Of a stretch of DNA of 64,000 bases, positions 1 to 64,000 are shown piece after piece. The position numbers and the translations under genes were made by a program. The notes under the pieces are model-generated. The model was not told where the DNA came from. It did no database searches and saw only the letters and a list, made by a program, of their open reading frames with translations. This stretch comes from Perkinsus olseni (Eukaryota; Perkinsozoa; Perkinsida; Perkinsidae). Position 1 is the first letter of the stretch; the number at the start of each line of letters is the position of its first letter. The stretch spans positions 1 through 64,000 of the forward strand of contig JABANP010000202.1 in the NCBI GenBank assembly GCA_013115135.1, read 5' to 3'.

Positions 1-2682
1 GTCGGAACCACCATGGAGAGCGTCGACCAACTTCATCTTTCGGCCTGACTGCAATGGCACTTCTCGGTCGAAAAGCCTCGACAACGTATCAGGCATGATG
101 TTGGATTTGCCCTCGATGTGCTCAATCACTATCGTTCCCGAGCCTAAGGTCTTCAGATAATCGAGCTCATCCTTCAGAGCATTGAGAGTTCTCAAGACAG
201 CGCGTCGCTCCAGAGAAGATCTAGAGATGCTGCCATGGCCCTGTACCCACTGCACCGTAGGTCGATTGTCCGATCGCACCGTAAGGGTGAGCGGGGGCAA
301 GTCTCCGGACAATGATGATGCGAGATGGGCAATAACGTCAACGGCAGCTTGGACTGCTTTACAGCAAGCAGTAAGCTCTCGTCGATTGGAGTGGTAGTGC
401 TGTTGGGCCAGTGTGAACCTCCACGCACCTGAAGTTAGTAAGAAGCGGACAGGCTCGCCAGCGGGGTTGGTGACCACAATGGAGACCGTATATCCAGCAC
501 CAAGGTTGGATGCATCAGCTGCGATCTCGATGTGTAAGGGCTCGCTGCTCTCACGTAAGGGGCTTTGATGAAAGCATGAAGTTATCGTTTCAGTCACCTC
601 TAAGACCCACATCATCAATGCACGAGCAACGGCAACCGAGGACTCTGACAACTTCGAGAAGTCGCACGTGTCCCTCCAACCAGTTGTTGCGAAAGCTTGA
701 GCAAACCAGCTTCTTATCGTATCGGCCAGCACACGATCGGTGGCATGGCAGCCTGCACAATCATAGGCTAAGTTACCCCCGAGGGAAAATATAAAGGACT
801 TCGTCACCTCAGGAGCTGAGTTACCATCAACGGCCTGCAGGATAAGGGTCGCCTGCTGTCGGGCAAGTCGAAGGCGCTCTTCGCGATTGCACGCTACACA
901 AAGAAGAGGAGTCGAGCCTGTCTCATCGTAGGTCAATGTGCATCCCAGAAGATCGGCCGAGTCCCCCCACGCGAATAGCGATGTCGGCAGCTTCAGCTGT
1001 TGGAGAATCTTGGCGACATGGGATCGAGATGTCGATGTCGCTATGGCTTGGAACTTCTTAAGGGAGACCCCGAAGGCACATCGCTGCAAGGTATATATCA
1101 GCCAGCAGACGGCTCGAGCCCCATCAAGTCCGGCGCAGAGAATGTCGTCAACGAAGCAGAGCAGTAGGAAGTAAAGAAGAGCCACGGTACACAAGGTTCT
1201 GAAAACCGCTATAAGCTCCCCTAGGGTATGCCCCAAACTGCCGGGCCCCGTTGTGACGCCGAAGACGCATCGATCGCTCGTGAAGAGCTTGGAGCGGACG
1301 ACCAACAGCGCGAGCAGACCTACCCAACGCAGCTTATAGAAGGCACGTGAACAATCCATCACCCACATGGCGGCTGCCCCATAAAGCCGCGCTGCGGCGA
1401 TGCAGATTGAAACGGTCACCGACGAACTCGAGCCTCGTGTAAAGCTGCGATTGGCTCTTCGTAGGTCAACAACGAGCCTATCGCGACGTCTGCTCGTTCC
1501 AGGGATCATGAAGACGACGGACGGAGGAAGAATCCGAGTCGATCTCGACAGCTGGTGCAGCTCCTCCTCAGTCCTCGCTATCCACCATCCTCGCTTTTGG
1601 TAACCGTGAACCAAATCATCGAAGGCCTCTTGCTGCTGAGTGCCGAGCCGCTCATAAGCTCGCTCTGCTATCCGTCGGACAGATGATGGGATGCTAAAAT
1701 GGTGTTCGCCGCGCGAAGAGTCGCAGCGAAGCTCAAAGACGTGGCTTTGTCGAGGGTCATCCCGCACCTCATCTGCTGCCAGCTCGCGGAGTCGGGCAAC
1801 CCAATTCGGGCAGTTCCTCATAGGTTGCCATCCTCGACTGACAAGGCGATTGAGAAGGTCGGTGCAAATGGTCGGCACAGCATCAAAGGGGATGATCATT
1901 TCCTCCTGAGAAGGAGAAGGTAAAGAGATGCGCTCATACAGCGCTGGCTCGGACTTATCATCGATACCAGACACCGTCGAGAAGTCAATGTCGGCAGCCT
2001 TCTTGTCCAACGCCTTCCAGAGAGAATCGGGACATGAAAGGCAGATAAAATATTCACACTCTGTCTGGGAACACGAACTGCACTGTGATGAAGTGGTCGG
2101 AACTTGAGCGAGAGGTAGTTCGTCTCCATCAAGCAGCACTCTGTTCTCGCCAGAGTTGATCGATATATTCAAATCACGTAAGAACACTCGGCCGGCAATA
2201 ATAACAGGGCAATCCGACAGCGGCCCCCTCGATACTTGGGGAAGCAAATACAGACATCGGTGGTGAGTATCTCCCCAGCCGCAGTGTCGTCGAATCTGCA
2301 GGGGAAAGTTAGATCTACGTTCCACATGTCGGATTGAAGAATCGGCCAGCTTAACTCGGAGACTACACGTCTCGACATTCAATAATCTTGGGCAAAGAGT
2401 ATCATCATATAACAGGAAGTCAAGACCCGCCCCGGTGTCTAATAATAACCGGGCATCCATCCATTCATCACAGGTAGGCGAGACAGCAATACGGCAGGAC
2501 AGCCAGAAAGGAGGTGGAGCAGTAATCCTACCACTAGTGATAGGAAGCAGTTTCAAGTCCTGCTCAGGACTTATGAGAAAGGAGTGAACGGACCGGCTCG
2601 GATGTTGGCCTTCTCTAGACGACTCAACACACCATCTCGGTCGGTGGTCTCCTTCAGCGCCACTATGCGGAAGAAAGGATTA
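1..2682 (-). CDS. Retrotransposon Pol: protease, reverse transcriptase, RNase H (partial)
   Basis: The frame is open from 2682 to the left edge, about 894 codons, without a stop. An aspartic protease motif LLLDTGAG is encoded at about 2428-2448. Reverse transcriptase motifs follow: VVDLRRAN (1450-1473), MDCSRAFYKL (about 1345) and the catalytic FVDD box at 1144-1155. RNase H acidic residues lie in ADASNLGAG (about 514), NRREL, RSDN (about 265) and PDTLSR (about 95). The frame is -1 relative to gag and overlaps it over 2571-2682, so Pol is probably made by a -1 ribosomal frameshift; I see no textbook slippery heptamer. It copies the element's RNA into DNA in cytoplasmic particles. Whether it belongs to Ty3/gypsy or Bel/Pao cannot be settled without the integrase. 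Confidence 0.9.
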
Positions 2683-3977
2683 CGGCGTCCTCTCCCCCTA
2701 AGAGCGAAACTGCTATCCATCTCCGGAAGGGCATCTTCCAGGGCTTGTCCCCACAGGCCATGGACCTTTATCAGTTGTTCGGCCTTAAAGCGGGCACACC
2801 ACTCCTTCGGAGTAGTCGACCTCGGACCTGTAGGTAGCCTGGCTCTGGTCTGCTGGGCCACTGCTGCCACAGAATCGGCCTGACGCTGCTTCACTGGGTT
2901 GGTGTCATCGTCTGTGTCTTCATGGGCATCGACGACTTGTACTCGGTCGGTCGCCTTCTGAGGCTTCAGGGTGCTGGCTTCATCCTTAGTACGGCACACT
3001 AATCTGATCGCCTCACAGACACTACTGACACCATCAAGGGCTTCGTCAAATGGGAGGGCAGTTTCCCAGTCTTCATCCGGACTGGTTATCCCTGCTATAT
3101 GACGAATGCGGTCCACCACCTGCTCGATGATCGACTGAGGGAGTTTCGATAACACTTGCCTTGTGAGCGCCCGTCTCTCGGCCAAGTCATTGGGAAATAT
3201 ATCGACAAATATGTGGAAGACTTCGGACGCTGCTTCCAAGAAGTCGTCGATCTGCTTGACACCTCCGTAAGTAAGGGCTCGGAGTTTTTCATCATACATC
3301 TCCCTCAGTACTGATCGCCGACAAAATCGAGCGGACAATACATTGCGAACCAAGTTCCAATCCTGCCCATGCACCCTCGCTGCCGCCATCGCCCTCTTAT
3401 GGACGCTACGGACGGAAGTGAGTGTAGACAGAAACTTGGTCATGACGGAGACCTTAACTTCCGAGTGAACGGATAAGCGCTCTTCCTCCCCATAGTCGGC
3501 CGCACCAGCCTCGACCAGCGTATGCTCTATAGCCTCGTAGTGTGATTGCAAGTCGGATGGCTCGCATAACTGGGGCAGGCATAGCTTGGTAACGGACGCT
3601 GCCGAGCAACGTGATGGGCGCGAAGAGGTGGCTTCGGTCGACCTTTTCCCTACCTCGGGAGAAGTCTGCCCTAATGGGCTCACAAAGGCTTCCTCCTCGT
3701 GCGGGGAAATGCGACTTATTCCCTCTCTGCGGGAAATATCGCTAATCGACCTGTCGGCCAGCGCCTCCAGTTCTGCAATACGGGCCTCAAAATCGCCGAT
3801 CTGGGCCAAGAGATCCTTCTCTTTTGCTGCTAGGTCGGCCAAAAGCTGGTTCGTATCATCCTTATCATCAGGGATGATGTTGTTGACGGTCTCTCGGGTG
3901 TCTCTCAGGCTACGGCGGGTGGAGGCAAGGCCTTGTCGGGCTCGAGAGAGCTCAGCCTGCTCCTCAGGTGTCGCCAT
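2571..3977 (-). CDS. Retrotransposon Gag-like protein
   Basis: This 468-residue frame starts with ATG at 3977 and lies directly upstream of pol. The N-terminal 80 residues are rich in heptad-like E, A, L and R and probably form a coiled coil. The middle (about 130-330) is an alpha-helical capsid-like region with no recognisable signature. There is no CCHC zinc knuckle, which is unusual but not unknown for gag proteins. The tail is basic and contains RGRGRRN. Position, length and the frame overlap with pol make gag the only sensible reading; sequence alone would not prove it. Confidence 0.75.
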   Translation of the reverse strand: MATPEEQAELSRARQGLASTRRSLRDTRETVNNIIPDDKDDTNQLLADLAAKEKDLLAQIGDFEARIAELEALADRSISDISRREGISRISPHEEEAFVSPLGQTSPEVGKRSTEATSSRPSRCSAASVTKLCLPQLCEPSDLQSHYEAIEHTLVEAGAADYGEEERLSVHSEVKVSVMTKFLSTLTSVRSVHKRAMAAARVHGQDWNLVRNVLSARFCRRSVLREMYDEKLRALTYGGVKQIDDFLEAASEVFHIFVDIFPNDLAERRALTRQVLSKLPQSIIEQVVDRIRHIAGITSPDEDWETALPFDEALDGVSSVCEAIRLVCRTKDEASTLKPQKATDRVQVVDAHEDTDDDTNPVKQRQADSVAAVAQQTRARLPTGPRSTTPKEWCARFKAEQLIKVHGLWGQALEDALPEMDSSFALRGRGRRNPFFRIVALKETTDRDGVLSRLEKANIRAGPFTPFS

Positions 3978-4156
3978 ATTAACAACGTGTAGACAAGTAT
4001 TCGGTTATGAAACTGAGTTATAGCGGAATTGATATCACCACTATACTGAATCAATAGCTTTCCTCTAGAGACACCATCAACTTCGGCGGCACGTATGCGC
4101 ATACCACACTGCACGCATATACAAGGCAGAACTCGGCAGTCAGTGCGCATCAATCC

Positions 4157-4958
4157 TCAATACGGCCAAAGGGACTTCGCTCCGTCGTCATCATCGCTGT
4201 TGGATCTGGCTGTGCCGACTAGTCCGCCGCAGGTGAGTGGAGTTCGTCGATGTGTTGGTCGAATTGTGGTATCTTAGAAAGTCGACCTCGAAGATACTTC
4301 CCCAGAGGTTGGCCAGTTGGGAGGAGATGTGAAGATATCTTTTTCTGCGCACGCGGAAGATTCCGCTTCCCCGACGGTTGATTACTACACCCTTCACTGG
4401 GGTCGGACGGTCAACAGCTGCGAGCGTCTCCCCGGCGGCAACAGCTACATCGTCCGAGTTCGGGCGAAGGGGGTTGGGGAGGTGCAGCATCATCTCGGCG
4501 AGTCCATTGCCATTGAGAAGGGGGCGGAGAGTATATTGGCATTCAGTCAGCATGAGAATACCGATGGTGAGGGCGTGGGTTCGATCCCTGGCTGCGGCAT
4601 TCTCAGTATATCTCAGGCCCGTATCCTTCCAAAGGCGAGCTCACCTCCTCGTGTGCGATTTGGCCCATCAGGGATCGATCGTCTCCCGTTCAAACCTCCC
4701 CAGGGCCTGTCAGTCCTCAACGGCCAACTCCTCGCCAACGGCAGTCGCTTTTCCGCTGAAGTTGTCGTAAAGCGCGCTGAGCGAGGGGACGAGGTCGCCG
4801 CTGAGGCCACAGCATACACGCTCTGGTGGTGCGGTGATGACGAGCGGAAATTGAGTAGGGCTTTCCCGTTCCGACGAAGAGCTCGAATGCAGCTCTTTCT
4901 TCCTGTCAGGTCTTCTCGACTCTCGCAACATAGAAGATACCACCGCGGGAACTGACAT
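4157..4958 (-). CDS. Hypothetical spliced protein
   Basis: Exon 1 begins at ATG 4958 (MSVPAVVSSMLRES...) and runs to about 4715. A second exon (about 4553-4298) encodes a stretch containing LAEMMLHLPNPLRPNSDD and LANLWG. A family B-like intron (4210-4297, 88 nt) joins it in phase 1 to a last exon, 4209-4157, ending DDDDGAKSLWPY. The intron between exons 1 and 2 was not resolved; it contains a tRNA T-arm-like sequence at 4572 read on the opposite strand. No family is recognised. The gene ends only 180 bases from the retrotransposon gag start, so the element's 5' end must lie in that gap or the gene is partly chimeric. Confidence 0.45.
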
Positions 4959-5597
4959 CAGGTAGGGAGGATTCTCACTAGGTTCGCCATCCCACCCTCA
5001 AATTCTGGATACTCGTTGGTTTTACCGTCGCAGAACACTGAGAGAAATACTACGGGAAGGAATAGCAACGCTCACGCTAAAAGTTGATGATTGACTTTTC
5101 GAAGGGGAGTAGTGACGTCCTGAGCGGACGAAAGGTTCGCAAGTTTTTCGGTACTACCGTCGCGAGTTCCCGCAGGTGCCGTCCGCAAGCCACGTTAAGG
5201 TTTCCCTTCTGAGACTAATATAATTTCGACCGATGATCCTCCAAAAGCGTTTGAATAATCGAGAACTCTTCGCCTGCTCCCTGCAGCCCTTCTTTTGTCA
5301 GACTCCTCTATGAGGAGGTGGAAGTGCCCGAGAAAGCTTCTAATATCTGCGCATTCATGAAGAACGATTTGGGGGAAGGTCGACAAGTACACTCGAACGA
5401 TCATCTCTCCCCTCCGACTTGGTCGTTTCAGGGAGCCGTCGCGGCTGTGGTGTCGGACACGGCAAGAGATGAACTTTAATGCCATCCACTTCCCATCGAC
5501 CCGTCGTTTTTGTCACCTTCCGAGTGGTCGTGTTACTCGTCAAATCAACACCCTCATCGATCAACGAACATCAACATGAACAACAACATGAACATCA
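4959..5597. other. Intergenic, nothing recognised
   Basis: No convincing coding frame, RNA gene or repeat was seen here on either strand. Confidence 0.5.
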
Positions 5598-6782
5598 TTA
5601 GCCCCTCACCGTGGACCTCTCGAAAGCGCGGCAGTCCCCTCCCGAAGTGTAAGTCGCCATCCCCTTGCCGTGGAAATTAATTTCCATCCTCATCATGGCT
5701 TTATTCTTTACAACCATACTGGGCAAGGCCAGGGTCTCAGCCGACCTCAAACTGGCCAGACTTCTCCCCGCGGATGATTTGCTCGCGATCCTCAGCTCAG
5801 AAGCATTGATAACAATTTTACCCATTTTCGGGCTGTAGGTGGCGACGTATACGCCCTCGTAAACTTTCTTGTGTCCCATCACCGTCACAGAGCCGTTTCT
5901 TTTGAAAGAGAAGGTCACAATGTCGAACTTCCCTTCATCAGCGGTAAAGTCACAATCCATCCGAACCCCATCACGCACACGAACACGATTAACATCGTAA
6001 AAGGCACTTTCCCATTGGACTTGTTTATAAACATACTCGTTCGGTTGGTAACAGTACTCATCCTCTTCTTTGATAATCAGCGTAAGTGGATGTAAATCCA
6101 AACTCGCGTCCTCAGCGATAAATTTGACGATCCCAGCGAGACTTTCAGAACTGGATTTCTCGCACTCCCGAAAAGTTACTTTATTATTGGCTTTCACTTC
6201 GTATTTACAAGTCACTTGTTCATTTTTATCATTGAAAATATCAACTTTTCCGTCCAAGTGAAAAGAAATATCCCCAGTCTTCCCGGCGAAGGTGCAGTCC
6301 ATTTTCGTCCGATCTCTGCCAAGGCCTACACAATACCCCGGCTCCTCACGAAGCTTGCCGTGCTTGTAAATATCCGCCGGAGGTTTGTAGTACTCTCCCT
6401 TTATGCTAACTTGCATCTTGTGTAAATCCAGACTAACCCCTCTGTCGAAAAAGTGTCTGCCGTATTCTCGAATAATCCTTTCACAGCGATTGCTCTCATC
6501 GTGATGAGGATCGCTCAATACGACTTGTACGTTATTATTGTCTCTAATGACGCCGCTGTAAAAACAACTGTGGGGTTTATCTTCTTCAGTGTAAAAGGTG
6601 ACCTCGCCGGTCGGTCTGAACTCGATCATTCTCACCGACCCAGCTGGGTACTGAGGCGTGTAAAAAGCCGCATCAAGAGTAAAGCCAGAGGCAGTAGGCG
6701 AGATGTCAGGCCGAGCGTAGGCCAGAGAGGTGTACTCGGACAACGAGCAGGGTCCGAGGCCGAGGGAAGGAAGGCCGGACAT
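5598..6782 (-). CDS. Module-repeat protein of unknown function, possibly secreted
   Basis: A single open frame of about 394 residues from ATG 6782. It holds three related beta-rich modules (about residues 30-140, 140-265 and 265-350). Recurrent signs are MDC(T/D)F followed by an F...G.V hairpin, and LDLHKMQVSIK versus LDLHPLTLIIK. I recognise no named family. No signal peptide is present at this ATG, but an upstream exon with ATG at 6873 (MILIAFAH...) followed by a GT at 6834 could supply a hydrophobic start; its intron would carry a T-arm-like sequence at 6797-6830. A C-like core (CTCGCCCG next to GATCGATTT) lies further upstream at about 6960-6990. The tail (after about residue 350) is low in conserved features. 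A relic of one module lies at 8556-8700. Confidence 0.7.
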   Translation of the reverse strand: MSGLPSLGLGPCSLSEYTSLAYARPDISPTASGFTLDAAFYTPQYPAGSVRMIEFRPTGEVTFYTEEDKPHSCFYSGVIRDNNNVQVVLSDPHHDESNRCERIIREYGRHFFDRGVSLDLHKMQVSIKGEYYKPPADIYKHGKLREEPGYCVGLGRDRTKMDCTFAGKTGDISFHLDGKVDIFNDKNEQVTCKYEVKANNKVTFRECEKSSSESLAGIVKFIAEDASLDLHPLTLIIKEEDEYCYQPNEYVYKQVQWESAFYDVNRVRVRDGVRMDCDFTADEGKFDIVTFSFKRNGSVTVMGHKKVYEGVYVATYSPKMGKIVINASELRIASKSSAGRSLASLRSAETLALPSMVVKNKAMMRMEINFHGKGMATYTSGGDCRAFERSTVRG

Positions 6783-7054
6783 GGAGAAAGACAATGCCTC
6801 CACCAGGGGATCGAACCGGGGACCTTGGGTTCACCGACGCAACATAACGATGAGCAAAAGCTATCAATATCATCGCATGGCGACTACTACTGACAGTGAT
6901 ACAACCAATCGTCACAAGCAAACTACAATCAACTAGAATTCATCATACTCACATTAAATAAAATCGATCAATCGGGCGAGCGCTACTCGCGTTTCAACTA
7001 CTACTGCCGCCGTCCAGACTTACATACAACAGTGCTGGTAGAAGTATATCAACT

Positions 7055-8404
7055 TTAATAAGCCTTCGCAGTGGTTACGTGTAACGAGTCAACTATTCGG
7101 TACCGACCGTCATCCGTTTTGAACTTCAACGTTTTCAGCCCCGGTAGGACTCCTCGCCGAAGTCCTTCGAACAGTGGAGAGGTATCCTCAGGAAGGGTGG
7201 TCGCAGTGGTGGTGATGACCTGAGCAGAGTATGAATATTTCGCGCGCCACGAAATTCCTACCCGGAGCTTAGAGTGTGGGGGTATCCGATGGGCTTGATA
7301 GAGCTTGGTGAGGATACCCAGAAAAGATACTCCGAGGTCGGTATGGACGACACCCCCTCCGCCGTAGAATTCAGCAGACTTCGTTAAATTGAGGGACCTG
7401 TGAGTCCACCATATGAAGAGATGATGACGGGAAGAGGATGAGGATCTTACAGGCAGTTCAGGGCCGGGAAGGTTCCTTCCTCAGTCAGCTTGACCGCGAG
7501 AAGCGAACCGATTGCGCCGAAGAAAGGCCCGCTAAGGGAGAGTCTGACGGGGAGAGGCGAAGGCGCAGTCGAGGGGAAGCCCGGCTGTTACCGTTCCAAG
7601 CGAGGGAGCGGCCCGGCTGTTGAGAGACAGTCGAGCAATGTAAATGATATTAGGCAGTCGCTGAGGCTCAGACTCGATAATCGTCGAGCGAAGGGTGACG
7701 GGCCGCACAGTAGGGCAGGCGGGAGGCCTGAGGGTGCCCGAATGATGACGAGAAGACGGAGCGATGCGCCAACCTTTGAGTTCGACTTCCGTCACGGTTG
7801 GCATGAACTCTATCCTCCGCTTTGCCATGGTCAGCTGGCATTGGCCTCTCACAGGATGCCCCCAAGGGACGGCACTCATACCCCTTAGGGTCGGGAATGC
7901 GAACGAGATGGCTTCCCAGATATCCGAGGTCGAACCGTGGCAAGAAGTCCCGTTGTGGGAGATGAAAATCTTCTCGACTCGCGGCCATTCCTCGACGCTT
8001 TCTATCGCCCTCACGATGGTGTCACAGCAGAAGCCTTTGAGATTGAGAATCTTCAATTTGGGCGTGAGGAAGCGTCCGAGGGTGGGGCAGAGGTCGAGCT
8101 TGGATTCACTACCGTACGAGGGCCATATCGTAATACTCGTTAGTGATGGTAGTGTGCAGTAGTTGAAGTTGATGAGTTGGTCTTCTTGTACGGAGAGAGT
8201 CTGGAGGAGCTGGAGATCTTGCCAAGTCAGCAAGAGGTCGTTAGGGGGGTCAACGAGGTGAACAAGGGGCATCTGTTCGATCGGCTCTCCAAACGCTTCG
8301 TACAGCGATGCTGCTTCTGATGATCGTAAAAAGGGGACCACCGCGAAGAGAGGCAGAGCAGCGGAGTGGCGGACGGGGACGGCCTCTTGGGGAAGAGGTG
8401 CCAT
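7055..8404 (-). CDS. Leucine-rich hypothetical protein, three or more exons
   Basis: Exon 1 starts at ATG 8404 and encodes leucine-rich stretches such as TWQDLQLLQTLSV and TPKLKILNLKGF, spaced like irregular leucine-rich repeats. Its 3' end is unresolved, somewhere in 7500-7790. A middle exon (7397-7262) encodes HTDLGVSFLGILTKLYQAHR. The last exon (7219-7055) encodes LRRGVLPGLKTLKFKTDDGR and stops at TAA 7055-7057. The last two exons are joined in phase 0 by a 42-nt family A intron (7220-7261). An LRR or F-box-associated protein is possible; no F-box was found, so no function is assigned. Confidence 0.6.
7220..7261 (-). other. Family A micro-intron (42 nt)
   Basis: Starts GTAGG, carries AATTTCGTGGCGCGCG in sense orientation and ends CTCAG. 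Both flanks are open in the same frame (phase 0). Confidence 0.8.
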
Positions 8405-8555
8405 GGGTGGGAAGGGGAATAAGGACTAAGCGGGAGGGGGACGTGAAATCGATAAGAGAGGCGTCTCCGGCGGCGGGAGTAGTAGCCCGGCCACTTGTCC
8501 AAGTACCGAGTGAAACGTAGCAACGTAACCATGAACTTGCCAATACAACAGGCGA

Positions 8556-8700
8556 ATGGTGGTCATGAAATTTGAGCCCTGGAAACCATCGGCAGTGAAT
8601 TTACAGGTCATATCGCCATCATCATCAGCGAGTCTACGAGAAGCACGAAAACTTCTAAACTTCCCTTTCAGTTCGTATTCTCGTGGAAGCGATCAGACCT
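8556..8700 (-). pseudogene. Relic of the 5598-6782 module family
   Basis: The minus strand encodes ADDDGDMTCKFTADGFQG, close to the module signature DGVRMDCDFTADEGKF of the 5598-6782 protein. The surrounding frame degenerates quickly in both directions. It is probably a truncated copy; a short exon of an unresolved gene is the alternative. Confidence 0.35.
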
Positions 8701-9550
8701 GCTCTCTCCCATCTCCAGTGTGCCGGAAAATCCCCTTCCCCGATTGGTAATCACAAACGAGAGAATACTGCAAAGCAGATGACGGATATCGATGGGTCAC
8801 CCCGAATTTTGGCGCACCAGCTTGGGCCAACCAAGCAGAAAGAATCGTATTTCCACTCTGGTAAGATACGGAATAGCTCGAGCTCTCACTTCGGACCTCC
8901 CGGTACCATCTCCACCCATTACCAGTCGCCCATGTTTTGATGTCCCCAAATCCAGCGAACCTCCAGGAGGCATCCCATGAGCCAACCTCTCAGCCAAACT
9001 CCCCTTCCCGCCCCTCCGAAATCCTCTCCTTCGTTCTGTCAGCTTCCTTCGATCTTCAGGAGGCATCTCAGGAGATGGAGGGACCTGAAAAGACCCTAAA
9101 AGGAAGCTGCAGCGACTAAACGCGAGAGCACAGAGCCGTCCCAATCTTCCGGTGCGATATGATGATCGGAAATTATCGCCGAGCATACGTCCGACGGAAT
9201 TGAGCTCGCTAAAACCGACCAATCGTGCAAGTCTCAACTACGAAGCCTCAGGGTTGAGGTTACCAGCGGCGGCGCGACACTCTCATCACTAGACCATGGC
9301 GGTACCAGAGTGAATCCAGCCGTAACCCTGATTAAGTTGTGCTGGTCGATGTACCCCGACGCTGACTTGGAGACCGAGATAGTTAGGAAGGTCGGGGGAG
9401 CCTCCAGAACACGAGCACCTTCCAGAAGTGTATCGTGTTGGGCGGTCATTAGGACCAGCCATTCTGTCCATGGCTAAGAGGAAGGCTTCCATCTTGTAAC
9501 GTAACCTCCACCTCCCACGATCATCAACCGAAAACAAGCTCTCGCGCCCT
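8701..9550. other. No supportable gene
   Basis: Open frames here look like composition shadows. The minus strand at about 9240-9290 contains a weak tRNA D-arm-like stretch (TGGTCTAGTGATGAGAG) without a matching cloverleaf. Confidence 0.4.
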
Positions 9551-9794
9551 TTAGTTGCTGGATGTCCCTTTATTCCTTTTGCTGTATGCATTCTGGTCGG
9601 TCGAGTGCTCTAGGGGCCGCCAAAGATCGAAAAAGCGACTGCTCTGTCCCAGTCTCTCTGTCAACGACGCGACGACCCATTTTAGGGCGAGCGAGATTGT
9701 CACCCGTGCACGAAAATTGAGAGGGAGGTCTTGAGAAAATATTATTCCGAAAACACGGAAACGATGGTGGAGCCGCTTTGCTAGTAGCAATCAT
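9551..9794 (-). CDS. Small hypothetical protein with a family C intron
   Basis: ATG at 9794 opens exon 1 (9794-9704), encoding a Pro/Phe-rich start with SFPCFRNNIFSRPPSQFSC. A 46-nt intron (9658-9703) with the core TCTCGCTCGCCC is removed in phase 1, and exon 2 (9657-9551) encodes RLGQSSRFFDLWRPLEHS and ends at a TAA. The spliced product is about 65 residues. No homology is recognised, so the gene rests on the splice signals and the shared intron core. Confidence 0.45.
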
Positions 9795-10209
9795 TTACAG
9801 AGTCGCTTTTGGGCTGCAGAATTAATTTAAGACCTGAACTAGCTTCCCGGAGGTTTTCAACTAGGGGTGGGATGGCCATCCGATGGCCATTCAAAGATCT
9901 ATTATGAGGATGGGGAAGTTATTATTGCGGAATGGGGAGAGCCTGGATGGTTAATACAGAAGATCATGCTGGTAACTGTCGATCAAAGCATGAACAACTT
10001 GACAACGTGATCGATAGCGTGATCGATAGCGCGCCCGCACGCGAGCGCAACTCCGGTAGCGAACGCAGCAGTCGCTACTGAGTGAGAAGTTAGTACTGCG
10101 TAGTCGCTACTGAGTGAGAAGTTAGTACTGAGTAGTCGCTACTGAGCTACCATTGATTACTGCAGCGTCAATGGTGACGAGCAGGCCAATCAGATCATCT
10201 GAGTTCACC
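9795..10209. other. Upstream region of FCR unit 1
   Basis: Contains a short tandem duplication (GTCGCTACTGAGTGAGAAGT repeated at about 10071 and 10102) and paired GTGATCGATAGC repeats at about 10010. No gene is seen. Confidence 0.6.
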
Positions 10210-11066
10210 ATGGCTCTCCGGGCTCTATCCCGATTTTTTCGGCTTCCAAACAGATTCAGGACGCACCGAGATCTTCTGTCGCTACGGTAAAGCTTCTCAC
10301 TCATGTTTCCTCGAGAGCGGCGCGGTCCCCGTGTACGCCTTCGTATACGCCGTAGAATTCGCTGACGACGTCGGAGCTGTACCGATCTCAATGACGCGAG
10401 GGTGTACGCTGAACCTCATCCCGAATACAGTCGAGCAAGGGGACGACTTCACAGAGCTCCAGAGACTGAAGCCCGAGTACTACACTCGTGACCAAACACT
10501 TATGGCGAGAGGACCGCCACGAATTTGTGAGCACAGTTTTGAGTATGCCAAGATAGAGAACGACGTGAGAGTGGTGGACCGAGATATTTACACCGGACGA
10601 TACGACAGGATTGAAAAGCAAAAGGCCGATGACATGAAATTATTGTTCCAGGGCACAACGTACCACTACTTTTCCCAAATCCCTCGGATGGAGATTCTCA
10701 TCACGGACGGGCAGACGTTGAGGGTTTTTGATGAGGGCGTGAATAGGGACCCCGCCCCTTTGAAATGGCTATCGAGCGAAAGCCACGGTGGGAACGCTCT
10801 CGCCATCGACAAGAATCGATACGCTGTTTTCATTCACTACTATATGCTGGTTATCAACATTAAGACCAAAGAAACGACAGTTCTGCGCATGTAAGTGCTC
10901 TCCGGGTCGAATCTAACGGAGAGAACAGGCGAACGATATACACACTTTTCAGGAACGGCAATTTGCAGCAACCCAAGCGAAGATTGTGAGCCATTATTTA
11001 CCCTTGTCCTGCGTGTGTACATTGTCGTTGCTCGGCAGGTACTTCGAGAACATGATAGCCGGGTAG
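10210..11066 (+). pseudogene. FCR family A gene, unit 1 (N-terminus out of frame)
   Basis: The body is well preserved: EIFCRYGKASHSCF, MTRGC, EYYTRDQ, then RYAVFIHYYMLVIN. Exon 1 ends at 10890 after VLR; introns at 10891-10952 and 10986-11038 separate two tiny exons ending YFENMIAG, exactly as in unit 3. The upstream ATG (10210, MALRALSRFF) is out of frame with the FCR body, so this copy has lost or altered its start. Function unknown; the family looks extracellular because of its conserved cysteines. Confidence 0.65.
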
Positions 11067-11643
11067 GTGCGGTTGATTGATCTGCTCGCTACCGATGCCA
11101 TCATCACTTCTAGCATGATTCGCGATATTCTCGTTGATTCAACGACATGATAATCGTATCTTGGATTTCGCTGAATACAAACGACTTTTGCCTGTGCTGG
11201 TTCACCTTGGCCGTAGAGCCTGCTGTGTAGAGTACGCGTCGGCAGCCGAACAACTGCGGCACTCTATAAAATTCGACGCTCCCGCTTCACGAATGTAAAG
11301 CCGGGTAACTCTCAGGCTCTCCCCTGTTGAGAGATTCGGGGCTGATGTGAGAGAATGTTGTCCCAGGTGAGATTCGCCATTTCGATCGAACCTGCAGTTT
11401 CCGTGTTATTTTAGCTACGATGGGAGCTTACGGTTCGACACGCGTGTCTGTACTCGTGCCCCATGCAGTGAAGAAAGAGTTACGCGTGTATAAAATTTGA
11501 GAGTACGTGATGTGACCATGCGAATGTTGATGTCGTTGTGGATTCGCTTGTTATCGTAACACTGTCATGTTGCAAACAAGGACAAGAGAGAACTCACGTT
11601 GCCTAGTAATGGATATATCTTTCAGACCTTCTTTTCTGAGAGC
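11067..11643. other. Spacer between unit 1 A and B genes
   Basis: No coding signal recognised. Short hairpin-like repeats such as CTCTCA...TGAGAG occur around 11310-11330. Confidence 0.5.
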
Positions 11644-12442
11644 ATGGACCATCATTCCTTTCTTCCTTTCATCTTTTCCGTCCTTTTGCCCGTGATTCAG
11701 GGGAAGCAGTATAGGGTCACTGGCTCACGGACTTTTTTGCCGTCCGATCTATCCTAAATATGGCGTCAGCGATTTGTGCGCTTTGGCTTTCAAGCAGCAC
11801 CCGCGCTATTATATGTTCACTCTCAATTGGGCTGTTTTTGACAAAATCGAAGACGAGGTTTTGTCAAACTACACCATTATTGAGAGGAAACGAAACAGGA
11901 CTCGCCGATCGACGGTAGCGCCAGATGATCCCTTCACCTTCGAACGTGATATCATAATACCCGAAACATGCCCGATCACTGTGCTAGAGCCGGGAGACAC
12001 AGCGAACTATATCCTTGTTGATGATACTCGTAGGCTTATCGGTTCCCGACCTGCATTGGAAGACATGATGTACCGGAAAGAGATGCTGAATCGGTCAAGG
12101 ATAAGTGAAATCAGCAAGAACAAGACACTGCATTACTATCAACCGGGACGAGAAGATACCGGTTTCATCGTCAAGGACGGCATTGTGACTGAACTGGAGA
12201 GGTTTGGGGGATCGATTGAAGAGGGCCCTCAATTCACGTGGCACGACAATCTCCCAGAAGCCTCGCTACTGAGACTGGACGGCGGCATCAGCATCGTGTA
12301 TTTCATACCGTATTTGACTGTCTTGCATCGATGGAAGTCCCATCGATGCACGACAGTCAAGGCCGTGTTCCACCATGGAACAAGGCCTCGAGCGAACCAC
12401 GACGGGGACTCCGCGGACACGAACGTAAACAACGCAAGATGA
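11644..12442 (+). pseudogene. FCR family B gene, unit 1 (frameshifted, rewritten 3' end)
   Basis: ATG 11644 encodes a hydrophobic signal-like start (SFLPFIFSVLLPVI). A frameshift near the T run at about 11735-11740 separates it from the conserved body (LFCRP, HPRYYMFTLNWAV, FERDIIIPETCPI, YYQPGRED). After FIP, near 12313, the conserved C-terminal codons seen in units 2 and 3 are replaced by a 47-base inverted repeat (12314-12360) and unrelated sequence. Either change would disable or alter the protein. Confidence 0.65.
12314..12360. repeat. Inverted repeat, 21-bp arms, 5-nt centre
   Basis: Arms TTGACTGTC... and ...GACAGTCAA differ at one position. It sits exactly where the B1 reading frame departs from B2 and B3. 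Confidence 0.85.
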
Positions 12443-12751
12443 GTAAAATCCAGGTAACACAAGCCATGATATTGGAGAGGTTAGTATCAGGAAATCGTCA
12501 AATGGTTACCGCTAATAGATCCTAGCAGAGGACAATCTCACAAGCAATGGCGTGGGCGCCTGCGGCATGATAACACTTGGGGAAAGTAGCTAGCGACGCT
12601 AACCTCGCGCCCTCACCTAAGCCCACCGATTTGTCACAAATCATTCGTCCTGCATGTGGTGTCAGTAAGTGTAGCGGCACGCATACCGATCGCATCATGC
12701 GATTCGCATGCAATCCTGTCCATTTTGTGTACGAATGGACGCCGACCGTAT

Positions 12752-12770
12752 GTATCTCAATTTGAGATAC
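12752..12770. repeat. Perfect palindrome 9+1+9
   Basis: GTATCTCAA, one T, then TTGAGATAC. Confidence 0.9.
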
Positions 12771-13473
12771 GGACACGCATTCAAAGCGTGAGGAATTGAA
12801 TCACTAGACGCTCGGGTTTACGCACAAACCATTGCTAAGTGTTATCGTATAACCATTGTTTGGTCTTTGATCTGGTCAATAAGCTTGATGCTGCTCAGCT
12901 AATGTAGCTGACCTCTGATGAGATGTCGCCGATCTCGGCAACTGGCTCGCAGTGAACCATGCCCGTTAGGCGGGTGGTGGATTTAGATACGGATTCAACA
13001 TAATCTGCTGGACTCCCTTTTGCGAGAACGATTGCCTCCATTGTTTGATGATAGTTGGGCGACCGCGAATTTCCGAGGCTCATGTTTTTACGCTACACCA
13101 TTTCCGGACCAAATTGAATAAAGCCCAGACCGGATTAGTAAAACCCTAGAGCAAGTTAATAAGACCCAGAGCGGATTAGTGAAACCCCAGAGCAATTCAA
13201 TAAAGCCCGGATGAAACTTGTGAAACCTCAACGCTATCGCGTTACGAGCTCGAATAAGTTATTTGAAATAACGCTTCCAATGGGTTGCACGCGGAAAGAA
13301 TCATACTTGTAACTATTCTCAGTTGAACCCGTAGGGTTCGACGCGGGGCCTGTGCAACTTCTCTAGGGCCGCGCGTCCATCGAATAGGCAGTTCGGAACA
13401 GCTATGCTACAACCTCCGTTATTAGCTGACGATGCAAAGCAGGCAGCCGTCTGATGCCAAGTCTGACTTGTTG

Positions 13474-13500
13474 CGCGAAGTGCTTAGTAAGCACTTCGCG
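13474..13500. repeat. Perfect palindrome 13+1+13
   Basis: CGCGAAGTGCTTA, one G, then its exact reverse complement. Confidence 0.95.
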
Positions 13501-14273
13501 TTTGACTGTTCAAAACAGTCTGTTTTGGCCTCTCTGTCGCCGAGACTTCTTCGGATCAATTGCATTGATGTGGCAGCCTAATATTGGCACTCGGTTGGCA
13601 AATTGCCAGAAGACTTGTTCTCGTTGTTGCCAAGCAGTTCGAATACGTGGTTGGATGATCTCGCGCATGATCAGCGCGTGATCAGCGATAGCGTGCAGTA
13701 CTCGGTGATTATGCTGAGCTCAAGCCCGAGACCGGTACTCGGAGTCGATATCGGCAGTGCTTGGGAGAGGGGTTCCGCGGCGCTGAGAGCGGCGGTTGCA
13801 CGTTCTGCAGCGCCCGTGCACAACGCGTTCCGTGTTCTAGGAGAGAACTCACAGCTCACTACTAGTGAGTACTAGTGAGTCACTAACTTACCACACTTGA
13901 ATCTCACGAACAATCATATCCCCCAGTGATGTTCAGCCTGCGGCGAATCAAGCTACGTGTATCCAGATTTGTTACAGTGGGACGAGTAACTTCCTACTTA
14001 ACGGTCCGTCTCAGATAGCTCAGTCTTTCTATCAGGCCAGAGTGATTATTGGGCGAGCGGTTCTACGGCTGCTCGAGAAGTATCGACGGTGGAATTTCCA
14101 AACCGTGACATCAGAAGTGGGGAGCGCTCTGGATATCAGTGATCTCCGTCTGAAGATCTCGACTCGAGATTCTCGAGCAGAGCATTCTTCATGTCAGAGA
14201 ATTAATATGCTGCACAAGGCGTAGATTCGCTCACCTGCATGAATAGACTGTTGATATTTTTGTTAGCTGCACG

Positions 14274-15151
14274 ATGTCACTCTTGGCCCGACTCTTCGGC
14301 TGCAGATCTCAAGACTCGGCATCCTCTTGCTTTGGTCGTCCCGGCGTTCCTCTCGTGTCCGAGATAGAAATCTTCTGTCGATACGGTGAACAGTCCCACA
14401 GTTGCTTCGTCGAGAGCAACACGGACCCTGTCTACGCTTTCGAATACAGCGTCGAGCTCGATGGTAGCCCGGGAGCCATACCACAGTCGATCACTCGAGG
14501 GTGTCGGCTGGGTTTGACTGACGGGATCGTAGAGCAAGGGGACGACTTCACGAAACTCCAGAGGTTGAAGCCCGAGTACTACACTCGTGACCAAACACTT
14601 ATGGCGAGAGGACCGCCACGAATTTGTGAGCACAGTTTTGAGTATGCCAAGATAGAGAACGACGTGAGAGTGGTGGACCGAGATATTTACACCGGACGAT
14701 AAGACAGGATGGAGAAACACAGAATGGAGGAATTCAAAGAAATCTTACTGGGTTCGCGATATCATTACTTTTCTCAAACCCCACATCTCGAAATTGTTAT
14801 TCGTTGGAGGGGCGAACAGTTCGATATCTATGATGACGATGGGAAACATGGACCTTTCCCTGTGAAGTGGATACCAGCGAAGGGGTTCGGAACATTCAAG
14901 TTCGCCATAGACAAGAAACGCTACGCCGTTTTTATTCACTACTACATGCTAGTCATCAATGTGGAGACCAAAGGAGACTACAGTATTGCGTGTGTAAGGC
15001 GTCTTATCGAGTGATTCGAGGGAATCACACATCTCTTCAGGAACGGCGTTTCGCAACATCCCAAACGAAGAATGTGAGTCGACTCGGCATTGTCTGCATG
15101 TTTTTATCAACCTCAATGCACAGGTACTTCGACAATATCATGGCCGGGTGA
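14274..15151 (+). pseudogene. FCR family A gene, unit 2 (nonsense and frameshift)
   Basis: ATG 14274 leads into EIEIFCRYGEQSHSCF, so the frame is correct at the start. Over 14541-14700 it is nearly identical to unit 1. The codon that is TAC in unit 1 (GRYDR) is TAA here at 14700-14702. Downstream, one extra base before VLR at about 14975-14990 breaks the frame again. Splice sites and the final YFDNIMAG exon are still visible, ending at TGA 15149-15151. This is a decayed copy. Confidence 0.75.
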
Positions 15152-15894
15152 GAACGATGTGAAAAGCCATTCTTCCGTGCTCCAGTTTACAACTGTCCTC
15201 CCACAATGGAGGATCTCCATCCTCCATCCATTTTCCGCCTGGAGAGTTGCCAGAGGGAAAGTGGTCCAGAAAGTCGCCTGAGTTCGTCCATGTGACCACG
15301 GTGGCTAAATCAGCAGTACTGATTCAGTACCGTGTGGGTGCTCGGACAGTTCCGGAACTTCCGGAGCGGAACTTCCACGATGAAACCGTTTCATTGAAAC
15401 GCATATGATCAACGGACTGCACTCAGCACACTGTACGGTACAGTGTACTGTAGTACCGTATCGACACAACGGTACAGTCCGTACCAATTACAGTCATGGA
15501 GTCACGTTTTCAGGCTCTCATCTATGCAAAGCGTTGGAGAAGAAATAAGAGAATGTTGCCCTGTGTAGGAACAGTCACTTTTGATTTAACCCACGGTCGC
15601 CTGTATCAGTTACGATGCCGCCATGCAATTCGATAGGCAATCCTGCAACCGTGCTTCATGCACAGAAAGCAGAGCCACAAGTGTATAGCCAATAAACGTA
15701 ATGATGTGATTCAATCATCACAATTTATGATGGTGTACATGCCACGAAGTAAACGCTTGTTATGTTCTCATGGAGGTCTCATGACTATTGCTGGGACTCC
15801 CACCGCGGCACAACGTCCGCGGGAGTTCCTACGAGTTCAACTTCACTCGCACGGCCCGTAGTTCTTGAGTTCAACTCTTGATACTCTTGCTTGC
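15152..15894. other. Spacer between unit 2 A and B genes
   Basis: Holds several imperfect GGTACAGT/ACTGTACC hairpins at 15430-15490. No gene seen. Confidence 0.5.
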
Positions 15895-16800
15895 ATGCCT
15901 CGGCAGCTCCCCTCCATCTGCTATGGGCTGATACCTATGGTCTGGTATGGTCTGGGCCTACCTACCATTAACGGGACCGGCATAGAATCGATTTATCCGG
16001 TGCTTTTCTGCCGTCCGGTCTATCCTGAAAACGCCGTCACCGATGTGTGCCTTCTGGCCTTCGAGTACCACCCGCGTTATTATATGTTCACTCTCAATTG
16101 GGCTGTTGTCGACCGAGATGGTGACGAGGTTTTATCCAACTACACCGTTATCGAGAAGAAATCGAACATAACCCGCCGCCCCAGGGTGGCACCAGATGAT
16201 CTCTTCACCTTCGAACGTGATATCATAATACCCGAAACATGTCCCATCACTGTGCTGGAGCCGGGAGACACAGCGAACTATATCCTTGTTGATGATACTC
16301 GTAGGCTAATCGGTTCCCGACCTGCATTGGAAGATATGATGTACCGGAAAGAGAACTTAAATCGGTCGAGGATGAGTGAAATCAGCAGTAACAAGACATT
16401 ACTATCAACCGGGACGAGAAGATACCGGTTTCATCGTCAAAGACGGCATTGTGACTGAACTGGAGAGGTTTGGGAGATCGATTACAGAGGGCCCTCAATT
16501 CATATGGCACGACAATCTCCCAGAAGCCTCGCTACCGAGGCTGGACGGCGGCACCAGCATGGTCTTCTTCATACCGTATTATATGATCCACATTATAGGA
16601 AGCGCAGAGGGACATGTCATATACATGGAGGCTTACAAATGGTGAATGATAGAAAAGGCAATGACCCAACGACCCACTTCATTTTTCAGGGGTGGACCGC
16701 GGCAGACCACGGCGTCGAAGGAACCGTAGGATCGCCGAAGTTTGAGCCTTCAACGTCATTCTCATCTGCTTAGGTTCTTCCTCACACCGATGCCACGGTA
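15895..16800 (+). pseudogene. FCR family B gene, unit 2 (5-nt deletion)
   Basis: ATG 15895 encodes MPRQLPSICYGLIPMVW, a hydrophobic start, then LFCRPVYPENAVTDVC and the conserved body. At about 16396 five bases present in units 1 and 3 (within AAGACACTGCATTAC) are missing, shifting the frame before the YYQPGRED block. The C-terminal AYKW exon, its donor site and a following acceptor (ending about 16687) remain recognisable. The exact 3' end is uncertain. Confidence 0.75.
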
Positions 16801-18053
16801 TGTATCTCGACGGTTGAAACGCTTCCTGTGTCGAACATGTTTCTGGCAGGTTGGCAGACAGACTTGTCCAAGATGTTGATGCACCACCACCACCACCAAC
16901 GTAAATGATCGACATGTTATCAGTATGCCTGCGTGCATGAGCTCAGATACGAGGAAGCCACTAGGGATGACCATCGTCACGTTGCCCACCGTCAAGAACA
17001 ATCGCCGAATAGTCATCGCCTTTCAAGACCAATTCACAGACTGAATACCCTGGTTTGACAGTATCCAACCCCATTATTCGCATGAACTGGTGTATGTGCT
17101 TCAGCATGATGTGTTATTGCTAGTGTGTGGTGTCTTGTTATAGACTGGAGCTGAGCTCGAGCTCCAGGAGCTCGTAGCTTCGCTAGAACGTTATTCACCT
17201 GTCTTGTGTCGAATATCGGTAAGCTGCTCCCGAACGATCCACAGATGCGAACGTGAACTTCACGCCGTGAGGTTGGCGAATCGCCAATGGCGATTAGAGT
17301 GTGAGGATTTGGTGAGTTAAGGAGATATGTTAATTTCCACTCGTAAACCATCAGCCCTGCGGAGACGATCGCCGCTGGACGTGCGAATCCAGAGGCGACA
17401 TACCTATACTGTGCATAGAACTTCCAGTTCCGTGAACAAAGTGTTGGAACGGCTCCGTTAACCGGACGAATCCACAAGCCAATGTGACTCTCGACTGCTG
17501 GTACCTTCTATAAGACACTTTGCACGCTGACAGTTCCCGCCAGGAGCTTCCCACCGGGAATCCAGTACCTTGGATTTTCCTCGTAACACCTGACCGAGTC
17601 CCGGAGACATTGTGGAGTGCTAGTGGGGTTCCTGCACTCACTCACTGAGTTCCAATGGGTGCCCTTTGAAGGCTGGTGAAACCGTTGAGAGTTGATACGA
17701 GTAATTCGCGACTCTAGTTGAGCTTGGTTCAAGGTGTTCTCTGTGCTCTCCTCTCCGTACCGAAGGGGAGAACACAGAGGTTCTGTCTCCTCCGCCGGTT
17801 CCGGCTTAGTTCGACTTCCCCCGATGTGCTCAGCTAGGGGCTCTCTGCTCTCATGCGGGAGTTCTTCTAGTCGTTTCAACTTGAACCTTTACAGACCCCC
17901 TCGACTTCGAAGCCCTTCTCAAGACTCTGGGCTAAACTATCTGGACATTGGAATTTTCGACTAGGAAGAGTATTATCAGAGAAGCTCATTCTTGAAGGGG
18001 CAACATTCCAACAACATAGTGATGAGCGGAGAATGAATGAATGGGTGTCCATA

Positions 18054-18078
18054 GAACTCCTGAACGATTCAGGAGTTC
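18054..18078. repeat. Perfect inverted repeat 11+3+11
   Basis: GAACTCCTGAA, CGA, then TTCAGGAGTTC. Confidence 0.9.
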
Positions 18079-18901
18079 AGTCGATAATATTACCGTGTAG
18101 AGGAGACGACTGACAGATGCGGAGAGTTCAACCGTCGAGTGACGGTGGAGTCATCATCGCTGGCAATTTTCTTTTGCAAAAACGCCGTTTCCGAAACGGC
18201 CTTCCTTCCCTCCCGGCGCTAGTGTTGCCACATCCCAAACTCATTGTGTCACTGACAGTGACGAGCGAGGAGTTCGGCGAACTGCCTGAACTTCAGGCCC
18301 TGAGGTCTACTCACAAGCTGACACTCTTAAAAGTCTTATGAGCTGATGAATCTACTCCAGAACGATTCCGGCGCACAATTTCGGCTTTCTCTTGACCTAG
18401 AAAACTCTGTAGGAAATATGACTAGATAGCAACCACGAGAAGCTCGAAGTTCGAGTTCGAATTTCGAGCCCCGAGTGGTTGCCAATCGGAGCTACGAGTA
18501 ACATATAGTGGAGCGAATATCTTCGTGGAAAATCTGCGAGCTTTTATCGAAGAGAAGCTTCGAGAACCAGCGTACTCCACCGAGCATGGTACATACTGCA
18601 GGCTGCAGTCTGCAGCGGCATTGCTGGTGACCCCCTCAGCCACAACAGCCACGTGGAACCACGCTGGAGTGTGGCGTTCGACGAGCTGCTTGATCCGAGC
18701 GACTCCTCTTCGCTCAGCGAACGCCCTCTCTAAGACGAGCGAAAATCCTCCGCGCTCGAAGATCTTCGACATAACATTTCCGTGGCCGGCTCAAAACTAA
18801 GAAAGCCTTTCGGGTAATGGCTCCATCATTTTGTTCATGATGAGGAGCGGCCCGTATGCTGTAGACCTCAAGGAATGATCGCAAACGTAATAGCCTGGCA
18901 G

Positions 18902-18920
18902 CAGTGCTGACTCAGCACTG
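18902..18920. repeat. Perfect palindrome 9+1+9
   Basis: CAGTGCTGA, C, then TCAGCACTG. Confidence 0.9.
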
Positions 18921-18961
18921 TTCGAGTTGGGCAAGTTGTTAGTAGTTGTGTCCACTTCCTC

Positions 18962-19834
18962 ATGCCCAACGCTTTGCTGAACCACTTTCCAGGTCTCCGA
19001 TCTTCAAACCCTTTTTCTACAGGATCTCGGGCCGATCCTGTTCCCGAGATCGAGATTTTTTGCCGGTACGGCACAGCTTCCCACAACTGCTTCGTTGAGA
19101 GCTACGCGGTCCCTGTCTACGCTTTGGAATACTCTGTCGAACCCAATGGCGAACTGGTGCCGACCTCAATGACAAGAGGGTGTCAGCTGGAGGTTGTTGC
19201 CAATTCTACCGAGCGAGTTGATGACTTCACAGAGATCCAAGAACTGGAACCTGAATACTACGCTCAAGATCGACAGCTCTCTGGGAGAGGTCCTCCGGAA
19301 TTTTGCAAGCAAAAACTCCAGTATGCTAGAATTGGGAACGACCTGCGCGTGATTGACCGAGATGTTTACGGCGGACGATACGACAGGATGAGCAAATATG
19401 ACGGAAAGTTCTTGTATGATACATTTAGGGGTAAACTGTTTCATTACTTTTCGCACCTGCCTCCTTTGGATATCCTCATTCGGGGCAAAAAGACTCAGAT
19501 TTCTGAAGATGGTCGTGGCTTCCGTCACACGCCCATTGGCTGGATATCACTCGGAAGTGCTAGTAAATACAAATTCAGCATCGATGGGAGGCGTTTCGCC
19601 GTATTTATCCACTACTACATGCTGATCATCGACAAGAAAACAAAGGAGACCGTAGTTCTGCGCGTGTAAGTGTTCCCTCAGAAATGGTTGTGTAATCAGT
19701 GATATTGTGTATCTCTTCAGGAACGGCCATTCACAAAATCCCAAGGCAAGCATGTAAGACAACTTCCTCTTGCCTGCCCACTGTTGTCATTCTTGCCATG
19801 GGCCAGGTACTTCGAGAACATTATGGCTGGGTAG
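18962..19834 (+). CDS. FCR family A protein, unit 3 (intact)
   Basis: Three exons: 18962-19665, 19721-19753 and 19807-19834, with introns of 55 and 53 nt bounded by GTAAGT...TTCAG and GTAAGA...GCCAG. The spliced length is 765 bases (254 residues) with no stop. Conserved features are EIEIFCRYG, HNCF, MTRGC, EYYAQD, FCKQK and RRFAVFIHYYMLIID, ending YFENIMAG. Paired cysteines suggest a disulfide-bonded secreted protein, but no clear signal peptide is visible at this ATG, so a short upstream exon is possible. No known family is recognised. It is the only undamaged A copy, which identifies it as the working member of the tandem array. Confidence 0.75.
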
Positions 19835-20320
19835 GCAAAAGATGGTTTACGCTTAAGTTCATAAAATCCTATGGCATTTTTTCCATGAGGGTAGCTGCTG
19901 CTTCTTGTGCAAGCAAACGGTTGCGGGCCGCAACTTGCGGCTGCTATATGCGGTTGTGGCTGGATTCGGTGCGCGGATTAAACTCCACAGCTGCTTTTTC
20001 AGGCTGTTAACAGTTGAACAAGGCAGGAACGGATTTAGAGAGTGCTGCCCCACGTAGGAGCCGTCCCATCGGCTTGGAATTGTGATCGCCTCTCTCAGTT
20101 ATGAAGGCAGTATGCAGTTCGTTTTGCAACGGTGCAACCGCCCTGTCTGTACCCAAGAGACAGTGACCGAAGTTTAAAGCCGATCATGATGATGTGATAT
20201 GGTTGTCCAAACATCTTGATGGAATCGCTTATTGCGTTATCGTAGAGGGAGGGAATCCAAGAAATATAGACTCAGTGCAAAGTGTCAGAGTAGTTACCAA
20301 GTTTCAAAGCTCTCGCCAGC

Positions 20321-21225
20321 ATGCGTCGCCAGTCCGTCATCCCTTCCATCTTCTACGTACTTATACCTGCCTTTCATGGGAGCGATATAGAATCGATGGA
20401 TCCACACCTCTTCTGCCGTCCACTTTCTCGTGAAAGGACCTTCACCGAGATGTGCAGTCTCGGTTTCCTAAACCACCCTCGCTATTATATGTTCACTCTC
20501 TATTGGGCTGTTCTCGACCTAATCGACGACCAGGTCTTGTCCAACTACACGGTCATTGAGAGAGGACCAGCTGAGACTCGCCGCCCTAGGGTGGCGCCAG
20601 GTGATCCCTTCACCTTCGAACGCGACCTCATAATACCCGATACATGCCCGATCACTTCCCTGGCACCGGGAGACGCAGCGAACTATATAGTTGTTGATCC
20701 TACCCGCAGGCTAATCGGAGCTCGCTCCAAGGTGAAGGATATGATGCACGAGAAAGAGAAGTTCAAACGGTCGAAGATGAGTGAAATCAGCAAGAACAAG
20801 ACACTGCATTACTATCAACCAGGACGTGAAGATATCGGTTTTGTCGTGAAGGACGGCATTGTGGCTGAGTTGGAGAGGTTCCGTGGGTCGATTGAAGAGG
20901 GCCCTGAATTTACGTGGCACGACAAGCTCCCACAAGCCTCGCTACCGAGGTTGGACGGCGACATCAGCGTCGTCTTCTTCATACCGTATTATATGATCCA
21001 CATGATAAGAAGCGAAGAGGGAGAGATGATAAAAATGGAGGCCTATAAATGGTGAACCCGCGTTAGGAATGGACACTGCCATACCGTGCATGGTCTCCGA
21101 TGTTTCAGGGGTGGACCACGACAGACTCTCAAATGGGCCAATCCGTAAGACATCCTTTCGCATCCAGTTCTGCATTGCAAGTCCATTGCCTGTTTAGGTT
21201 CTTCCCAACGCCAGGATTTCGGTAA
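20321..21225 (+). CDS. FCR family B protein, unit 3 (intact, signal peptide)
   Basis: Three exons: 20321-21051, 21109-21144 and 21198-21225, with introns of 57 and 53 nt. The product is 264 residues. Residues 1-22 (SVIPSIFYVLIPAFHG) look like a signal peptide, followed by the family mark LFCRP. The body contains HPRYYMFTLYWAVLD, FERDLIIPDTCPI, YYQPGREDIGFVVKDG and FFIPYYMIHM. The same exon layout (long first exon, two tiny last exons) as the A gene suggests A and B are ancient duplicates. Function unknown; probably secreted. Confidence 0.8.
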
Positions 21226-21873
21226 TGACTTTGACTCCTGGAGAAGACCTTCCGTATGACCTTCAAGTATCTTTTCTGTAGGTCGGCGAGAAGACCTCAC
21301 GGGAGTGATGATCCCGGGCATCCACCACCCACGTGAGTGGAAACCACTTAATGGATAACACGCTCGCACTCGGCACACCATCACCATCTCAGTTACGAGG
21401 AATCCATGAACGACGATTCTTTACCTAGTACGCCAATTCACCGAGAAGGAAGAGAACGATCACCGAGTCAATTTCGTCCTACTCATAAGCGAGAGACACT
21501 GGTTTGAGACCCTCATGTGAATGATGAACCGAGCGTGTTTGTTATCTTGCTGTCCTGTTTTTGGACAATGCCATTTCGTTCTGTCATTCCCGGGTGATTC
21601 ACAGGGCGAATAACCCTGGGTGATTGAGTATGCACAGATGATAGACCATCATTGATAGTACATGATAATCGTCAGACTTAATGAAAACTACGTGCCTAGT
21701 ACTACTAGGCTAGTAGACCTCACTCGTGACACGAATTTCGTGTATATGAAGTTATCGTCGAGGCACCTGAATCCCGCTCACAACTCGACTGACCTGTTCA
21801 CGACCGGCGCATCACCGGGAACGTCCAAGCCGTCACTGGGAGAATCGTGAGTCTCTCTTCAGTTCACGTTAGA
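21226..21873. other. Spacer, no gene recognised
   Basis: Nothing beyond short hairpins was seen. Confidence 0.5.
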
Positions 21874-22520
21874 ATGTCTCCCCGAATGTTGATGCTCGTC
21901 TCCTTGGTCGTCCTCAGCGTCAATACCGTACTCGCTGCCTACCCTCATTACAATATCTACTGCAGGGAAGGCAGAGGGGCGTTCATAACTGAGTGTGTTC
22001 TAGAGAAAGATCGTCACCCGATTCGCGCTTTCACCTATGAGGTTGTGCGCGACTCCGGCGATGTTTACGCCACCTTAAACGACTACCGCGAGCTAAGCGA
22101 GAAGAAATTTTCTAACGGCCCTTTTAAAGGGCCGTTATATTTCCTTCTGATTGCAACCTCGATCATGCGCCAAGTGGCGGCGGTTCCTACTTGTACGAAC
22201 AGTACCGTGAGAGGAGGGTGATAGGTTGGCAAAACGAAAGACCTTATAGAAAAGAGCTCAAGAGGTCTCGCCACGATATTAAGGTTGCAGCTGAGGCACA
22301 GGGGCTCAGATACATGTCGTTCTTACCTACTGCTGATCTCGACGTTTCTAGAGAAGGTGAGCTGACTTAGTCGAGACCAAATCGCACCGCTAAGAGCGCA
22401 AAATGGCTGTTCGTGGAGGGGTATGATGTCTTCAAACTGCCGGGCGGCCGCATCGGTTTCTTCGCTGATGATATCGACGTGATTGTAGCACGGGATGATC
22501 TTTATGTCCTACGCGAGTGA
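21874..22520 (+). pseudogene. FCR-related single gene, frameshifted
   Basis: ATG 21874 opens a strong signal peptide (MLMLVSLVVLSVNTVLA) followed by YNIYCREG and RAFTYEVVRD, matching the intact gene at 24436. A 25-base perfect palindrome (22113-22137) sits at the point where homology is lost. Downstream fragments ERPYRKELKRS, GLRYMS and GGRIGFFADD align to the intact gene but in other frames and with an internal TAG. The copy is broken. Confidence 0.7.
22113..22137. repeat. Perfect palindrome 12+1+12
   Basis: TAACGGCCCTTT, one T, then its reverse complement, inside the FCR pseudogene. Confidence 0.95.
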
Positions 22521-24435
22521 GCTCAGCTCACTATGCTGGACAGTTTCATACTGTATGGTACAGTCTGTAATACAGACTCTGTATCATCCCTCCTTCAGGC
22601 TCCCCTCTTGGTTTAACCCTCCATGGGCTCGGTACGTCTGGAATGCCTGATGAACCATTGGCAGTAGATAATTCCTTTCTCAGAGTCCCTCCTTGGCTGA
22701 CACCCGCCCGACGAGCTAGGTAGGTCGGAACTGCCGCTGTGCCGGTCTCTCGAATCTTTTCCCTGTTCCTCGCGTATTCTGCCCTCATCACAGGCACCCG
22801 TACACATGAGCGAACCACATTTAGCGAGAAAGTGATGTTGACTTGTTTTCAGGAATACCCCGAGTTCTGTTCGTCGACTTGATTGAGGACCACCGGCGTA
22901 TTCTGATTTGGTATACTCTCAGGGTGCCACGTGAGCCTACATCGCCTCTGCTGCTCCCCCCTCCGCCCACTACTTGGTCGTCACTACGACTCGTAGCCTG
23001 CGACCTCCACCTGCTCCGATGGGATAGTGCCCGTGGAAATGTTCCTTTTGTGCTTTCAGAAGTCTTGATGACCCGCCGGCTACTACCCGGCCCCCGACGC
23101 TTCCTTATTTGACGATGTCGATGACGGCGGCCCGACAAGGTGGGCACCGCAGAAGGTCAGCTTCCGTTCGGATCCTTTAATCTCAGTTATAAGCAGGCAA
23201 CGAGGACGGGATCTCCTTGAGTAAAGCAAACGAGTGAAGGTTGCAAGATGCTGGACATTTCGTTAGCGCCTTCCGATATCAATCCCCTGCCTAAACTTAG
23301 TAATGAAGCATGCTACGGTAGCATGCTATGGTACGGCAGATCATCATCAGTGCCCGCGGCAAGCTGATGATGCTGTCGACAATGTAGAACCTTTCTCGAG
23401 TTCGGACCGTCCAGATGGGTAGATGGTTTCGCAAGTCGTGACTTCGTAAATTACGAATCGTAATCCTCGGAATCTTTTGGTAAGAGACTCTCACTGAGAG
23501 CAAAAGAATCACCCGAGTTCCTAACGCTCCATCGAGAGGAGTCCGTCTACTATTTCTTTCTTATTTGGTCCAAGATGCCTCCGCACATGGACAACTCTCG
23601 CTGTACGGTTCGACGTTGAGCGAGAGTTCTCTTGCTCCGAGCAAGTTGCTCGAGAGCGAGGCAGTTTGTACGACTATGAAATTGTCAGCTCGGTTCTTAC
23701 AGGAGTCCTCCGAGTCCTCATAGCTATACTTGCAGTCTCCCAACCAATTCTCCCACTCTCGGGGGTTCAACTCGGATCCAGAACGCTGCGATGGTTGAAG
23801 GTCCTGGGGGCGACATGTAGAGAACATAACCCGCCACTTCACGGCCAAGGGTAAGGCTGGGCTAGCGCGCAGCGCGAGAGAGGAAGGCTTCCAGTCTCCT
23901 CACCATGCGATACCATAATCAGGCGGGCGAGATCTCCTCGTGCCCGAAAATGAGTGCGATTCTCAATTTCCGGCGCGAACTTGGACCGCAAGATGCGGGA
24001 GATTCCGGTGTATCATCCTACGCCAGAGGTTCAAACGGACCCAAGCCTAGCAGCGTTAGCTGTCAAGTTGACAGTGCCAACTTCTAGTCCGAAGTCGCGG
24101 ATTCCGTATCCAGTATCCACAGGTCGGCCGAGACCTCCAATGGCCCCGTTTTTGAGGCCTTGAAGCTCTCAAGGAAGAGGACTTTCACGAAGAAAGTCCG
24201 GAAGAGCGCTGAGCTTTCGAGTTTAAGGCTCGGCCCTTTTCCGAAACCGTAGAGGGGTTACTACACCTGCCTCGCAGAGGAGGCCTGCTTCTGTCACTGA
24301 CACGAGGCTGTCGGGCTAGAAGCGATCAGATGGGCTCCGACTGGTAGATCATCAATATTATTGATTCTCGCCTCATCGAGAAAACTATGAGCACCGGAAG
24401 TCCTGGTAACTTGTTCTTAGTTGGTATTTTCAACA
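22521..24435. other. Spacer, no gene recognised
   Basis: Only short hairpins, including a 10+1+10 palindrome at 23307-23327. Open frames have no supporting features. Confidence 0.5.
23307..23327. repeat. Perfect palindrome 10+1+10
   Basis: AGCATGCTAC, G, then GTAGCATGCT. Confidence 0.9.
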
Positions 24436-25166
24436 ATGTCGTACTCGCTGTGGACAGTCGTGTTCACGGTCATCTGCGGCTTTACTACTACACCGATCGC
24501 TGCGAGTGATCTCTATGATATCTTCTGCAGGCCAGGAACAACTTTGTCCAAGACCGAATGCTTTCTGGAAGAAGACAGACGTGTAACTCGCGCTTTCACC
24601 TACGAGGTCCGTAGAGCCCCGGATGGTAACTCGCCCACATTGACTGATTATTGCGACGTAGACTGGAATGGAGAAGCTATCGTATTCTTCCCTGGCTGTA
24701 AGCTTGGCCATTTGCCTGACAGTACAAGCTATCACTCCTACGTGCAGAGGAGCGATGAAGACAGGATAGTCGGTGACGACCACCGTAGACCGTTTAGGCT
24801 AGTGGACAAGGTTCCGAAGATGACAATCAAATCTGATGCTAAGTCACGAGGGCTGAGGTACACTTCGGCCTCTCCCAGTGCTACACTGGATGTCTCCAAG
24901 AAAGGGAAGCTGACCTGGGGTGAAAATGGTCGTCCCATTGGGCAAGCAACGTGGCTCAAGAAGGAGGGACATAGGCACACTGCAACAAGCCCTTACTTCG
25001 TGCTCCCAGATGGCCCTGGTGGATTTTTCATCCCCGGACACGCTGTTGTTCTCGGGAGCACGATCACTGTTCTGCGCAGGTAGAGTGTACGATGATATCT
25101 TGCTTTCGAGCCTTCCGTCGTCTCAGGACCGACCCCGGCCTAAGATTTCCTGATGATGCCTGGTAG
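24436..25166 (+). CDS. FCR-related secreted protein (intact)
   Basis: ATG 24436 encodes a signal peptide (SLWTVVFTVICGFTTTPIA), then DLYDIFCRPG, ECFLEEDRR and RAFTYEVRR. The first exon ends at 25079 after VLR, the same position as in the A genes; a 47-nt intron (25080-25126) leads to a short last exon, 25127-25166, ending PDDAW. Unspliced, the frame would stop at 25083, giving 215 residues. It is a shorter relative of the tandem A/B proteins. Function unknown; secretion inferred from the signal peptide and cysteines. Confidence 0.75.
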
Positions 25167-26156
25167 GTCGGAATATCTCAAGTTGTTCGCCGTGCCGTGC
25201 CTCTTTTACCCGCAATGCGGGTCCCGCATTAATCTTATGATATAATCGAGGTCAATGGTACAGGCCCTGTACTACAGGGAGCCGGTGATGATTTTCAGGG
25301 ATCTCGATTCTCCCACTTCAAGTGACGATGAACCCCCGCCGAGGTAGACTCTGCCGAGGCATTTCCGCACGTACGATCCGTCCCTCGTTCAGTTACGAGG
25401 AAGAAATGAGAATGCCGCCCTCCCTAGGGCTATCGAGTCTACAGGTCAGAAATGGTATTCCGGCCCTGGAGACCGACGTCTGAGGACTCACAACTTGGCG
25501 CTGTTGCGGTTGTTGTTGCCATTGCCGTGAAGGCGGTACCCCTGTTGAGTTGGAGTAGGTATCGTCGGCGGCAGTTGGCCACTGATCCCCACCTGTGGCC
25601 GATCACCCTCAGAGTTGGCAGCAGACTGTAACGGCAGTATTTTCTCGAGAGAATGACACGAAGTCGAAGGACTCTAACGATTGATCAATCTTAGTCGGCG
25701 ACTAGTTAGAGTCCACCCTCCAAGGGGGTGCCACCCTCACCTTCAGGCAAGCTCGGTATGAGTTAGGTCAGAATCAACTTCGAAGCGTGAATTTCAGGAA
25801 GTAGTTAAGAGATTTTCCGTCGCTAGACGGTGGTATACGTTATACAGCATCCACGGGTTGACTGGTGAATGCTTTGAAGACATTCGAATCACTCACAGTG
25901 AAGCGCTACCCGGTAGGGAGAGAATTGACGTATCCTCATTGATGGCTCAGTCCTCGTCACGCATGACGCAGCACCAGCCCGAGCGAACAGAGCCCCTCCA
26001 GGGCGAAGAACCGAGCGTGAACATCCCCAGCACAGACTCACTTGGCAGTCACACGAAATCTCCACCTCATCACGTGCCAGCTTCGACCATAGATGCCGGC
26101 AAACCTGAGATAGGATTCCTGACGCCCCGCTAGGAAGCATGAGCCTTACTCTCAAC

Positions 26157-26177
26157 AGGACCTGTCGAACAGGTCCT
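26157..26177. repeat. Perfect inverted repeat 9+3+9
   Basis: AGGACCTGT, CGA, then ACAGGTCCT. Confidence 0.9.
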
Positions 26178-26327
26178 CAGTGACCCGAAATCATCCACCT
26201 ATCGGGTGGAGCCAGGTCTTCAATGAGCCTCGACGAGCTAGCTTGTCTTTAGCTTACGGACGATTGTTAACGTTGCGGACTCTGAGTCGGCTCATACTTG
26301 TTAAGTTAATAACAATAACCTTGTTAA

Positions 26328-26348
26328 TAACTCCTCATTGAGGAGTTA
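26328..26348. repeat. Perfect palindrome 10+1+10
   Basis: TAACTCCTCA, T, then TGAGGAGTTA. Confidence 0.9.
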
Positions 26349-26766
26349 GTTTCGTTATATTGATAAGGGAGCGATCAGGCATCGCGTTCGGAGACTCCGG
26401 CGGCCGGCTCACACCGACGGTTTCACGGGGTGCATAGCTACGATCCGCTAGGAGAGGAACAACGTGAAGCTGCGATCCTTCAAGAGCCGTGAAAGGCGAG
26501 TTGCCATCCGCGCCGGCAAGTCACGGCGAGATCCTAAAGAGGATTTCGCACCCTGACCGAACAGCGTCACTTGGCGGAACCATCGACCATCAGGGAAGAC
26601 GCGGATAGTTTACTGTGAACGCCCCGATGTATAAAGAGACGTACCAATCGAGCTCACCAACGGCCGACCGTCGACGAGAGAGTCCGCCTTCCCAGGCGAT
26701 TGGACGATTGCTTTCGCGAGCCACTTGAAAAACACAACCGAAATGAAAACGAAGATGCTGGTTGTA

Positions 26767-27660
26767 TCAACACTTTCGACTTCCGACAGGATCTTCATAA
26801 AACACAACTTCGCCCGAGGGCTCCTTCCTTGCCTCCTGAGGCTGCTGGGACGAACTGTCGAGGAAAGATATCAACTGCCGGGCTGCGTTGAACTTCGCCT
26901 CCTAAAAATTAAAATCCAGCAAGCAAACACCCTAGCCGGGAATCGAACCCACGACCTTAGGCCGTTTCTTCCCACCTTCCCATCTGCCGCTACGCCTACG
27001 AACTCTCTACCGTTCAGGCAGTCCGTGCTCAGCAGCGCTCTGAATATGGGCGGGACTTCACCCTGAAGACCCACATGATTCCGCCGTCGTGCGTTTCCTC
27101 CTACCTTGATAGTTTCCACGCGCCACTTAAATTTCCCAGGCGACTTTCCGGCAAATTTCTGCAGCCTTGTATTAGCCTCGCCCATAGGGTTTGTATGGCC
27201 GGCCAGGATCGACCTCTGGATATGCTCTCCTGAGATGTAACGATCGTTTGGAAAGCACGAGCGAGGGGCCGTTACTCTCTGCGGTCGGTAGATGGGTATC
27301 GATCTTTTCCTAGTGCGTACTTAGCGCACGCCCGCTGAGCGTCCTTCTTGCGAGTCACCCAGGGGCCTCGAAAACTCCTTTCTGTCCCATTCAAAGGGAA
27401 CGTCGCCGAGGCCGAAAACTGCAACGAATAAACCTCGCTCCGCTAGCATTGTCTTCAAAACTCACCAAGGGCCTTGGCATCTCCCGAGGCATCATCTCGA
27501 GAAACTGCCACGTAACCCGTCGGGCGTCCTCGTCGGGCGTCCCACCGTAGGTCTCGACCGTCCTGATCAGACCGATCATCAGCGCCCCACCCTCTCCCGT
27601 GTCGAAGCTCACCTCTCTAGAATCTGAAGGTGAGGTACTTTGTTGTCTTCTGGTCGCCAT
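26767..27660 (-). CDS. dsRNA-binding-domain-like protein, five exons
   Basis: Exons: 27660-27466, 27418-27359, 27215-27105, 27062-26976 and 26901-26767, all joined in phase 0 (introns 47, 143, 42 and 74 nt), giving 195 residues. The C-terminal half resembles a double-stranded RNA-binding domain: HTNPMGEANTRLQKFAG (first helix), KFKWRVETIK, then ADGKEAKFNAARQLISFL (the K...AA..L helix). A paralogous domain is encoded at 36962-37282. The 74-nt intron (26902-26975) contains a tRNA T-arm-like GGTTCGATTCC. The domain call is by eye and the family may be divergent. Confidence 0.65.
26902..26975 (-). other. Intron carrying a tRNA T-arm-like sequence (74 nt)
   Basis: GTGGG donor, then GGGTTCGATTCCCGG about 36 nt before the TTTTTAG acceptor. 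Phase 0, joining GK to EAKFNAAR. Confidence 0.65.
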
Positions 27661-27899
27661 TCGATGACCGCTTCTTTGTGCGTTCCGACGGAAACGAATT
27701 GTCTTGTATCCTCGCCGGCTGCTGCGTCATCATATGGCTGAGCTCTTGGTGTTTTCTCAGCTATGGGAGATCTCACCGGCCCAGTGGTCTAACGGTTAGA
27801 GAACACCTCTACCATCCGCCAGGTCTCGAGTTCATTTCCCATCGAGACCAATGGTTACCTACGGCGGGGGCAGCTTCCTTCCCGTCCGACAAAGCCTTT

Positions 27900-28620
27900 T
27901 GAACCTGAACCGCCAAGCATGCTGGAATTACATCTATTCCACTCGACTGATGATCTCGATTAAAAATTATAGCTCCCATCAATCATTGCGAAACCGTCGG
28001 GAAGCGTTCGATACCAGGGAGTATCCTCACCTCCATCAGCAAGCCCACCGGCAGTCCCAGAGGGATCCACAGCTTGTAGTTAGAGGCCATCAGCGCATCC
28101 CGGGACGAGAGGGCGTTGGTCACCAATGACTCCACCATCTGAAGTAAAACCCGCAAAGTCCTCGCGTAACCTCAAGATACCATCATCGTCCTCGAATCTT
28201 ATATTCTTCCGCCAGAGATAGCTGGGATATTGAAACGAATGAACTCCCGATTCCTGCGGGTGCCCGGCGACGAAATAAAAGATTCCCTCAATAGCGCCGC
28301 GATACCGCATCTCGCCGAATTCACGGTAATGTCCGACCTCCCGTTCGATAGAGTAATTCCAAACCTGGAATTGATTTTTACACGTAAGATGCGCTTCCAG
28401 AGTCGATCCTGAGTTCCAGAGTAGGTTCGTTGAACGGGACACCATTACTCACTTGAGAGACTTCCGCATCCGACCGCCCCCTAGCCTTCATCCTCGAGGA
28501 CACAGCATCGATGACCTCATCCCCTTGCTGCCCGTCCGACATTAAAATCAACTGTCGCTCCAATTCTATTGGAAGGCCGCCGCGACGCTTCCCAGACTCA
28601 GTAAATGGGTAGCTTGCGAG
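27900..28620 (-). CDS. Unresolved multi-exon gene
   Basis: Coding patches are visible but the full structure is not. One exon (about 28560-28450) encodes GQQGDEVIDAVSSRMKAR and ends at a GTGAGT donor. Another (28138-28031) encodes ESLVTNALSSRDALMASNY and LWIPLGLPVGLLME, ending at GTGAGG. The 28138 exon follows a 42-nt family B intron (28139-28180). The stretch between shows open but conflicting frames, so at least one more small intron is present. No function assigned. Confidence 0.4.
28139..28180 (-). other. Family B micro-intron (42 nt)
   Basis: Begins GTATCTTGAGGTTACG and ends TTACTTCAG before ATGGTGGAG. Confidence 0.6.
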
Positions 28621-29218
28621 CGACGATTATCAATTCCATCAATTCGAGGGGCCAACGCTTCAACGTTTGTGTGATGAGACAGATGTAAGAGGAAATCAGT
28701 GTGGGATTCCGGAGAAAATTGGTATCGAATGAGGAAAAATTGAATAAAAATTAGACACTGTAGACCAGGAACACCTCTCCAAATGAGCGAACTCGGTCAC
28801 TAGTGTCTTCCGCGTCCGTCGAAAGCGCTCCCTTCAAGATTGATGAGCCAACAAGTTATGCCCCTCAGGCGTATCTTTCGGATACGGTAAGATTTGCAGA
28901 GGTTAACCCCATCAAAAGATACCAAGAGGAGCTTCCCTTGGAACCTTACATCGAAGAAGCGCTCGCAAGAACTCACAATATCTCTCTAATTTTGAACCCA
29001 AGTCGTCCTCGGAAGAAATCTCCTCAGCAAGTTGAACGTTTTCCGTGTAACCAATGAGCTGCCCTCATCAGCCGTACGACCACTAGCGTAACCCAACTCC
29101 TCGTGAATTCGAGAAAACACTCATCGCTGTTGCCGCGACGCGAGCGAAGTGACGAAGAGTAGAAAGTAGGCAGTAAGATGCCGCTGTACAGTAGGAGTTG
29201 CACGCATGCACACCAGCG
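28621..29218. other. No gene recognised
   Basis: Short plus-strand frames only, without supporting features. Confidence 0.4.
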
Positions 29219-30230
29219 TTACTGCTTGGCCGCTATGATACGACTCATCAAATCTGCGACGCCCGGGAGCTCCGCGTGGTCGTTAGAGTTAACCTTCAGT
29301 TTACCCAGGGTCTGGTGAGAAGACGATCCAAGGCGAATTTCGTGGCGCGCGAGAATTCACCTTGATTTCAGTCATTGCGTTACCCATGACGACCGGAACA
29401 TCAGCGTTCTGCAGCATCTCCTTGTCGTTCATCGCATCGCCAATACAAGCGATCGAGTTGTCTACAACGGAGCGTTTTTACCCGGGTAAAGACGTCAGCA
29501 ACAGCAACCCCTCACATCCAAGACGCTCCTTCAGGACACGAATGCCGTATCCTTTGTTAGCCGCTGCCGGTATTATATCGCAGAGGAATGACAACGACTG
29601 GGCAGCTGCACATCCGTGAGATCTAAAAATGCACCCCGTGGGATTCGAACCTCCGACCTTCCGCCACAGCCTTACTTAGCGAAGTCCTTCAGCCGCCCAA
29701 CAACTTCTCCTTTCATATATTCTGGATCCCGAGTGATGACATGAACCTGACATACACCTGAACTCCGAGATATTAATGAGAATCTCTGCGGCGGCCCTCC
29801 AGGTGGATATCAGAGAGACCCTCGGTGACCCTGGTTGGGAGGGACTGCTGCTGGCCTGCTTCGCCAGAGGTCGCCGGATCGATCCCCGGCGAGAGCATCA
29901 ACCCTTCTTACCATATGAACCGGGATGGCATCATCGCGAACCTTCTCCAGGAGACCATCATAGCCGCCGCAGTCCTCAGGCGACGGATCGTCAAACCTGA
30001 GGAAAAACATCAAAAGGTAAAAAAGGGAAGCAAATCTTCCACTAAAACAACACCATATCACTCAGCAGACGGACATCACCGTTGCTGCTCATCGCTCATG
30101 CGAACTCATATTTCTTTGGCAAATGGCATCAAGACCGCGACGAATGGATACCCAGCGAAAAGGGGTCTACGTGTGGACCATACCTCCGTGAGATATTCGA
30201 TTCGGACAACCGATACTGTCTGTGTGTGAG
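29219..30230 (-). CDS. HAD-superfamily (Cof-like) phosphatase, spliced
   Basis: Well-supported exons are 29740-29676 (HVITRDPEYMKGEVVGRL), 29622-29516 (PAAANKGYGIRVLKERLG), 29461-29361 (SIACIGDAMNDKEMLQNAD... GNAMTEIK) and 29311-29219 (TLGKLKVNSNDHAELPGVAD, stop TAA). GDAMND is HAD motif IV and the NKG lysine is motif III, in the order expected of Cof-type sugar or nucleotide phosphatases. An upstream exon at about 30003-29918 encodes FDDPSPEDCGGYDGLLEKVR. The N-terminal DxDGT nucleophile motif was not found, so the first exon is missed or the gene is truncated. Introns are 49 (family A), 54 and 53 nt (T-arm type). Confidence 0.8.
29312..29360 (-). other. Family A micro-intron (49 nt), reverse orientation
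   Basis: GTGAATTC donor, core CGCGCGCCACGAAATT (the reverse complement of the A core), CACCAG acceptor. Phase 0 inside the HAD gene. Confidence 0.85.
29623..29675 (-). other. T-arm-type micro-intron (53 nt)
   Basis: GTAAGG donor; GGAGGTTCGAATCCCACGG in the middle; GCATTTTTAG acceptor. Joins DFAK to SHGCAA in the HAD gene. Confidence 0.75.
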
Positions 30231-30379
30231 TTTAAATTCCAACGCCGACAGTACGGCTTAGTTAGACTTCCGCCGATACTGTAATAGAATGAGTCAGCCA
30301 CGTAGTAACTACGCCAATTCACGATGGCTAATTACTGCGTCAGAAATCCCTCACTCTCAAGGTCACACAGCCGCGATGC

Positions 30380-31560
30380 CTACATTCGTTCCATGCACTT
30401 GACAAAGTCGTTGGTAAACGGAGCCAAGACCCGGTCGCCGCTACAGACGAGGGGGATCACTTCTTGCTGATGACGGAGGCCGTTGACCAAATCACAAACC
30501 TGCCGATTGTAGATGAACCGACGAATCGCGGAAGGGGATTGCAGACGATAATATCAGGCCAGATCATATTTTGTAGCCGTAGATTTTTTAACAAGCTGTA
30601 GTTTTCATCGGGCACCAGCGCCCGAGAAGTGGCCTTATCACGACGTCGGTAAGAGAAGTGTAAGTATCTCCGATCTGCCGGGAAGCATCCCACTATGGAA
30701 GGCGGATACGATCAGTATTCTCTACTATCTGTCGTCCGACCACCACACGTGTACTCGTCATGGCCATACACATAGTAGACAGGGAATCAGCGGACGCCAG
30801 GTTTCCTATATCAGACCGCTTCTCGAGTTAACGCCTACGCCCGGATGGCCCGAGCTTACGACAAGCTTGCCCGCTACAGCCCGTTGCGCGCCCTTACGAG
30901 AAAGACAGCACGAAATAGTCTCACTCCTAGCTCAGTACAATCAACCGGCATCCTCCATTCCATTAAACAGTAAGGCGTGCAGCTGGTTGCATTCAAGAGA
31001 TCGTCGCTCATATTGAGTGCTCCGGCTACCATCCACGTAGGGCAGAAAAAGAAGAGCGGCAAGAAGAATGAGAACGAGGGAACGCCCATTCCCATCGCAA
31101 AGTTCAACCAACTTTCCAGCGCAGTTTGCTCCGGAGTCAGGCGCTTCATCAAAGGCTGAAATCATGTTGACTGGACTTCAGATTCCGGAAGTCTCACATT
31201 GCAACCAAATCTTACGTGCACAAGGTAATTTCGGTGTTGATTCTGAGTGGTTCAGCGAAGAGGGAGTGACGGGAAACAGGTATGCATTATTTCTTCTTAG
31301 TTTGGTCATAGCTAAGCAAATTTCAATATTCCCTTTTTTTGATCTTACTATTTGATAGTCCAGCACAACATTCGACGCCACCTGGCCCTCCTCGTCATAG
31401 ACAACACACCCATTGAGGTAAACACCAGGCAGGGAGTATCTAACAACAACCACGACCTACCCATGACGAACTAGGGTCAACCTAAGATACTCTCCATATC
31501 ATCGTGTAAAAGCTCTTGCCAACCCGAAGAACTCTACACATGGCGTGCCCCGAGTAGTAA
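30380..31560 (-). CDS. Membrane protein of unknown function, multi-exon
   Basis: Exons recognised: about 31550-31491 (VLRVGKSFYTMIWR), 31456-31349 (SLPGVYLNGCVVYDEEGQVAS), about 31158-30890 (SFSFFLPLFFFCPTWMVAGA, a transmembrane segment, then MSDDLLNATS), about 30690-30540 (PDIIVCNPLPRF) and a last exon ending HQQEVIPLVCSGDRVLAPF... CMERM with TAG at 30380-30382. The first two are joined in phase 0 by a 34-nt family B intron (31457-31490). Other junctions are not resolved and the frame changes once near 30550. No family is recognised. Confidence 0.5.
31457..31490 (-). other. Family B micro-intron (34 nt)
   Basis: Starts with GTATCTTAGGTTGACCC and ends GGGTAG; phase 0. Confidence 0.75.
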
Positions 31561-31793
31561 GGCCCTCAAAGGTGGTCAAATTTGGGAGCGGGCTGAAAGT
31601 ATGGTGCTGCTAGTCTGACTAATTCCACCCACAGCTGGTTGATGTCACCACCAGATTCCCGGGCTGATTTGAGACACCGTTGCTCCAGCGAGGCGGCACA
31701 GCGGATAGAAGGTAACTATATTGTCTGCGACAAGTTACTGTCGATCACAGCACTGACGCCATTCCTTCTCATTATCAGTGACTAATCTAACTT

Positions 31794-32334
31794 TCAGTGA
31801 CGCTGCTGTGAATAAATCGGGATACAGCCTAACCGAGTTACCGCTCTGACTCTGTGGGCTTCATCTGCCGTGACCTCTTCCATTCGTGCTAATCCTATTT
31901 CCTCTGCAATGGAGGCTCTCCCTTCATCACTAAATTCTTCAGCTGAAGAATAATTGGTCCTTGCTTCCCGCATGATGGGGCACCAAGGGTGTTTGGAAGA
32001 CCTCGTTCTAGGCGGCCAACAATCAGATTTCGGCATCCGAGATGAGATGCCAAATGGCTGCCAATTGTGCCGCACACCCGCGTGCCCCAGCCTTATGAAT
32101 TCACTATCCACGGGATCGGACGACCCCTCCCTTAGGGCTTCGAGTATAGCTTCCATCAAAGAAACACGTATTTTCCCTCCAATGGCGGCCTTCCGGGTGG
32201 AGGCTTTCAAAGTCGTAGCCCATTCAACCTTCTGGGAGTCGACCCAAAGCTGTAATTCGCCCTTAACGTCGTCCCATAAAGATTGCCGATCCCTGCTCAG
32301 ATGGAGCCAGTCCTCAATCCGCCGGCCAACTAAC
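31794..32334 (-). CDS. Hypothetical protein exon (about 178 residues)
   Basis: A continuous minus-strand frame encodes RIEDWLHLSRDRQSLWDDVK, then SLMEAILEALREGSSD, SSAEEFSDEGRASIAEEIG and a terminal YSQQRH before TGA 31794-31796. There is no in-frame ATG near the 5' end, so it is probably the last exon of a spliced gene whose acceptor lies at about 32334 (TTAG). The composition is acidic and helical. No family recognised. Confidence 0.5.
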
Positions 32335-33213
32335 GAATGGTGTCAGTTTCGCGGGCAGCTCTCACTCTCATCGAGAAAATAGGGTTTTTTTGCTCGGCCA
32401 CACGTTAATTTACGCAGATATCTCCCATGGATTTCTCTCCAGTTTCATTCATTCTGAGTCCATAGATACCGACGGTATCTACCGTTGGTAGCCGGAAAAT
32501 CGTCCGGGTTAAACACTTAGATCAGCTCAGGACAATTATTTCGACCGGACCGTCAATCTCCCCTGAAGACCTTACAAATCGATCCCCCCCTTAGAGAAGC
32601 ACTTAGCTGCCGACATCCTGCATCGACCCGTCGCGGGAATCACCGAACCTGCACGCCCAAAAATCACCCCCGTCAGCACAGACTAACCCACATCCGAGTT
32701 TCTGCGCGCGATGTATCTTCTCGAACGTAACCTCATGAATGCTGTGATCAGGACCCAAGGACTGTGCCATCCATGTCCGTGCAGACGAGCTCCACTGGTC
32801 GCAGAAAGTCCCTCTCGCCCGTCGGCAAGGCGCACGACGTAGTGCCTTCCGTTGCGGGAGTAAAGCTGGGCATGGTGCGGTAGGAAAGAAGAGAGAGAAA
32901 CGAATAATGCTACAGATGACCGGACGTATCTTCCAGTGGTGTCATGAGCACGCTTCGACCTCAGGATCTTTCACAATTCACCACAAGCCCTCGCCACAGA
33001 TGGTCCGAATCTTCTGTCACACCAGTAATCACGCATCGCACAGCGAAGAAGTATCTTTCGGAATTCTAGGGCCACCCTAAGATATCTCCCGAACGAACAG
33101 ATATCCAAGCATCACAATAATCGTTTTCGAAGGCCTCATCAACACAGCAAGCGGAGCGATGCGAAAAATCAAATCCCATTCCCCTAAGCACAACACAGCC
33201 GTTACGACAAATG
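32335..33213. other. No gene resolved; family B-like core at about 33068-33100
   Basis: The minus strand at 33100-33068 reads GATATCTTAGGGTGGCCC, resembling the family B core, but no flanking exon could be confirmed. Confidence 0.35.
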
Positions 33214-34760
33214 TTATCGGTGGCCTTTCCCGAAGTAGCTCGAGGGAGGAGGAGGGGGTGGCGGGGGTGGCGGAGGTACACTGAACTGCCCCTGCTGCTG
33301 CTGTTGCTGGATGGCCATGGTGGCGGCAGCCTCGCCCGCTTCCGCAGCCGATCGATTCAACAGAATCGGTGTGCTTCGCTTCGGTGTTTGCTCGGCAGCT
33401 GCTGCGACCTACCGGAGAATCTTCATGCTTCAACCTAAGATACCCGTCTACTTGTCTCGGAGACATCCACGTCCGAAAATCAACAATCTCAGTTTTCGCT
33501 TCACCCGCGGCGCTTGGACTGCCGTCATTCCGCCGCAGCCGAACCCGTTTGCCCGGCGGGCCGCCCTGATGCATAGAATGGGGAAAACTATCATCACTCG
33601 TGCTTCGCTCCGCCCAGTTTTTGTGATGAATACCAACCTGAAGGAGACCGATCAACGTGGATACGTCAAAGGCAGTTCATCAAACATCGCTGGTTGGGAA
33701 AAACAGCAGAATTTCCGTGAAATTTTTTTTTCGTGAAGCCAAAAAAATTTCTGTTAAGCCAAAATTTCTTCAACACTGAAAAGAAAACAACAAAAAATCA
33801 ATAAAAACAATCCAATCAAACGAAGTTAGTCAAAACTATACCCGAACGACTTCGACGCCGGAAAATCTTCGGGAATCTTAGGTCGACCCTAGGCACTTAC
33901 AGAATCTTTCCTCCCTACAGGATGCCGTCCGTACTTGCCACCCCAACCCTGTCCATCCGACGGCGGCGGCCGATGGAGTCTTCCCGGACGATTAACAGGA
34001 GAGTCCCGCGTTTCCTAAAACAACAGCTGGTAATAATTTCGTGGCGCGTGACGATTCACCACCTCCATTTCCTCTCGATAATGATGACTCCCTTCATGCG
34101 CGACTTCCACAGAGGAAAAAGATTCCTCCCCAACCCCCTCACTCGATGAACCCGCTTCATGTCTCTCAGGAGTCCGCCGAGCTTCCCCAACCTACAAAGG
34201 TCATCAACAAATCGATCACCAGGGCGCGCGCTTTTTACACCCCACCTGTGAAGTATCTGTCCCTGTGCATCCAGCCGCGATCGCCGCCCTCCTGAGCTCG
34301 AGAAGCAGCCCGACCGGCAAATTCAGACCGACCCAGGTGGCTTGGGTAATATCCATTATATTAGGCGCGGAATCCAGCAGGTTGTCTCTCAGTATCGTGA
34401 GAATCTGCAGCAATCGTCGTCGTCATTTTTCTGACACCTCTAGCGATGCCCGATCATCACCTTTCGGATTTCAGTCTCTCCGCGGCCACGCTTTCTCAGG
34501 GCTTCTCGGGCGTGAAAAATAACTTCGAAATTCTCATCACTTCCTGGAGCCATCAACAATCAGAAGTTAAAAAAAATATGACAAACAGGAGAGCAGGCCG
34601 CTACTGCAGTAAATCGATCCAGCCGCACTCGTAGAGGACCAGGGTCGACCTCGGATACTCAGCCAACCGTCGAAGATACTCCACGGGCTGCAACTTAGCA
34701 GCTTGCCCATCTCTCTTCTACAAAATCCTCCGGTCATAAGCGAAAAGACTTTCCTCAAGA
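33214..34760 (-). CDS. SAM-like domain protein with disordered Q/P-rich tail
   Basis: Exons, all phase 0: 34543-34461 (VIFHAREALRKRGRGETEIR), 34404-34246 (LRDNLLDSAPNIMDITQATW... ELRRAAIAA, a SAM-like helical bundle), 34191-34063, 34014-33901, 33637-33452 and 33408-33214, ending with six Q then eleven P and SSYFGKGHR. A further exon near 34730-34670 (DGQAAKLQPVEYLRRLAE) probably precedes. Introns are 56, 54, 48 (family A), 263 (reverse family B) and 43 nt (family B). The SAM assignment is by pattern only; a scaffold or RNA-associated role is a guess. Confidence 0.65.
33409..33451 (-). other. Family B micro-intron (43 nt)
   Basis: GTAGACGGGTATCTTAGGTT at the 5' end, CCGGTAG at the 3' end; phase 0 between MSPRQ and VAAAAEQ. 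Confidence 0.8.
33638..33900 (-). other. Intron with a reverse-oriented family B core (263 nt)
   Basis: GTAAGT donor directly followed by GGGTCGACCTAAGATTCCC, the complement of the family B core; CCTTCAG acceptor. AT-rich interior. Confidence 0.65.
34015..34062 (-). other. Family A micro-intron (48 nt), reverse orientation
   Basis: GTGGTG donor, ACGCGCCACGAAATTATTA inside, TTTTAG acceptor; phase 0 between HHYREEME and ETRDSPV. Confidence 0.8.
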
Positions 34761-35099
34761 AAAACTTTTTTCCAGAATTTTCCACATCACTTCAAAAAAA
34801 TTGATCCCAAAATATTCCTTATAAAGTACCTCAAAATAAATAGCGCACGAGCATCCCTTCACCGCCCAGCATCACTCCCAACCCCCTCTCCGTGTCACCA
34901 GCGAGAAATTAACACCTTAAAATTTGTGGACGAAACTTGAAAAGCTGCAGCCTGGCTCATCTAACTAAGCCAATCGTTCGACATCAAACTCCGACACCCG
35001 AAAAAATACGCTTTTTTTCCGCAAAATGCGTATTTTTTCGGTTTTTTTTTCAAATTTCTTTCTCGCCATCCTACACCGTCCCTGAACGCGACAGCTATG

Positions 35100-37720
35100 A
35101 GTAGGTGTTAAATCGTTCAGGATCTCTCAATAATAGGGTCCAGATGGATACCCCCCTTGAGGTTGATAGGTCGAAGCTTGCGAAAAATATCTAAAAAGAT
35201 ACCAAAATTTCCAGCAGATTAAAACGCGTTGAGAAAGATTGTACCAGGCAAAAATCGATCACGCGATCGATTTCACTTACCCAGGAGGGCCCTGAAAAGT
35301 CTGCCGAACTGCATAGCCGCTCTGTCTCCCTCCCGCTCCCACAACATAGCGATCCACCTGCCCATCAACAGGGTATCTGAAAATCCAAATTCCCGCACAA
35401 AAAATATTTTCTGTGCGGCTTCCGCAACCCCGCGCGTATCTTTGCTACCCGTATCCTGCAGGGTAAGAAGATCCTGCAAGCTGCCGCTGCTGCTGTTGCC
35501 AGGCCCCGGAAAGCTGACCCGGGGACGGTGGCGGTCGCGGCGCTTCGAACCTTAGGCCTTCAGCCCCTCCCGGAACATAATTGTACTCCAACGGGCGCAT
35601 CATGTATCGACCCATTCTGTTTTGTGCCAGCTCCAACCCAGGATACGCTCCCATCACCCTCGATGGTATCGGCTGGGCCCCGACGAAATTAGTCGCCGTC
35701 GAATTTTCCCGGAAATTTCCGGTGGAAAATCTCCTTCCTTTTCCGCCTTCCCTATCATAAGGCCCGCCAGTAAAATACGACGACGACCCGCCCTTCCGCC
35801 CTGAAAAAACAGAAAAATATTCTGAAATTTTTGCGTTAAACTCGTGGAGCAAACGAACGAGTCCAAAACGTCCAGCGTTCCTCATTAGCTGCGGAGAACG
35901 CAATCTTGATCATTGACAAGCATGACAATCGTCATCAGAAAAAAAGGGCAATTTCCCAGCAGCCCAGTCCAATCAGTCAAGCCGCGATTTCCCGCTAAAA
36001 TCGACAATCCCTAGAAGGGTTTTAGTTTTTTTTTCATGATTTTTCCTTTTTCCATTCGCCCCTCAGATTTTTTCCTACTTGAGTAGGAGTCCCCAACCCT
36101 CCCTACCCCTAGTACCAGAATTCCCCGAACTCTTCCTCCTCGCCGGAGCTTCGTTGGATTGCGGCACTCCAATAGAATCCAAAAACGCCGACAACTTGAA
36201 ACAAGCATCGTTCTGTGAGTCCTAACCGCAGACAAAAAATCATACAAACCTTAGCGGAGCGAAGCCGCTCACTTTTTTGCAACTTTGCCAATCCGAAACA
36301 AATTCCTTCTGTAGTTGGGGTACTGTCACTGAGGACTGCCAAAGCCCAACCTCATCTTCCGGTCGGACCGGCTCGCCAGCGGACTCCTCCGTCTTCACCG
36401 CGGAATCAGCAGCCGGGCTCTCTTCCTCCTAAGAAACAGATGGGTTCCCCCGCAGGCTCTTCCCGAGGTAAACAGGTTGCCAAGACCCCGGGTTCTATCC
36501 CTGCACTCGACGTTTTTCAATAATTATTCACCTGATGACTTCAAGAACCCCCCAAGCAACAGATTCCAACCAAAGCCAATCGGAAAAAAAACCAAAAAAA
36601 AATCCAAACCACCCAGCGAGTACTTTACTCCACCACCACCCTTCATCTCTCAATCCTAATTCACCAAAACAGCGACCCATACCAACAAATTCCCACACCG
36701 GAAAAAATCTACGGAAAATTCCCGATTCACAAAATTCCGCCCTCCACTACTTTGCTGCACACGTGTTTCCATTCCATCACCGTCGCCCCAGCCCGGTGGA
36801 GCTTCTGTCCGAAGTACCGCTGCAGACGAATATGTACCGTTTGAAGTATATTAGCATTTGGGTCGCCGCCTAAAATCAAACCCCTCCCAATTCGATACCA
36901 CACTTTCCTGAATTCCGTAGGGAAAAAATTCCCGATTTTTTTCCCGAATCGCCCAGTTTACCATGCCGGGCGACCAAGTCGTCCACATCGAGCTGAAGCG
37001 TCTCGATGGCGTTCCTCGCCGCTTCGCGCTGACTCGCCTTCTTCATCGGATGCCAACATCCGATGAATTTCATCAGCCGAGCTGAGTCGCCTTCCGGGGC
37101 GTCCAACCGGAAGGAGACTGTGGCTCGGTGCTGAACACCACCCAATCCGTATCTTGCATGCTTCAACCTAAGATACTACCTCCAATCGCTCACCACTGGA
37201 GCCCACCATCCTCGATTCATACTCCCAGTTGAACAGCCCCACGCCCGGCGCGGTGTTGCGATTAGTCAACCGCTGGACCGCTCTAAAAATATCCAAGGTT
37301 CAAGCTGGCATCAAACCAACAACAAAGATACTCTAATAATTTCCTGGCGCGCGGTCACGATTCCACGCCAATTATTACTCTTGCAACACTGCCACCCACG
37401 ACACATGAGGGTCTCCCAGCTGCTTCAAAGTGTACGGTACAACCTCCACAGACTCGATCGGTTTTTGCTGGGTGCCGGGATCGAACCCGGGACCTATCTC
37501 AGCCGGCGCTCCTCCCTCTCCCGTCCGCTTCTCCCCCCGCCGGGCCGCCTCCTGCCTCCTCCTCTCCCACTCCTAACAATCACAAATCGATCATCCGGGC
37601 GAGCGAGAATGTTACTTCCTTAGTTATCGCAGGCTTATCACTCTCTTCCGCAGCAGCCGGCGTCGGAGCTTCCGACTGCCACTCAGCCAGCGCCTAGGAA
37701 ACAACTTCCAACCCGACCTC
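35100..37720 (-). CDS. dsRBD-like protein with Gly/Gln-rich C-terminus, many exons
   Basis: Resolved exons: about 37700-37616 (TPAAAEESDKPAITKE), 37572-37379 (EWERRRQEAARR... PYTLKQLGDPHVSWVAV), 37282-37180 (LFNWEYESRMVGSSGERLE), 37130-36962 (ATVSFRLDAPEGD... KKASQREAARNAIETL), 36869 onward (NANILQTVHIRLQRYFGQK). Later coding patches at 36430-36240, 36180-36110, 35810-35450 (GGPYDREGGKGRR, QQQQRQLAGSSYP) and 35410-35281 (YPVDGQVDRYVVGAGG) fit one gene. The KKASQREAARNAIETL helix resembles the end of a double-stranded RNA-binding domain and parallels the 26767-27660 gene. The last exon is ambiguous. Likely RNA-binding; the exact role is unknown. Confidence 0.6.
37131..37179 (-). other. Family B micro-intron (49 nt)
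   Basis: GTAGTATCTTAGGTTGAAGC, then GCAAGATACGG, acceptor TGTTCAG; phase 0 within the dsRBD-like domain. Confidence 0.85.
37283..37378 (-). other. Family A intron (96 nt) with inverted termini
   Basis: Begins G-TAATAATT and carries the matching AATTATTA-G 37-44 nt later, around CGCGCGCCAGG; the intron then extends to TTTTTAG. Phase 2. Confidence 0.8.
37573..37615 (-). other. Family C micro-intron (43 nt)
   Basis: GTAACATTCTCGCTCGCCCG at the 5' end, GATCGATTT, then TTGTTAG; phase 0 between ITKE and EWERRR. Confidence 0.8.
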
Positions 37721-37817
37721 CCAGGTTCAATTCCCACGCGCTCCATTTTTATTCAACATTCAAGCCCTCGACTGTAAACCAAAACCAACGAAAAAACCAC
37801 CACTCGACCGATAAAAA

Positions 37818-38620
37818 TTATTCAGGAAAAAAATTTCCGCCATCCCCTATGACTTTATCCGCTCCTCCTCGACCGTTTCCTCTGTCATCATCATCAATCC
37901 CAATCTCCTTTCTCACAGCCTCCATAACGTGCCGAGGCAGGCACAGAGCGTCCCAAATATCGGGGGTAGTGGCAGCGAAGGACTCTACCGTGTCGAAGTA
38001 GTTCTCTTCTAGAATCCTGTTCACCTGATGCGACGATCATTCCCTGAACAGGACGATAAAAACCATCGGGAGTTGTGGATTTTCGGCGAGTTAACATCTG
38101 TAAATTACCCGACCTCTCTCCTAGACACACTACGGCCGCGGGAGGGGGACGCAAAACTTGCAAGTCGACCGAAGTCCAACCTCTGTAATGTGATAATGCA
38201 TCCCAAAAGATACTCAAGAGGAGCGCAGCGCGAAGGTTCTTGGCTTCGAGAATGGGGAAGTCGTCCGATGAGAAATCAGGAAACAGCCTAGACGACGACG
38301 GAGACGGACAAAGGCAAAAATCTGCCCAACCTAACCCCCGATGAAAATCCTCCACAGCTCACTCAATGGTTCACTAGTTCGAGACAAATCTTAGGTCGAA
38401 GCTCGGCCAAAACGAAGATGAAAGATTCCACACCGGAACACCTCCAGAAAGTAACCATTCTCCTCCCCTCCATTACTACCCTCATGATCTCGACGTCCGG
38501 TTCTCCCAAAGTCCCTCATGTTCTCAAACACCACTTCCATGAAGCTAGCAGCATCGCCAGCACCAGCAGCAGCAGCAGGACGACGAAGAAGACCTCTCAC
38601 AGCGGGCATGGCAGATGCAA
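37818..38620 (-). CDS. SAM-like domain protein, partly resolved
   Basis: The last exon (about 38010-37818) encodes ILEENYFDTVESFAATTPDI, then WDALCLPRHVMEAVRKEIG and an acidic/glycine tail ending FFPE. Its helix spacing and LCLP turn match the SAM-like exon of the 33214-34760 gene (WVGLNLPVGLLLELRR). An upstream coding patch (38600-38420) encodes AASFMEVVFENMRDFGRTG. A reverse family B-like core (AATCTTAGGTCGAAGC) lies at 38386 between them. The exon junctions were not all fixed. Confidence 0.5.
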
Positions 38621-39354
38621 GCGAAGACTGTAGGAAGAAGCGTCACTCGCCACGAAATTACCCCAACCTGGAATAAATCCACCAGCGGAGACGACCATTC
38701 CGCCACCATCCATCAACATCCGCAATCACACAGACTCTTTGCACTGGGTGGTCTGAACTCTAGGACAACCACAAATCCTAGTACTAACCATCTCAAGGCG
38801 GAGAGAGTCCGTAGGATAAGATGGGAGTTGTGGATGCCGAGAGGAGCTTCAAAACGGTATGAATGGCCCACAGCGTTCGTCACATTTGAATTGTAGTAAT
38901 GACTTCCTGATTGTTGTCGTGGTTCCGTGATGAAACCCTTTTACAAACGATGAGGCGTTCGGGTACTATGAGCAGTCAGGTCTACGAGCGTCTCTCCGGC
39001 AGGAGGACGAATATCGGAAAAGTTGGTATGTAATAAAAATAGCTCCCGATATACTTCAAACCAATAGTCGATTAATTCATCATTTCCTCATCGAACTTCT
39101 CGCGTGAATTCAAAATGCATCACGCTTACCGCTGAGCAGAGAACAGCAGCAGTCTGACTTCAGTCTCGATACCCTCAACAACAACAACGCAAAGATACAC
39201 TCGCGAAAAAACGACTAAAAAGACCGCAACAGGGCCGGCTGGAGAATGAAAAATGATGGCGCACGGGGGCCGTCCAAAAACAGCGAAAAAAACTACTCGT
39301 CTTTCTTGAGCAGCTCGTCCCTAACCTGCTCGAAAAAAGCTATTTCCACCCCGA
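38621..39354. other. No gene recognised
   Basis: No convincing frame or repeat seen. Confidence 0.4.
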
Positions 39355-40230
39355 CTAGAAGCTCCCCAATATCACCTCCATGATGATCTTTCCGAGATTA
39401 TTCTGACCCTTCCCCGACCGCAAAGGAGACGCCCCAAAACGTGTCGTTCCAAACATTCCCTTCGACCAGCTCTCGGTCGCCCGTCTCCATCAGCATGCTC
39501 CTCAGGGACTCTGACCCGGCCATGAACTTAGCGCGAACAACTTGACGCATAACGTCGAGGCGGATGTCGTTCCACCCCTCCCTCAAAGGCTTGGCACGCC
39601 GCCCCCACGCCTTCGCCTGATACCATGCCAACATCTCCTACGGGATTCTTGCAGTTTCGAGCGGTCGACATTTCCACGCTAGCCTAGGGCGTCATGATAG
39701 TAGCCGGTCGTCGTTGAGCCTCTCTCTTCCAAACACGTTCCACACTCAAAGCTACTGAGCAGGCCGACCGCGTGCGAGTTTATAGTCCAACAGCGACAGC
39801 ACCTCTTCGGCCACACCATCCGACGTTCGATATTTTGTCGGCCAATACTCGTGAGTTAAATCCCCTTCGTTACAGCACCCTTTCTTTGGTCAGTGTAACG
39901 GAATTTTTTCATACCAAATTTTCCCCTACTCTATTACAGACTTCGCCGTCTTGCACTTCTCCACCATCGAGCGCCGCTTCTCAACATCGAGAATCTTCTG
40001 AGCTTGGAAAGCATGCTCAGCTGTGGGATACAAGATTCCTGCCAAATAATTTCGTGGCGCGCGAGAACTTACCACCACTACTACTACTACCATCATCCAT
40101 CCTGACTGGGTCGTCGCTGAAGTTGGACAGAAAACTGAACGCTCCCTTTGAACGTCCTAATGGCCTCTCCTTTGCTGCTACCTCCCGACGCAGCCGACGA
40201 TGCGACTTTACTAATGGATTTCTCGACCAT
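39355..40230 (-). CDS. NADAR-domain protein (YbiA-like N-glycosidase fold)
   Basis: Exons: 40230-40073, 40038-39938 and 39616-39355. Signature blocks in order: AIRTFKG, FLSNFSDDPVRMDD, YPTAEHAFQAQKILD, GRRAKPLREGWNDIRLDVMR, VVRAKF, LVEGNVWNDTFWGV and NNLGKIIMEV. This is the YbiA/NADAR family; known members cleave N-glycosidic bonds in riboflavin intermediates or remove ADP-ribose from guanine. Introns are 34 nt (family A, phase 1) and 321 nt. Two single-base frame slips, near 40141-40147 and 39395-39400, both beside G runs, interrupt the frame. They are sequencing errors or a young pseudogene. Confidence 0.8.
40039..40072 (-). other. Family A micro-intron (34 nt), reverse orientation
   Basis: GTAAGTTCTCGCGCGCCACG, then AAATTATTTGGCAG. 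Removal joins GG to ILYPTAEHAF of the conserved NADAR core. Confidence 0.9.
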
Positions 40231-41082
40231 TATAGGAAGGAACCTGTTTTGTATCTTGCCAGGTTCAACCTAAAGATACGCTGAAGCTGGGAGTCTTCTC
40301 GAACTGACGTGTACATCCAGCCCCTCAGACGGCCTTCACAATTCCATTCAGTTTTTACCGAACTTTCAGCCCCAACGCAAGCACTCCGCCGAAGCGGTGA
40401 GGAAAGTCGATTTGAAAGCTGCTTGTGCGCCGGGAGAGGACGCTGAGGAAATCCATGGCCATTAAGAATGGGGGAGAACGAAACTCGGCCACTAGTCTAA
40501 TTGCTTCAAATGAATAAAATTTCAATCAGCGTCGGCTAGACGCATCACCACAGCAGTTGGAGGCCAGCCGGTCCGCAAGTGGATACCCCCACCCTCCAAC
40601 ACCCTCGGCGGCTTCGGTCCCATCAGCTAACCAACTACCATTCTGCGCTCGCGTGCATGAACATCCGTACTAGATTGCTCAGCGCTCGAGCCGTTAAGTC
40701 GGTCCATGCCACCCAGGGCTGCAGGAAGACCAATCAGGTCGGTCGTCCTAGCTCTGCTACATCATTCTACACTTCCGTCTGAGTCGAGTCCGGCGATATT
40801 ATCCAATGATTGTGCGGGTCTGTACGCGTAGACAGTCTATGGCGATCGCCTCCTCCTAGCTGCTCGTCGTCAAACGATTTCAACTACAGCCTTTCGAGTA
40901 TCATTCTCGGCACCCTTGCCAACCTTGCCGGACTCAGTTCGGGCACTATCTGCCTTTGCCAGAGTTATCATCATCATCGACTACCCGAGCACTCCCGCAC
41001 AAGTCTCCGATCGGAAAGATCGCTCCAGCCACAGCCGGAAGACTCGTCCGACCAGACCACCATCAACCCTCATCGCACCAAC
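40231..41082. other. 5' region of the NADAR gene, then spacer
   Basis: A family B element (40248-40283: GTATCTTTAGGTTGAACC then GGCAAGATACAAAACAG on the minus strand) lies 18 bases upstream of the NADAR start, probably an intron in the 5' untranslated region. No other gene seen. Confidence 0.5.
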
Positions 41083-41331
41083 ATGAAGGGTATTCTTATT
41101 ATGACAATTCTGTCCATCGCCATCGCCGCCCCTCGTCCACCTGAGCCCAGCACCACAAGCACCCCTACCGAGCCCGACGTCATCGTCGAGCCTGTGAGCC
41201 CACCTTGGCCGGTCGACGAGTTCTGCGACTATTGCCTTGGGTGCAAGAAAGGGAGAACACAGATCATCCCCGGCTGGTGCTTTGCTGTCTACGAGACTTG
41301 TGGATTCTCTTGCGAAGGCTGCTGTGTCTAA
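41083..41331 (+). CDS. Small secreted eight-cysteine peptide, copy 1
   Basis: 82 residues from ATG 41083. A signal peptide (GILIMTILSIAIAA) is followed by a Pro/Thr/Ser and acidic linker (PRPPEPSTTSTPTEPD), then a compact domain with cysteines spaced C-x2-C-x2-C-x11-C-x6-C-x3-C-x2-C-C. The same framework recurs at 48429, 50799 and 53268. No intron. Function unknown; a secreted disulfide-stabilised peptide such as a defence, adhesion or host-interaction factor are all possible. Confidence 0.85.
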   Translation: MKGILIMTILSIAIAAPRPPEPSTTSTPTEPDVIVEPVSPPWPVDEFCDYCLGCKKGRTQIIPGWCFAVYETCGFSCEGCCV

Positions 41332-42199
41332 ACCCGTACCACAACATCACCAACAACCAGGATTCTCTCCACCGCACTCAGTCAGCTAAAATAGCATTCA
41401 TCTTGCATGATGAAGACGCTAATTCTGCGCGTCGCTCCGCCACCGGGCCGCTATTGCCCCGACCCGGATATGTTCTCGAAGCTCCAGTAACATCATCCCC
41501 TTTTTCTTGCTCAGGTCGAACATTAGATGTCTCGAGGATTGCTCGCTCTACCTCCCCCCGACTAGCCTGTCGTTCAAACCCTGAGCGTGTGGAGTTCAGT
41601 CCAAGAGAAGGAGAAGGATACTCCGTGGTTTCTCAGAGCAAGGCTGTGTTCTTTTCTAAGCTCATTCTCGGGAGGGGAATCAGCTGTGCACGCATGCACA
41701 AGACGATCGACGCATCATGTGTACCATGAGAGGCCACCGAAACGCTCGGATCAGGGAGAGCAACAGAGCTGCGTGAGTCGCAGTGAGGGTCGTGGTGTCG
41801 AGGATTCTGAGGAAGTGAGGCTAAGCTGAGGGTGATGCTTCCTTTCTTGCCTCCTAGCTGACTTGCCGGCGGCTGGCCAAGGTCGAGCTGATGGAACAAC
41901 GACTGTCATCACGCCAGTGGTAACTCACCGTATGCTAGATCGCGCTTGCATCGGGATTCACGAGAGTAAATCGTGGAGGTGTTAAGCGCTCTGAGGACAG
42001 AAGGCTGAAGTTCTACACCCGCTCAAATGGCCTGCCTTGCTCCTGGCCAAGCTGAGGCTTAAGTTAATCCTCCGAGATTCAAAGAAGAGCCAGCCTGACC
42101 TATTCCGCATCCTGCCAGATTCAACCTCAAGATACTCCAACACGAACACTCTTATCGTAAAAGCCCGGATCAAACCATTTGTAAGGGGGCCTCAACAAA
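41332..42199. other. Spacer
   Basis: Contains a segment (about 41640-41715, AGACGATCG near GGGAGGGGAATCAGCT) resembling 49605-49680 downstream, probably duplicated together with the cysteine peptide genes. Confidence 0.5.
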
Positions 42200-45133
42200 G
42201 GCAAACCTTCCCCTCAGTCTCACCAGCTTCTCGCATGGTAGACCTTCGGGATATCACCCAGTTCAACTCTCCTCAGCGACGGGAGGCTCGTCGAGCCTCC
42301 ACCGAGATCAGCCACACCAGCAACTTTCACCCGAGAAGCAGAAGGAAAGTTCAAATCCTCGACGTCAACATCCACCGGAAAAATACGATCGATGAAGCGC
42401 GACAAGCAGCCCCGACTCTCCCTGGGGAAAACAGGAAAGTAGAGCGCGACGCAGATAATAGAATGAATCAGACAAAGCGGGACGAGCGTGTACGGGTGGC
42501 CTTCGCTGACCAGCTCCAGACTGACCTTAAAAATCGACCAACAACCCACAAAAAGAAAAAACAGCGCTCGTCTGGTCCTGGTCGGGGATCTCTCCACTGC
42601 ACGAGCTCCCGTGAGAATAATGAAAATATAGAGTGGCATCCTCGTGAAGGCCAGTAGTACTTGAGGGAGGAAGCAACCCACAGCCCAAAGGGGACCCCAG
42701 ATGATGATGTCAGGCGCCAACAGACACAGTGCTAGGTTTATATTTACAGTTGACAGGAGAATTACCTGATAAAACCAGTACGTTCCACGGGACCAATTCT
42801 TAGCGTTGAATCGCAAGAAGCTATCCAACGACAGGAGCTGGAAGGCCCTCCAGGGTGAGAGAATGGTCAAGTCAGACCCATTCTAGACACAAAACTCGGG
42901 AATAGGGGAATTTTCCTTCAGGCGAAATGTCCTACAATTACCCTTCCTATTGCCATTTTCTATGCCAAGAGCTGCGAGGCTCCGTAGTCTGCTTGTCGAA
43001 TCGTTCACTATTCTCAAACGGGTTGGTTTACGTCTCAGAAAGAAATTCTAGATACAAAAGCATCCTTCCTTTATGAAAGCCTCACAGCAGTTTTTTCACC
43101 GACCTTTGAAATTTCGATAAAATAAAGGCCTTCGCTTTATTCGACGACAGCCTAAATTCTGGCCTTGCAACTCCTTTACATAATTCCGCAGGACTTGGTC
43201 AGAAAATTAAAGGCAGAAGATGAAGAAATTTTGAAGTACAATCGAACTGGGGACGTCTCTCCTTAAAGCCCATTCCCTAGTACATATTTAAAAGGTATGG
43301 TTCCTCGTCTGATGCCCAACGTCTGCCGTGCCGCCCTTCCCACCTCAGATTTGACGACTCTCTCGAAGGTCGAGAGATCACCGTTATACATAGCAGAGAT
43401 TCTCCCCGTCACAAACCTTGGACAACAAAGCGAAGATGCCATTCATGCGTCATACTAACGCTTGGGAGAAATTGAGACCCTCCAAAGTATGCCCGTAGTA
43501 ATTTACTACTAGTAAATACCTCCCCTGCGCGATTCGCGCAGCGCGAAGCACGGCAAGAATGATTCTTCCCATTTCCAACTACCCTGACAATCCTCCCTTC
43601 CACTACTGATGCTTCGGACGCTGACAGTCCAGTGCTAAGTAATGGCAGCTTTCACTACGTACTCACAAGTCCCCTTAAGAACCCAGCAGAGAAAATCTTA
43701 TTGCCTTGTCCTACTCTCTATCAGCCTCGACTGTGCACTTTGTGTTTTCCATCTGGAAGGTCATGATCTGATTGACCAGAGCATCTCGATCTCGGACGTA
43801 GCGACTAGCGAACGGACAAAGGACGCCCGCCAACAGGAGGCCCTCCGGGATAGCACAGATGAGACGAGCCCTCAGACTAGCCTTGAAGGACCCCACCACA
43901 GCCTGAGGGAACCCAGTGCAGATAGCTGTCATGAAGTTACTATTATTACCACTTCTATGCTCAACAGGATGTTGCCTACGAAGCCCACCAGAGTAAAGGC
44001 GAAGACAAATTTAATTAAGGGGAAGGGAGATGAAGACGACCTGGTCCCGATAGCTGCTTCCAACCATCCATCTGCCATCAAAAAGGGGGTCCAATCGCTG
44101 TAACCACTCGACGCAATAAGTCGATAATTTTCCGATGTTCTCAAGAGAAATTTTATCACTTCCAAGAACTCTCGAAGAACTCCAGATTTTCACCGAAAAC
44201 CAATTTGGTCCCAACAAAATTGGCAAAAGCCGCCACTACTCCCGCACCAACCTGCAATAGCAAGTCTGGGGACGCTCCTGAATCTTCCCTTATAGCGACG
44301 TGCAGTAGAAAAATCGCGTCCCTCGGGCCCAGTCGCTTATTACTCTTTGATGCCCCTCCCAACCCTGCGCAGTTCCTCCACGACTGGACTTCCTCTCTCG
44401 GCAGGCCCTCGATCTCCATTCAACGCCCCAGCCTTGAGGCTCAGGAAGGCCGCGAGCTCATAGACGCACCAGAGGCGATCAAAGTAACACTTCGACCACA
44501 TCACTACTATCGACGAGGAGCGGCTCAAATAGGAACCGAGAGAACGGATGCCGACCTCCTTGAGAACGGGCTGAAGAGTAGGGAATGGTGTGGTATCGTA
44601 ATTCAGATTGGCATCGAAAATTTAGACGCCTCCGTCTTCCCTCACCCGCCTACATCATCCTGCGGAATACAACAGTTATCGACGAACAGTTTGTAGCTGC
44701 TTCTGGTGAGCTGAAAATTCGGTAGAAGTAAAAGCAAAATGAACACACTAGTACCTGCCATGATGGCGATGATGCCGAGTTGACAGTGGCCATCCGACTC
44801 ACTTATACAAGCCAAGAAATGCGCCGTGGGGAGGCTCGTATCGGGTGCACTCTGATTACAGTAAATATAGAGTACAACAGAGACCTCGATGATGGCAGCA
44901 GCGATGGCCGACCAGGAAGCTCGCTGGTAGTTGAAAAGGTAACACAAAGCCAGGAGCCTGCAGGGAGCTCTCTGTAACAACAGAATCAATCGACACAGGA
45001 GGGTATTACTTCTCCCACCAGGGGGCATTCCAGGAGTGGCTGACGAAAAAGTCAAGACGAGGAACACTGACGGAGTTAGAATATCTTTTGCGGAGGGAAC
45101 GATCGGTGTGATGACCTCGGTTAAAAGGGTTAT
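42200..45133 (-). CDS. Multi-pass membrane protein with TIR-like motif block
   Basis: Exon 45133-44654 encodes hydrophobic segments (SWSAIAAAIIEVSVVLYIY, AGTSVFILLLLL) and ends LFVDNCCIPQDD. An 83-nt intron joins it in phase 0 to 44570-44445: GIRSLGSYLSRSSSIVVMW, then FDRLWCVYELAAFL. FxD...SxxIVVxWSxxYxxxLWCxxEL has the order of TIR domain boxes, including the catalytic-type Glu after WC. Further exons at 44282-44100, 43930-43720 and 42882-42230 encode more membrane segments (FAFTLVGFVGNILLSI, GPLWAVGCFLPQVLLAF). Whether 42882-42230 belongs to the same gene is not proven. The intron before 45133 ends with a T-arm-like sequence. TIR homology is inference. Confidence 0.6.
44571..44653 (-). other. 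Intron (83 nt) splitting the TIR-like block
   Basis: GTAGGC donor and CTCTTCAG acceptor; phase 0 between CCIPQDD and PVLKEVG. Confidence 0.7.
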
Positions 45134-45488
45134 CTGAGAAGAACCTTTACCTGGATTCGAACCTGAGTCCTTCGCAAGCTAGCGTACCCATCCAACTCAT
45201 TAACCTGTAGGCGGGTACCCCTCGCAGAGTTGCAGTCCAAGAGCCTCCGAGCTCATCCAAGGCAACTGCCGTGGCGCCTTCGGCCGAAGCTACCATCACC
45301 CCCGACAGTCCATCAGTAGCCTCGTCTAAGTCGGAGTATCTCGGAGTATCATCATCCTCTTTAACTTCCCTCTTCTCCGATGCATCAAACGCGGTTGTTG
45401 TCATTGACAGGACAGCATGAACTGCAGTGGGCATCCGTGAGGTCCCCGGATCGAATCCCAGCACCGCCCGTTCATCAACACCAACTCA

Positions 45489-45735
45489 ACACTTGGTCTT
45501 TGACACTTTACAACTATTAATGGAGAACCGCGAAGTTCACAGCGTAGAGGCAGATAGCCGACTGATATCGAATCTCGGGAGAGGGACGTATTGGCAACAC
45601 GGTGTTGCAGCGTATCCGCTAGAGAAGCGCGCTATAGCCACTGCTCGAGATTGCGGCATGCATGTTCAAGAGGGCGATGCGCGACCATCGCGGGGCCTTC
45701 CTGATGTCATGTAAGAAGAGCGCGGAGTAGACTTC
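45489..45735 (+). repeat. Dispersed repeat, copy 1
   Basis: About 250 bases nearly identical to 52052-52300, starting ACACTTGGTCTTT and containing ATGGAGAACCGCGAAGTTCA. Copy 2 has a small insertion (CCAGGGGCTATTA). Confidence 0.9.
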
Positions 45736-46270
45736 TACCCGCTGGGGGAACGTGGGGACTCCCTACTACGAAAGACGGTCACTCAAGAGTGGAGACGATA
45801 ACACAATTTGCCATTGTGCTGAAACTCCCGCACCGAAAGCTCACCCTGCCAGAACACATACAGGGCTGCCAAGAGGCTCGATCCGGAGCCGAGCCCGGCA
45901 GTGATTGGCGCAGTTGGCGCCGAGCACGACAATCATACTTTGCGCAGCACGCATACCCAAAGCGTTTCGTCTACCCTCTAGCGTCGCTAGAAACCGTTTC
46001 ACTACTAGAAATGGTACATTAATCACCAAGAACCTGTCATACGCGCTCTCCCTTGGTTTTATCTATTCTTTATCGCCAATAGTAATTGCTGAATTGCGGA
46101 AATCTGAGGAGTATGTCGTGTAAGGAAGAAATCTCGCTCGCCCGAAAAATTCGCTGGTGAGCCGTGCAGCACGCGCGCATTCAGTATAGCGCCTAAACAG
46201 GTTTTCTTCGACCGAACATAAGAAGTTACTTCGTCTGGTAGGCGTTGAAAAATTTGACTGAGACCTGGCG

Positions 46271-46320
46271 TTCCTTAGAAAAGTGCAAAGTCTCATTAGA
46301 AAAGTGCAAAGTCTCCTTAG
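46271..46320 (+). repeat. 20-base tandem repeat, about 2.5 units
   Basis: Unit TTAGAAAAGTGCAAAGTCTC, the third unit diverged. Confidence 0.8.
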
Positions 46321-46593
46321 AGAAACGTCGAGGGCGAGCGCGGTTTCTTCCTCAGGCTAGCAACGGCCGAATCCCCAATGGAGAGGGCCCATCATGGGCC
46401 GCCCATGTCACGGACGTGAAGTCCATCGACGAACCCAAGTTGGGTTACTCAGCATCCCAGTCGTTAGTCTCGATGCTTCCGATAGACAACTATAGCTTCA
46501 CCACGTGAACTGGTCGTGGCGGATATACAGCAGTCCAGAGCAATGAGTCTCTCCCATTTAATGTGATGTCCTTCAATTCCAACTCCTAAGAAG

Positions 46594-46620
46594 TGAATGA
46601 AGGAGTTACTCCTTCATTCA
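46594..46620. repeat. Perfect palindrome 13+1+13
   Basis: TGAATGAAGGAGT, T, then its exact reverse complement. Confidence 0.95.
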
Positions 46621-47596
46621 GTAGCAGGCCGCTACTAGCAGCCCTCCGTCGAAATTCACCGTGATCCGAACCCAGGGGCAGGCAGCGCACTGCTCTAACG
46701 GCAACCCCTGGAGTGTCACTCGGGGAGCGGTGAGCGCTTCTTTACTTGAGCCTCGTGGCCCATCACTTAGAGTTCTGGGCTCGGCGTGGGTGATAAACCG
46801 TAACAGTCACATCGTACGTCACTGACGTAACGTCAGGGTTCTCTTGTTGCTCGCTTGCTATGCAGCGCCTGGTTGAGACTTGCTGACTGGTTCGTACGTG
46901 GTGATCTCCTGACAACTGCTGTCATTCATTGTTGTAGTTCCACAGGGACCGTGAACCACCTCATGAACCCGGGGCCATTGTGAGTGCATAATAACCGATT
47001 AATAGCAGTGGTAGTTGGTCGCGGAAATTAACCGTTGATTGCAGCACCCCGCGAAACGATTCGAACCGTTTCGTTAGGGCGAATGAGATATACAACATAT
47101 CGACAGGAGAGTCTCCTGAGGCGACTTCTATTAGGAGTGCGAGAATCGTCATAGTAAGGGATAGAACCTGAGTGATACTGAGAATGGTGAGATCACAGCT
47201 AGGGAGTAAGAGAGCAAGCGAGATGTCTCAGTTCTCACACCATTTATCCTCGATCAGAACGTCGAGCGCACTAGGCACACACGAAATTGGAATTCCGCTT
47301 TAGTCGTTGCAGTATTGTATTGTGCAAGAACCAACTGTCACGAGGGCAGGTCGTATATCCTCTCAGTTGCAGGAGTAACTGACGATGCCTGGCATAGCTC
47401 AGGGGCCACGCATCCACCTACCCAGATCAGTGGTGCTCTTGCTGCGGTTGAGCGAGATGGGAAAATGACTCACATTACAGCTCGGGGATTGGGTCCTGGC
47501 TATCCCAGGGGCAGCTTTTCACCAGGTTTTCGACATCTGACATCCAGAATCTGGATTCCAGATCGAGGGCGAGCGGCGTGTAATGCCCGTTATTGG

Positions 47597-47615
47597 GCCA
47601 ATAGGCCCTATTGGC
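47597..47615. repeat. Perfect palindrome 9+1+9
   Basis: GCCAATAGG, C, then CCTATTGGC. Confidence 0.9.
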
Positions 47616-48428
47616 ATATCATCCATACTACGATGGCCAATGCACTCAGAGGCAGTAACCAGTGGCAGCATCATCCCTCAACCCCAAAACTATGCAACAC
47701 ACACGGTGAAACATGGTCCAAACGCTAAAACGAAGGTAACAGTGGCGAGGGTAACGAGGGAATACAGCGACTAATCCACAACTACAGTATAATCGACTAT
47801 CAGGATCAGCCAATATCGTCGAGCACCAATGTAGCCAATGCACAACTCGGACAGTAACACAGCCTTCGTAGCAGTCGTAGTGGCGAATCGACAGCGCAGA
47901 GACGAGAGGGGGCATAGATAGATGAGAAGTGGGGAGGAGGGAATTTTTACCGCCACTCAGTCACCACCCGTTGGGTCACCCAACTTGGGTCATCGTCGAG
48001 TTCGGTATAGTCGGTCTAGCTTCGTATACTCCGAATGAGTATCACTCCCACGTCAAGAAATCATGAGTATCTGCTAAGTCATTCGCTTTTTCAGTTTAGA
48101 ACTATCGAAATCGAACACATGGTAGGCTAGCGTAAGCTCTAGCCTAGAACGCACACTCATGCACGCGAGTGCAAGACTCGTAGTGAAGTCAGACGGCTTT
48201 CTAAAAGTATTGATACGCAGTAGGAGTAGAGATAATTGCGGCGATCATAGTCTAACAGTACTGATTCAGTAGGGTGCAAGATAGCGCACAGTCGTCACTA
48301 TATTGTCTCTATAGTGCTACTGCTCTCTGTCCGGGACGTCGCACGTGCTAGCCTAGCCCTGCTAAGCTCCTCGCGCCAGTGTACGCACACATAAGTTCAC
48401 TGTGCGCCACAATCGAATCATCGTAAAC

Positions 48429-48701
48429 ATGAAGGCCTTCTCTGCTATAAACATCCTGTTCGTCATTGGTGTTGCTTTTGCCGCCCCTAGGATTGACCCT
48501 CCCACGACCCCTCCTCCTACGACGGTTGCTCCGACCGATGACTCCGTCATTATCGAGCCCGTGAATCCTCGCGAACCTCTCTGCATCACTTGCAGGTCAT
48601 GTACAGGTTCGTCCGATGACGATGTTGATGTCGACTTTCAATGTTTCATAAACTTGTTCCAGTGCGGCTTCGATTGTACTTACTGTTGCGAAGGATTGTA
48701 G
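48429..48701 (+). CDS. Small secreted eight-cysteine peptide, copy 2
   Basis: 90 residues from ATG 48429: signal peptide (AFSAINILFVIGVAFA), Pro/Thr linker with DDSVIIEPVNP, then cysteines C-x2-C-x2-C-x13-C-x6-C-x3-C-x2-C-C and a short EGL tail. Closest to the broken copy at 53268; flanks up to about 300 bases downstream (CATCCATTT, GTGGGTGCGGCAG) are also shared, showing segmental duplication. No intron. Function unknown. Confidence 0.85.
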   Translation: MKAFSAINILFVIGVAFAAPRIDPPTTPPPTTVAPTDDSVIIEPVNPREPLCITCRSCTGSSDDDVDVDFQCFINLFQCGFDCTYCCEGL

Positions 48702-50144
48702 GAGAGAGTCAACAGCCAGATCTCCCTTCTGTACCGCTTTTGTTGTATTCACTCTTGCAAGGGTTCTCAGAACGTCGTGAGAGTCAACAACGAAATCCAT
48801 CTTCTGTGCCACCGTGACTCGCCTATGAGCACATATTTTGTATGACCACCCGTCGTGCATCGGCTCAATAGTGATGACGATGACGATTTGTGCCAACATC
48901 TTGTCCAAATGTTCGAGTGCCGCACCGCCTGTGCTACATTAGCTGGAGCCGAACCGAGATCGTTAGCCAGCCATGTATACGGCTCGTAAGAAGCTAAGAT
49001 ACACTCAATTTTTTTCAAAACCATCCATTTCTAAGCGGAATGTTCTTCTCCCTCGAGTTGGCAATGACAGTGGGTGCGGCAGTCCGTGATGGTGCACTCC
49101 AATTTGGAGTCTCTAGATGAACCGTCACCTCGACTATTCCTGAGAGCTCTCAGCCTGAGATGAAGCTATGGCATACAACAGTCTGCGGGTTGCGGCCTCC
49201 GTCGTTACTTGCCTACACTAGCCCCACTTCACTACAATATTCATCTCCACACTAGGTTCGGTGCCCAGGGTCTGCTTCGTCACTGGATTTTAAGTCCAGA
49301 TTTTTAAATTTTTACTTCACTCACTCTGAGTGATTCACTCAATCCTTCGGAAAGATCCCTTCGCGCGCTTGTATTTTGTCGAAGAACTATTTTCAACTTG
49401 TAGCAAGCTCGCAGCTCGGTGCACTCTCCCGAGCCCGTCCCAACCCTCTACACATTCGACTTCATAACTCTCACGACGCTCAATGCGCTGATATCTGGAC
49501 GAAAGTGGCGACAACCCTCTTGCGTACGCGCGCGGAGCCTGTGCCGCTGTTGCTTCTCCGTTGTTGCTCATAGTCAACGCAAGGCGAGAAAGATGGTAAA
49601 GTCTTCTACTTTCTGCTTCTAAGCTTAGTCTCTCGAGGGGAATAAGCTAAGCACACATGCACCAGACGATCGGCGCACAATGAGTAACGGCCGCCGAGTC
49701 GGCGGCGCCGACGTAGCTCCGCTGGAAGAAAGCATTTATCGAGCCCACAGCAATTTATCTCAAACGTGGAAATGTTTTTTAGGAATCTCCAGTGATCGAC
49801 CTGCCCACAGCCCTGCTACAATAGTCGAGCGGAATTCGCTTTTTCTGGCTACAGGTCCCTAACAAGCTCAAGTAACTTGATGGTAACTTGAGTCAAGTTC
49901 GTTATACGAATATGAAGTTCCCTTGTGTTTCACCTTATCGGATGGGTAATAAGTCTTTCGGGAAACTTCTTGACGAATGCTGCTCTGTACAGCCCAGACT
50001 ATCGTCGTTATTCGCTAATGGGCGCCATATTTAGCTCGATCACCCATCGGGCATCTGCTAACTGAGTAATGATGATGAAGGATATTATTAACGTGATAAA
50101 CGTGAGTAAGATCATCCCCATAGCGAGCACAAGGGGCATGAGAT

Positions 50145-50163
50145 GCAGCATCTCAGATGCTGC
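50145..50163. repeat. Perfect palindrome 9+1+9
   Basis: GCAGCATCT, C, then AGATGCTGC. Confidence 0.9.
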
Positions 50164-50245
50164 CAGCAGCCGAGATGGTTGTTGTTACTATCGGGCACAC
50201 GTCCAGGTGGAAGCATCTCAAAAGCACGCACTTTCCTTGCTCAGT

Positions 50246-50264
50246 ACAGTCTGGGCCAGACTGT
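50246..50264. repeat. Perfect palindrome 9+1+9
   Basis: ACAGTCTGG, G, then CCAGACTGT. Confidence 0.9.
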
Positions 50265-50798
50265 CTACTACAGCCTGGCTCAGAGAAAGGTTCAGCCAGT
50301 CTTTGAGCGGATGAAAGCGAAAAATATGACACTCTCTAGCGTGTCTGTCTGTAGCTTAGTGAAAAACGCATGCTCATGGACACGTGCAGCAGAAGGCGGA
50401 GGTCAGCAAGATGAGGTCGTCTTAGATTAAAGATACGCAGGAGCAGCAGTAGTAGAGGTAACGACTACGATGTAATACTCGAGTAACAACACCAGCCGTT
50501 ACAAGCTTTACACTTTGTTGTCACAACAGTAGTTACCAGTATCTGAGGATGTGAGGTACTCCGTGCTTTCAAAGCACTGCTTTGCACTCGCGTGCATGAG
50601 TAAGCGTGCAAGGTGGACGCTAGACAGCTGTTACAGCTGACGTTATTGCACAGCTGCACTCAAGGCCAATATTGCCCCACTTTGGAACCCGTCTAGAATA
50701 GCAGCCACACCCGATGTCGTGGGGTAGAGGCCAAAGGGTCGATCCAACATTATCATCGACAGGCATGATATCATACAGTTTAAGCCTGTAACTCAAAC

Positions 50799-51047
50799 AT
50801 GAATATCATTCTGAGCATCCTCTTCATTACGGTCAGCATCACCACTGCTGCGCCACGTCCACCCGTGCCGACGACGACCACTAAGGAGCCTGATACTGAC
50901 GATTCCGTCGTTATTAGGCCTGAACCCGAGGTGTGGTGCCTGAAGTGTTATCTATGCCAGACATACGGAGCATTCGTTACTTCCACTCTTTCTTGTCCGA
51001 CGGTTTACGAAGTATGTGGTGACCCTTGTTCGGCGTGCTGTGATTGA
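50799..51047 (+). CDS. Small secreted eight-cysteine peptide, copy 3
   Basis: 82 residues from ATG 50799: signal peptide (NIILSILFITVSITTA), linker APRPPVPTTTTKEPDTDDSV, then cysteines C-x2-C-x2-C-x12-C-x6-C-x3-C-x2-C-C ending CSACCD. Closest in start and linker to copy 1 (both have A-P-R-P-P after the cleavage site). Intronless; function unknown. Confidence 0.85.
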   Translation: MNIILSILFITVSITTAAPRPPVPTTTTKEPDTDDSVVIRPEPEVWCLKCYLCQTYGAFVTSTLSCPTVYEVCGDPCSACCD

Positions 51048-51170
51048 ACGAGCACGAGATAGCTGCGAGACTCCGGATGATCAGCATCCTCCGCACTCAC
51101 TGCGGATTTTGTACCCTTAGTGGAAACACTACATCTCTTAAGGGCATTTCAGACCATCCCAGATGGTACT

Positions 51171-51195
51171 ATTGACCCAATAGTATTGGGTCAAT
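51171..51195. repeat. Perfect palindrome 12+1+12
   Basis: ATTGACCCAATA, G, then its exact reverse complement. Confidence 0.95.
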
Positions 51196-52051
51196 CCCTC
51201 ATGAGAATGACAGTATTGAGTTAAAGTCAAGAAAGGAAGGTGGAGCTGTTGAAGGGCATCACCACCGCTTGGAGTCCTGATCAGTCCAGCTGATGGGACA
51301 ACGACGACCATGCCGTACCCGATTACCGCAGTTCAACAGGCGTGGATGCTGCCAGCAACATGCTGGAGTCGGATCGAGGATATTTCGATGATCTCTCCGG
51401 CAATAGTTCTCTGTACAGCCCAGGTGAACCGCAAGTCTGCTCGCACTAAATGCAACCAGGGTTGGCGCTGTCTTTCGTCGAGCGTCTTCCCTATATCAAC
51501 GCTATTTCCTAGTGAGCGCGTATTTAGGTCGATCACCTATCGGGCATCTGGTCACTCAGTAATAACGATGATATATGTATGGTGAATACATGCATCCCTC
51601 GATGAATGGTCGCTACCATTCTGAATTCTGCTCTGCCCGGAAAACTGCTGATATCAAACCTAGTCACGCGCCGCATGAAGCCAAGATATAATCCACTTTT
51701 CAATATTCACATTCTTCGTTTGAGTTCTCAATGACAACGGGCTCGGCAGCCCAAGGCTTGGGCCCCACCGGGTTGGGCCCCAAGCGGTTATACTCTTAGT
51801 GGGTCATCATCCAAGGCCGCCGTAAAATATCTCATCCGATTTCATTCATTTGATTCAGATATCCCGCAAGCTACCGGTAGGAGCGAGCGAGGTAACGTCT
51901 GCGGCTCGCAGCTTTCGCCGTTATAATAAGGGCGTTATTTAATCGCCTCGGCCCATCGCTCAAATGGTCATGAATTTTTGAATTGACGACAGCTCCCTAC
52001 TTGCGCGAACTTCACCGTCCGTTTATCAAGTTGATGTTGAACACTCATTCG

Positions 52052-52300
52052 ACACTTGGTCTTTAAGACTTTACAACTATTAATGGAGAACCGCGAAGTT
52101 CACAGCGTAGAGGCAGATAACCGACTGATATCGAATCTCGGGAGAGGGACGTATTGGCAACACGGTGTTGCAGCGTATCCCCCAGGAAAGCGCGCTATAG
52201 CCAGGGGCTATTAGCCACTGTTCGAGACCGCGGCATGCATGATCAAGTGGGCGATCATCGCGAGGCCTCACTGGAGACTCGCATGAAAAGCGCAGAATAA
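52052..52300 (+). repeat. Dispersed repeat, copy 2
   Basis: Direct-orientation partner of 45489-45735. Confidence 0.9.
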
Positions 52301-52640
52301 CCTTTTAGCCGAGTTTTGCATCCACCGCACTAAGCTGGTGGATGCGGCCGATGGCGTGATGGCTATTGCTGATGCAGACTTGTCAGCGACCCATAGGATA
52401 GCGGCTCGCTCATCCGTCGAATTTTTCTGATTGGAGGTAGTTCAGTCCACACTACCACTACCAAACTTCTCTTTCATCGCCGACTTTCCCGAGCCCGATT
52501 CGATGCGAACTTCGCCCCCGGAAACGATCGCCATAGCCAGTTTACTTTTCTCAGTGAGCCATATTCACCGACGAGCCTCGTTGAACGAGGCACTCAGGTG
52601 TTTTCACTAGTCTTATTACTCAGATCAAGATATCTGATAT

Positions 52641-52668
52641 CTGATCTGAGTCTTATGACTCAGATCAG
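52641..52668. repeat. Perfect inverted repeat 12+4+12
   Basis: CTGATCTGAGTC, TTAT, then GACTCAGATCAG. Confidence 0.9.
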
Positions 52669-53267
52669 GCACTCATTTCAAGATCTTTACGGTGAAATGC
52701 AGGGCATCACAGCTCAAGAGAGGAGTGTTGTTCAACAACACTTGTTGCCGCTGGCAAGTTGCCAGCCGGGAAGACAATTACGATGTCGAAAGCACTGAAC
52801 GATACAGCTGCTCTCCTGATCTCGTGAGACGCCCCGTATATTTACCCTAAGCGTCAGGCAATGACGCAACCGGTATGACTTGTGTTACGTAGAGAGATTG
52901 TTTGGCTCATGCCGCAGGAGAGCTCCAGAGAGCAAGTGCTAATCATGCGTAGTCTACGCAGCGCAGACTTTTCGGCCCTGTCCCTGTAATGGGGCTACCC
53001 TCGGGTATCTATCACATGAACAGAACAGGAGAGCAAAATACATTCCTCCTAGTCTACACTTACGCGCCGACGAGGAGGTCAACGACTCGGAGTCATTGGC
53101 CTGGCCAGGTGAGCATATCATCTGTGAGAATGCACGGTCCCTCACCGCAAACCAGCAGACAGCAGATGGGCATATGGCGCGGCGGCACTGGCGCCATGAT
53201 CGGTTTTAACCCAGCTCGGCGTTGTTGCACCGCCAATCCGATAGCTCGATTCAAACTCATCGTGAAC

Positions 53268-53527
53268 ATGAAGACCTTCTTTGTCGCAAAGATCCTATTC
53301 GTCATTGGTGTTGCTTGATCCCTCCCGCGACCCCTACTCCTACGACCGTTAATCCGACCGATGACTCCGTCATCATCGAGCCCGTGAATCCTGCAGAACA
53401 AGACTGCGCCAACTGCTTTTTCTGCAGGAGATTGCCTGCGGATGATATATTTAACCACGGTGAATGTATTAGGAACTTGTTCGTGTGCGGCACTTCTTCT
53501 TGTGATAGCTGTTGCCAGGGTTTCTAG
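53268..53527 (+). pseudogene. Eight-cysteine peptide, copy 4 (16-base deletion)
   Basis: ATG 53268 starts the same signal peptide as copy 2 (KTFFVAKILFVIGVA), but 16 bases present in copy 2 are missing just after it, giving a TGA at 53316-53318. In the shifted frame the rest is intact: PTDDSVIIEPVNP and C-x2-C-x2-C-x13-C-x6-C-x4-C-x2-C-C. The preserved domain suggests a recent loss, or an assembly error. Confidence 0.8.
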
Positions 53528-54213
53528 AACGTCATCGGAGCCAACTTTTGTACCAACTTCTTTCTTCTGTACTGCGGCAGTACTACTGCCGTTGCCGGAT
53601 AATAAGCTCATCTTTTGTATGACCACCCATCGTGCTTCGGCCCAGTAATGATGATGATGACGAACTATGCTTCTATTGATGACCTGTCTCTCTCGGCACC
53701 AACTGTGCTACATTCGCTCAAGCCGAAAAGAACTCGTTAGTCAGCCTGGTTCGCCTAGCCATGTATGCGTCTCGTAGAGAAGCCAAGTGCATTCAATTTT
53801 TCAATACCATCCATTTTTCAGAGGACTTTTCTCTTCCTTGAGTTGTCAATGATAATGGGTGCGGCAGGCCTAGGCAACTTGGGCTGCCTAGGACGGTGCA
53901 TTCCCAGGGAATCATCATCTGGAGTGCTTATGTGGGCTTCCACACGGAGCCTCAGAGGTTCAACCTCTACCGGCAAATATCTCATCCCTACGATGTTCCT
54001 TCTCACAACTCAATACCACTTGGAACGAAGTTATGTGTGTGAAAAAGTCTAACCACAATAATAGCGATACTAGTCCTTTAATTAAGGCACGGTTACTTAA
54101 CCTCCGGATATCATACGAGCTAATCGCTCGGGGCGACCTACAACAACGTGGCAGTCGCAAGTTGCGCAAGTCACACGTGCTGCTCGCGATGGCCTAAGGA
54201 ACGAACGGCCTCT

Positions 54214-54250
54214 GAACGAAGAACAGAGGAGCCTCCTCTGTTCTTCGTTC
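54214..54250. repeat. Perfect palindrome 18+1+18
   Basis: GAACGAAGAACAGAGGAG, C, then its exact reverse complement. Confidence 0.95.
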
Positions 54251-54664
54251 GAATGCTTCAAAGAGACGCACGGGCGACCGATTTTTGGGATGAAGTGTCT
54301 AATAAAGACGCAAAGAATTGAGAATGCCATATGATAGAGAATTTCATGTAGATTCAGAATCTGTAATTACTTCTGTTTTATTATTCTGCAATTGATAACA
54401 AAAATCGATCGCGCGTTTTTCGCGCGTCGCGTCTTCATGAGGGGTCTGCCCTTTTTAAGTCGGCACCCTGTAGAAGGGACACGTTAATAAGGGCCAGTCA
54501 TGAAGATCGCGAAGACTTCGCAGTATCCGCAACGACAGCACCTCAATGAGTGCCATCGACGTCCTGAAGGGGCATATCAGTACTGACTCTCGTGAGACAA
54601 AGAGGATTACACGCGGGAGGAACCATAGGCTATGGTCCATAGCAGTGCCACGGGAGAAAATGCA

Positions 54665-54765
54665 TCATGAAGGGTTCGAACCGGATACCTACTAGCATCG
54701 AAGATCTGACTTTTCATCCCTAGTTGTGCGCCACTAAACTAAACAGTCCCTCTTTGACATCCTAC
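54665..54765 (-). repeat. tRNA-derived repeat candidate (SINE-like)
   Basis: A-box-like TAGTTTAGTGG and B-box GGTTCGAACCC about 45 nt apart on the minus strand, followed by GATGCATTTTCTC. No matching acceptor stem, so not a tRNA gene. Confidence 0.45.
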
Positions 54766-54974
54766 AGAGTATTCATGAATAATCGTGGAGGAAATCCAAG
54801 ATCAGCAAGATCCGCAAGTGACGATAAACGTTCCGAAATAGCACTAAATTTTACACCGATAAAAATCGGCTACATAACGGGTTAACGAAACGGCAGAATT
54901 TATACAGGGGTAAAGAAATCTTACAATCTACAGCGGAGCGAAGCTCTCGCGAGGACGGGACAAAAACAGGGGTG

Positions 54975-57900
54975 TCAAAAAAGCAAGTTGTCGGGGTTCG
55001 GTATCACATCACGGTTCAACTGCATCAGACAACCGAAGAGGGAATCGCTAATGGAGAGAAATAGCCGACTCGAGTCGGGGCTGAAGCCAAGACCCGCTAC
55101 ATTACCGAAGATATCAACGACCTGACGACCATCAGAAATGACCGCGCGCCACGAAATTATTCTCTTACCTGCTCGCATGTGAAGTCAGACGCAGTATCAA
55201 CCACATGAACCAAGTCGGCCGGCTCGGCAAAAGCCAAATACCTGAGGGGGTTTCCAACAGCGACGCTGCGACAGCACATCACCGTCCATCTCCAGAGAAG
55301 TGGCAGGTCCTGACTGCTCCGAGGACCGTCCCTAGCGACCGAAGGGGCTGGTCGGGCTTAAGGTTACGGACATCCCATACACGACAAGTACCATCCTGAA
55401 AAGATGACGATTCGCATCGTCTGTTATCATGATACATAGAAGCCGCCGGAGAAACGCAAATTGACTGGCTCGACCAACTATCAGGTCTCGCTAGGAGCAA
55501 TAGAGCCGAAACAATAATACTAACAGTGAATCCGAGTCTGTGCGTAAGCAGATAAAAACGTGTCTCCTGCTCGAGCCAGACACGAGCTGCAGTGATGATA
55601 GTCTAATAGAGATCATCACCACATTCTACAGAGAAGCGCCGGATGCTACATATCTGCTAGGATATAGTAGCGTGAAAACCCGGATCCTAGAATCCCGATA
55701 CCTCCCAAATCGATCGATGCCAGTTCGTGTAAAATCTTCCCCGCGCAACTCGCGAACGTCCGAGCGCTCGAAAACTTGCCAAGACTCGTTTATACCCTGA
55801 GTCAACCTAAAGATACCCCCTTTACCTGATTTCCGGTAGCCAGGAGATTGCCATTGGGGTGCCAGGTAGAACAGAAGCCATAGTCCAGATGGCCCTTCAA
55901 CACCAACGCCTTCTGCAACTTGGCCGAGTTACGACGGTCCGAAATTATCACAGCTCGATCGTCACCCGAGGCACAGAGGACTCGAGAATCCCGCGGGTTA
56001 ACAGAAACATGATTCACCGACCAGGAGTATCTGAGTGACCGAGATCAGAAACCGCCAGCATCCTTCTCCGAGACGGGCATCAGAGCAAATAGGGGGAACC
56101 TTAGAGAGGCACTGGAGTAGTACTACTCCGTGAATCTCAGTAACACCCCAGATCATTTATGCCTCAGACTAGAGGACACGGTTGAGGTTTATCAAAGTAA
56201 TCGCGTCTCACCACAGGTGAGCTTCACTCGAGAGACGCAAGGATTTAATCGCTACCACCTTCGGACAGTGACTCCGACACGAGAACTACTGTTATAATGT
56301 GTCCTCCAAACCCAATTCGTAGCGAAGAAAACGGGAGACCACCGGGAGTGAGCTGCCCCTTCCTGTTAGTACGTGGCCTCGGAGACGATAGCTCCTCCGT
56401 GAGAGACGTCGATGTCCCGGAGAACTCGGTCATTATTGGCTACTATCATATGGAGAGGCTCACAGCCCATTCGATAGAAGGCCTGCTGCTCGTAGAATTG
56501 GCCATAAACCTGTAAAATGCACCATGCTAGGTTCGACTCTCCGACCGATGACAGGCCCTACACTATCTGGGAGCTTCCTCAGCATGTGCTCCTCAAAGAT
56601 ACTCCCGTCCAGGTCCATCCTAGGGAACCATCTCCTCTCGCCGTGCCCACTGTCCTCTTCCAGCGGCGTCATAATAACATCATCCATCTCGCCGTCAGCC
56701 TCCGCGCCACCATCACTCGAGGCAGCCCCGTCCACCGACATGCTACCAATGATTCGCCTAAGACAAGCTCTCGCTGCCGAGCACCTCTCTCGGGCCTCAC
56801 CGTTGCGAAGGCTTCTCATCCTCAGACACTCTAGGGGAGAAGTAACCGCTGCTCGGCAGTATCAGGGAGTAATTGGTGATGTTATTGCTGGCATCGCTCA
56901 TCCGGGCCTTCAAAACCTACCAACATTTTTCATCATAAGCACGAGTCAACCTCGGATACGCCGCGCCTATCGACTACCTCCTGCGCATCGTGCGTTCTAG
57001 TGACGATGATCGTGGAGTCGAAGCCGCCAGAGACGGCAAAGCCCCTATTAACATCGATGCTGGACAAAGTATGAACAGGCTGCGAGTGCATTTGGGTGGC
57101 CTCTCCCGTGAGAGTGTCGTAGCGGTACAAAGTGGAGTTACAAACAAGATAGACAATACCTGAAAAAGACCAAATCCCATCTCGACCTTCGGCGGGTTCT
57201 CATTGGCAGTACTGTTGGCAGTGGGGACGGTGAGATGACGAAGTTGGAAATGATCGACGGTGGGGTTAAGTCTCCACACGGAAGGCTCCCCGCGGTAGCT
57301 TCGGCAGAATCGATAATAGCACAGGTTCACGCGATCCATCTGATGAAGCAAGTTGACCTGTTCCGTATCTTGCGCGCTTAACCCGTAGATACCTCTGTTA
57401 TGGCCTGCTTCCTCTTCTTCTCCAGAGCGTCATTCCAAGTGACATTGTTATAGTTCGGAGAAGTCCTGCACCCGTCGCTCTCGATACTCGAACCGGTTTA
57501 TCGCAAACCTGCACACAAAAAAAATCAAACAAAAAATTTTCCAAAGTCCCTCGTGTCACCTCTCCCATGGTATTCCCTGCGGGTCCGTCTGCGACCTGTC
57601 ACCCGGCTGCCTCCTCAACGCCCACTGGACCTCCGCTCCGGTGATGTCCCTCTCCGGAGTAGACGGTTGCGGCAGCAACGGCCTCACAGAAGACAGCAAA
57701 CTGCGGGTTGATTGGATCGAACTCTCCTCGGTTATCCTCATCCGCTGTCGAGAAAGCAGCAGAGGCGTCTCCCGTACGGCCACCACGGCTTCTTCCGATT
57801 CCACCGATCCGAACTCGCTGCCGCAGCTCACATCATCGCTCGGGAACGACTCACAGCAGCTAACCTCACTATCACCTTCGTCCCACCTGGGGTCCCACTC

Positions 57901-58167
57901 CTCAGCAGCATCGCCACCTTCCAAGGCCATGCGAGTACCAACTTTTTCGCAACCCTCATCCTCAATACTCCGACGCGACACAACCGAATCTTCGCTCGAG
58001 TAGCCCTCCTCATCACTCGTTCTACCTACAGCTCTCCTCCTAACTCGGAAAGTCCGCCGAGGAGGCAGACGGCGACGGCGGGCCGACTTGGATCGGCGAC
58101 TTCGGTAGGGCCGGGCAGGCGCTACAACCGGTGGTTGTTGATGATGTGGGGCTCCGCTTTGGACCAT
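54975..58167 (-). CDS. WD40-repeat protein (SPBC2A9.03 / At1g36070 type)
   Basis: Resolved exons: 58167-57560 (ATG MVQSGAPHHQQ, Arg- and Ser/Asp/Glu-rich, ending DPQGIPWER), 57508-57393, 57357-57213 (HFQLRHLTVPTAN), 57159-56978 (GGFDSTIIVTRTHDAQE), 56030-55826 (LKGHLDYGFCSTWHPNGNLL), 55395-55283 (GTCRVWDVRNLKPDQP), 55241-55169 (YLAFAEPADLVHVVDT) and 55121-54975 (VDIFGNVAGLGFSPDSSRLF, TGA). Exons between 56977 and 56031 were not resolved. The QGIPW block, GHLD..F..WHP, RVWDVRNL and AEPAD..H motifs match a conserved eukaryotic WD40 family of unknown biochemical role. Introns of 51, 35, 53, 430, 41 and 47 nt include families A and B. All junctions listed keep the frame and restore family homology. 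Confidence 0.88.
55122..55168 (-). other. Family A micro-intron (47 nt), forward orientation
   Basis: GTAAGAGAATAATTTCGTGG, CGCGCGG, acceptor GTCGTCAG; phase 0 between FTCEQ and VVDIFG of the WD40 gene. Confidence 0.9.
55396..55825 (-). other. Intron (430 nt) with family B core near the donor
   Basis: GTAAAGGGGGTATCTTTAGG at the donor; TTTTCAG acceptor. Joins TGNQ to DGTCRVWD. Confidence 0.85.
57358..57392 (-). other. Family B micro-intron (35 nt)
   Basis: GTATCTACGGGTTAAGCGCG, then CAAGATACGGAACAG; phase 0 between KKRKQAITE and VNLLHQMD. The inverted ends GTATCT/AGATAC span most of the intron. Confidence 0.9.
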
Positions 58168-58683
58168 AGCAGCATACACCACAATGATAACAAGAGAACT
58201 CGACGGGGACCCGACAACAGGCCACAACAAAAGTAACTGACAGTAGGCACCAACTTGACCTATTTCGCATCTTGCACGCTCGACCTAAGGATTCCCCCAA
58301 CGAGACTCCCCAATCTATCAGTGCCTACGAGACTGCGTCTCTCCTCAGGAAACCATCGCAAGGTTTATCCTTCAAACCATGAAGCTTCCCCTCTCTACTC
58401 CGGAGTTCAATATCCCCGCGAGAATCGACGATGCGAGTCAACGCAACGCAGCAACGAACGAGACCCTCACTCTATCCCACTCGAACCACCACGAATTCGT
58501 CGCCGAGGATTTAGCGCGCGCCGAGAAATTCCCGAAGCCAATGAACTAACAGCGCGGGAGGGAGAATCCGACGTTGATGCTGGTAAGATTCAAAGTAGGT
58601 TACGTTGGAGAATGCCTGCCTCTGATCGATGGAACTTGGAGCTATGATGCCACCTCCTTCTAGTTGTAAACTGTTCTTCCCCC
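58168..58683. other. Divergent intergenic region
   Basis: Separates the WD40 gene (minus) from ADA (plus). A B-like element (minus strand GTGCAAGATGCGAAATAG, about 58280-58262) lies upstream of the WD40 start, probably an intron in its leader. Confidence 0.5.
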
Positions 58684-59937
58684 ATGTCTACTACTACAGC
58701 CGCGTACAACTTTTTCTACTCGGCCCCCAAAGTTGAGCTGCACATCCACTTTGATGGTGCCTTCGACGTGGACTTCCTCTACCAAGTCGCCAAGCGTGAT
58801 CTCGACCAACTTCCAGAGACCGTGCCTGCCCCTTGGAACGGCCCCGATGCCACCATAGCCGTCCGGTCAGCCATCGCGGCCTGTCAGTCTAAAGAAGATT
58901 TCGAGAAGATCACCTGCCTCGGTGCCGAAGCTGTCGTCGCCAAACGACTCGAGAACGGCGGCAAGAAGGGTGCTGGTCTGGCATGCATGCTCGATTGCTT
59001 CGCCATCTTCACTCCGGTCGTCCAAGGCAAGAGGGACGTCATCGAGGAGATGGCCTTCAAGGTGTGCGAACGCCAGTACCGTGAGAACGTCGTCTACACT
59101 GAACTCCGCTATAACCCCCACGTCCTGGCGAAGGAGGGCTCAACCCTCCCCGACGCTCGCAGCGTCGTCGAGGCTGTCACCGCGGGTATCGAGCGTGGTA
59201 AGAAGGTCTTTGGCATCGACATGAATCAGATCCTCTGCTGCATGAACCTGATGCCCGGGGTCAGCGCTGAGGTCGCTCAACTCGCCGTCGAGTTCAAACC
59301 CAAGGGTGTTGTTGCCATCGATGTCGCCGCTGGCGAGACTCACTTCGAGAACGAAGATCTCAAGAAGGCTCACGTCGCTGCTTGCCTGGAGGCTGAGAAG
59401 GCCGGTCTTCGTGTTACTGTGCACGGCGCCGAGGACGGTCCGGCCAAGAACTTTTGTTGTGCTGTTCGCGAGTACCATGCTGAACGCGTGGGGCACGCGT
59501 ACAAGATCGCTGCCGACCCGGAGATGTACCAGATGGCTCAGGATACTCATACTCACATCGAGGCGTGTCCTACTTCTAGTATCTGTACCGAGGCTGTCTG
59601 TCTACCCCAAGTTCATCCGGAGAAGCCGATCCTTGATAGCTTGGATTGGAGTCAGCATCCTATCAAGAAGTTTATTGAGGATGGTCTTAGTGTTAGCATC
59701 AGCACCGACGATCCGACTGTATTTTTGACTCACATTACGGGCGAGCTCGCCATCCTCGCCGATCGCTTTGGCCTAGACGCCCATCAAGCTGGCATGCAGG
59801 TCACTATGAACGCCATTGATCGCTGCTGGGCCTCTGCTAAGCAAAAGTCCAAGTATCGTGAGATGACCCTCAACTACTATGAAGGGGAGGAGTCAACTGT
59901 TGAGGAGAGCGGTAGCACCGTGGATCACAGCGACTAG
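58684..59937 (+). CDS. Adenosine deaminase (intronless copy)
   Basis: 417 residues from ATG 58684. Metal and active-site blocks: HIHFDGAF (HxH near residue 20), the GAGLACMLDCF region, YTELRYNPH, VTVHGAEDGP (His and Glu of the HAGE-type motif), ERVGHAYK (canonical RVGHG with Gly to Ala), CPTSSICT and SISTDDPTVF (zinc and substrate aspartates). Deaminates adenosine or deoxyadenosine to inosine in purine salvage; no signal peptide, so cytosolic. It has no introns, unlike its neighbour. Early codons favour C-ending, whereas the segment from about 59572 to 59708 favours T-ending and is almost identical to the neighbour. The tail is short, acidic and Ser-rich. Confidence 0.95.
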   Translation: MSTTTAAYNFFYSAPKVELHIHFDGAFDVDFLYQVAKRDLDQLPETVPAPWNGPDATIAVRSAIAACQSKEDFEKITCLGAEAVVAKRLENGGKKGAGLACMLDCFAIFTPVVQGKRDVIEEMAFKVCERQYRENVVYTELRYNPHVLAKEGSTLPDARSVVEAVTAGIERGKKVFGIDMNQILCCMNLMPGVSAEVAQLAVEFKPKGVVAIDVAAGETHFENEDLKKAHVAACLEAEKAGLRVTVHGAEDGPAKNFCCAVREYHAERVGHAYKIAADPEMYQMAQDTHTHIEACPTSSICTEAVCLPQVHPEKPILDSLDWSQHPIKKFIEDGLSVSISTDDPTVFLTHITGELAILADRFGLDAHQAGMQVTMNAIDRCWASAKQKSKYREMTLNYYEGEESTVEESGSTVDHSD

Positions 59938-60055
59938 GTTGTGCGATTCCTTGCAGCCTTTGAAGCGCCCTTGTTTATAGTTGTACAAAAATGAGTTTCT
60001 CTTCAGTGTTCCTTTGAGTGTTGAGTTCCGATGTAAATCAATTTGGCAGTCGTTG

Positions 60056-61954
60056 ATGGTTGCTTCCACGTATGAGTTCCTCAGGTCGGCCCCAAAGGTC
60101 GAGCTTCACGTTCATCTCGACGCCGCGTTCGACACTTCCCTTCTCTACGAAGTTGCTCGGAGGGACCTCTCTGTCCTGCCAGAAGAGGTGCTTTCGCGTC
60201 GCTATACACTCGCGATTCCGCGGCATGGCCAGGCCGAGGCGATAAGAACCGTACACGGTGTCGTATCTCGATGTTCGAATAGCCTTCTCGTTCGCCTTGA
60301 AGGTTCACCAGAGCGAAATGCACTTATTGAATTTGCCCGTCCTAATCAGCGTTCTGCTGAACCTCTGAATCAGATTTCAAGTCGCTCCTTCGGTGGCTCG
60401 GATCGAGTTGAAGATCGTCTCGATGCTTGCGTCGACTCAGGAGCCGGCGCCGTGGCGTGACGGAACTGTACGCGTTAGAGAGCAAGTAGCAGCTTGCCAA
60501 AAACTTGGATGACTTTACGCGGATTGTGACGATGAGGGCTGAAGATGTCGTTGCTGGTCGCCTCGACAGAGGTAGGGAATCGTAATGATTTTCTGTCAAG
60601 TTGTGGTATGAGATTCGCACCGCAGAACCTTGCCTCAGATCTCAGCTTCGATTCCTCGTCTCGGTTGTCTTCTGTCAGGTTGTCGCGGTGCTGGTCTGGC
60701 GTGCATGCTGGACTGTTTCGCAATTTTCCTACCAATCGTCAGAGGCAAGAAGGACGTGTTGGAGGAAATGGCATACCGATTCTGTCGGGACCAGGCGCAG
60801 CAGAACATCATCTACACGGAAGTGAGGTAGCCCTCGACTCCCCAACGTCAAGCACACCTCCATTGAGCCATGGCCGATCACCACCCATCGAGGATCTGCA
60901 GCACTTGGCCGGGGTCAGGTACAATCCTCATATATTGAGCAAGGAGAAATCTTCACTGCCGACTCCGCGGAGCGTTACAGTGGCCATCAGTAGGCATTCA
61001 GGGAGTGTCTCCTTGCGGTTCAGCTTCTTCCAATCGGGAGGGTCGTGAACACGCGAATTGGATGGGACTTATCGTTCTCAGCGGCCGGCTTGAGACGAGG
61101 CATGGAGGAGTTTGGGATCGATGTGAAGCAGATATTGTGCTGTATGAACAGGAATCCCGAGATGAGCGCGGACATCGCTGACCTCGCCATAGAGTAGCAA
61201 TGCCTTCTCTCGGCCGCGGGCAGGCATCTTCTTCTCTGTCATTGAACCTCCCTCTAGGTTTAAAGGATCCGGAGTCGTGGGAGTCGATGTAGCGTCGGGT
61301 GAGCTCCACTTTGACCAGGCCGATGTCAGAGCAGCTCATGTCGAGGCCTGTAGTTTCCGACCATACTGCTGGGGGTTGAACAACTACCTCAGGTCGTCGG
61401 GCAAAGTCCGCTGGTCTCCATGTGACGATTCACGCGGCTGAGGATGGTCCAGGAGAGAACTTCTGCTGTGCCGTGACGAAGTACTCAATAATACACAATC
61501 TCGGTTGACTCTTCCGCTCACCAGATACTTTGCCGAGAGGATCGGTCATGGATACCGAATCCACGACTCTGTGCTAGTCGACAGCGAACTTTATCAACGC
61601 GCCAAAGCCACTGGAGCCCACATCGAGGCCTGCCCCACTTCTAGTATCTGTACCGAGGCTGTCTGTCTACCCCAAGTGCATCCGGAGAAGCCGATCCTTG
61701 ATAGCTTGGATTGGAGTCAGCATCCTATTAAGAAGTTTATTGAGGATGGTCTTAGTGTTAGCATCAGCACCGATGGAGGCCCGGTGTTCTCTACTGACCT
61801 GTCCAGCGAGATGTCCATTCTAGTTAATCGCTTCAACTTCGACGGCAGGAAGGTTGGCAAAATGGTGACGATGGCGGCGATTGCCTGCTGCTGGGCTGAC
61901 GATGTGGCCAAAAGACGGTATCAGGAATTAGTATCTGCTTACTATGCCTCTTGA
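60056..61954 (+). CDS. Adenosine deaminase-like protein (eight exons)
   Basis: Exon 1 from ATG 60056 (APKVELHVHLDAAF, end unresolved near 60215-60260); then 60493-60571, 60679-60826, 60919-60989, 61082-61193, 61258-61349, 61393-61480 and 61525-61954. Junctions 2 to 8 keep frame and homology. Motifs: HVHLDAAF (Gly to Ala), CRGAGLACMLDCF, QILCCMN, VTIHAAEDGP, ERIGHGYR and SISTDGGPVF. In the last, the second aspartate of the usual TDDP is Gly, and the DGA glycine is Ala, so activity may be reduced or changed. Introns are 57-107 nt where resolved and carry no family A, B or C core. A tandem paralog of the upstream gene. Confidence 0.85.
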
Positions 61955-62839
61955 GTCGCGCGTTTCTGCACTAGATATTTTTGGAACTTCGTTCAGTAGA
62001 GTTTCGAGGGACTCTTCGACCTATACTGATTAGTACTTGGTGATGACCAATAACATCCTCTCGGCGCTGGAAATTCCCCGACAGATCCGAACAGCACTGC
62101 GGAGATCCCCAAGGTGAATTAGAGCATGCCCCTCGAGCATGGCAAATAATGCGCGCCTCGGCCTGGGTCTTCGAATATCGAATCTTGGAATATCAAATAT
62201 TCAGTGTCGTCTGCACGGGAGTGAGGCTGAGCTCGACTCACTCAAGAAAATGCCTGTGAGAGGAATCTGTTTCGGGGGGTCCCAGTGAAGACGATTCTTT
62301 CTCTTCGCTCGAGGAGGAGGAACCGTCCTTACCGAGGATGGCGAACAGATATCCAGCTCGGGCCGAGGCTCGGATCGAGCTGCTGCGCGGGCAGTTGATA
62401 TACCCAGGACCGGTCCTAGGATCGATCCTGTGATCCTCTGAACGCATTCAGGATGATCGATCCAGGGATTGGTCCTACAACTGCTCCCAGGATCGATTTA
62501 CTGAACAGCCGGAGGTTGGCGAAACCAATCTGAGCGAACCCTGCCGCAGAGCAAGCAAGGGTTGTCCTATCGGACAACGATACATCACGAGACATCGGAT
62601 GGTAGGCTTAACGTCCGGCAGGAACAGAGTCCTCTACTGGCTGTGCAGCTGATGTCTCACTGCTGCACCTTTGTGTTGAATGTCCCGCCCCGACCGGTTT
62701 CACCGACGGCATGTGACTTTGTCCATCGCGGTTCCAAACCTCCAGAAGGCCCTTGCACCCGCGTGCACACGCGTGCACACGCAAGCGTGAGGGGATGTGC
62801 ATGCCATTAGTTGTTAGTGTCTGGGAGCTTCGAGCAGGG
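61955..62839. other. Spacer, no gene recognised
   Basis: 62405-62495 has five degenerate copies of CAGGATCGATCC-like words (GGACCGGTCC, GGATCGATCC, AGGATGATCGATCC, GGATTGGTCC, AGGATCGAT). No gene seen. Confidence 0.5.
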
Positions 62840-63703
62840 ATGTCTCTTCACCCTATCAAAATGAGCTTCCTTCCGGCATGGTTGATGGTCGTCGCTCAAG
62901 TTCTGCTGTATGGCATGGCTCAGCATGCAGGCCATTTCGTCCATCAGGAACCCTCGGGAGCGTTCATAGCTTCCTATCATCTGCACCAGAACGGCGATCT
63001 TTCACTCAACTTTGAGGTCCCTCAAGGCGCGCGCTTCTTCGGTGTTCGCCCTCTACGCCTCAGCGGGGGTCCCCACACTTACACCATCGAGTTCACTCCA
63101 GAATCGAGAGGAGTTGACGCGATGTATGACGGTATTCGGGAACTCTACCAAGATGCCGATATTCAACCTGGCGACTTGACGACGCTCACCTACGACTCTG
63201 CAAGGCCTGATATCCTCTATGCTACTTTTGAGGGTCGGAAACTTCACTTTGAAAGGTTGATCTTGCCTCGTCCCGGTGAGTTTGAGAGCAGCCAGTCCGA
63301 TGAATTCTCCTGGAGGTATCGCATCTATCCCGATCATCTGGTTGACATAACCCTCTCGTGTCCAAATGCTACACGACGGGGTGGCCCGGGTCCCCTCACC
63401 TCAACTTTCCGTCTTCAGAATGGCTCCTTTGAAGATTCCACAGCAGACTTGATTGAGGTTGTAGACTTGCCTCCATCTGAGCGAAATGGCAGATTAGATT
63501 TCGAGGGTCTCCGTCAGGCCTATGATGAGACCTGCGAGCATTCGTCGCGGTACGATGTCGATTTCAAGGCTCTCGTGCCCCTTAGCCCCTACATCATCCA
63601 CTTGGCGGGTAGTGATGGTAGCTCCTTCCCACTCACTATGACCTCCGGTACCTTGGGCACTGTTGTATGTGAAATGGTCCCATTGATGCCGCCTTCTTCG
63701 TGA
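62840..63703 (+). CDS. Secreted protein of unknown function
   Basis: ATG 62840 or 62863-frame ATG 62861 gives a signal peptide (FLPAWLMVVAQVLLYGMA) cleaved before the QHAGHF region; about 288 residues in all. The mature part is beta-rich with paired cysteines (TLSCPNATR, DETCEHSSRYD, TVVCEM) and potential N-glycosylation sites (NATR, NGSF). Single exon, stop TGA 63701-63703. No family recognised; an extracellular lineage-specific protein is the best guess. Confidence 0.75.
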   Translation: MSLHPIKMSFLPAWLMVVAQVLLYGMAQHAGHFVHQEPSGAFIASYHLHQNGDLSLNFEVPQGARFFGVRPLRLSGGPHTYTIEFTPESRGVDAMYDGIRELYQDADIQPGDLTTLTYDSARPDILYATFEGRKLHFERLILPRPGEFESSQSDEFSWRYRIYPDHLVDITLSCPNATRRGGPGPLTSTFRLQNGSFEDSTADLIEVVDLPPSERNGRLDFEGLRQAYDETCEHSSRYDVDFKALVPLSPYIIHLAGSDGSSFPLTMTSGTLGTVVCEMVPLMPPSS

Positions 63704-64000
63704 AGGCACGCATGGGCTCAGGTCCCAGGAGCGTTCTGATGGTGATACTAACGACTGATGCTTCGGCCTTTACATCACCTAGCTACCAGGGTGCGGAGGG
63801 CGGCTCGGATATAGCATTTGTTATTGAGTTAGTCTGGAGTTCATAGTCATCATTCTTCCCTTCGTTCACGTTTATGCTAACGGTCGTTCAAAACTGCTCA
63901 TTACCACTATGCGCTTTCTTGTGATTGATAGCCGCGCATGTGTCATCTGCTCTCTCGTTTTGGGGGGATTGGTGACGTTACTTCGAAACAAGAGGTGCGG
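63704..64000. other. Right edge, no gene recognised
   Basis: No coding frame with support. Confidence 0.5.

What the first reader, a model, noticed from the sequence alone, without database searches (positions are those of the whole stretch)
7220..55168. Family A: a micro-intron sequence shared by six unrelated genes, in both orientations
All six occurrences I found of the core AATTTCGTGGCGCGCG lie inside introns: 7220-7261, 29312-29360, 34015-34062, 37283-37378, 40039-40072 and 55122-55168. Each was placed from open frames on both sides, and in the HAD, NADAR and WD40 genes also from family homology across the junction. Relative to the host gene, two copies are forward and four reversed. Lengths are mostly 34-49 nt. 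Unrelated genes sharing an intron sequence implies copying of the intron itself, as in introner elements. Splicing in either orientation at this tiny size is the unusual part.
Basis: partly seen in the sequence, partly recalled or inferred. Interest (0 to 1): 0.92.

Follow-up and report, generated by a model that had tools for sequence, protein, structure and literature searches.

The report
Dispersed 24-letter element inside Perkinsus introns
A mollusc parasite's genome carries over a thousand near-identical copies of one short DNA word, in either direction, many of them apparently inside very short introns of different genes; the introns do not look like copies of one another, only the word is shared, so it may be a DNA landmark rather than a jumping intron.

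Summary
The window lies in a 61.5-Mb Perkinsus genome, probably P. olseni. The core AATTTCGTGGCGCGCG occurs there 747 times exactly and 1,536 times with at most one mismatch, about equally on both strands, against 0 and 1 for the reversed word. A gene finder trained here, with the core masked, gives 65 of 121 sampled copies an intron probability above 0.5, against 51 of 300 random positions; exon 11 of 121 against 108 of 300. Protein continuity supports splicing at several junctions.

The reading 'copying of the intron itself' is not supported. About 24 nt are shared, with abrupt edges and a few discrete end variants. Flanks are unrelated. No target duplication or inverted repeat sits at a fixed place. 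Motif introns have ordinary length and splice sites. The copies that could be checked in a second, homologous locus are present there.

Best reading: an orientation-free DNA recognition element lodged in otherwise ordinary introns (0.45). Main rival: a mobile mini-element (0.3). There are no RNA data here and no known binding protein.

The parts
7241..7256 (-). core copy, exact, forward relative to host gene
7220..7261 (-). 42-nt predicted intron GT..AG around it (P 0.69 in local masked run; not called in long-context run)
29336..29351 (+). core copy, exact, reversed relative to host gene
29312..29360 (-). 49-nt predicted intron in HAD-like hydrolase gene; Hydrolase_3 match spans the junction
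34035..34050 (+). core copy, CGTG variant (1 mismatch), reversed
34015..34062 (-). 48-nt predicted intron (P 0.74 in local masked run)
37338..37353 (+). core copy, 1 mismatch, reversed
37283..37378 (-). 96-nt predicted intron; also holds a degenerate copy (3 mismatches) of another repeated word at 37290
38628..38661 (-). 34-nt predicted intron (P 0.93 in local masked run)
40048..40063 (+). core copy, exact, reversed
40039..40072 (-). 34-nt predicted intron in NADAR gene (long-context run gave 40021-40072)
55143..55158 (-). core copy, exact, forward
55122..55168 (-). 47-nt predicted intron in WD40-like gene (P 0.99 in local masked run; not called in long-context run)

Best explanation
Family A is a dispersed DNA element of about 24 bp: not-A, then AATTTCGTGGCG, then CGCG, CGTG or AGTG, then a purine and a short AT-leaning tail. 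It works as double-stranded DNA, most likely as the recognition site of an unidentified sequence-specific DNA-binding protein or a small family of related ones; the discrete end variants would be different specificities. Because exons tolerate it poorly, in genes it sits in introns, often ordinary short GT-AG introns that are spliced normally with the element in either direction. Shown: copy number, extent, variants, both directions, enrichment in predicted introns and depletion in predicted exons, lack of shared flanks and of fixed duplications or inverted ends. Inferred: that a protein binds it, that it is under constraint, and that the host introns are older than the element.
For: (1) The shared part ends abruptly: in 96 exact copies the information is below 0.1 bit left of -1 and right of +22. 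(2) The variable stretch takes few states: of 80 printed matches of AATTTCGTGGCGNNNGR, 29 CGTGA, 26 CGCGA, 19 CGCGG, 4 AGTGA, 2 others; the two bases after the core are AC 34, GT 27, AA 17, GG 10, AG 7, CT 1 of 96; the base before it is A in 1 of 96. (3) Flanks unrelated, no duplication or inverted repeat at a fixed place. (4) Both directions: 391 and 356 in the genome; 21 forward and 19 reversed in predicted introns. (5) Host introns are ordinary: median 50 nt in 31 motif introns of 30-79 nt against 49.5 in 314 others, similar splice-site scores. (6) Removing the 47-nt predicted intron of a CDK-like kinase gives a gapless match to 5 of 6 relatives, the sixth having no residues there; annotated P. 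olseni and P. chesapeaki AlkB8 proteins are gapless across the place of a motif intron. (7) In second copies of two loci (91-97% identical) the element is present where checked: 3 of 3 by letters, 6 more by nearly unchanged length.
Against: No binding protein or function is known. Copies are concentrated in short predicted introns (23 of 62, against 7.4% of bases) and under-represented in predicted intergenic DNA (17 of 62, against 42.3%), unlike a usual promoter site. A 24-bp word arising in place inside 45-nt introns this often is hard to explain without copying. Copies cluster (27 of 62 neighbour gaps within 5 kb, 6.6 expected) and occur in local tandem arrays (L030, L091), which fits copying. 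Direction is not perfectly even in the masked run: 39 forward and 26 reversed above 0.5. Constraint is only suggested: mismatches are fewer at positions 7-12 (6 of 31, P 0.025), and the number of one-mismatch copies could also fit neutral ageing. One second copy (C275) is 19 bases shorter over a stretch that holds two elements; one of the two was shown present there, the other was not checked.
Confidence: 0.45

Rival explanations
1. A mobile mini-element (introner-like): a unit of about 20-24 bp inserts in either direction; insertions in exons survive by being spliced out, so they now appear as short introns.
For: Exon depletion and short-intron enrichment; the split of copies over short introns and the rest resembles uniform insertion with exonic insertions turned into introns (my estimate); clustering; tandem arrays; two other short word families enriched in short introns; introners are known in Amoebophrya, a relative (PMC7789003, abstract and passages).
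Against: No shared flanks, no fixed target duplication or inverted ends, splice ends at varying distances. Insertion into older introns should lengthen them by about 24 nt, and motif introns are not longer; insertion into exons with recruited splice sites should delete codons, and the CDK-like and AlkB8 junctions are gapless. The copies checked are present in the homologous locus. A weak excess of direct matches of 6 nt or more within 25 nt of the core edges (12 or 13 of 115 against about 7.5) is a hint for it.
Confidence: 0.3
2. Whole introns were copied (classical introners), and only the core has stayed recognisable.
For: Shared core in introns of different genes.
Against: Flanks are random while cores deviate little from a few forms; neutral decay cannot give both.
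Confidence: 0.1
3. A splicing signal or RNA structure needed in some introns.
For: Many copies sit in predicted introns; mild forward excess, 39 to 26.
Against: Both directions common; ordinary splice sites; 43 of 121 sampled copies look intergenic.
Confidence: 0.05

Closest known systems
Introner elements (Gozashti et al. 2022, PMC9860276, passages read)
   Same: Same sequence in introns of many genes; the reported family sizes (5 to more than 2,000) and median lengths (30-654 nt) would cover this case.
   Different: Those are families of similar introns linked to transposable elements, with splice sites from the element, the target duplication or the neighbouring exon; here only about 24 nt inside the intron are shared and no duplication or terminal repeat was found. 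Perkinsus is not named in that main text; its supplement was not available.
Amoebophrya introners (PMC7789003, abstract and passages read)
   Same: Repeated intronic sequences in a parasitic relative.
   Different: Those have inverted repeats of 8-20 nt, direct repeats of 3-5 nt over the borders and non-canonical splice sites; these were modelled as GT-AG introns and show neither repeat. My gene finder allowed only GT-AG, so non-canonical borders were not tested.
Dispersed binding sites of general or architectural DNA-binding factors (CTCF, REST, yeast Reb1/Abf1; from memory)
   Same: Information-rich, direction-free sites in hundreds to thousands of copies.
   Different: Those lie largely in promoters and intergenic DNA and their proteins are known; these favour short predicted introns and no protein is known.

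Membership tests
Introner elements | Same sequence in introns at many different positions | tested here: met
   65 of 121 sampled copies with intron probability over 0.5 against 51 of 300 controls; predicted introns, no RNA
Introner elements | Similarity along the whole intron, including its ends | tested here: not met
   115 copies: no flank similarity beyond the first bases; information gone beyond -1 and +22; splice ends at varying distances
Introner elements | Target-site duplication or terminal inverted repeats | tested here: not met
   weak unlocalised excess of direct matches of 6 nt or more
Introner elements | Recent gain: presence/absence at homologous sites | tested here: inconclusive
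   present where checked in second copies: 3 by letters, 6 by length; one site in C275 unchecked; no other species' DNA available
Introner elements | Spliced out without changing the protein | tested here: met
   gapless CDK-like and AlkB8 junctions; domain matches across HAD, exchanger and MIT junctions, MIT just under its cut-off; no cDNA
Introner elements | Autonomous mobilising element | not tested
   -
MITE | Terminal inverted repeats plus target duplication | tested here: not met
Protein-bound DNA site | Direction-free short word with discrete permitted variants | tested here: met
Protein-bound DNA site | Binding by a protein | not testable with these tools
Protein-bound DNA site | Constraint relative to flanks between homologous loci | tested here: inconclusive
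   three aligned sites only; mismatch positions uneven, P 0.025

The most novel reading that the evidence does not exclude
A self-spreading DNA word of about 24 bp, smaller than any transposable element known to me, that inserts in either direction without target duplication and is tolerated in genes by lying within spliced introns; further word families in the same genome would be its siblings.
Probability: 0.2. Interest if true: 0.9.

Novelty: new variant of a known kind. Interest (0 to 1): 0.62.

Why it matters
Shared intron sequences are usually taken as a sign of copied introns. Here the shared unit is a sharply bounded word smaller than the intron, in both directions, in a lineage next to dinoflagellates, where introners are known. 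If it is a binding site, tiny introns serve as non-coding berths of a DNA-level code inside genes; if it moves, it would be a very small mobile unit tied to introns. Either way Perkinsus makes the origin of short introns testable by comparing close species.

Tried and rejected
Whole-intron copying: disfavoured by unrelated flanks. Transposon signature: direct and inverted repeats of 3-6 nt at all offsets below 50 nt, none beyond permuted pairs; a variable-place search gave only a weak excess of direct matches, and fewer inverted matches than permuted pairs. RNA signal: disfavoured by direction. Co-occurrence within 100 nt: word B near 4 of 116 copies, 3.6 expected; word C near 1 of 116, 3.3 expected. 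Rfam at gathering score: nothing in the window; one tRNA, in L066, among five sources. Viral contigs: 28 stretches with the exact core, taken as chance and not examined. Second copies sought for four more motif-rich regions: no full-length one listed; one search did not list the window itself, so its silence is weak.

Literature (open-licence library only; listings unless said): TTTCGTGGCGCG is in one paper, on a sea anemone, not opened. Perkinsus + introner: only the Amoebophrya paper. Perkinsus + promoter motif: 4 papers, none on such a word by title. Perkinsus + intron: 140 papers, 30 listed, two opened for passages; a third, PMC9399869, passages only, on spliced leaders. Perkinsus olseni + genome assembly: 15, no Perkinsus genome paper by title. 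Perkinsid/short introns/motif: 538 papers, 15 listed, nothing seen on such a word. So I found no earlier description, within these searches.

Limits of the sample: 96 exact copies = 92 of the first 100 listed places (contigs C1-C59; the 8 places on C60-C64 not fetched) plus 4 in the window, out of 747. The 20 longer loci were chosen around exact copies, so intron fractions are not a random census. One search dropped 4 of 125 sites for short context. Searches left out L030, L091 and sites near a locus end (115 used). Of the 65 sites above 0.5, 51 gave closed introns; these are 49 distinct introns, and 4 have a donor predicted inside the core, probably wrong. The clustering simulation used rounded contig lengths. 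The gene finder is self-trained without RNA, allows only GT-AG, and split one long intron in the AlkB8 gene.
Full report
Organism. The adenosine-deaminase ORF of the window is 98% identical to a partial P. olseni protein over 81% of the query and 88% to a P. marinus protein over 97%. G000 has 61,483,535 bases in 968 contigs, the window being C116:1-64000. An annotated P. olseni AlkB8 protein lies on a contig of 138,200 bases, the length of contig C7, on which its gene was found here. I therefore take the genome as P. olseni (inference).

Observation. In the window the core gives 8 hits at up to 3 mismatches, 0.48 expected. In the genome it occurs 391 + 356 times exactly, control 0, and 792 + 744 times at one mismatch or fewer, control 1. 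AATTTCGTGGCGNNNGR occurs 619 + 575 times, control 0. An average 64-kb stretch would hold about 1.6 copies at one mismatch or fewer; the window holds 6. Copies cluster: 27 of 62 neighbour gaps among the first 100 listed exact copies are within 5 kb, 6.6 expected, at most 17 in 2,000 simulations with rounded contig lengths.

Anatomy. In 96 exact copies the information outside the core lies at -1 (A in 1 of 96) and from +16 to +22; elsewhere within 8 bases to the left and up to +29 it is below 0.1 bit. The two bases after the core are strongly tied (mutual information 0.80 bits, z 38) and take five pairs in 95 of 96 copies. Of 80 printed matches with three free bases, 78 fall in four states. Among 115 copies, left flanks show 2 pairs with at least 17 of 30 identical bases against 1.5 in shuffles; right flanks 18 against 4.6, which vanishes when the first five bases are left out (0 against 0.2). 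A gapped comparison of a random half of the pairs found similar flanks mainly among L073, L105 and L107; by eye these share another repeat next to the core. No direct or inverted repeat sits at a fixed place.

Location. A gene model (exon, intron and intergenic states on both strands, GT-AG only) was trained on 248,923 bases, the window plus 20 loci. It recovers credible genes, for example a CDK-like kinase and a malic enzyme. With the core's content masked, 65 of 121 copies have intron probability above 0.5 (controls 51 of 300), 54 of 121 above 0.8 (28 of 300), 11 of 121 exon (108 of 300), 43 of 121 intergenic (129 of 300); 39 are forward and 26 reversed. Unmasked, of 62 matches of the 12-base core at one mismatch or fewer, 23 lie in introns under 80 nt (7.4% of bases, P 4e-11), 17 in longer introns (15.4%), 17 intergenic (42.3%), 5 exonic (34.9%); in introns 21 are forward and 19 reversed. 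In the window alone these are 4, 1, 4 and 1 of 10. The 31 motif introns of 30-79 nt have median 50 nt, the 314 others 49.5; donor and acceptor scores are alike; matches between exon and intron ends suggestive of a duplication are 1 of 31 against about 6 of 314. All the motif introns called (51 entries, 49 introns) have median 52 nt; introns weighted by the room they offer would have median 157, though long calls of the gene finder are the least reliable.

Splicing by homology. Pfam matches span motif junctions in HAD, kinase, Na/H exchanger, AlkB-type oxygenase and MIT proteins; the MIT score (29.0) is just under its curated cut-off (30), and the WD40 gene has only weak propeller matches. Of nine proteins given the malic enzyme and NADAR matches do not reach across their junctions, and one protein had no match. 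The kinase aligns without a gap across its 47-nt intron to 5 of the 6 relatives shown; the P. marinus model has no residues there. The annotated P. olseni and P. chesapeaki AlkB8 proteins and three further relatives are gapless among themselves at their junction, where my own model had extra residues. The deduced intron is longer than my model said and holds the core near its donor, a hairpin-like repeat and a family-B word. Nothing here is RNA evidence.

Age. The locus on C5 has second copies at 93% (C226) and 91-94% (C275). All three copies read in C226 keep the element, one with a change at the first base; a fourth keeps its length in both (401 and 399 of 401 bases). Over the first 2,834 bases C275 is 19 bases shorter; the copy not covered was not checked there. 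A locus on C7 with four copies has a 97% second copy of nearly the same length, 2,404 against 2,401.

Mechanism. Whole-intron copying cannot give near-invariant cores with random flanks. Insertion of the word into older introns should lengthen them; insertion into exons using exonic splice sites should cost codons. Neither is seen in the cases that could be tested. What remains is a word under recognition, kept where exons allow it, or a mobile unit of its own length that leaves no duplication. I favour the first, weakly: short-intron concentration, clustering and tandem copies speak for the second.

Not alone. Two further words behave alike: GCGGAGCGAAGC (39 matches at one mismatch or fewer in the sample, 13 in short introns, 11 forward and 12 reversed in introns; 405 exact copies of TAGCGGAGCGAAGC in the genome, control 1) and TATCTTAGGTTGA (35 matches, 11 in short introns, 16 forward and 4 reversed; 255 exact copies of TATCTTAGGTTGAAGC, control 0). 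The second is direction-biased, by eye often followed by an inverted GATAC end, and forms tandem arrays with 34- or 43-bp spacing, so it may be of another nature.

Noticed in passing
window 36254, 33602, 54933 and others; genome-wide: Second dispersed word GCGGAGCGAAGC, both directions, enriched in short predicted introns (13 of 39 sampled; 405 exact copies of TAGCGGAGCGAAGC in the genome).
   Followed up: partly
window 33427-33442 and 37160-37175; G000 C169:5464-5683, C95:31324-31441, C147:59300-59874: Third word TATCTTAGGTTGAAGC, mostly forward in predicted introns, by eye often followed by an inverted ..GATAC end, with tandem arrays at 34- or 43-bp spacing.
   Followed up: partly
L073 about 4140-4260; similar flanks in L105 and L107: Hairpin-like repeat of roughly 100 bp bounded by GTTCAATAAA and TTTATTGAAC, MITE-like by eye, inside a deduced AlkB8 intron.
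   Followed up: no
window 30221-30277: Dispersed repeat of about 56 bp with some 40 listed matches of 86-98% identity in the genome.
   Followed up: no
L065 3961-4049: About 90-bp sequence matching dozens of genomic places at 97-100%, some of them closely spaced; no Rfam family at gathering score.
   Followed up: no
window 10-21 kb: Three related stretches spaced about 4.1-4.7 kb apart, likely tandem gene copies.
   Followed up: no
window 58648-59937 and 60.5-62 kb: Adenosine-deaminase gene with a diverged partial copy downstream (79-80% repeats).
   Followed up: no
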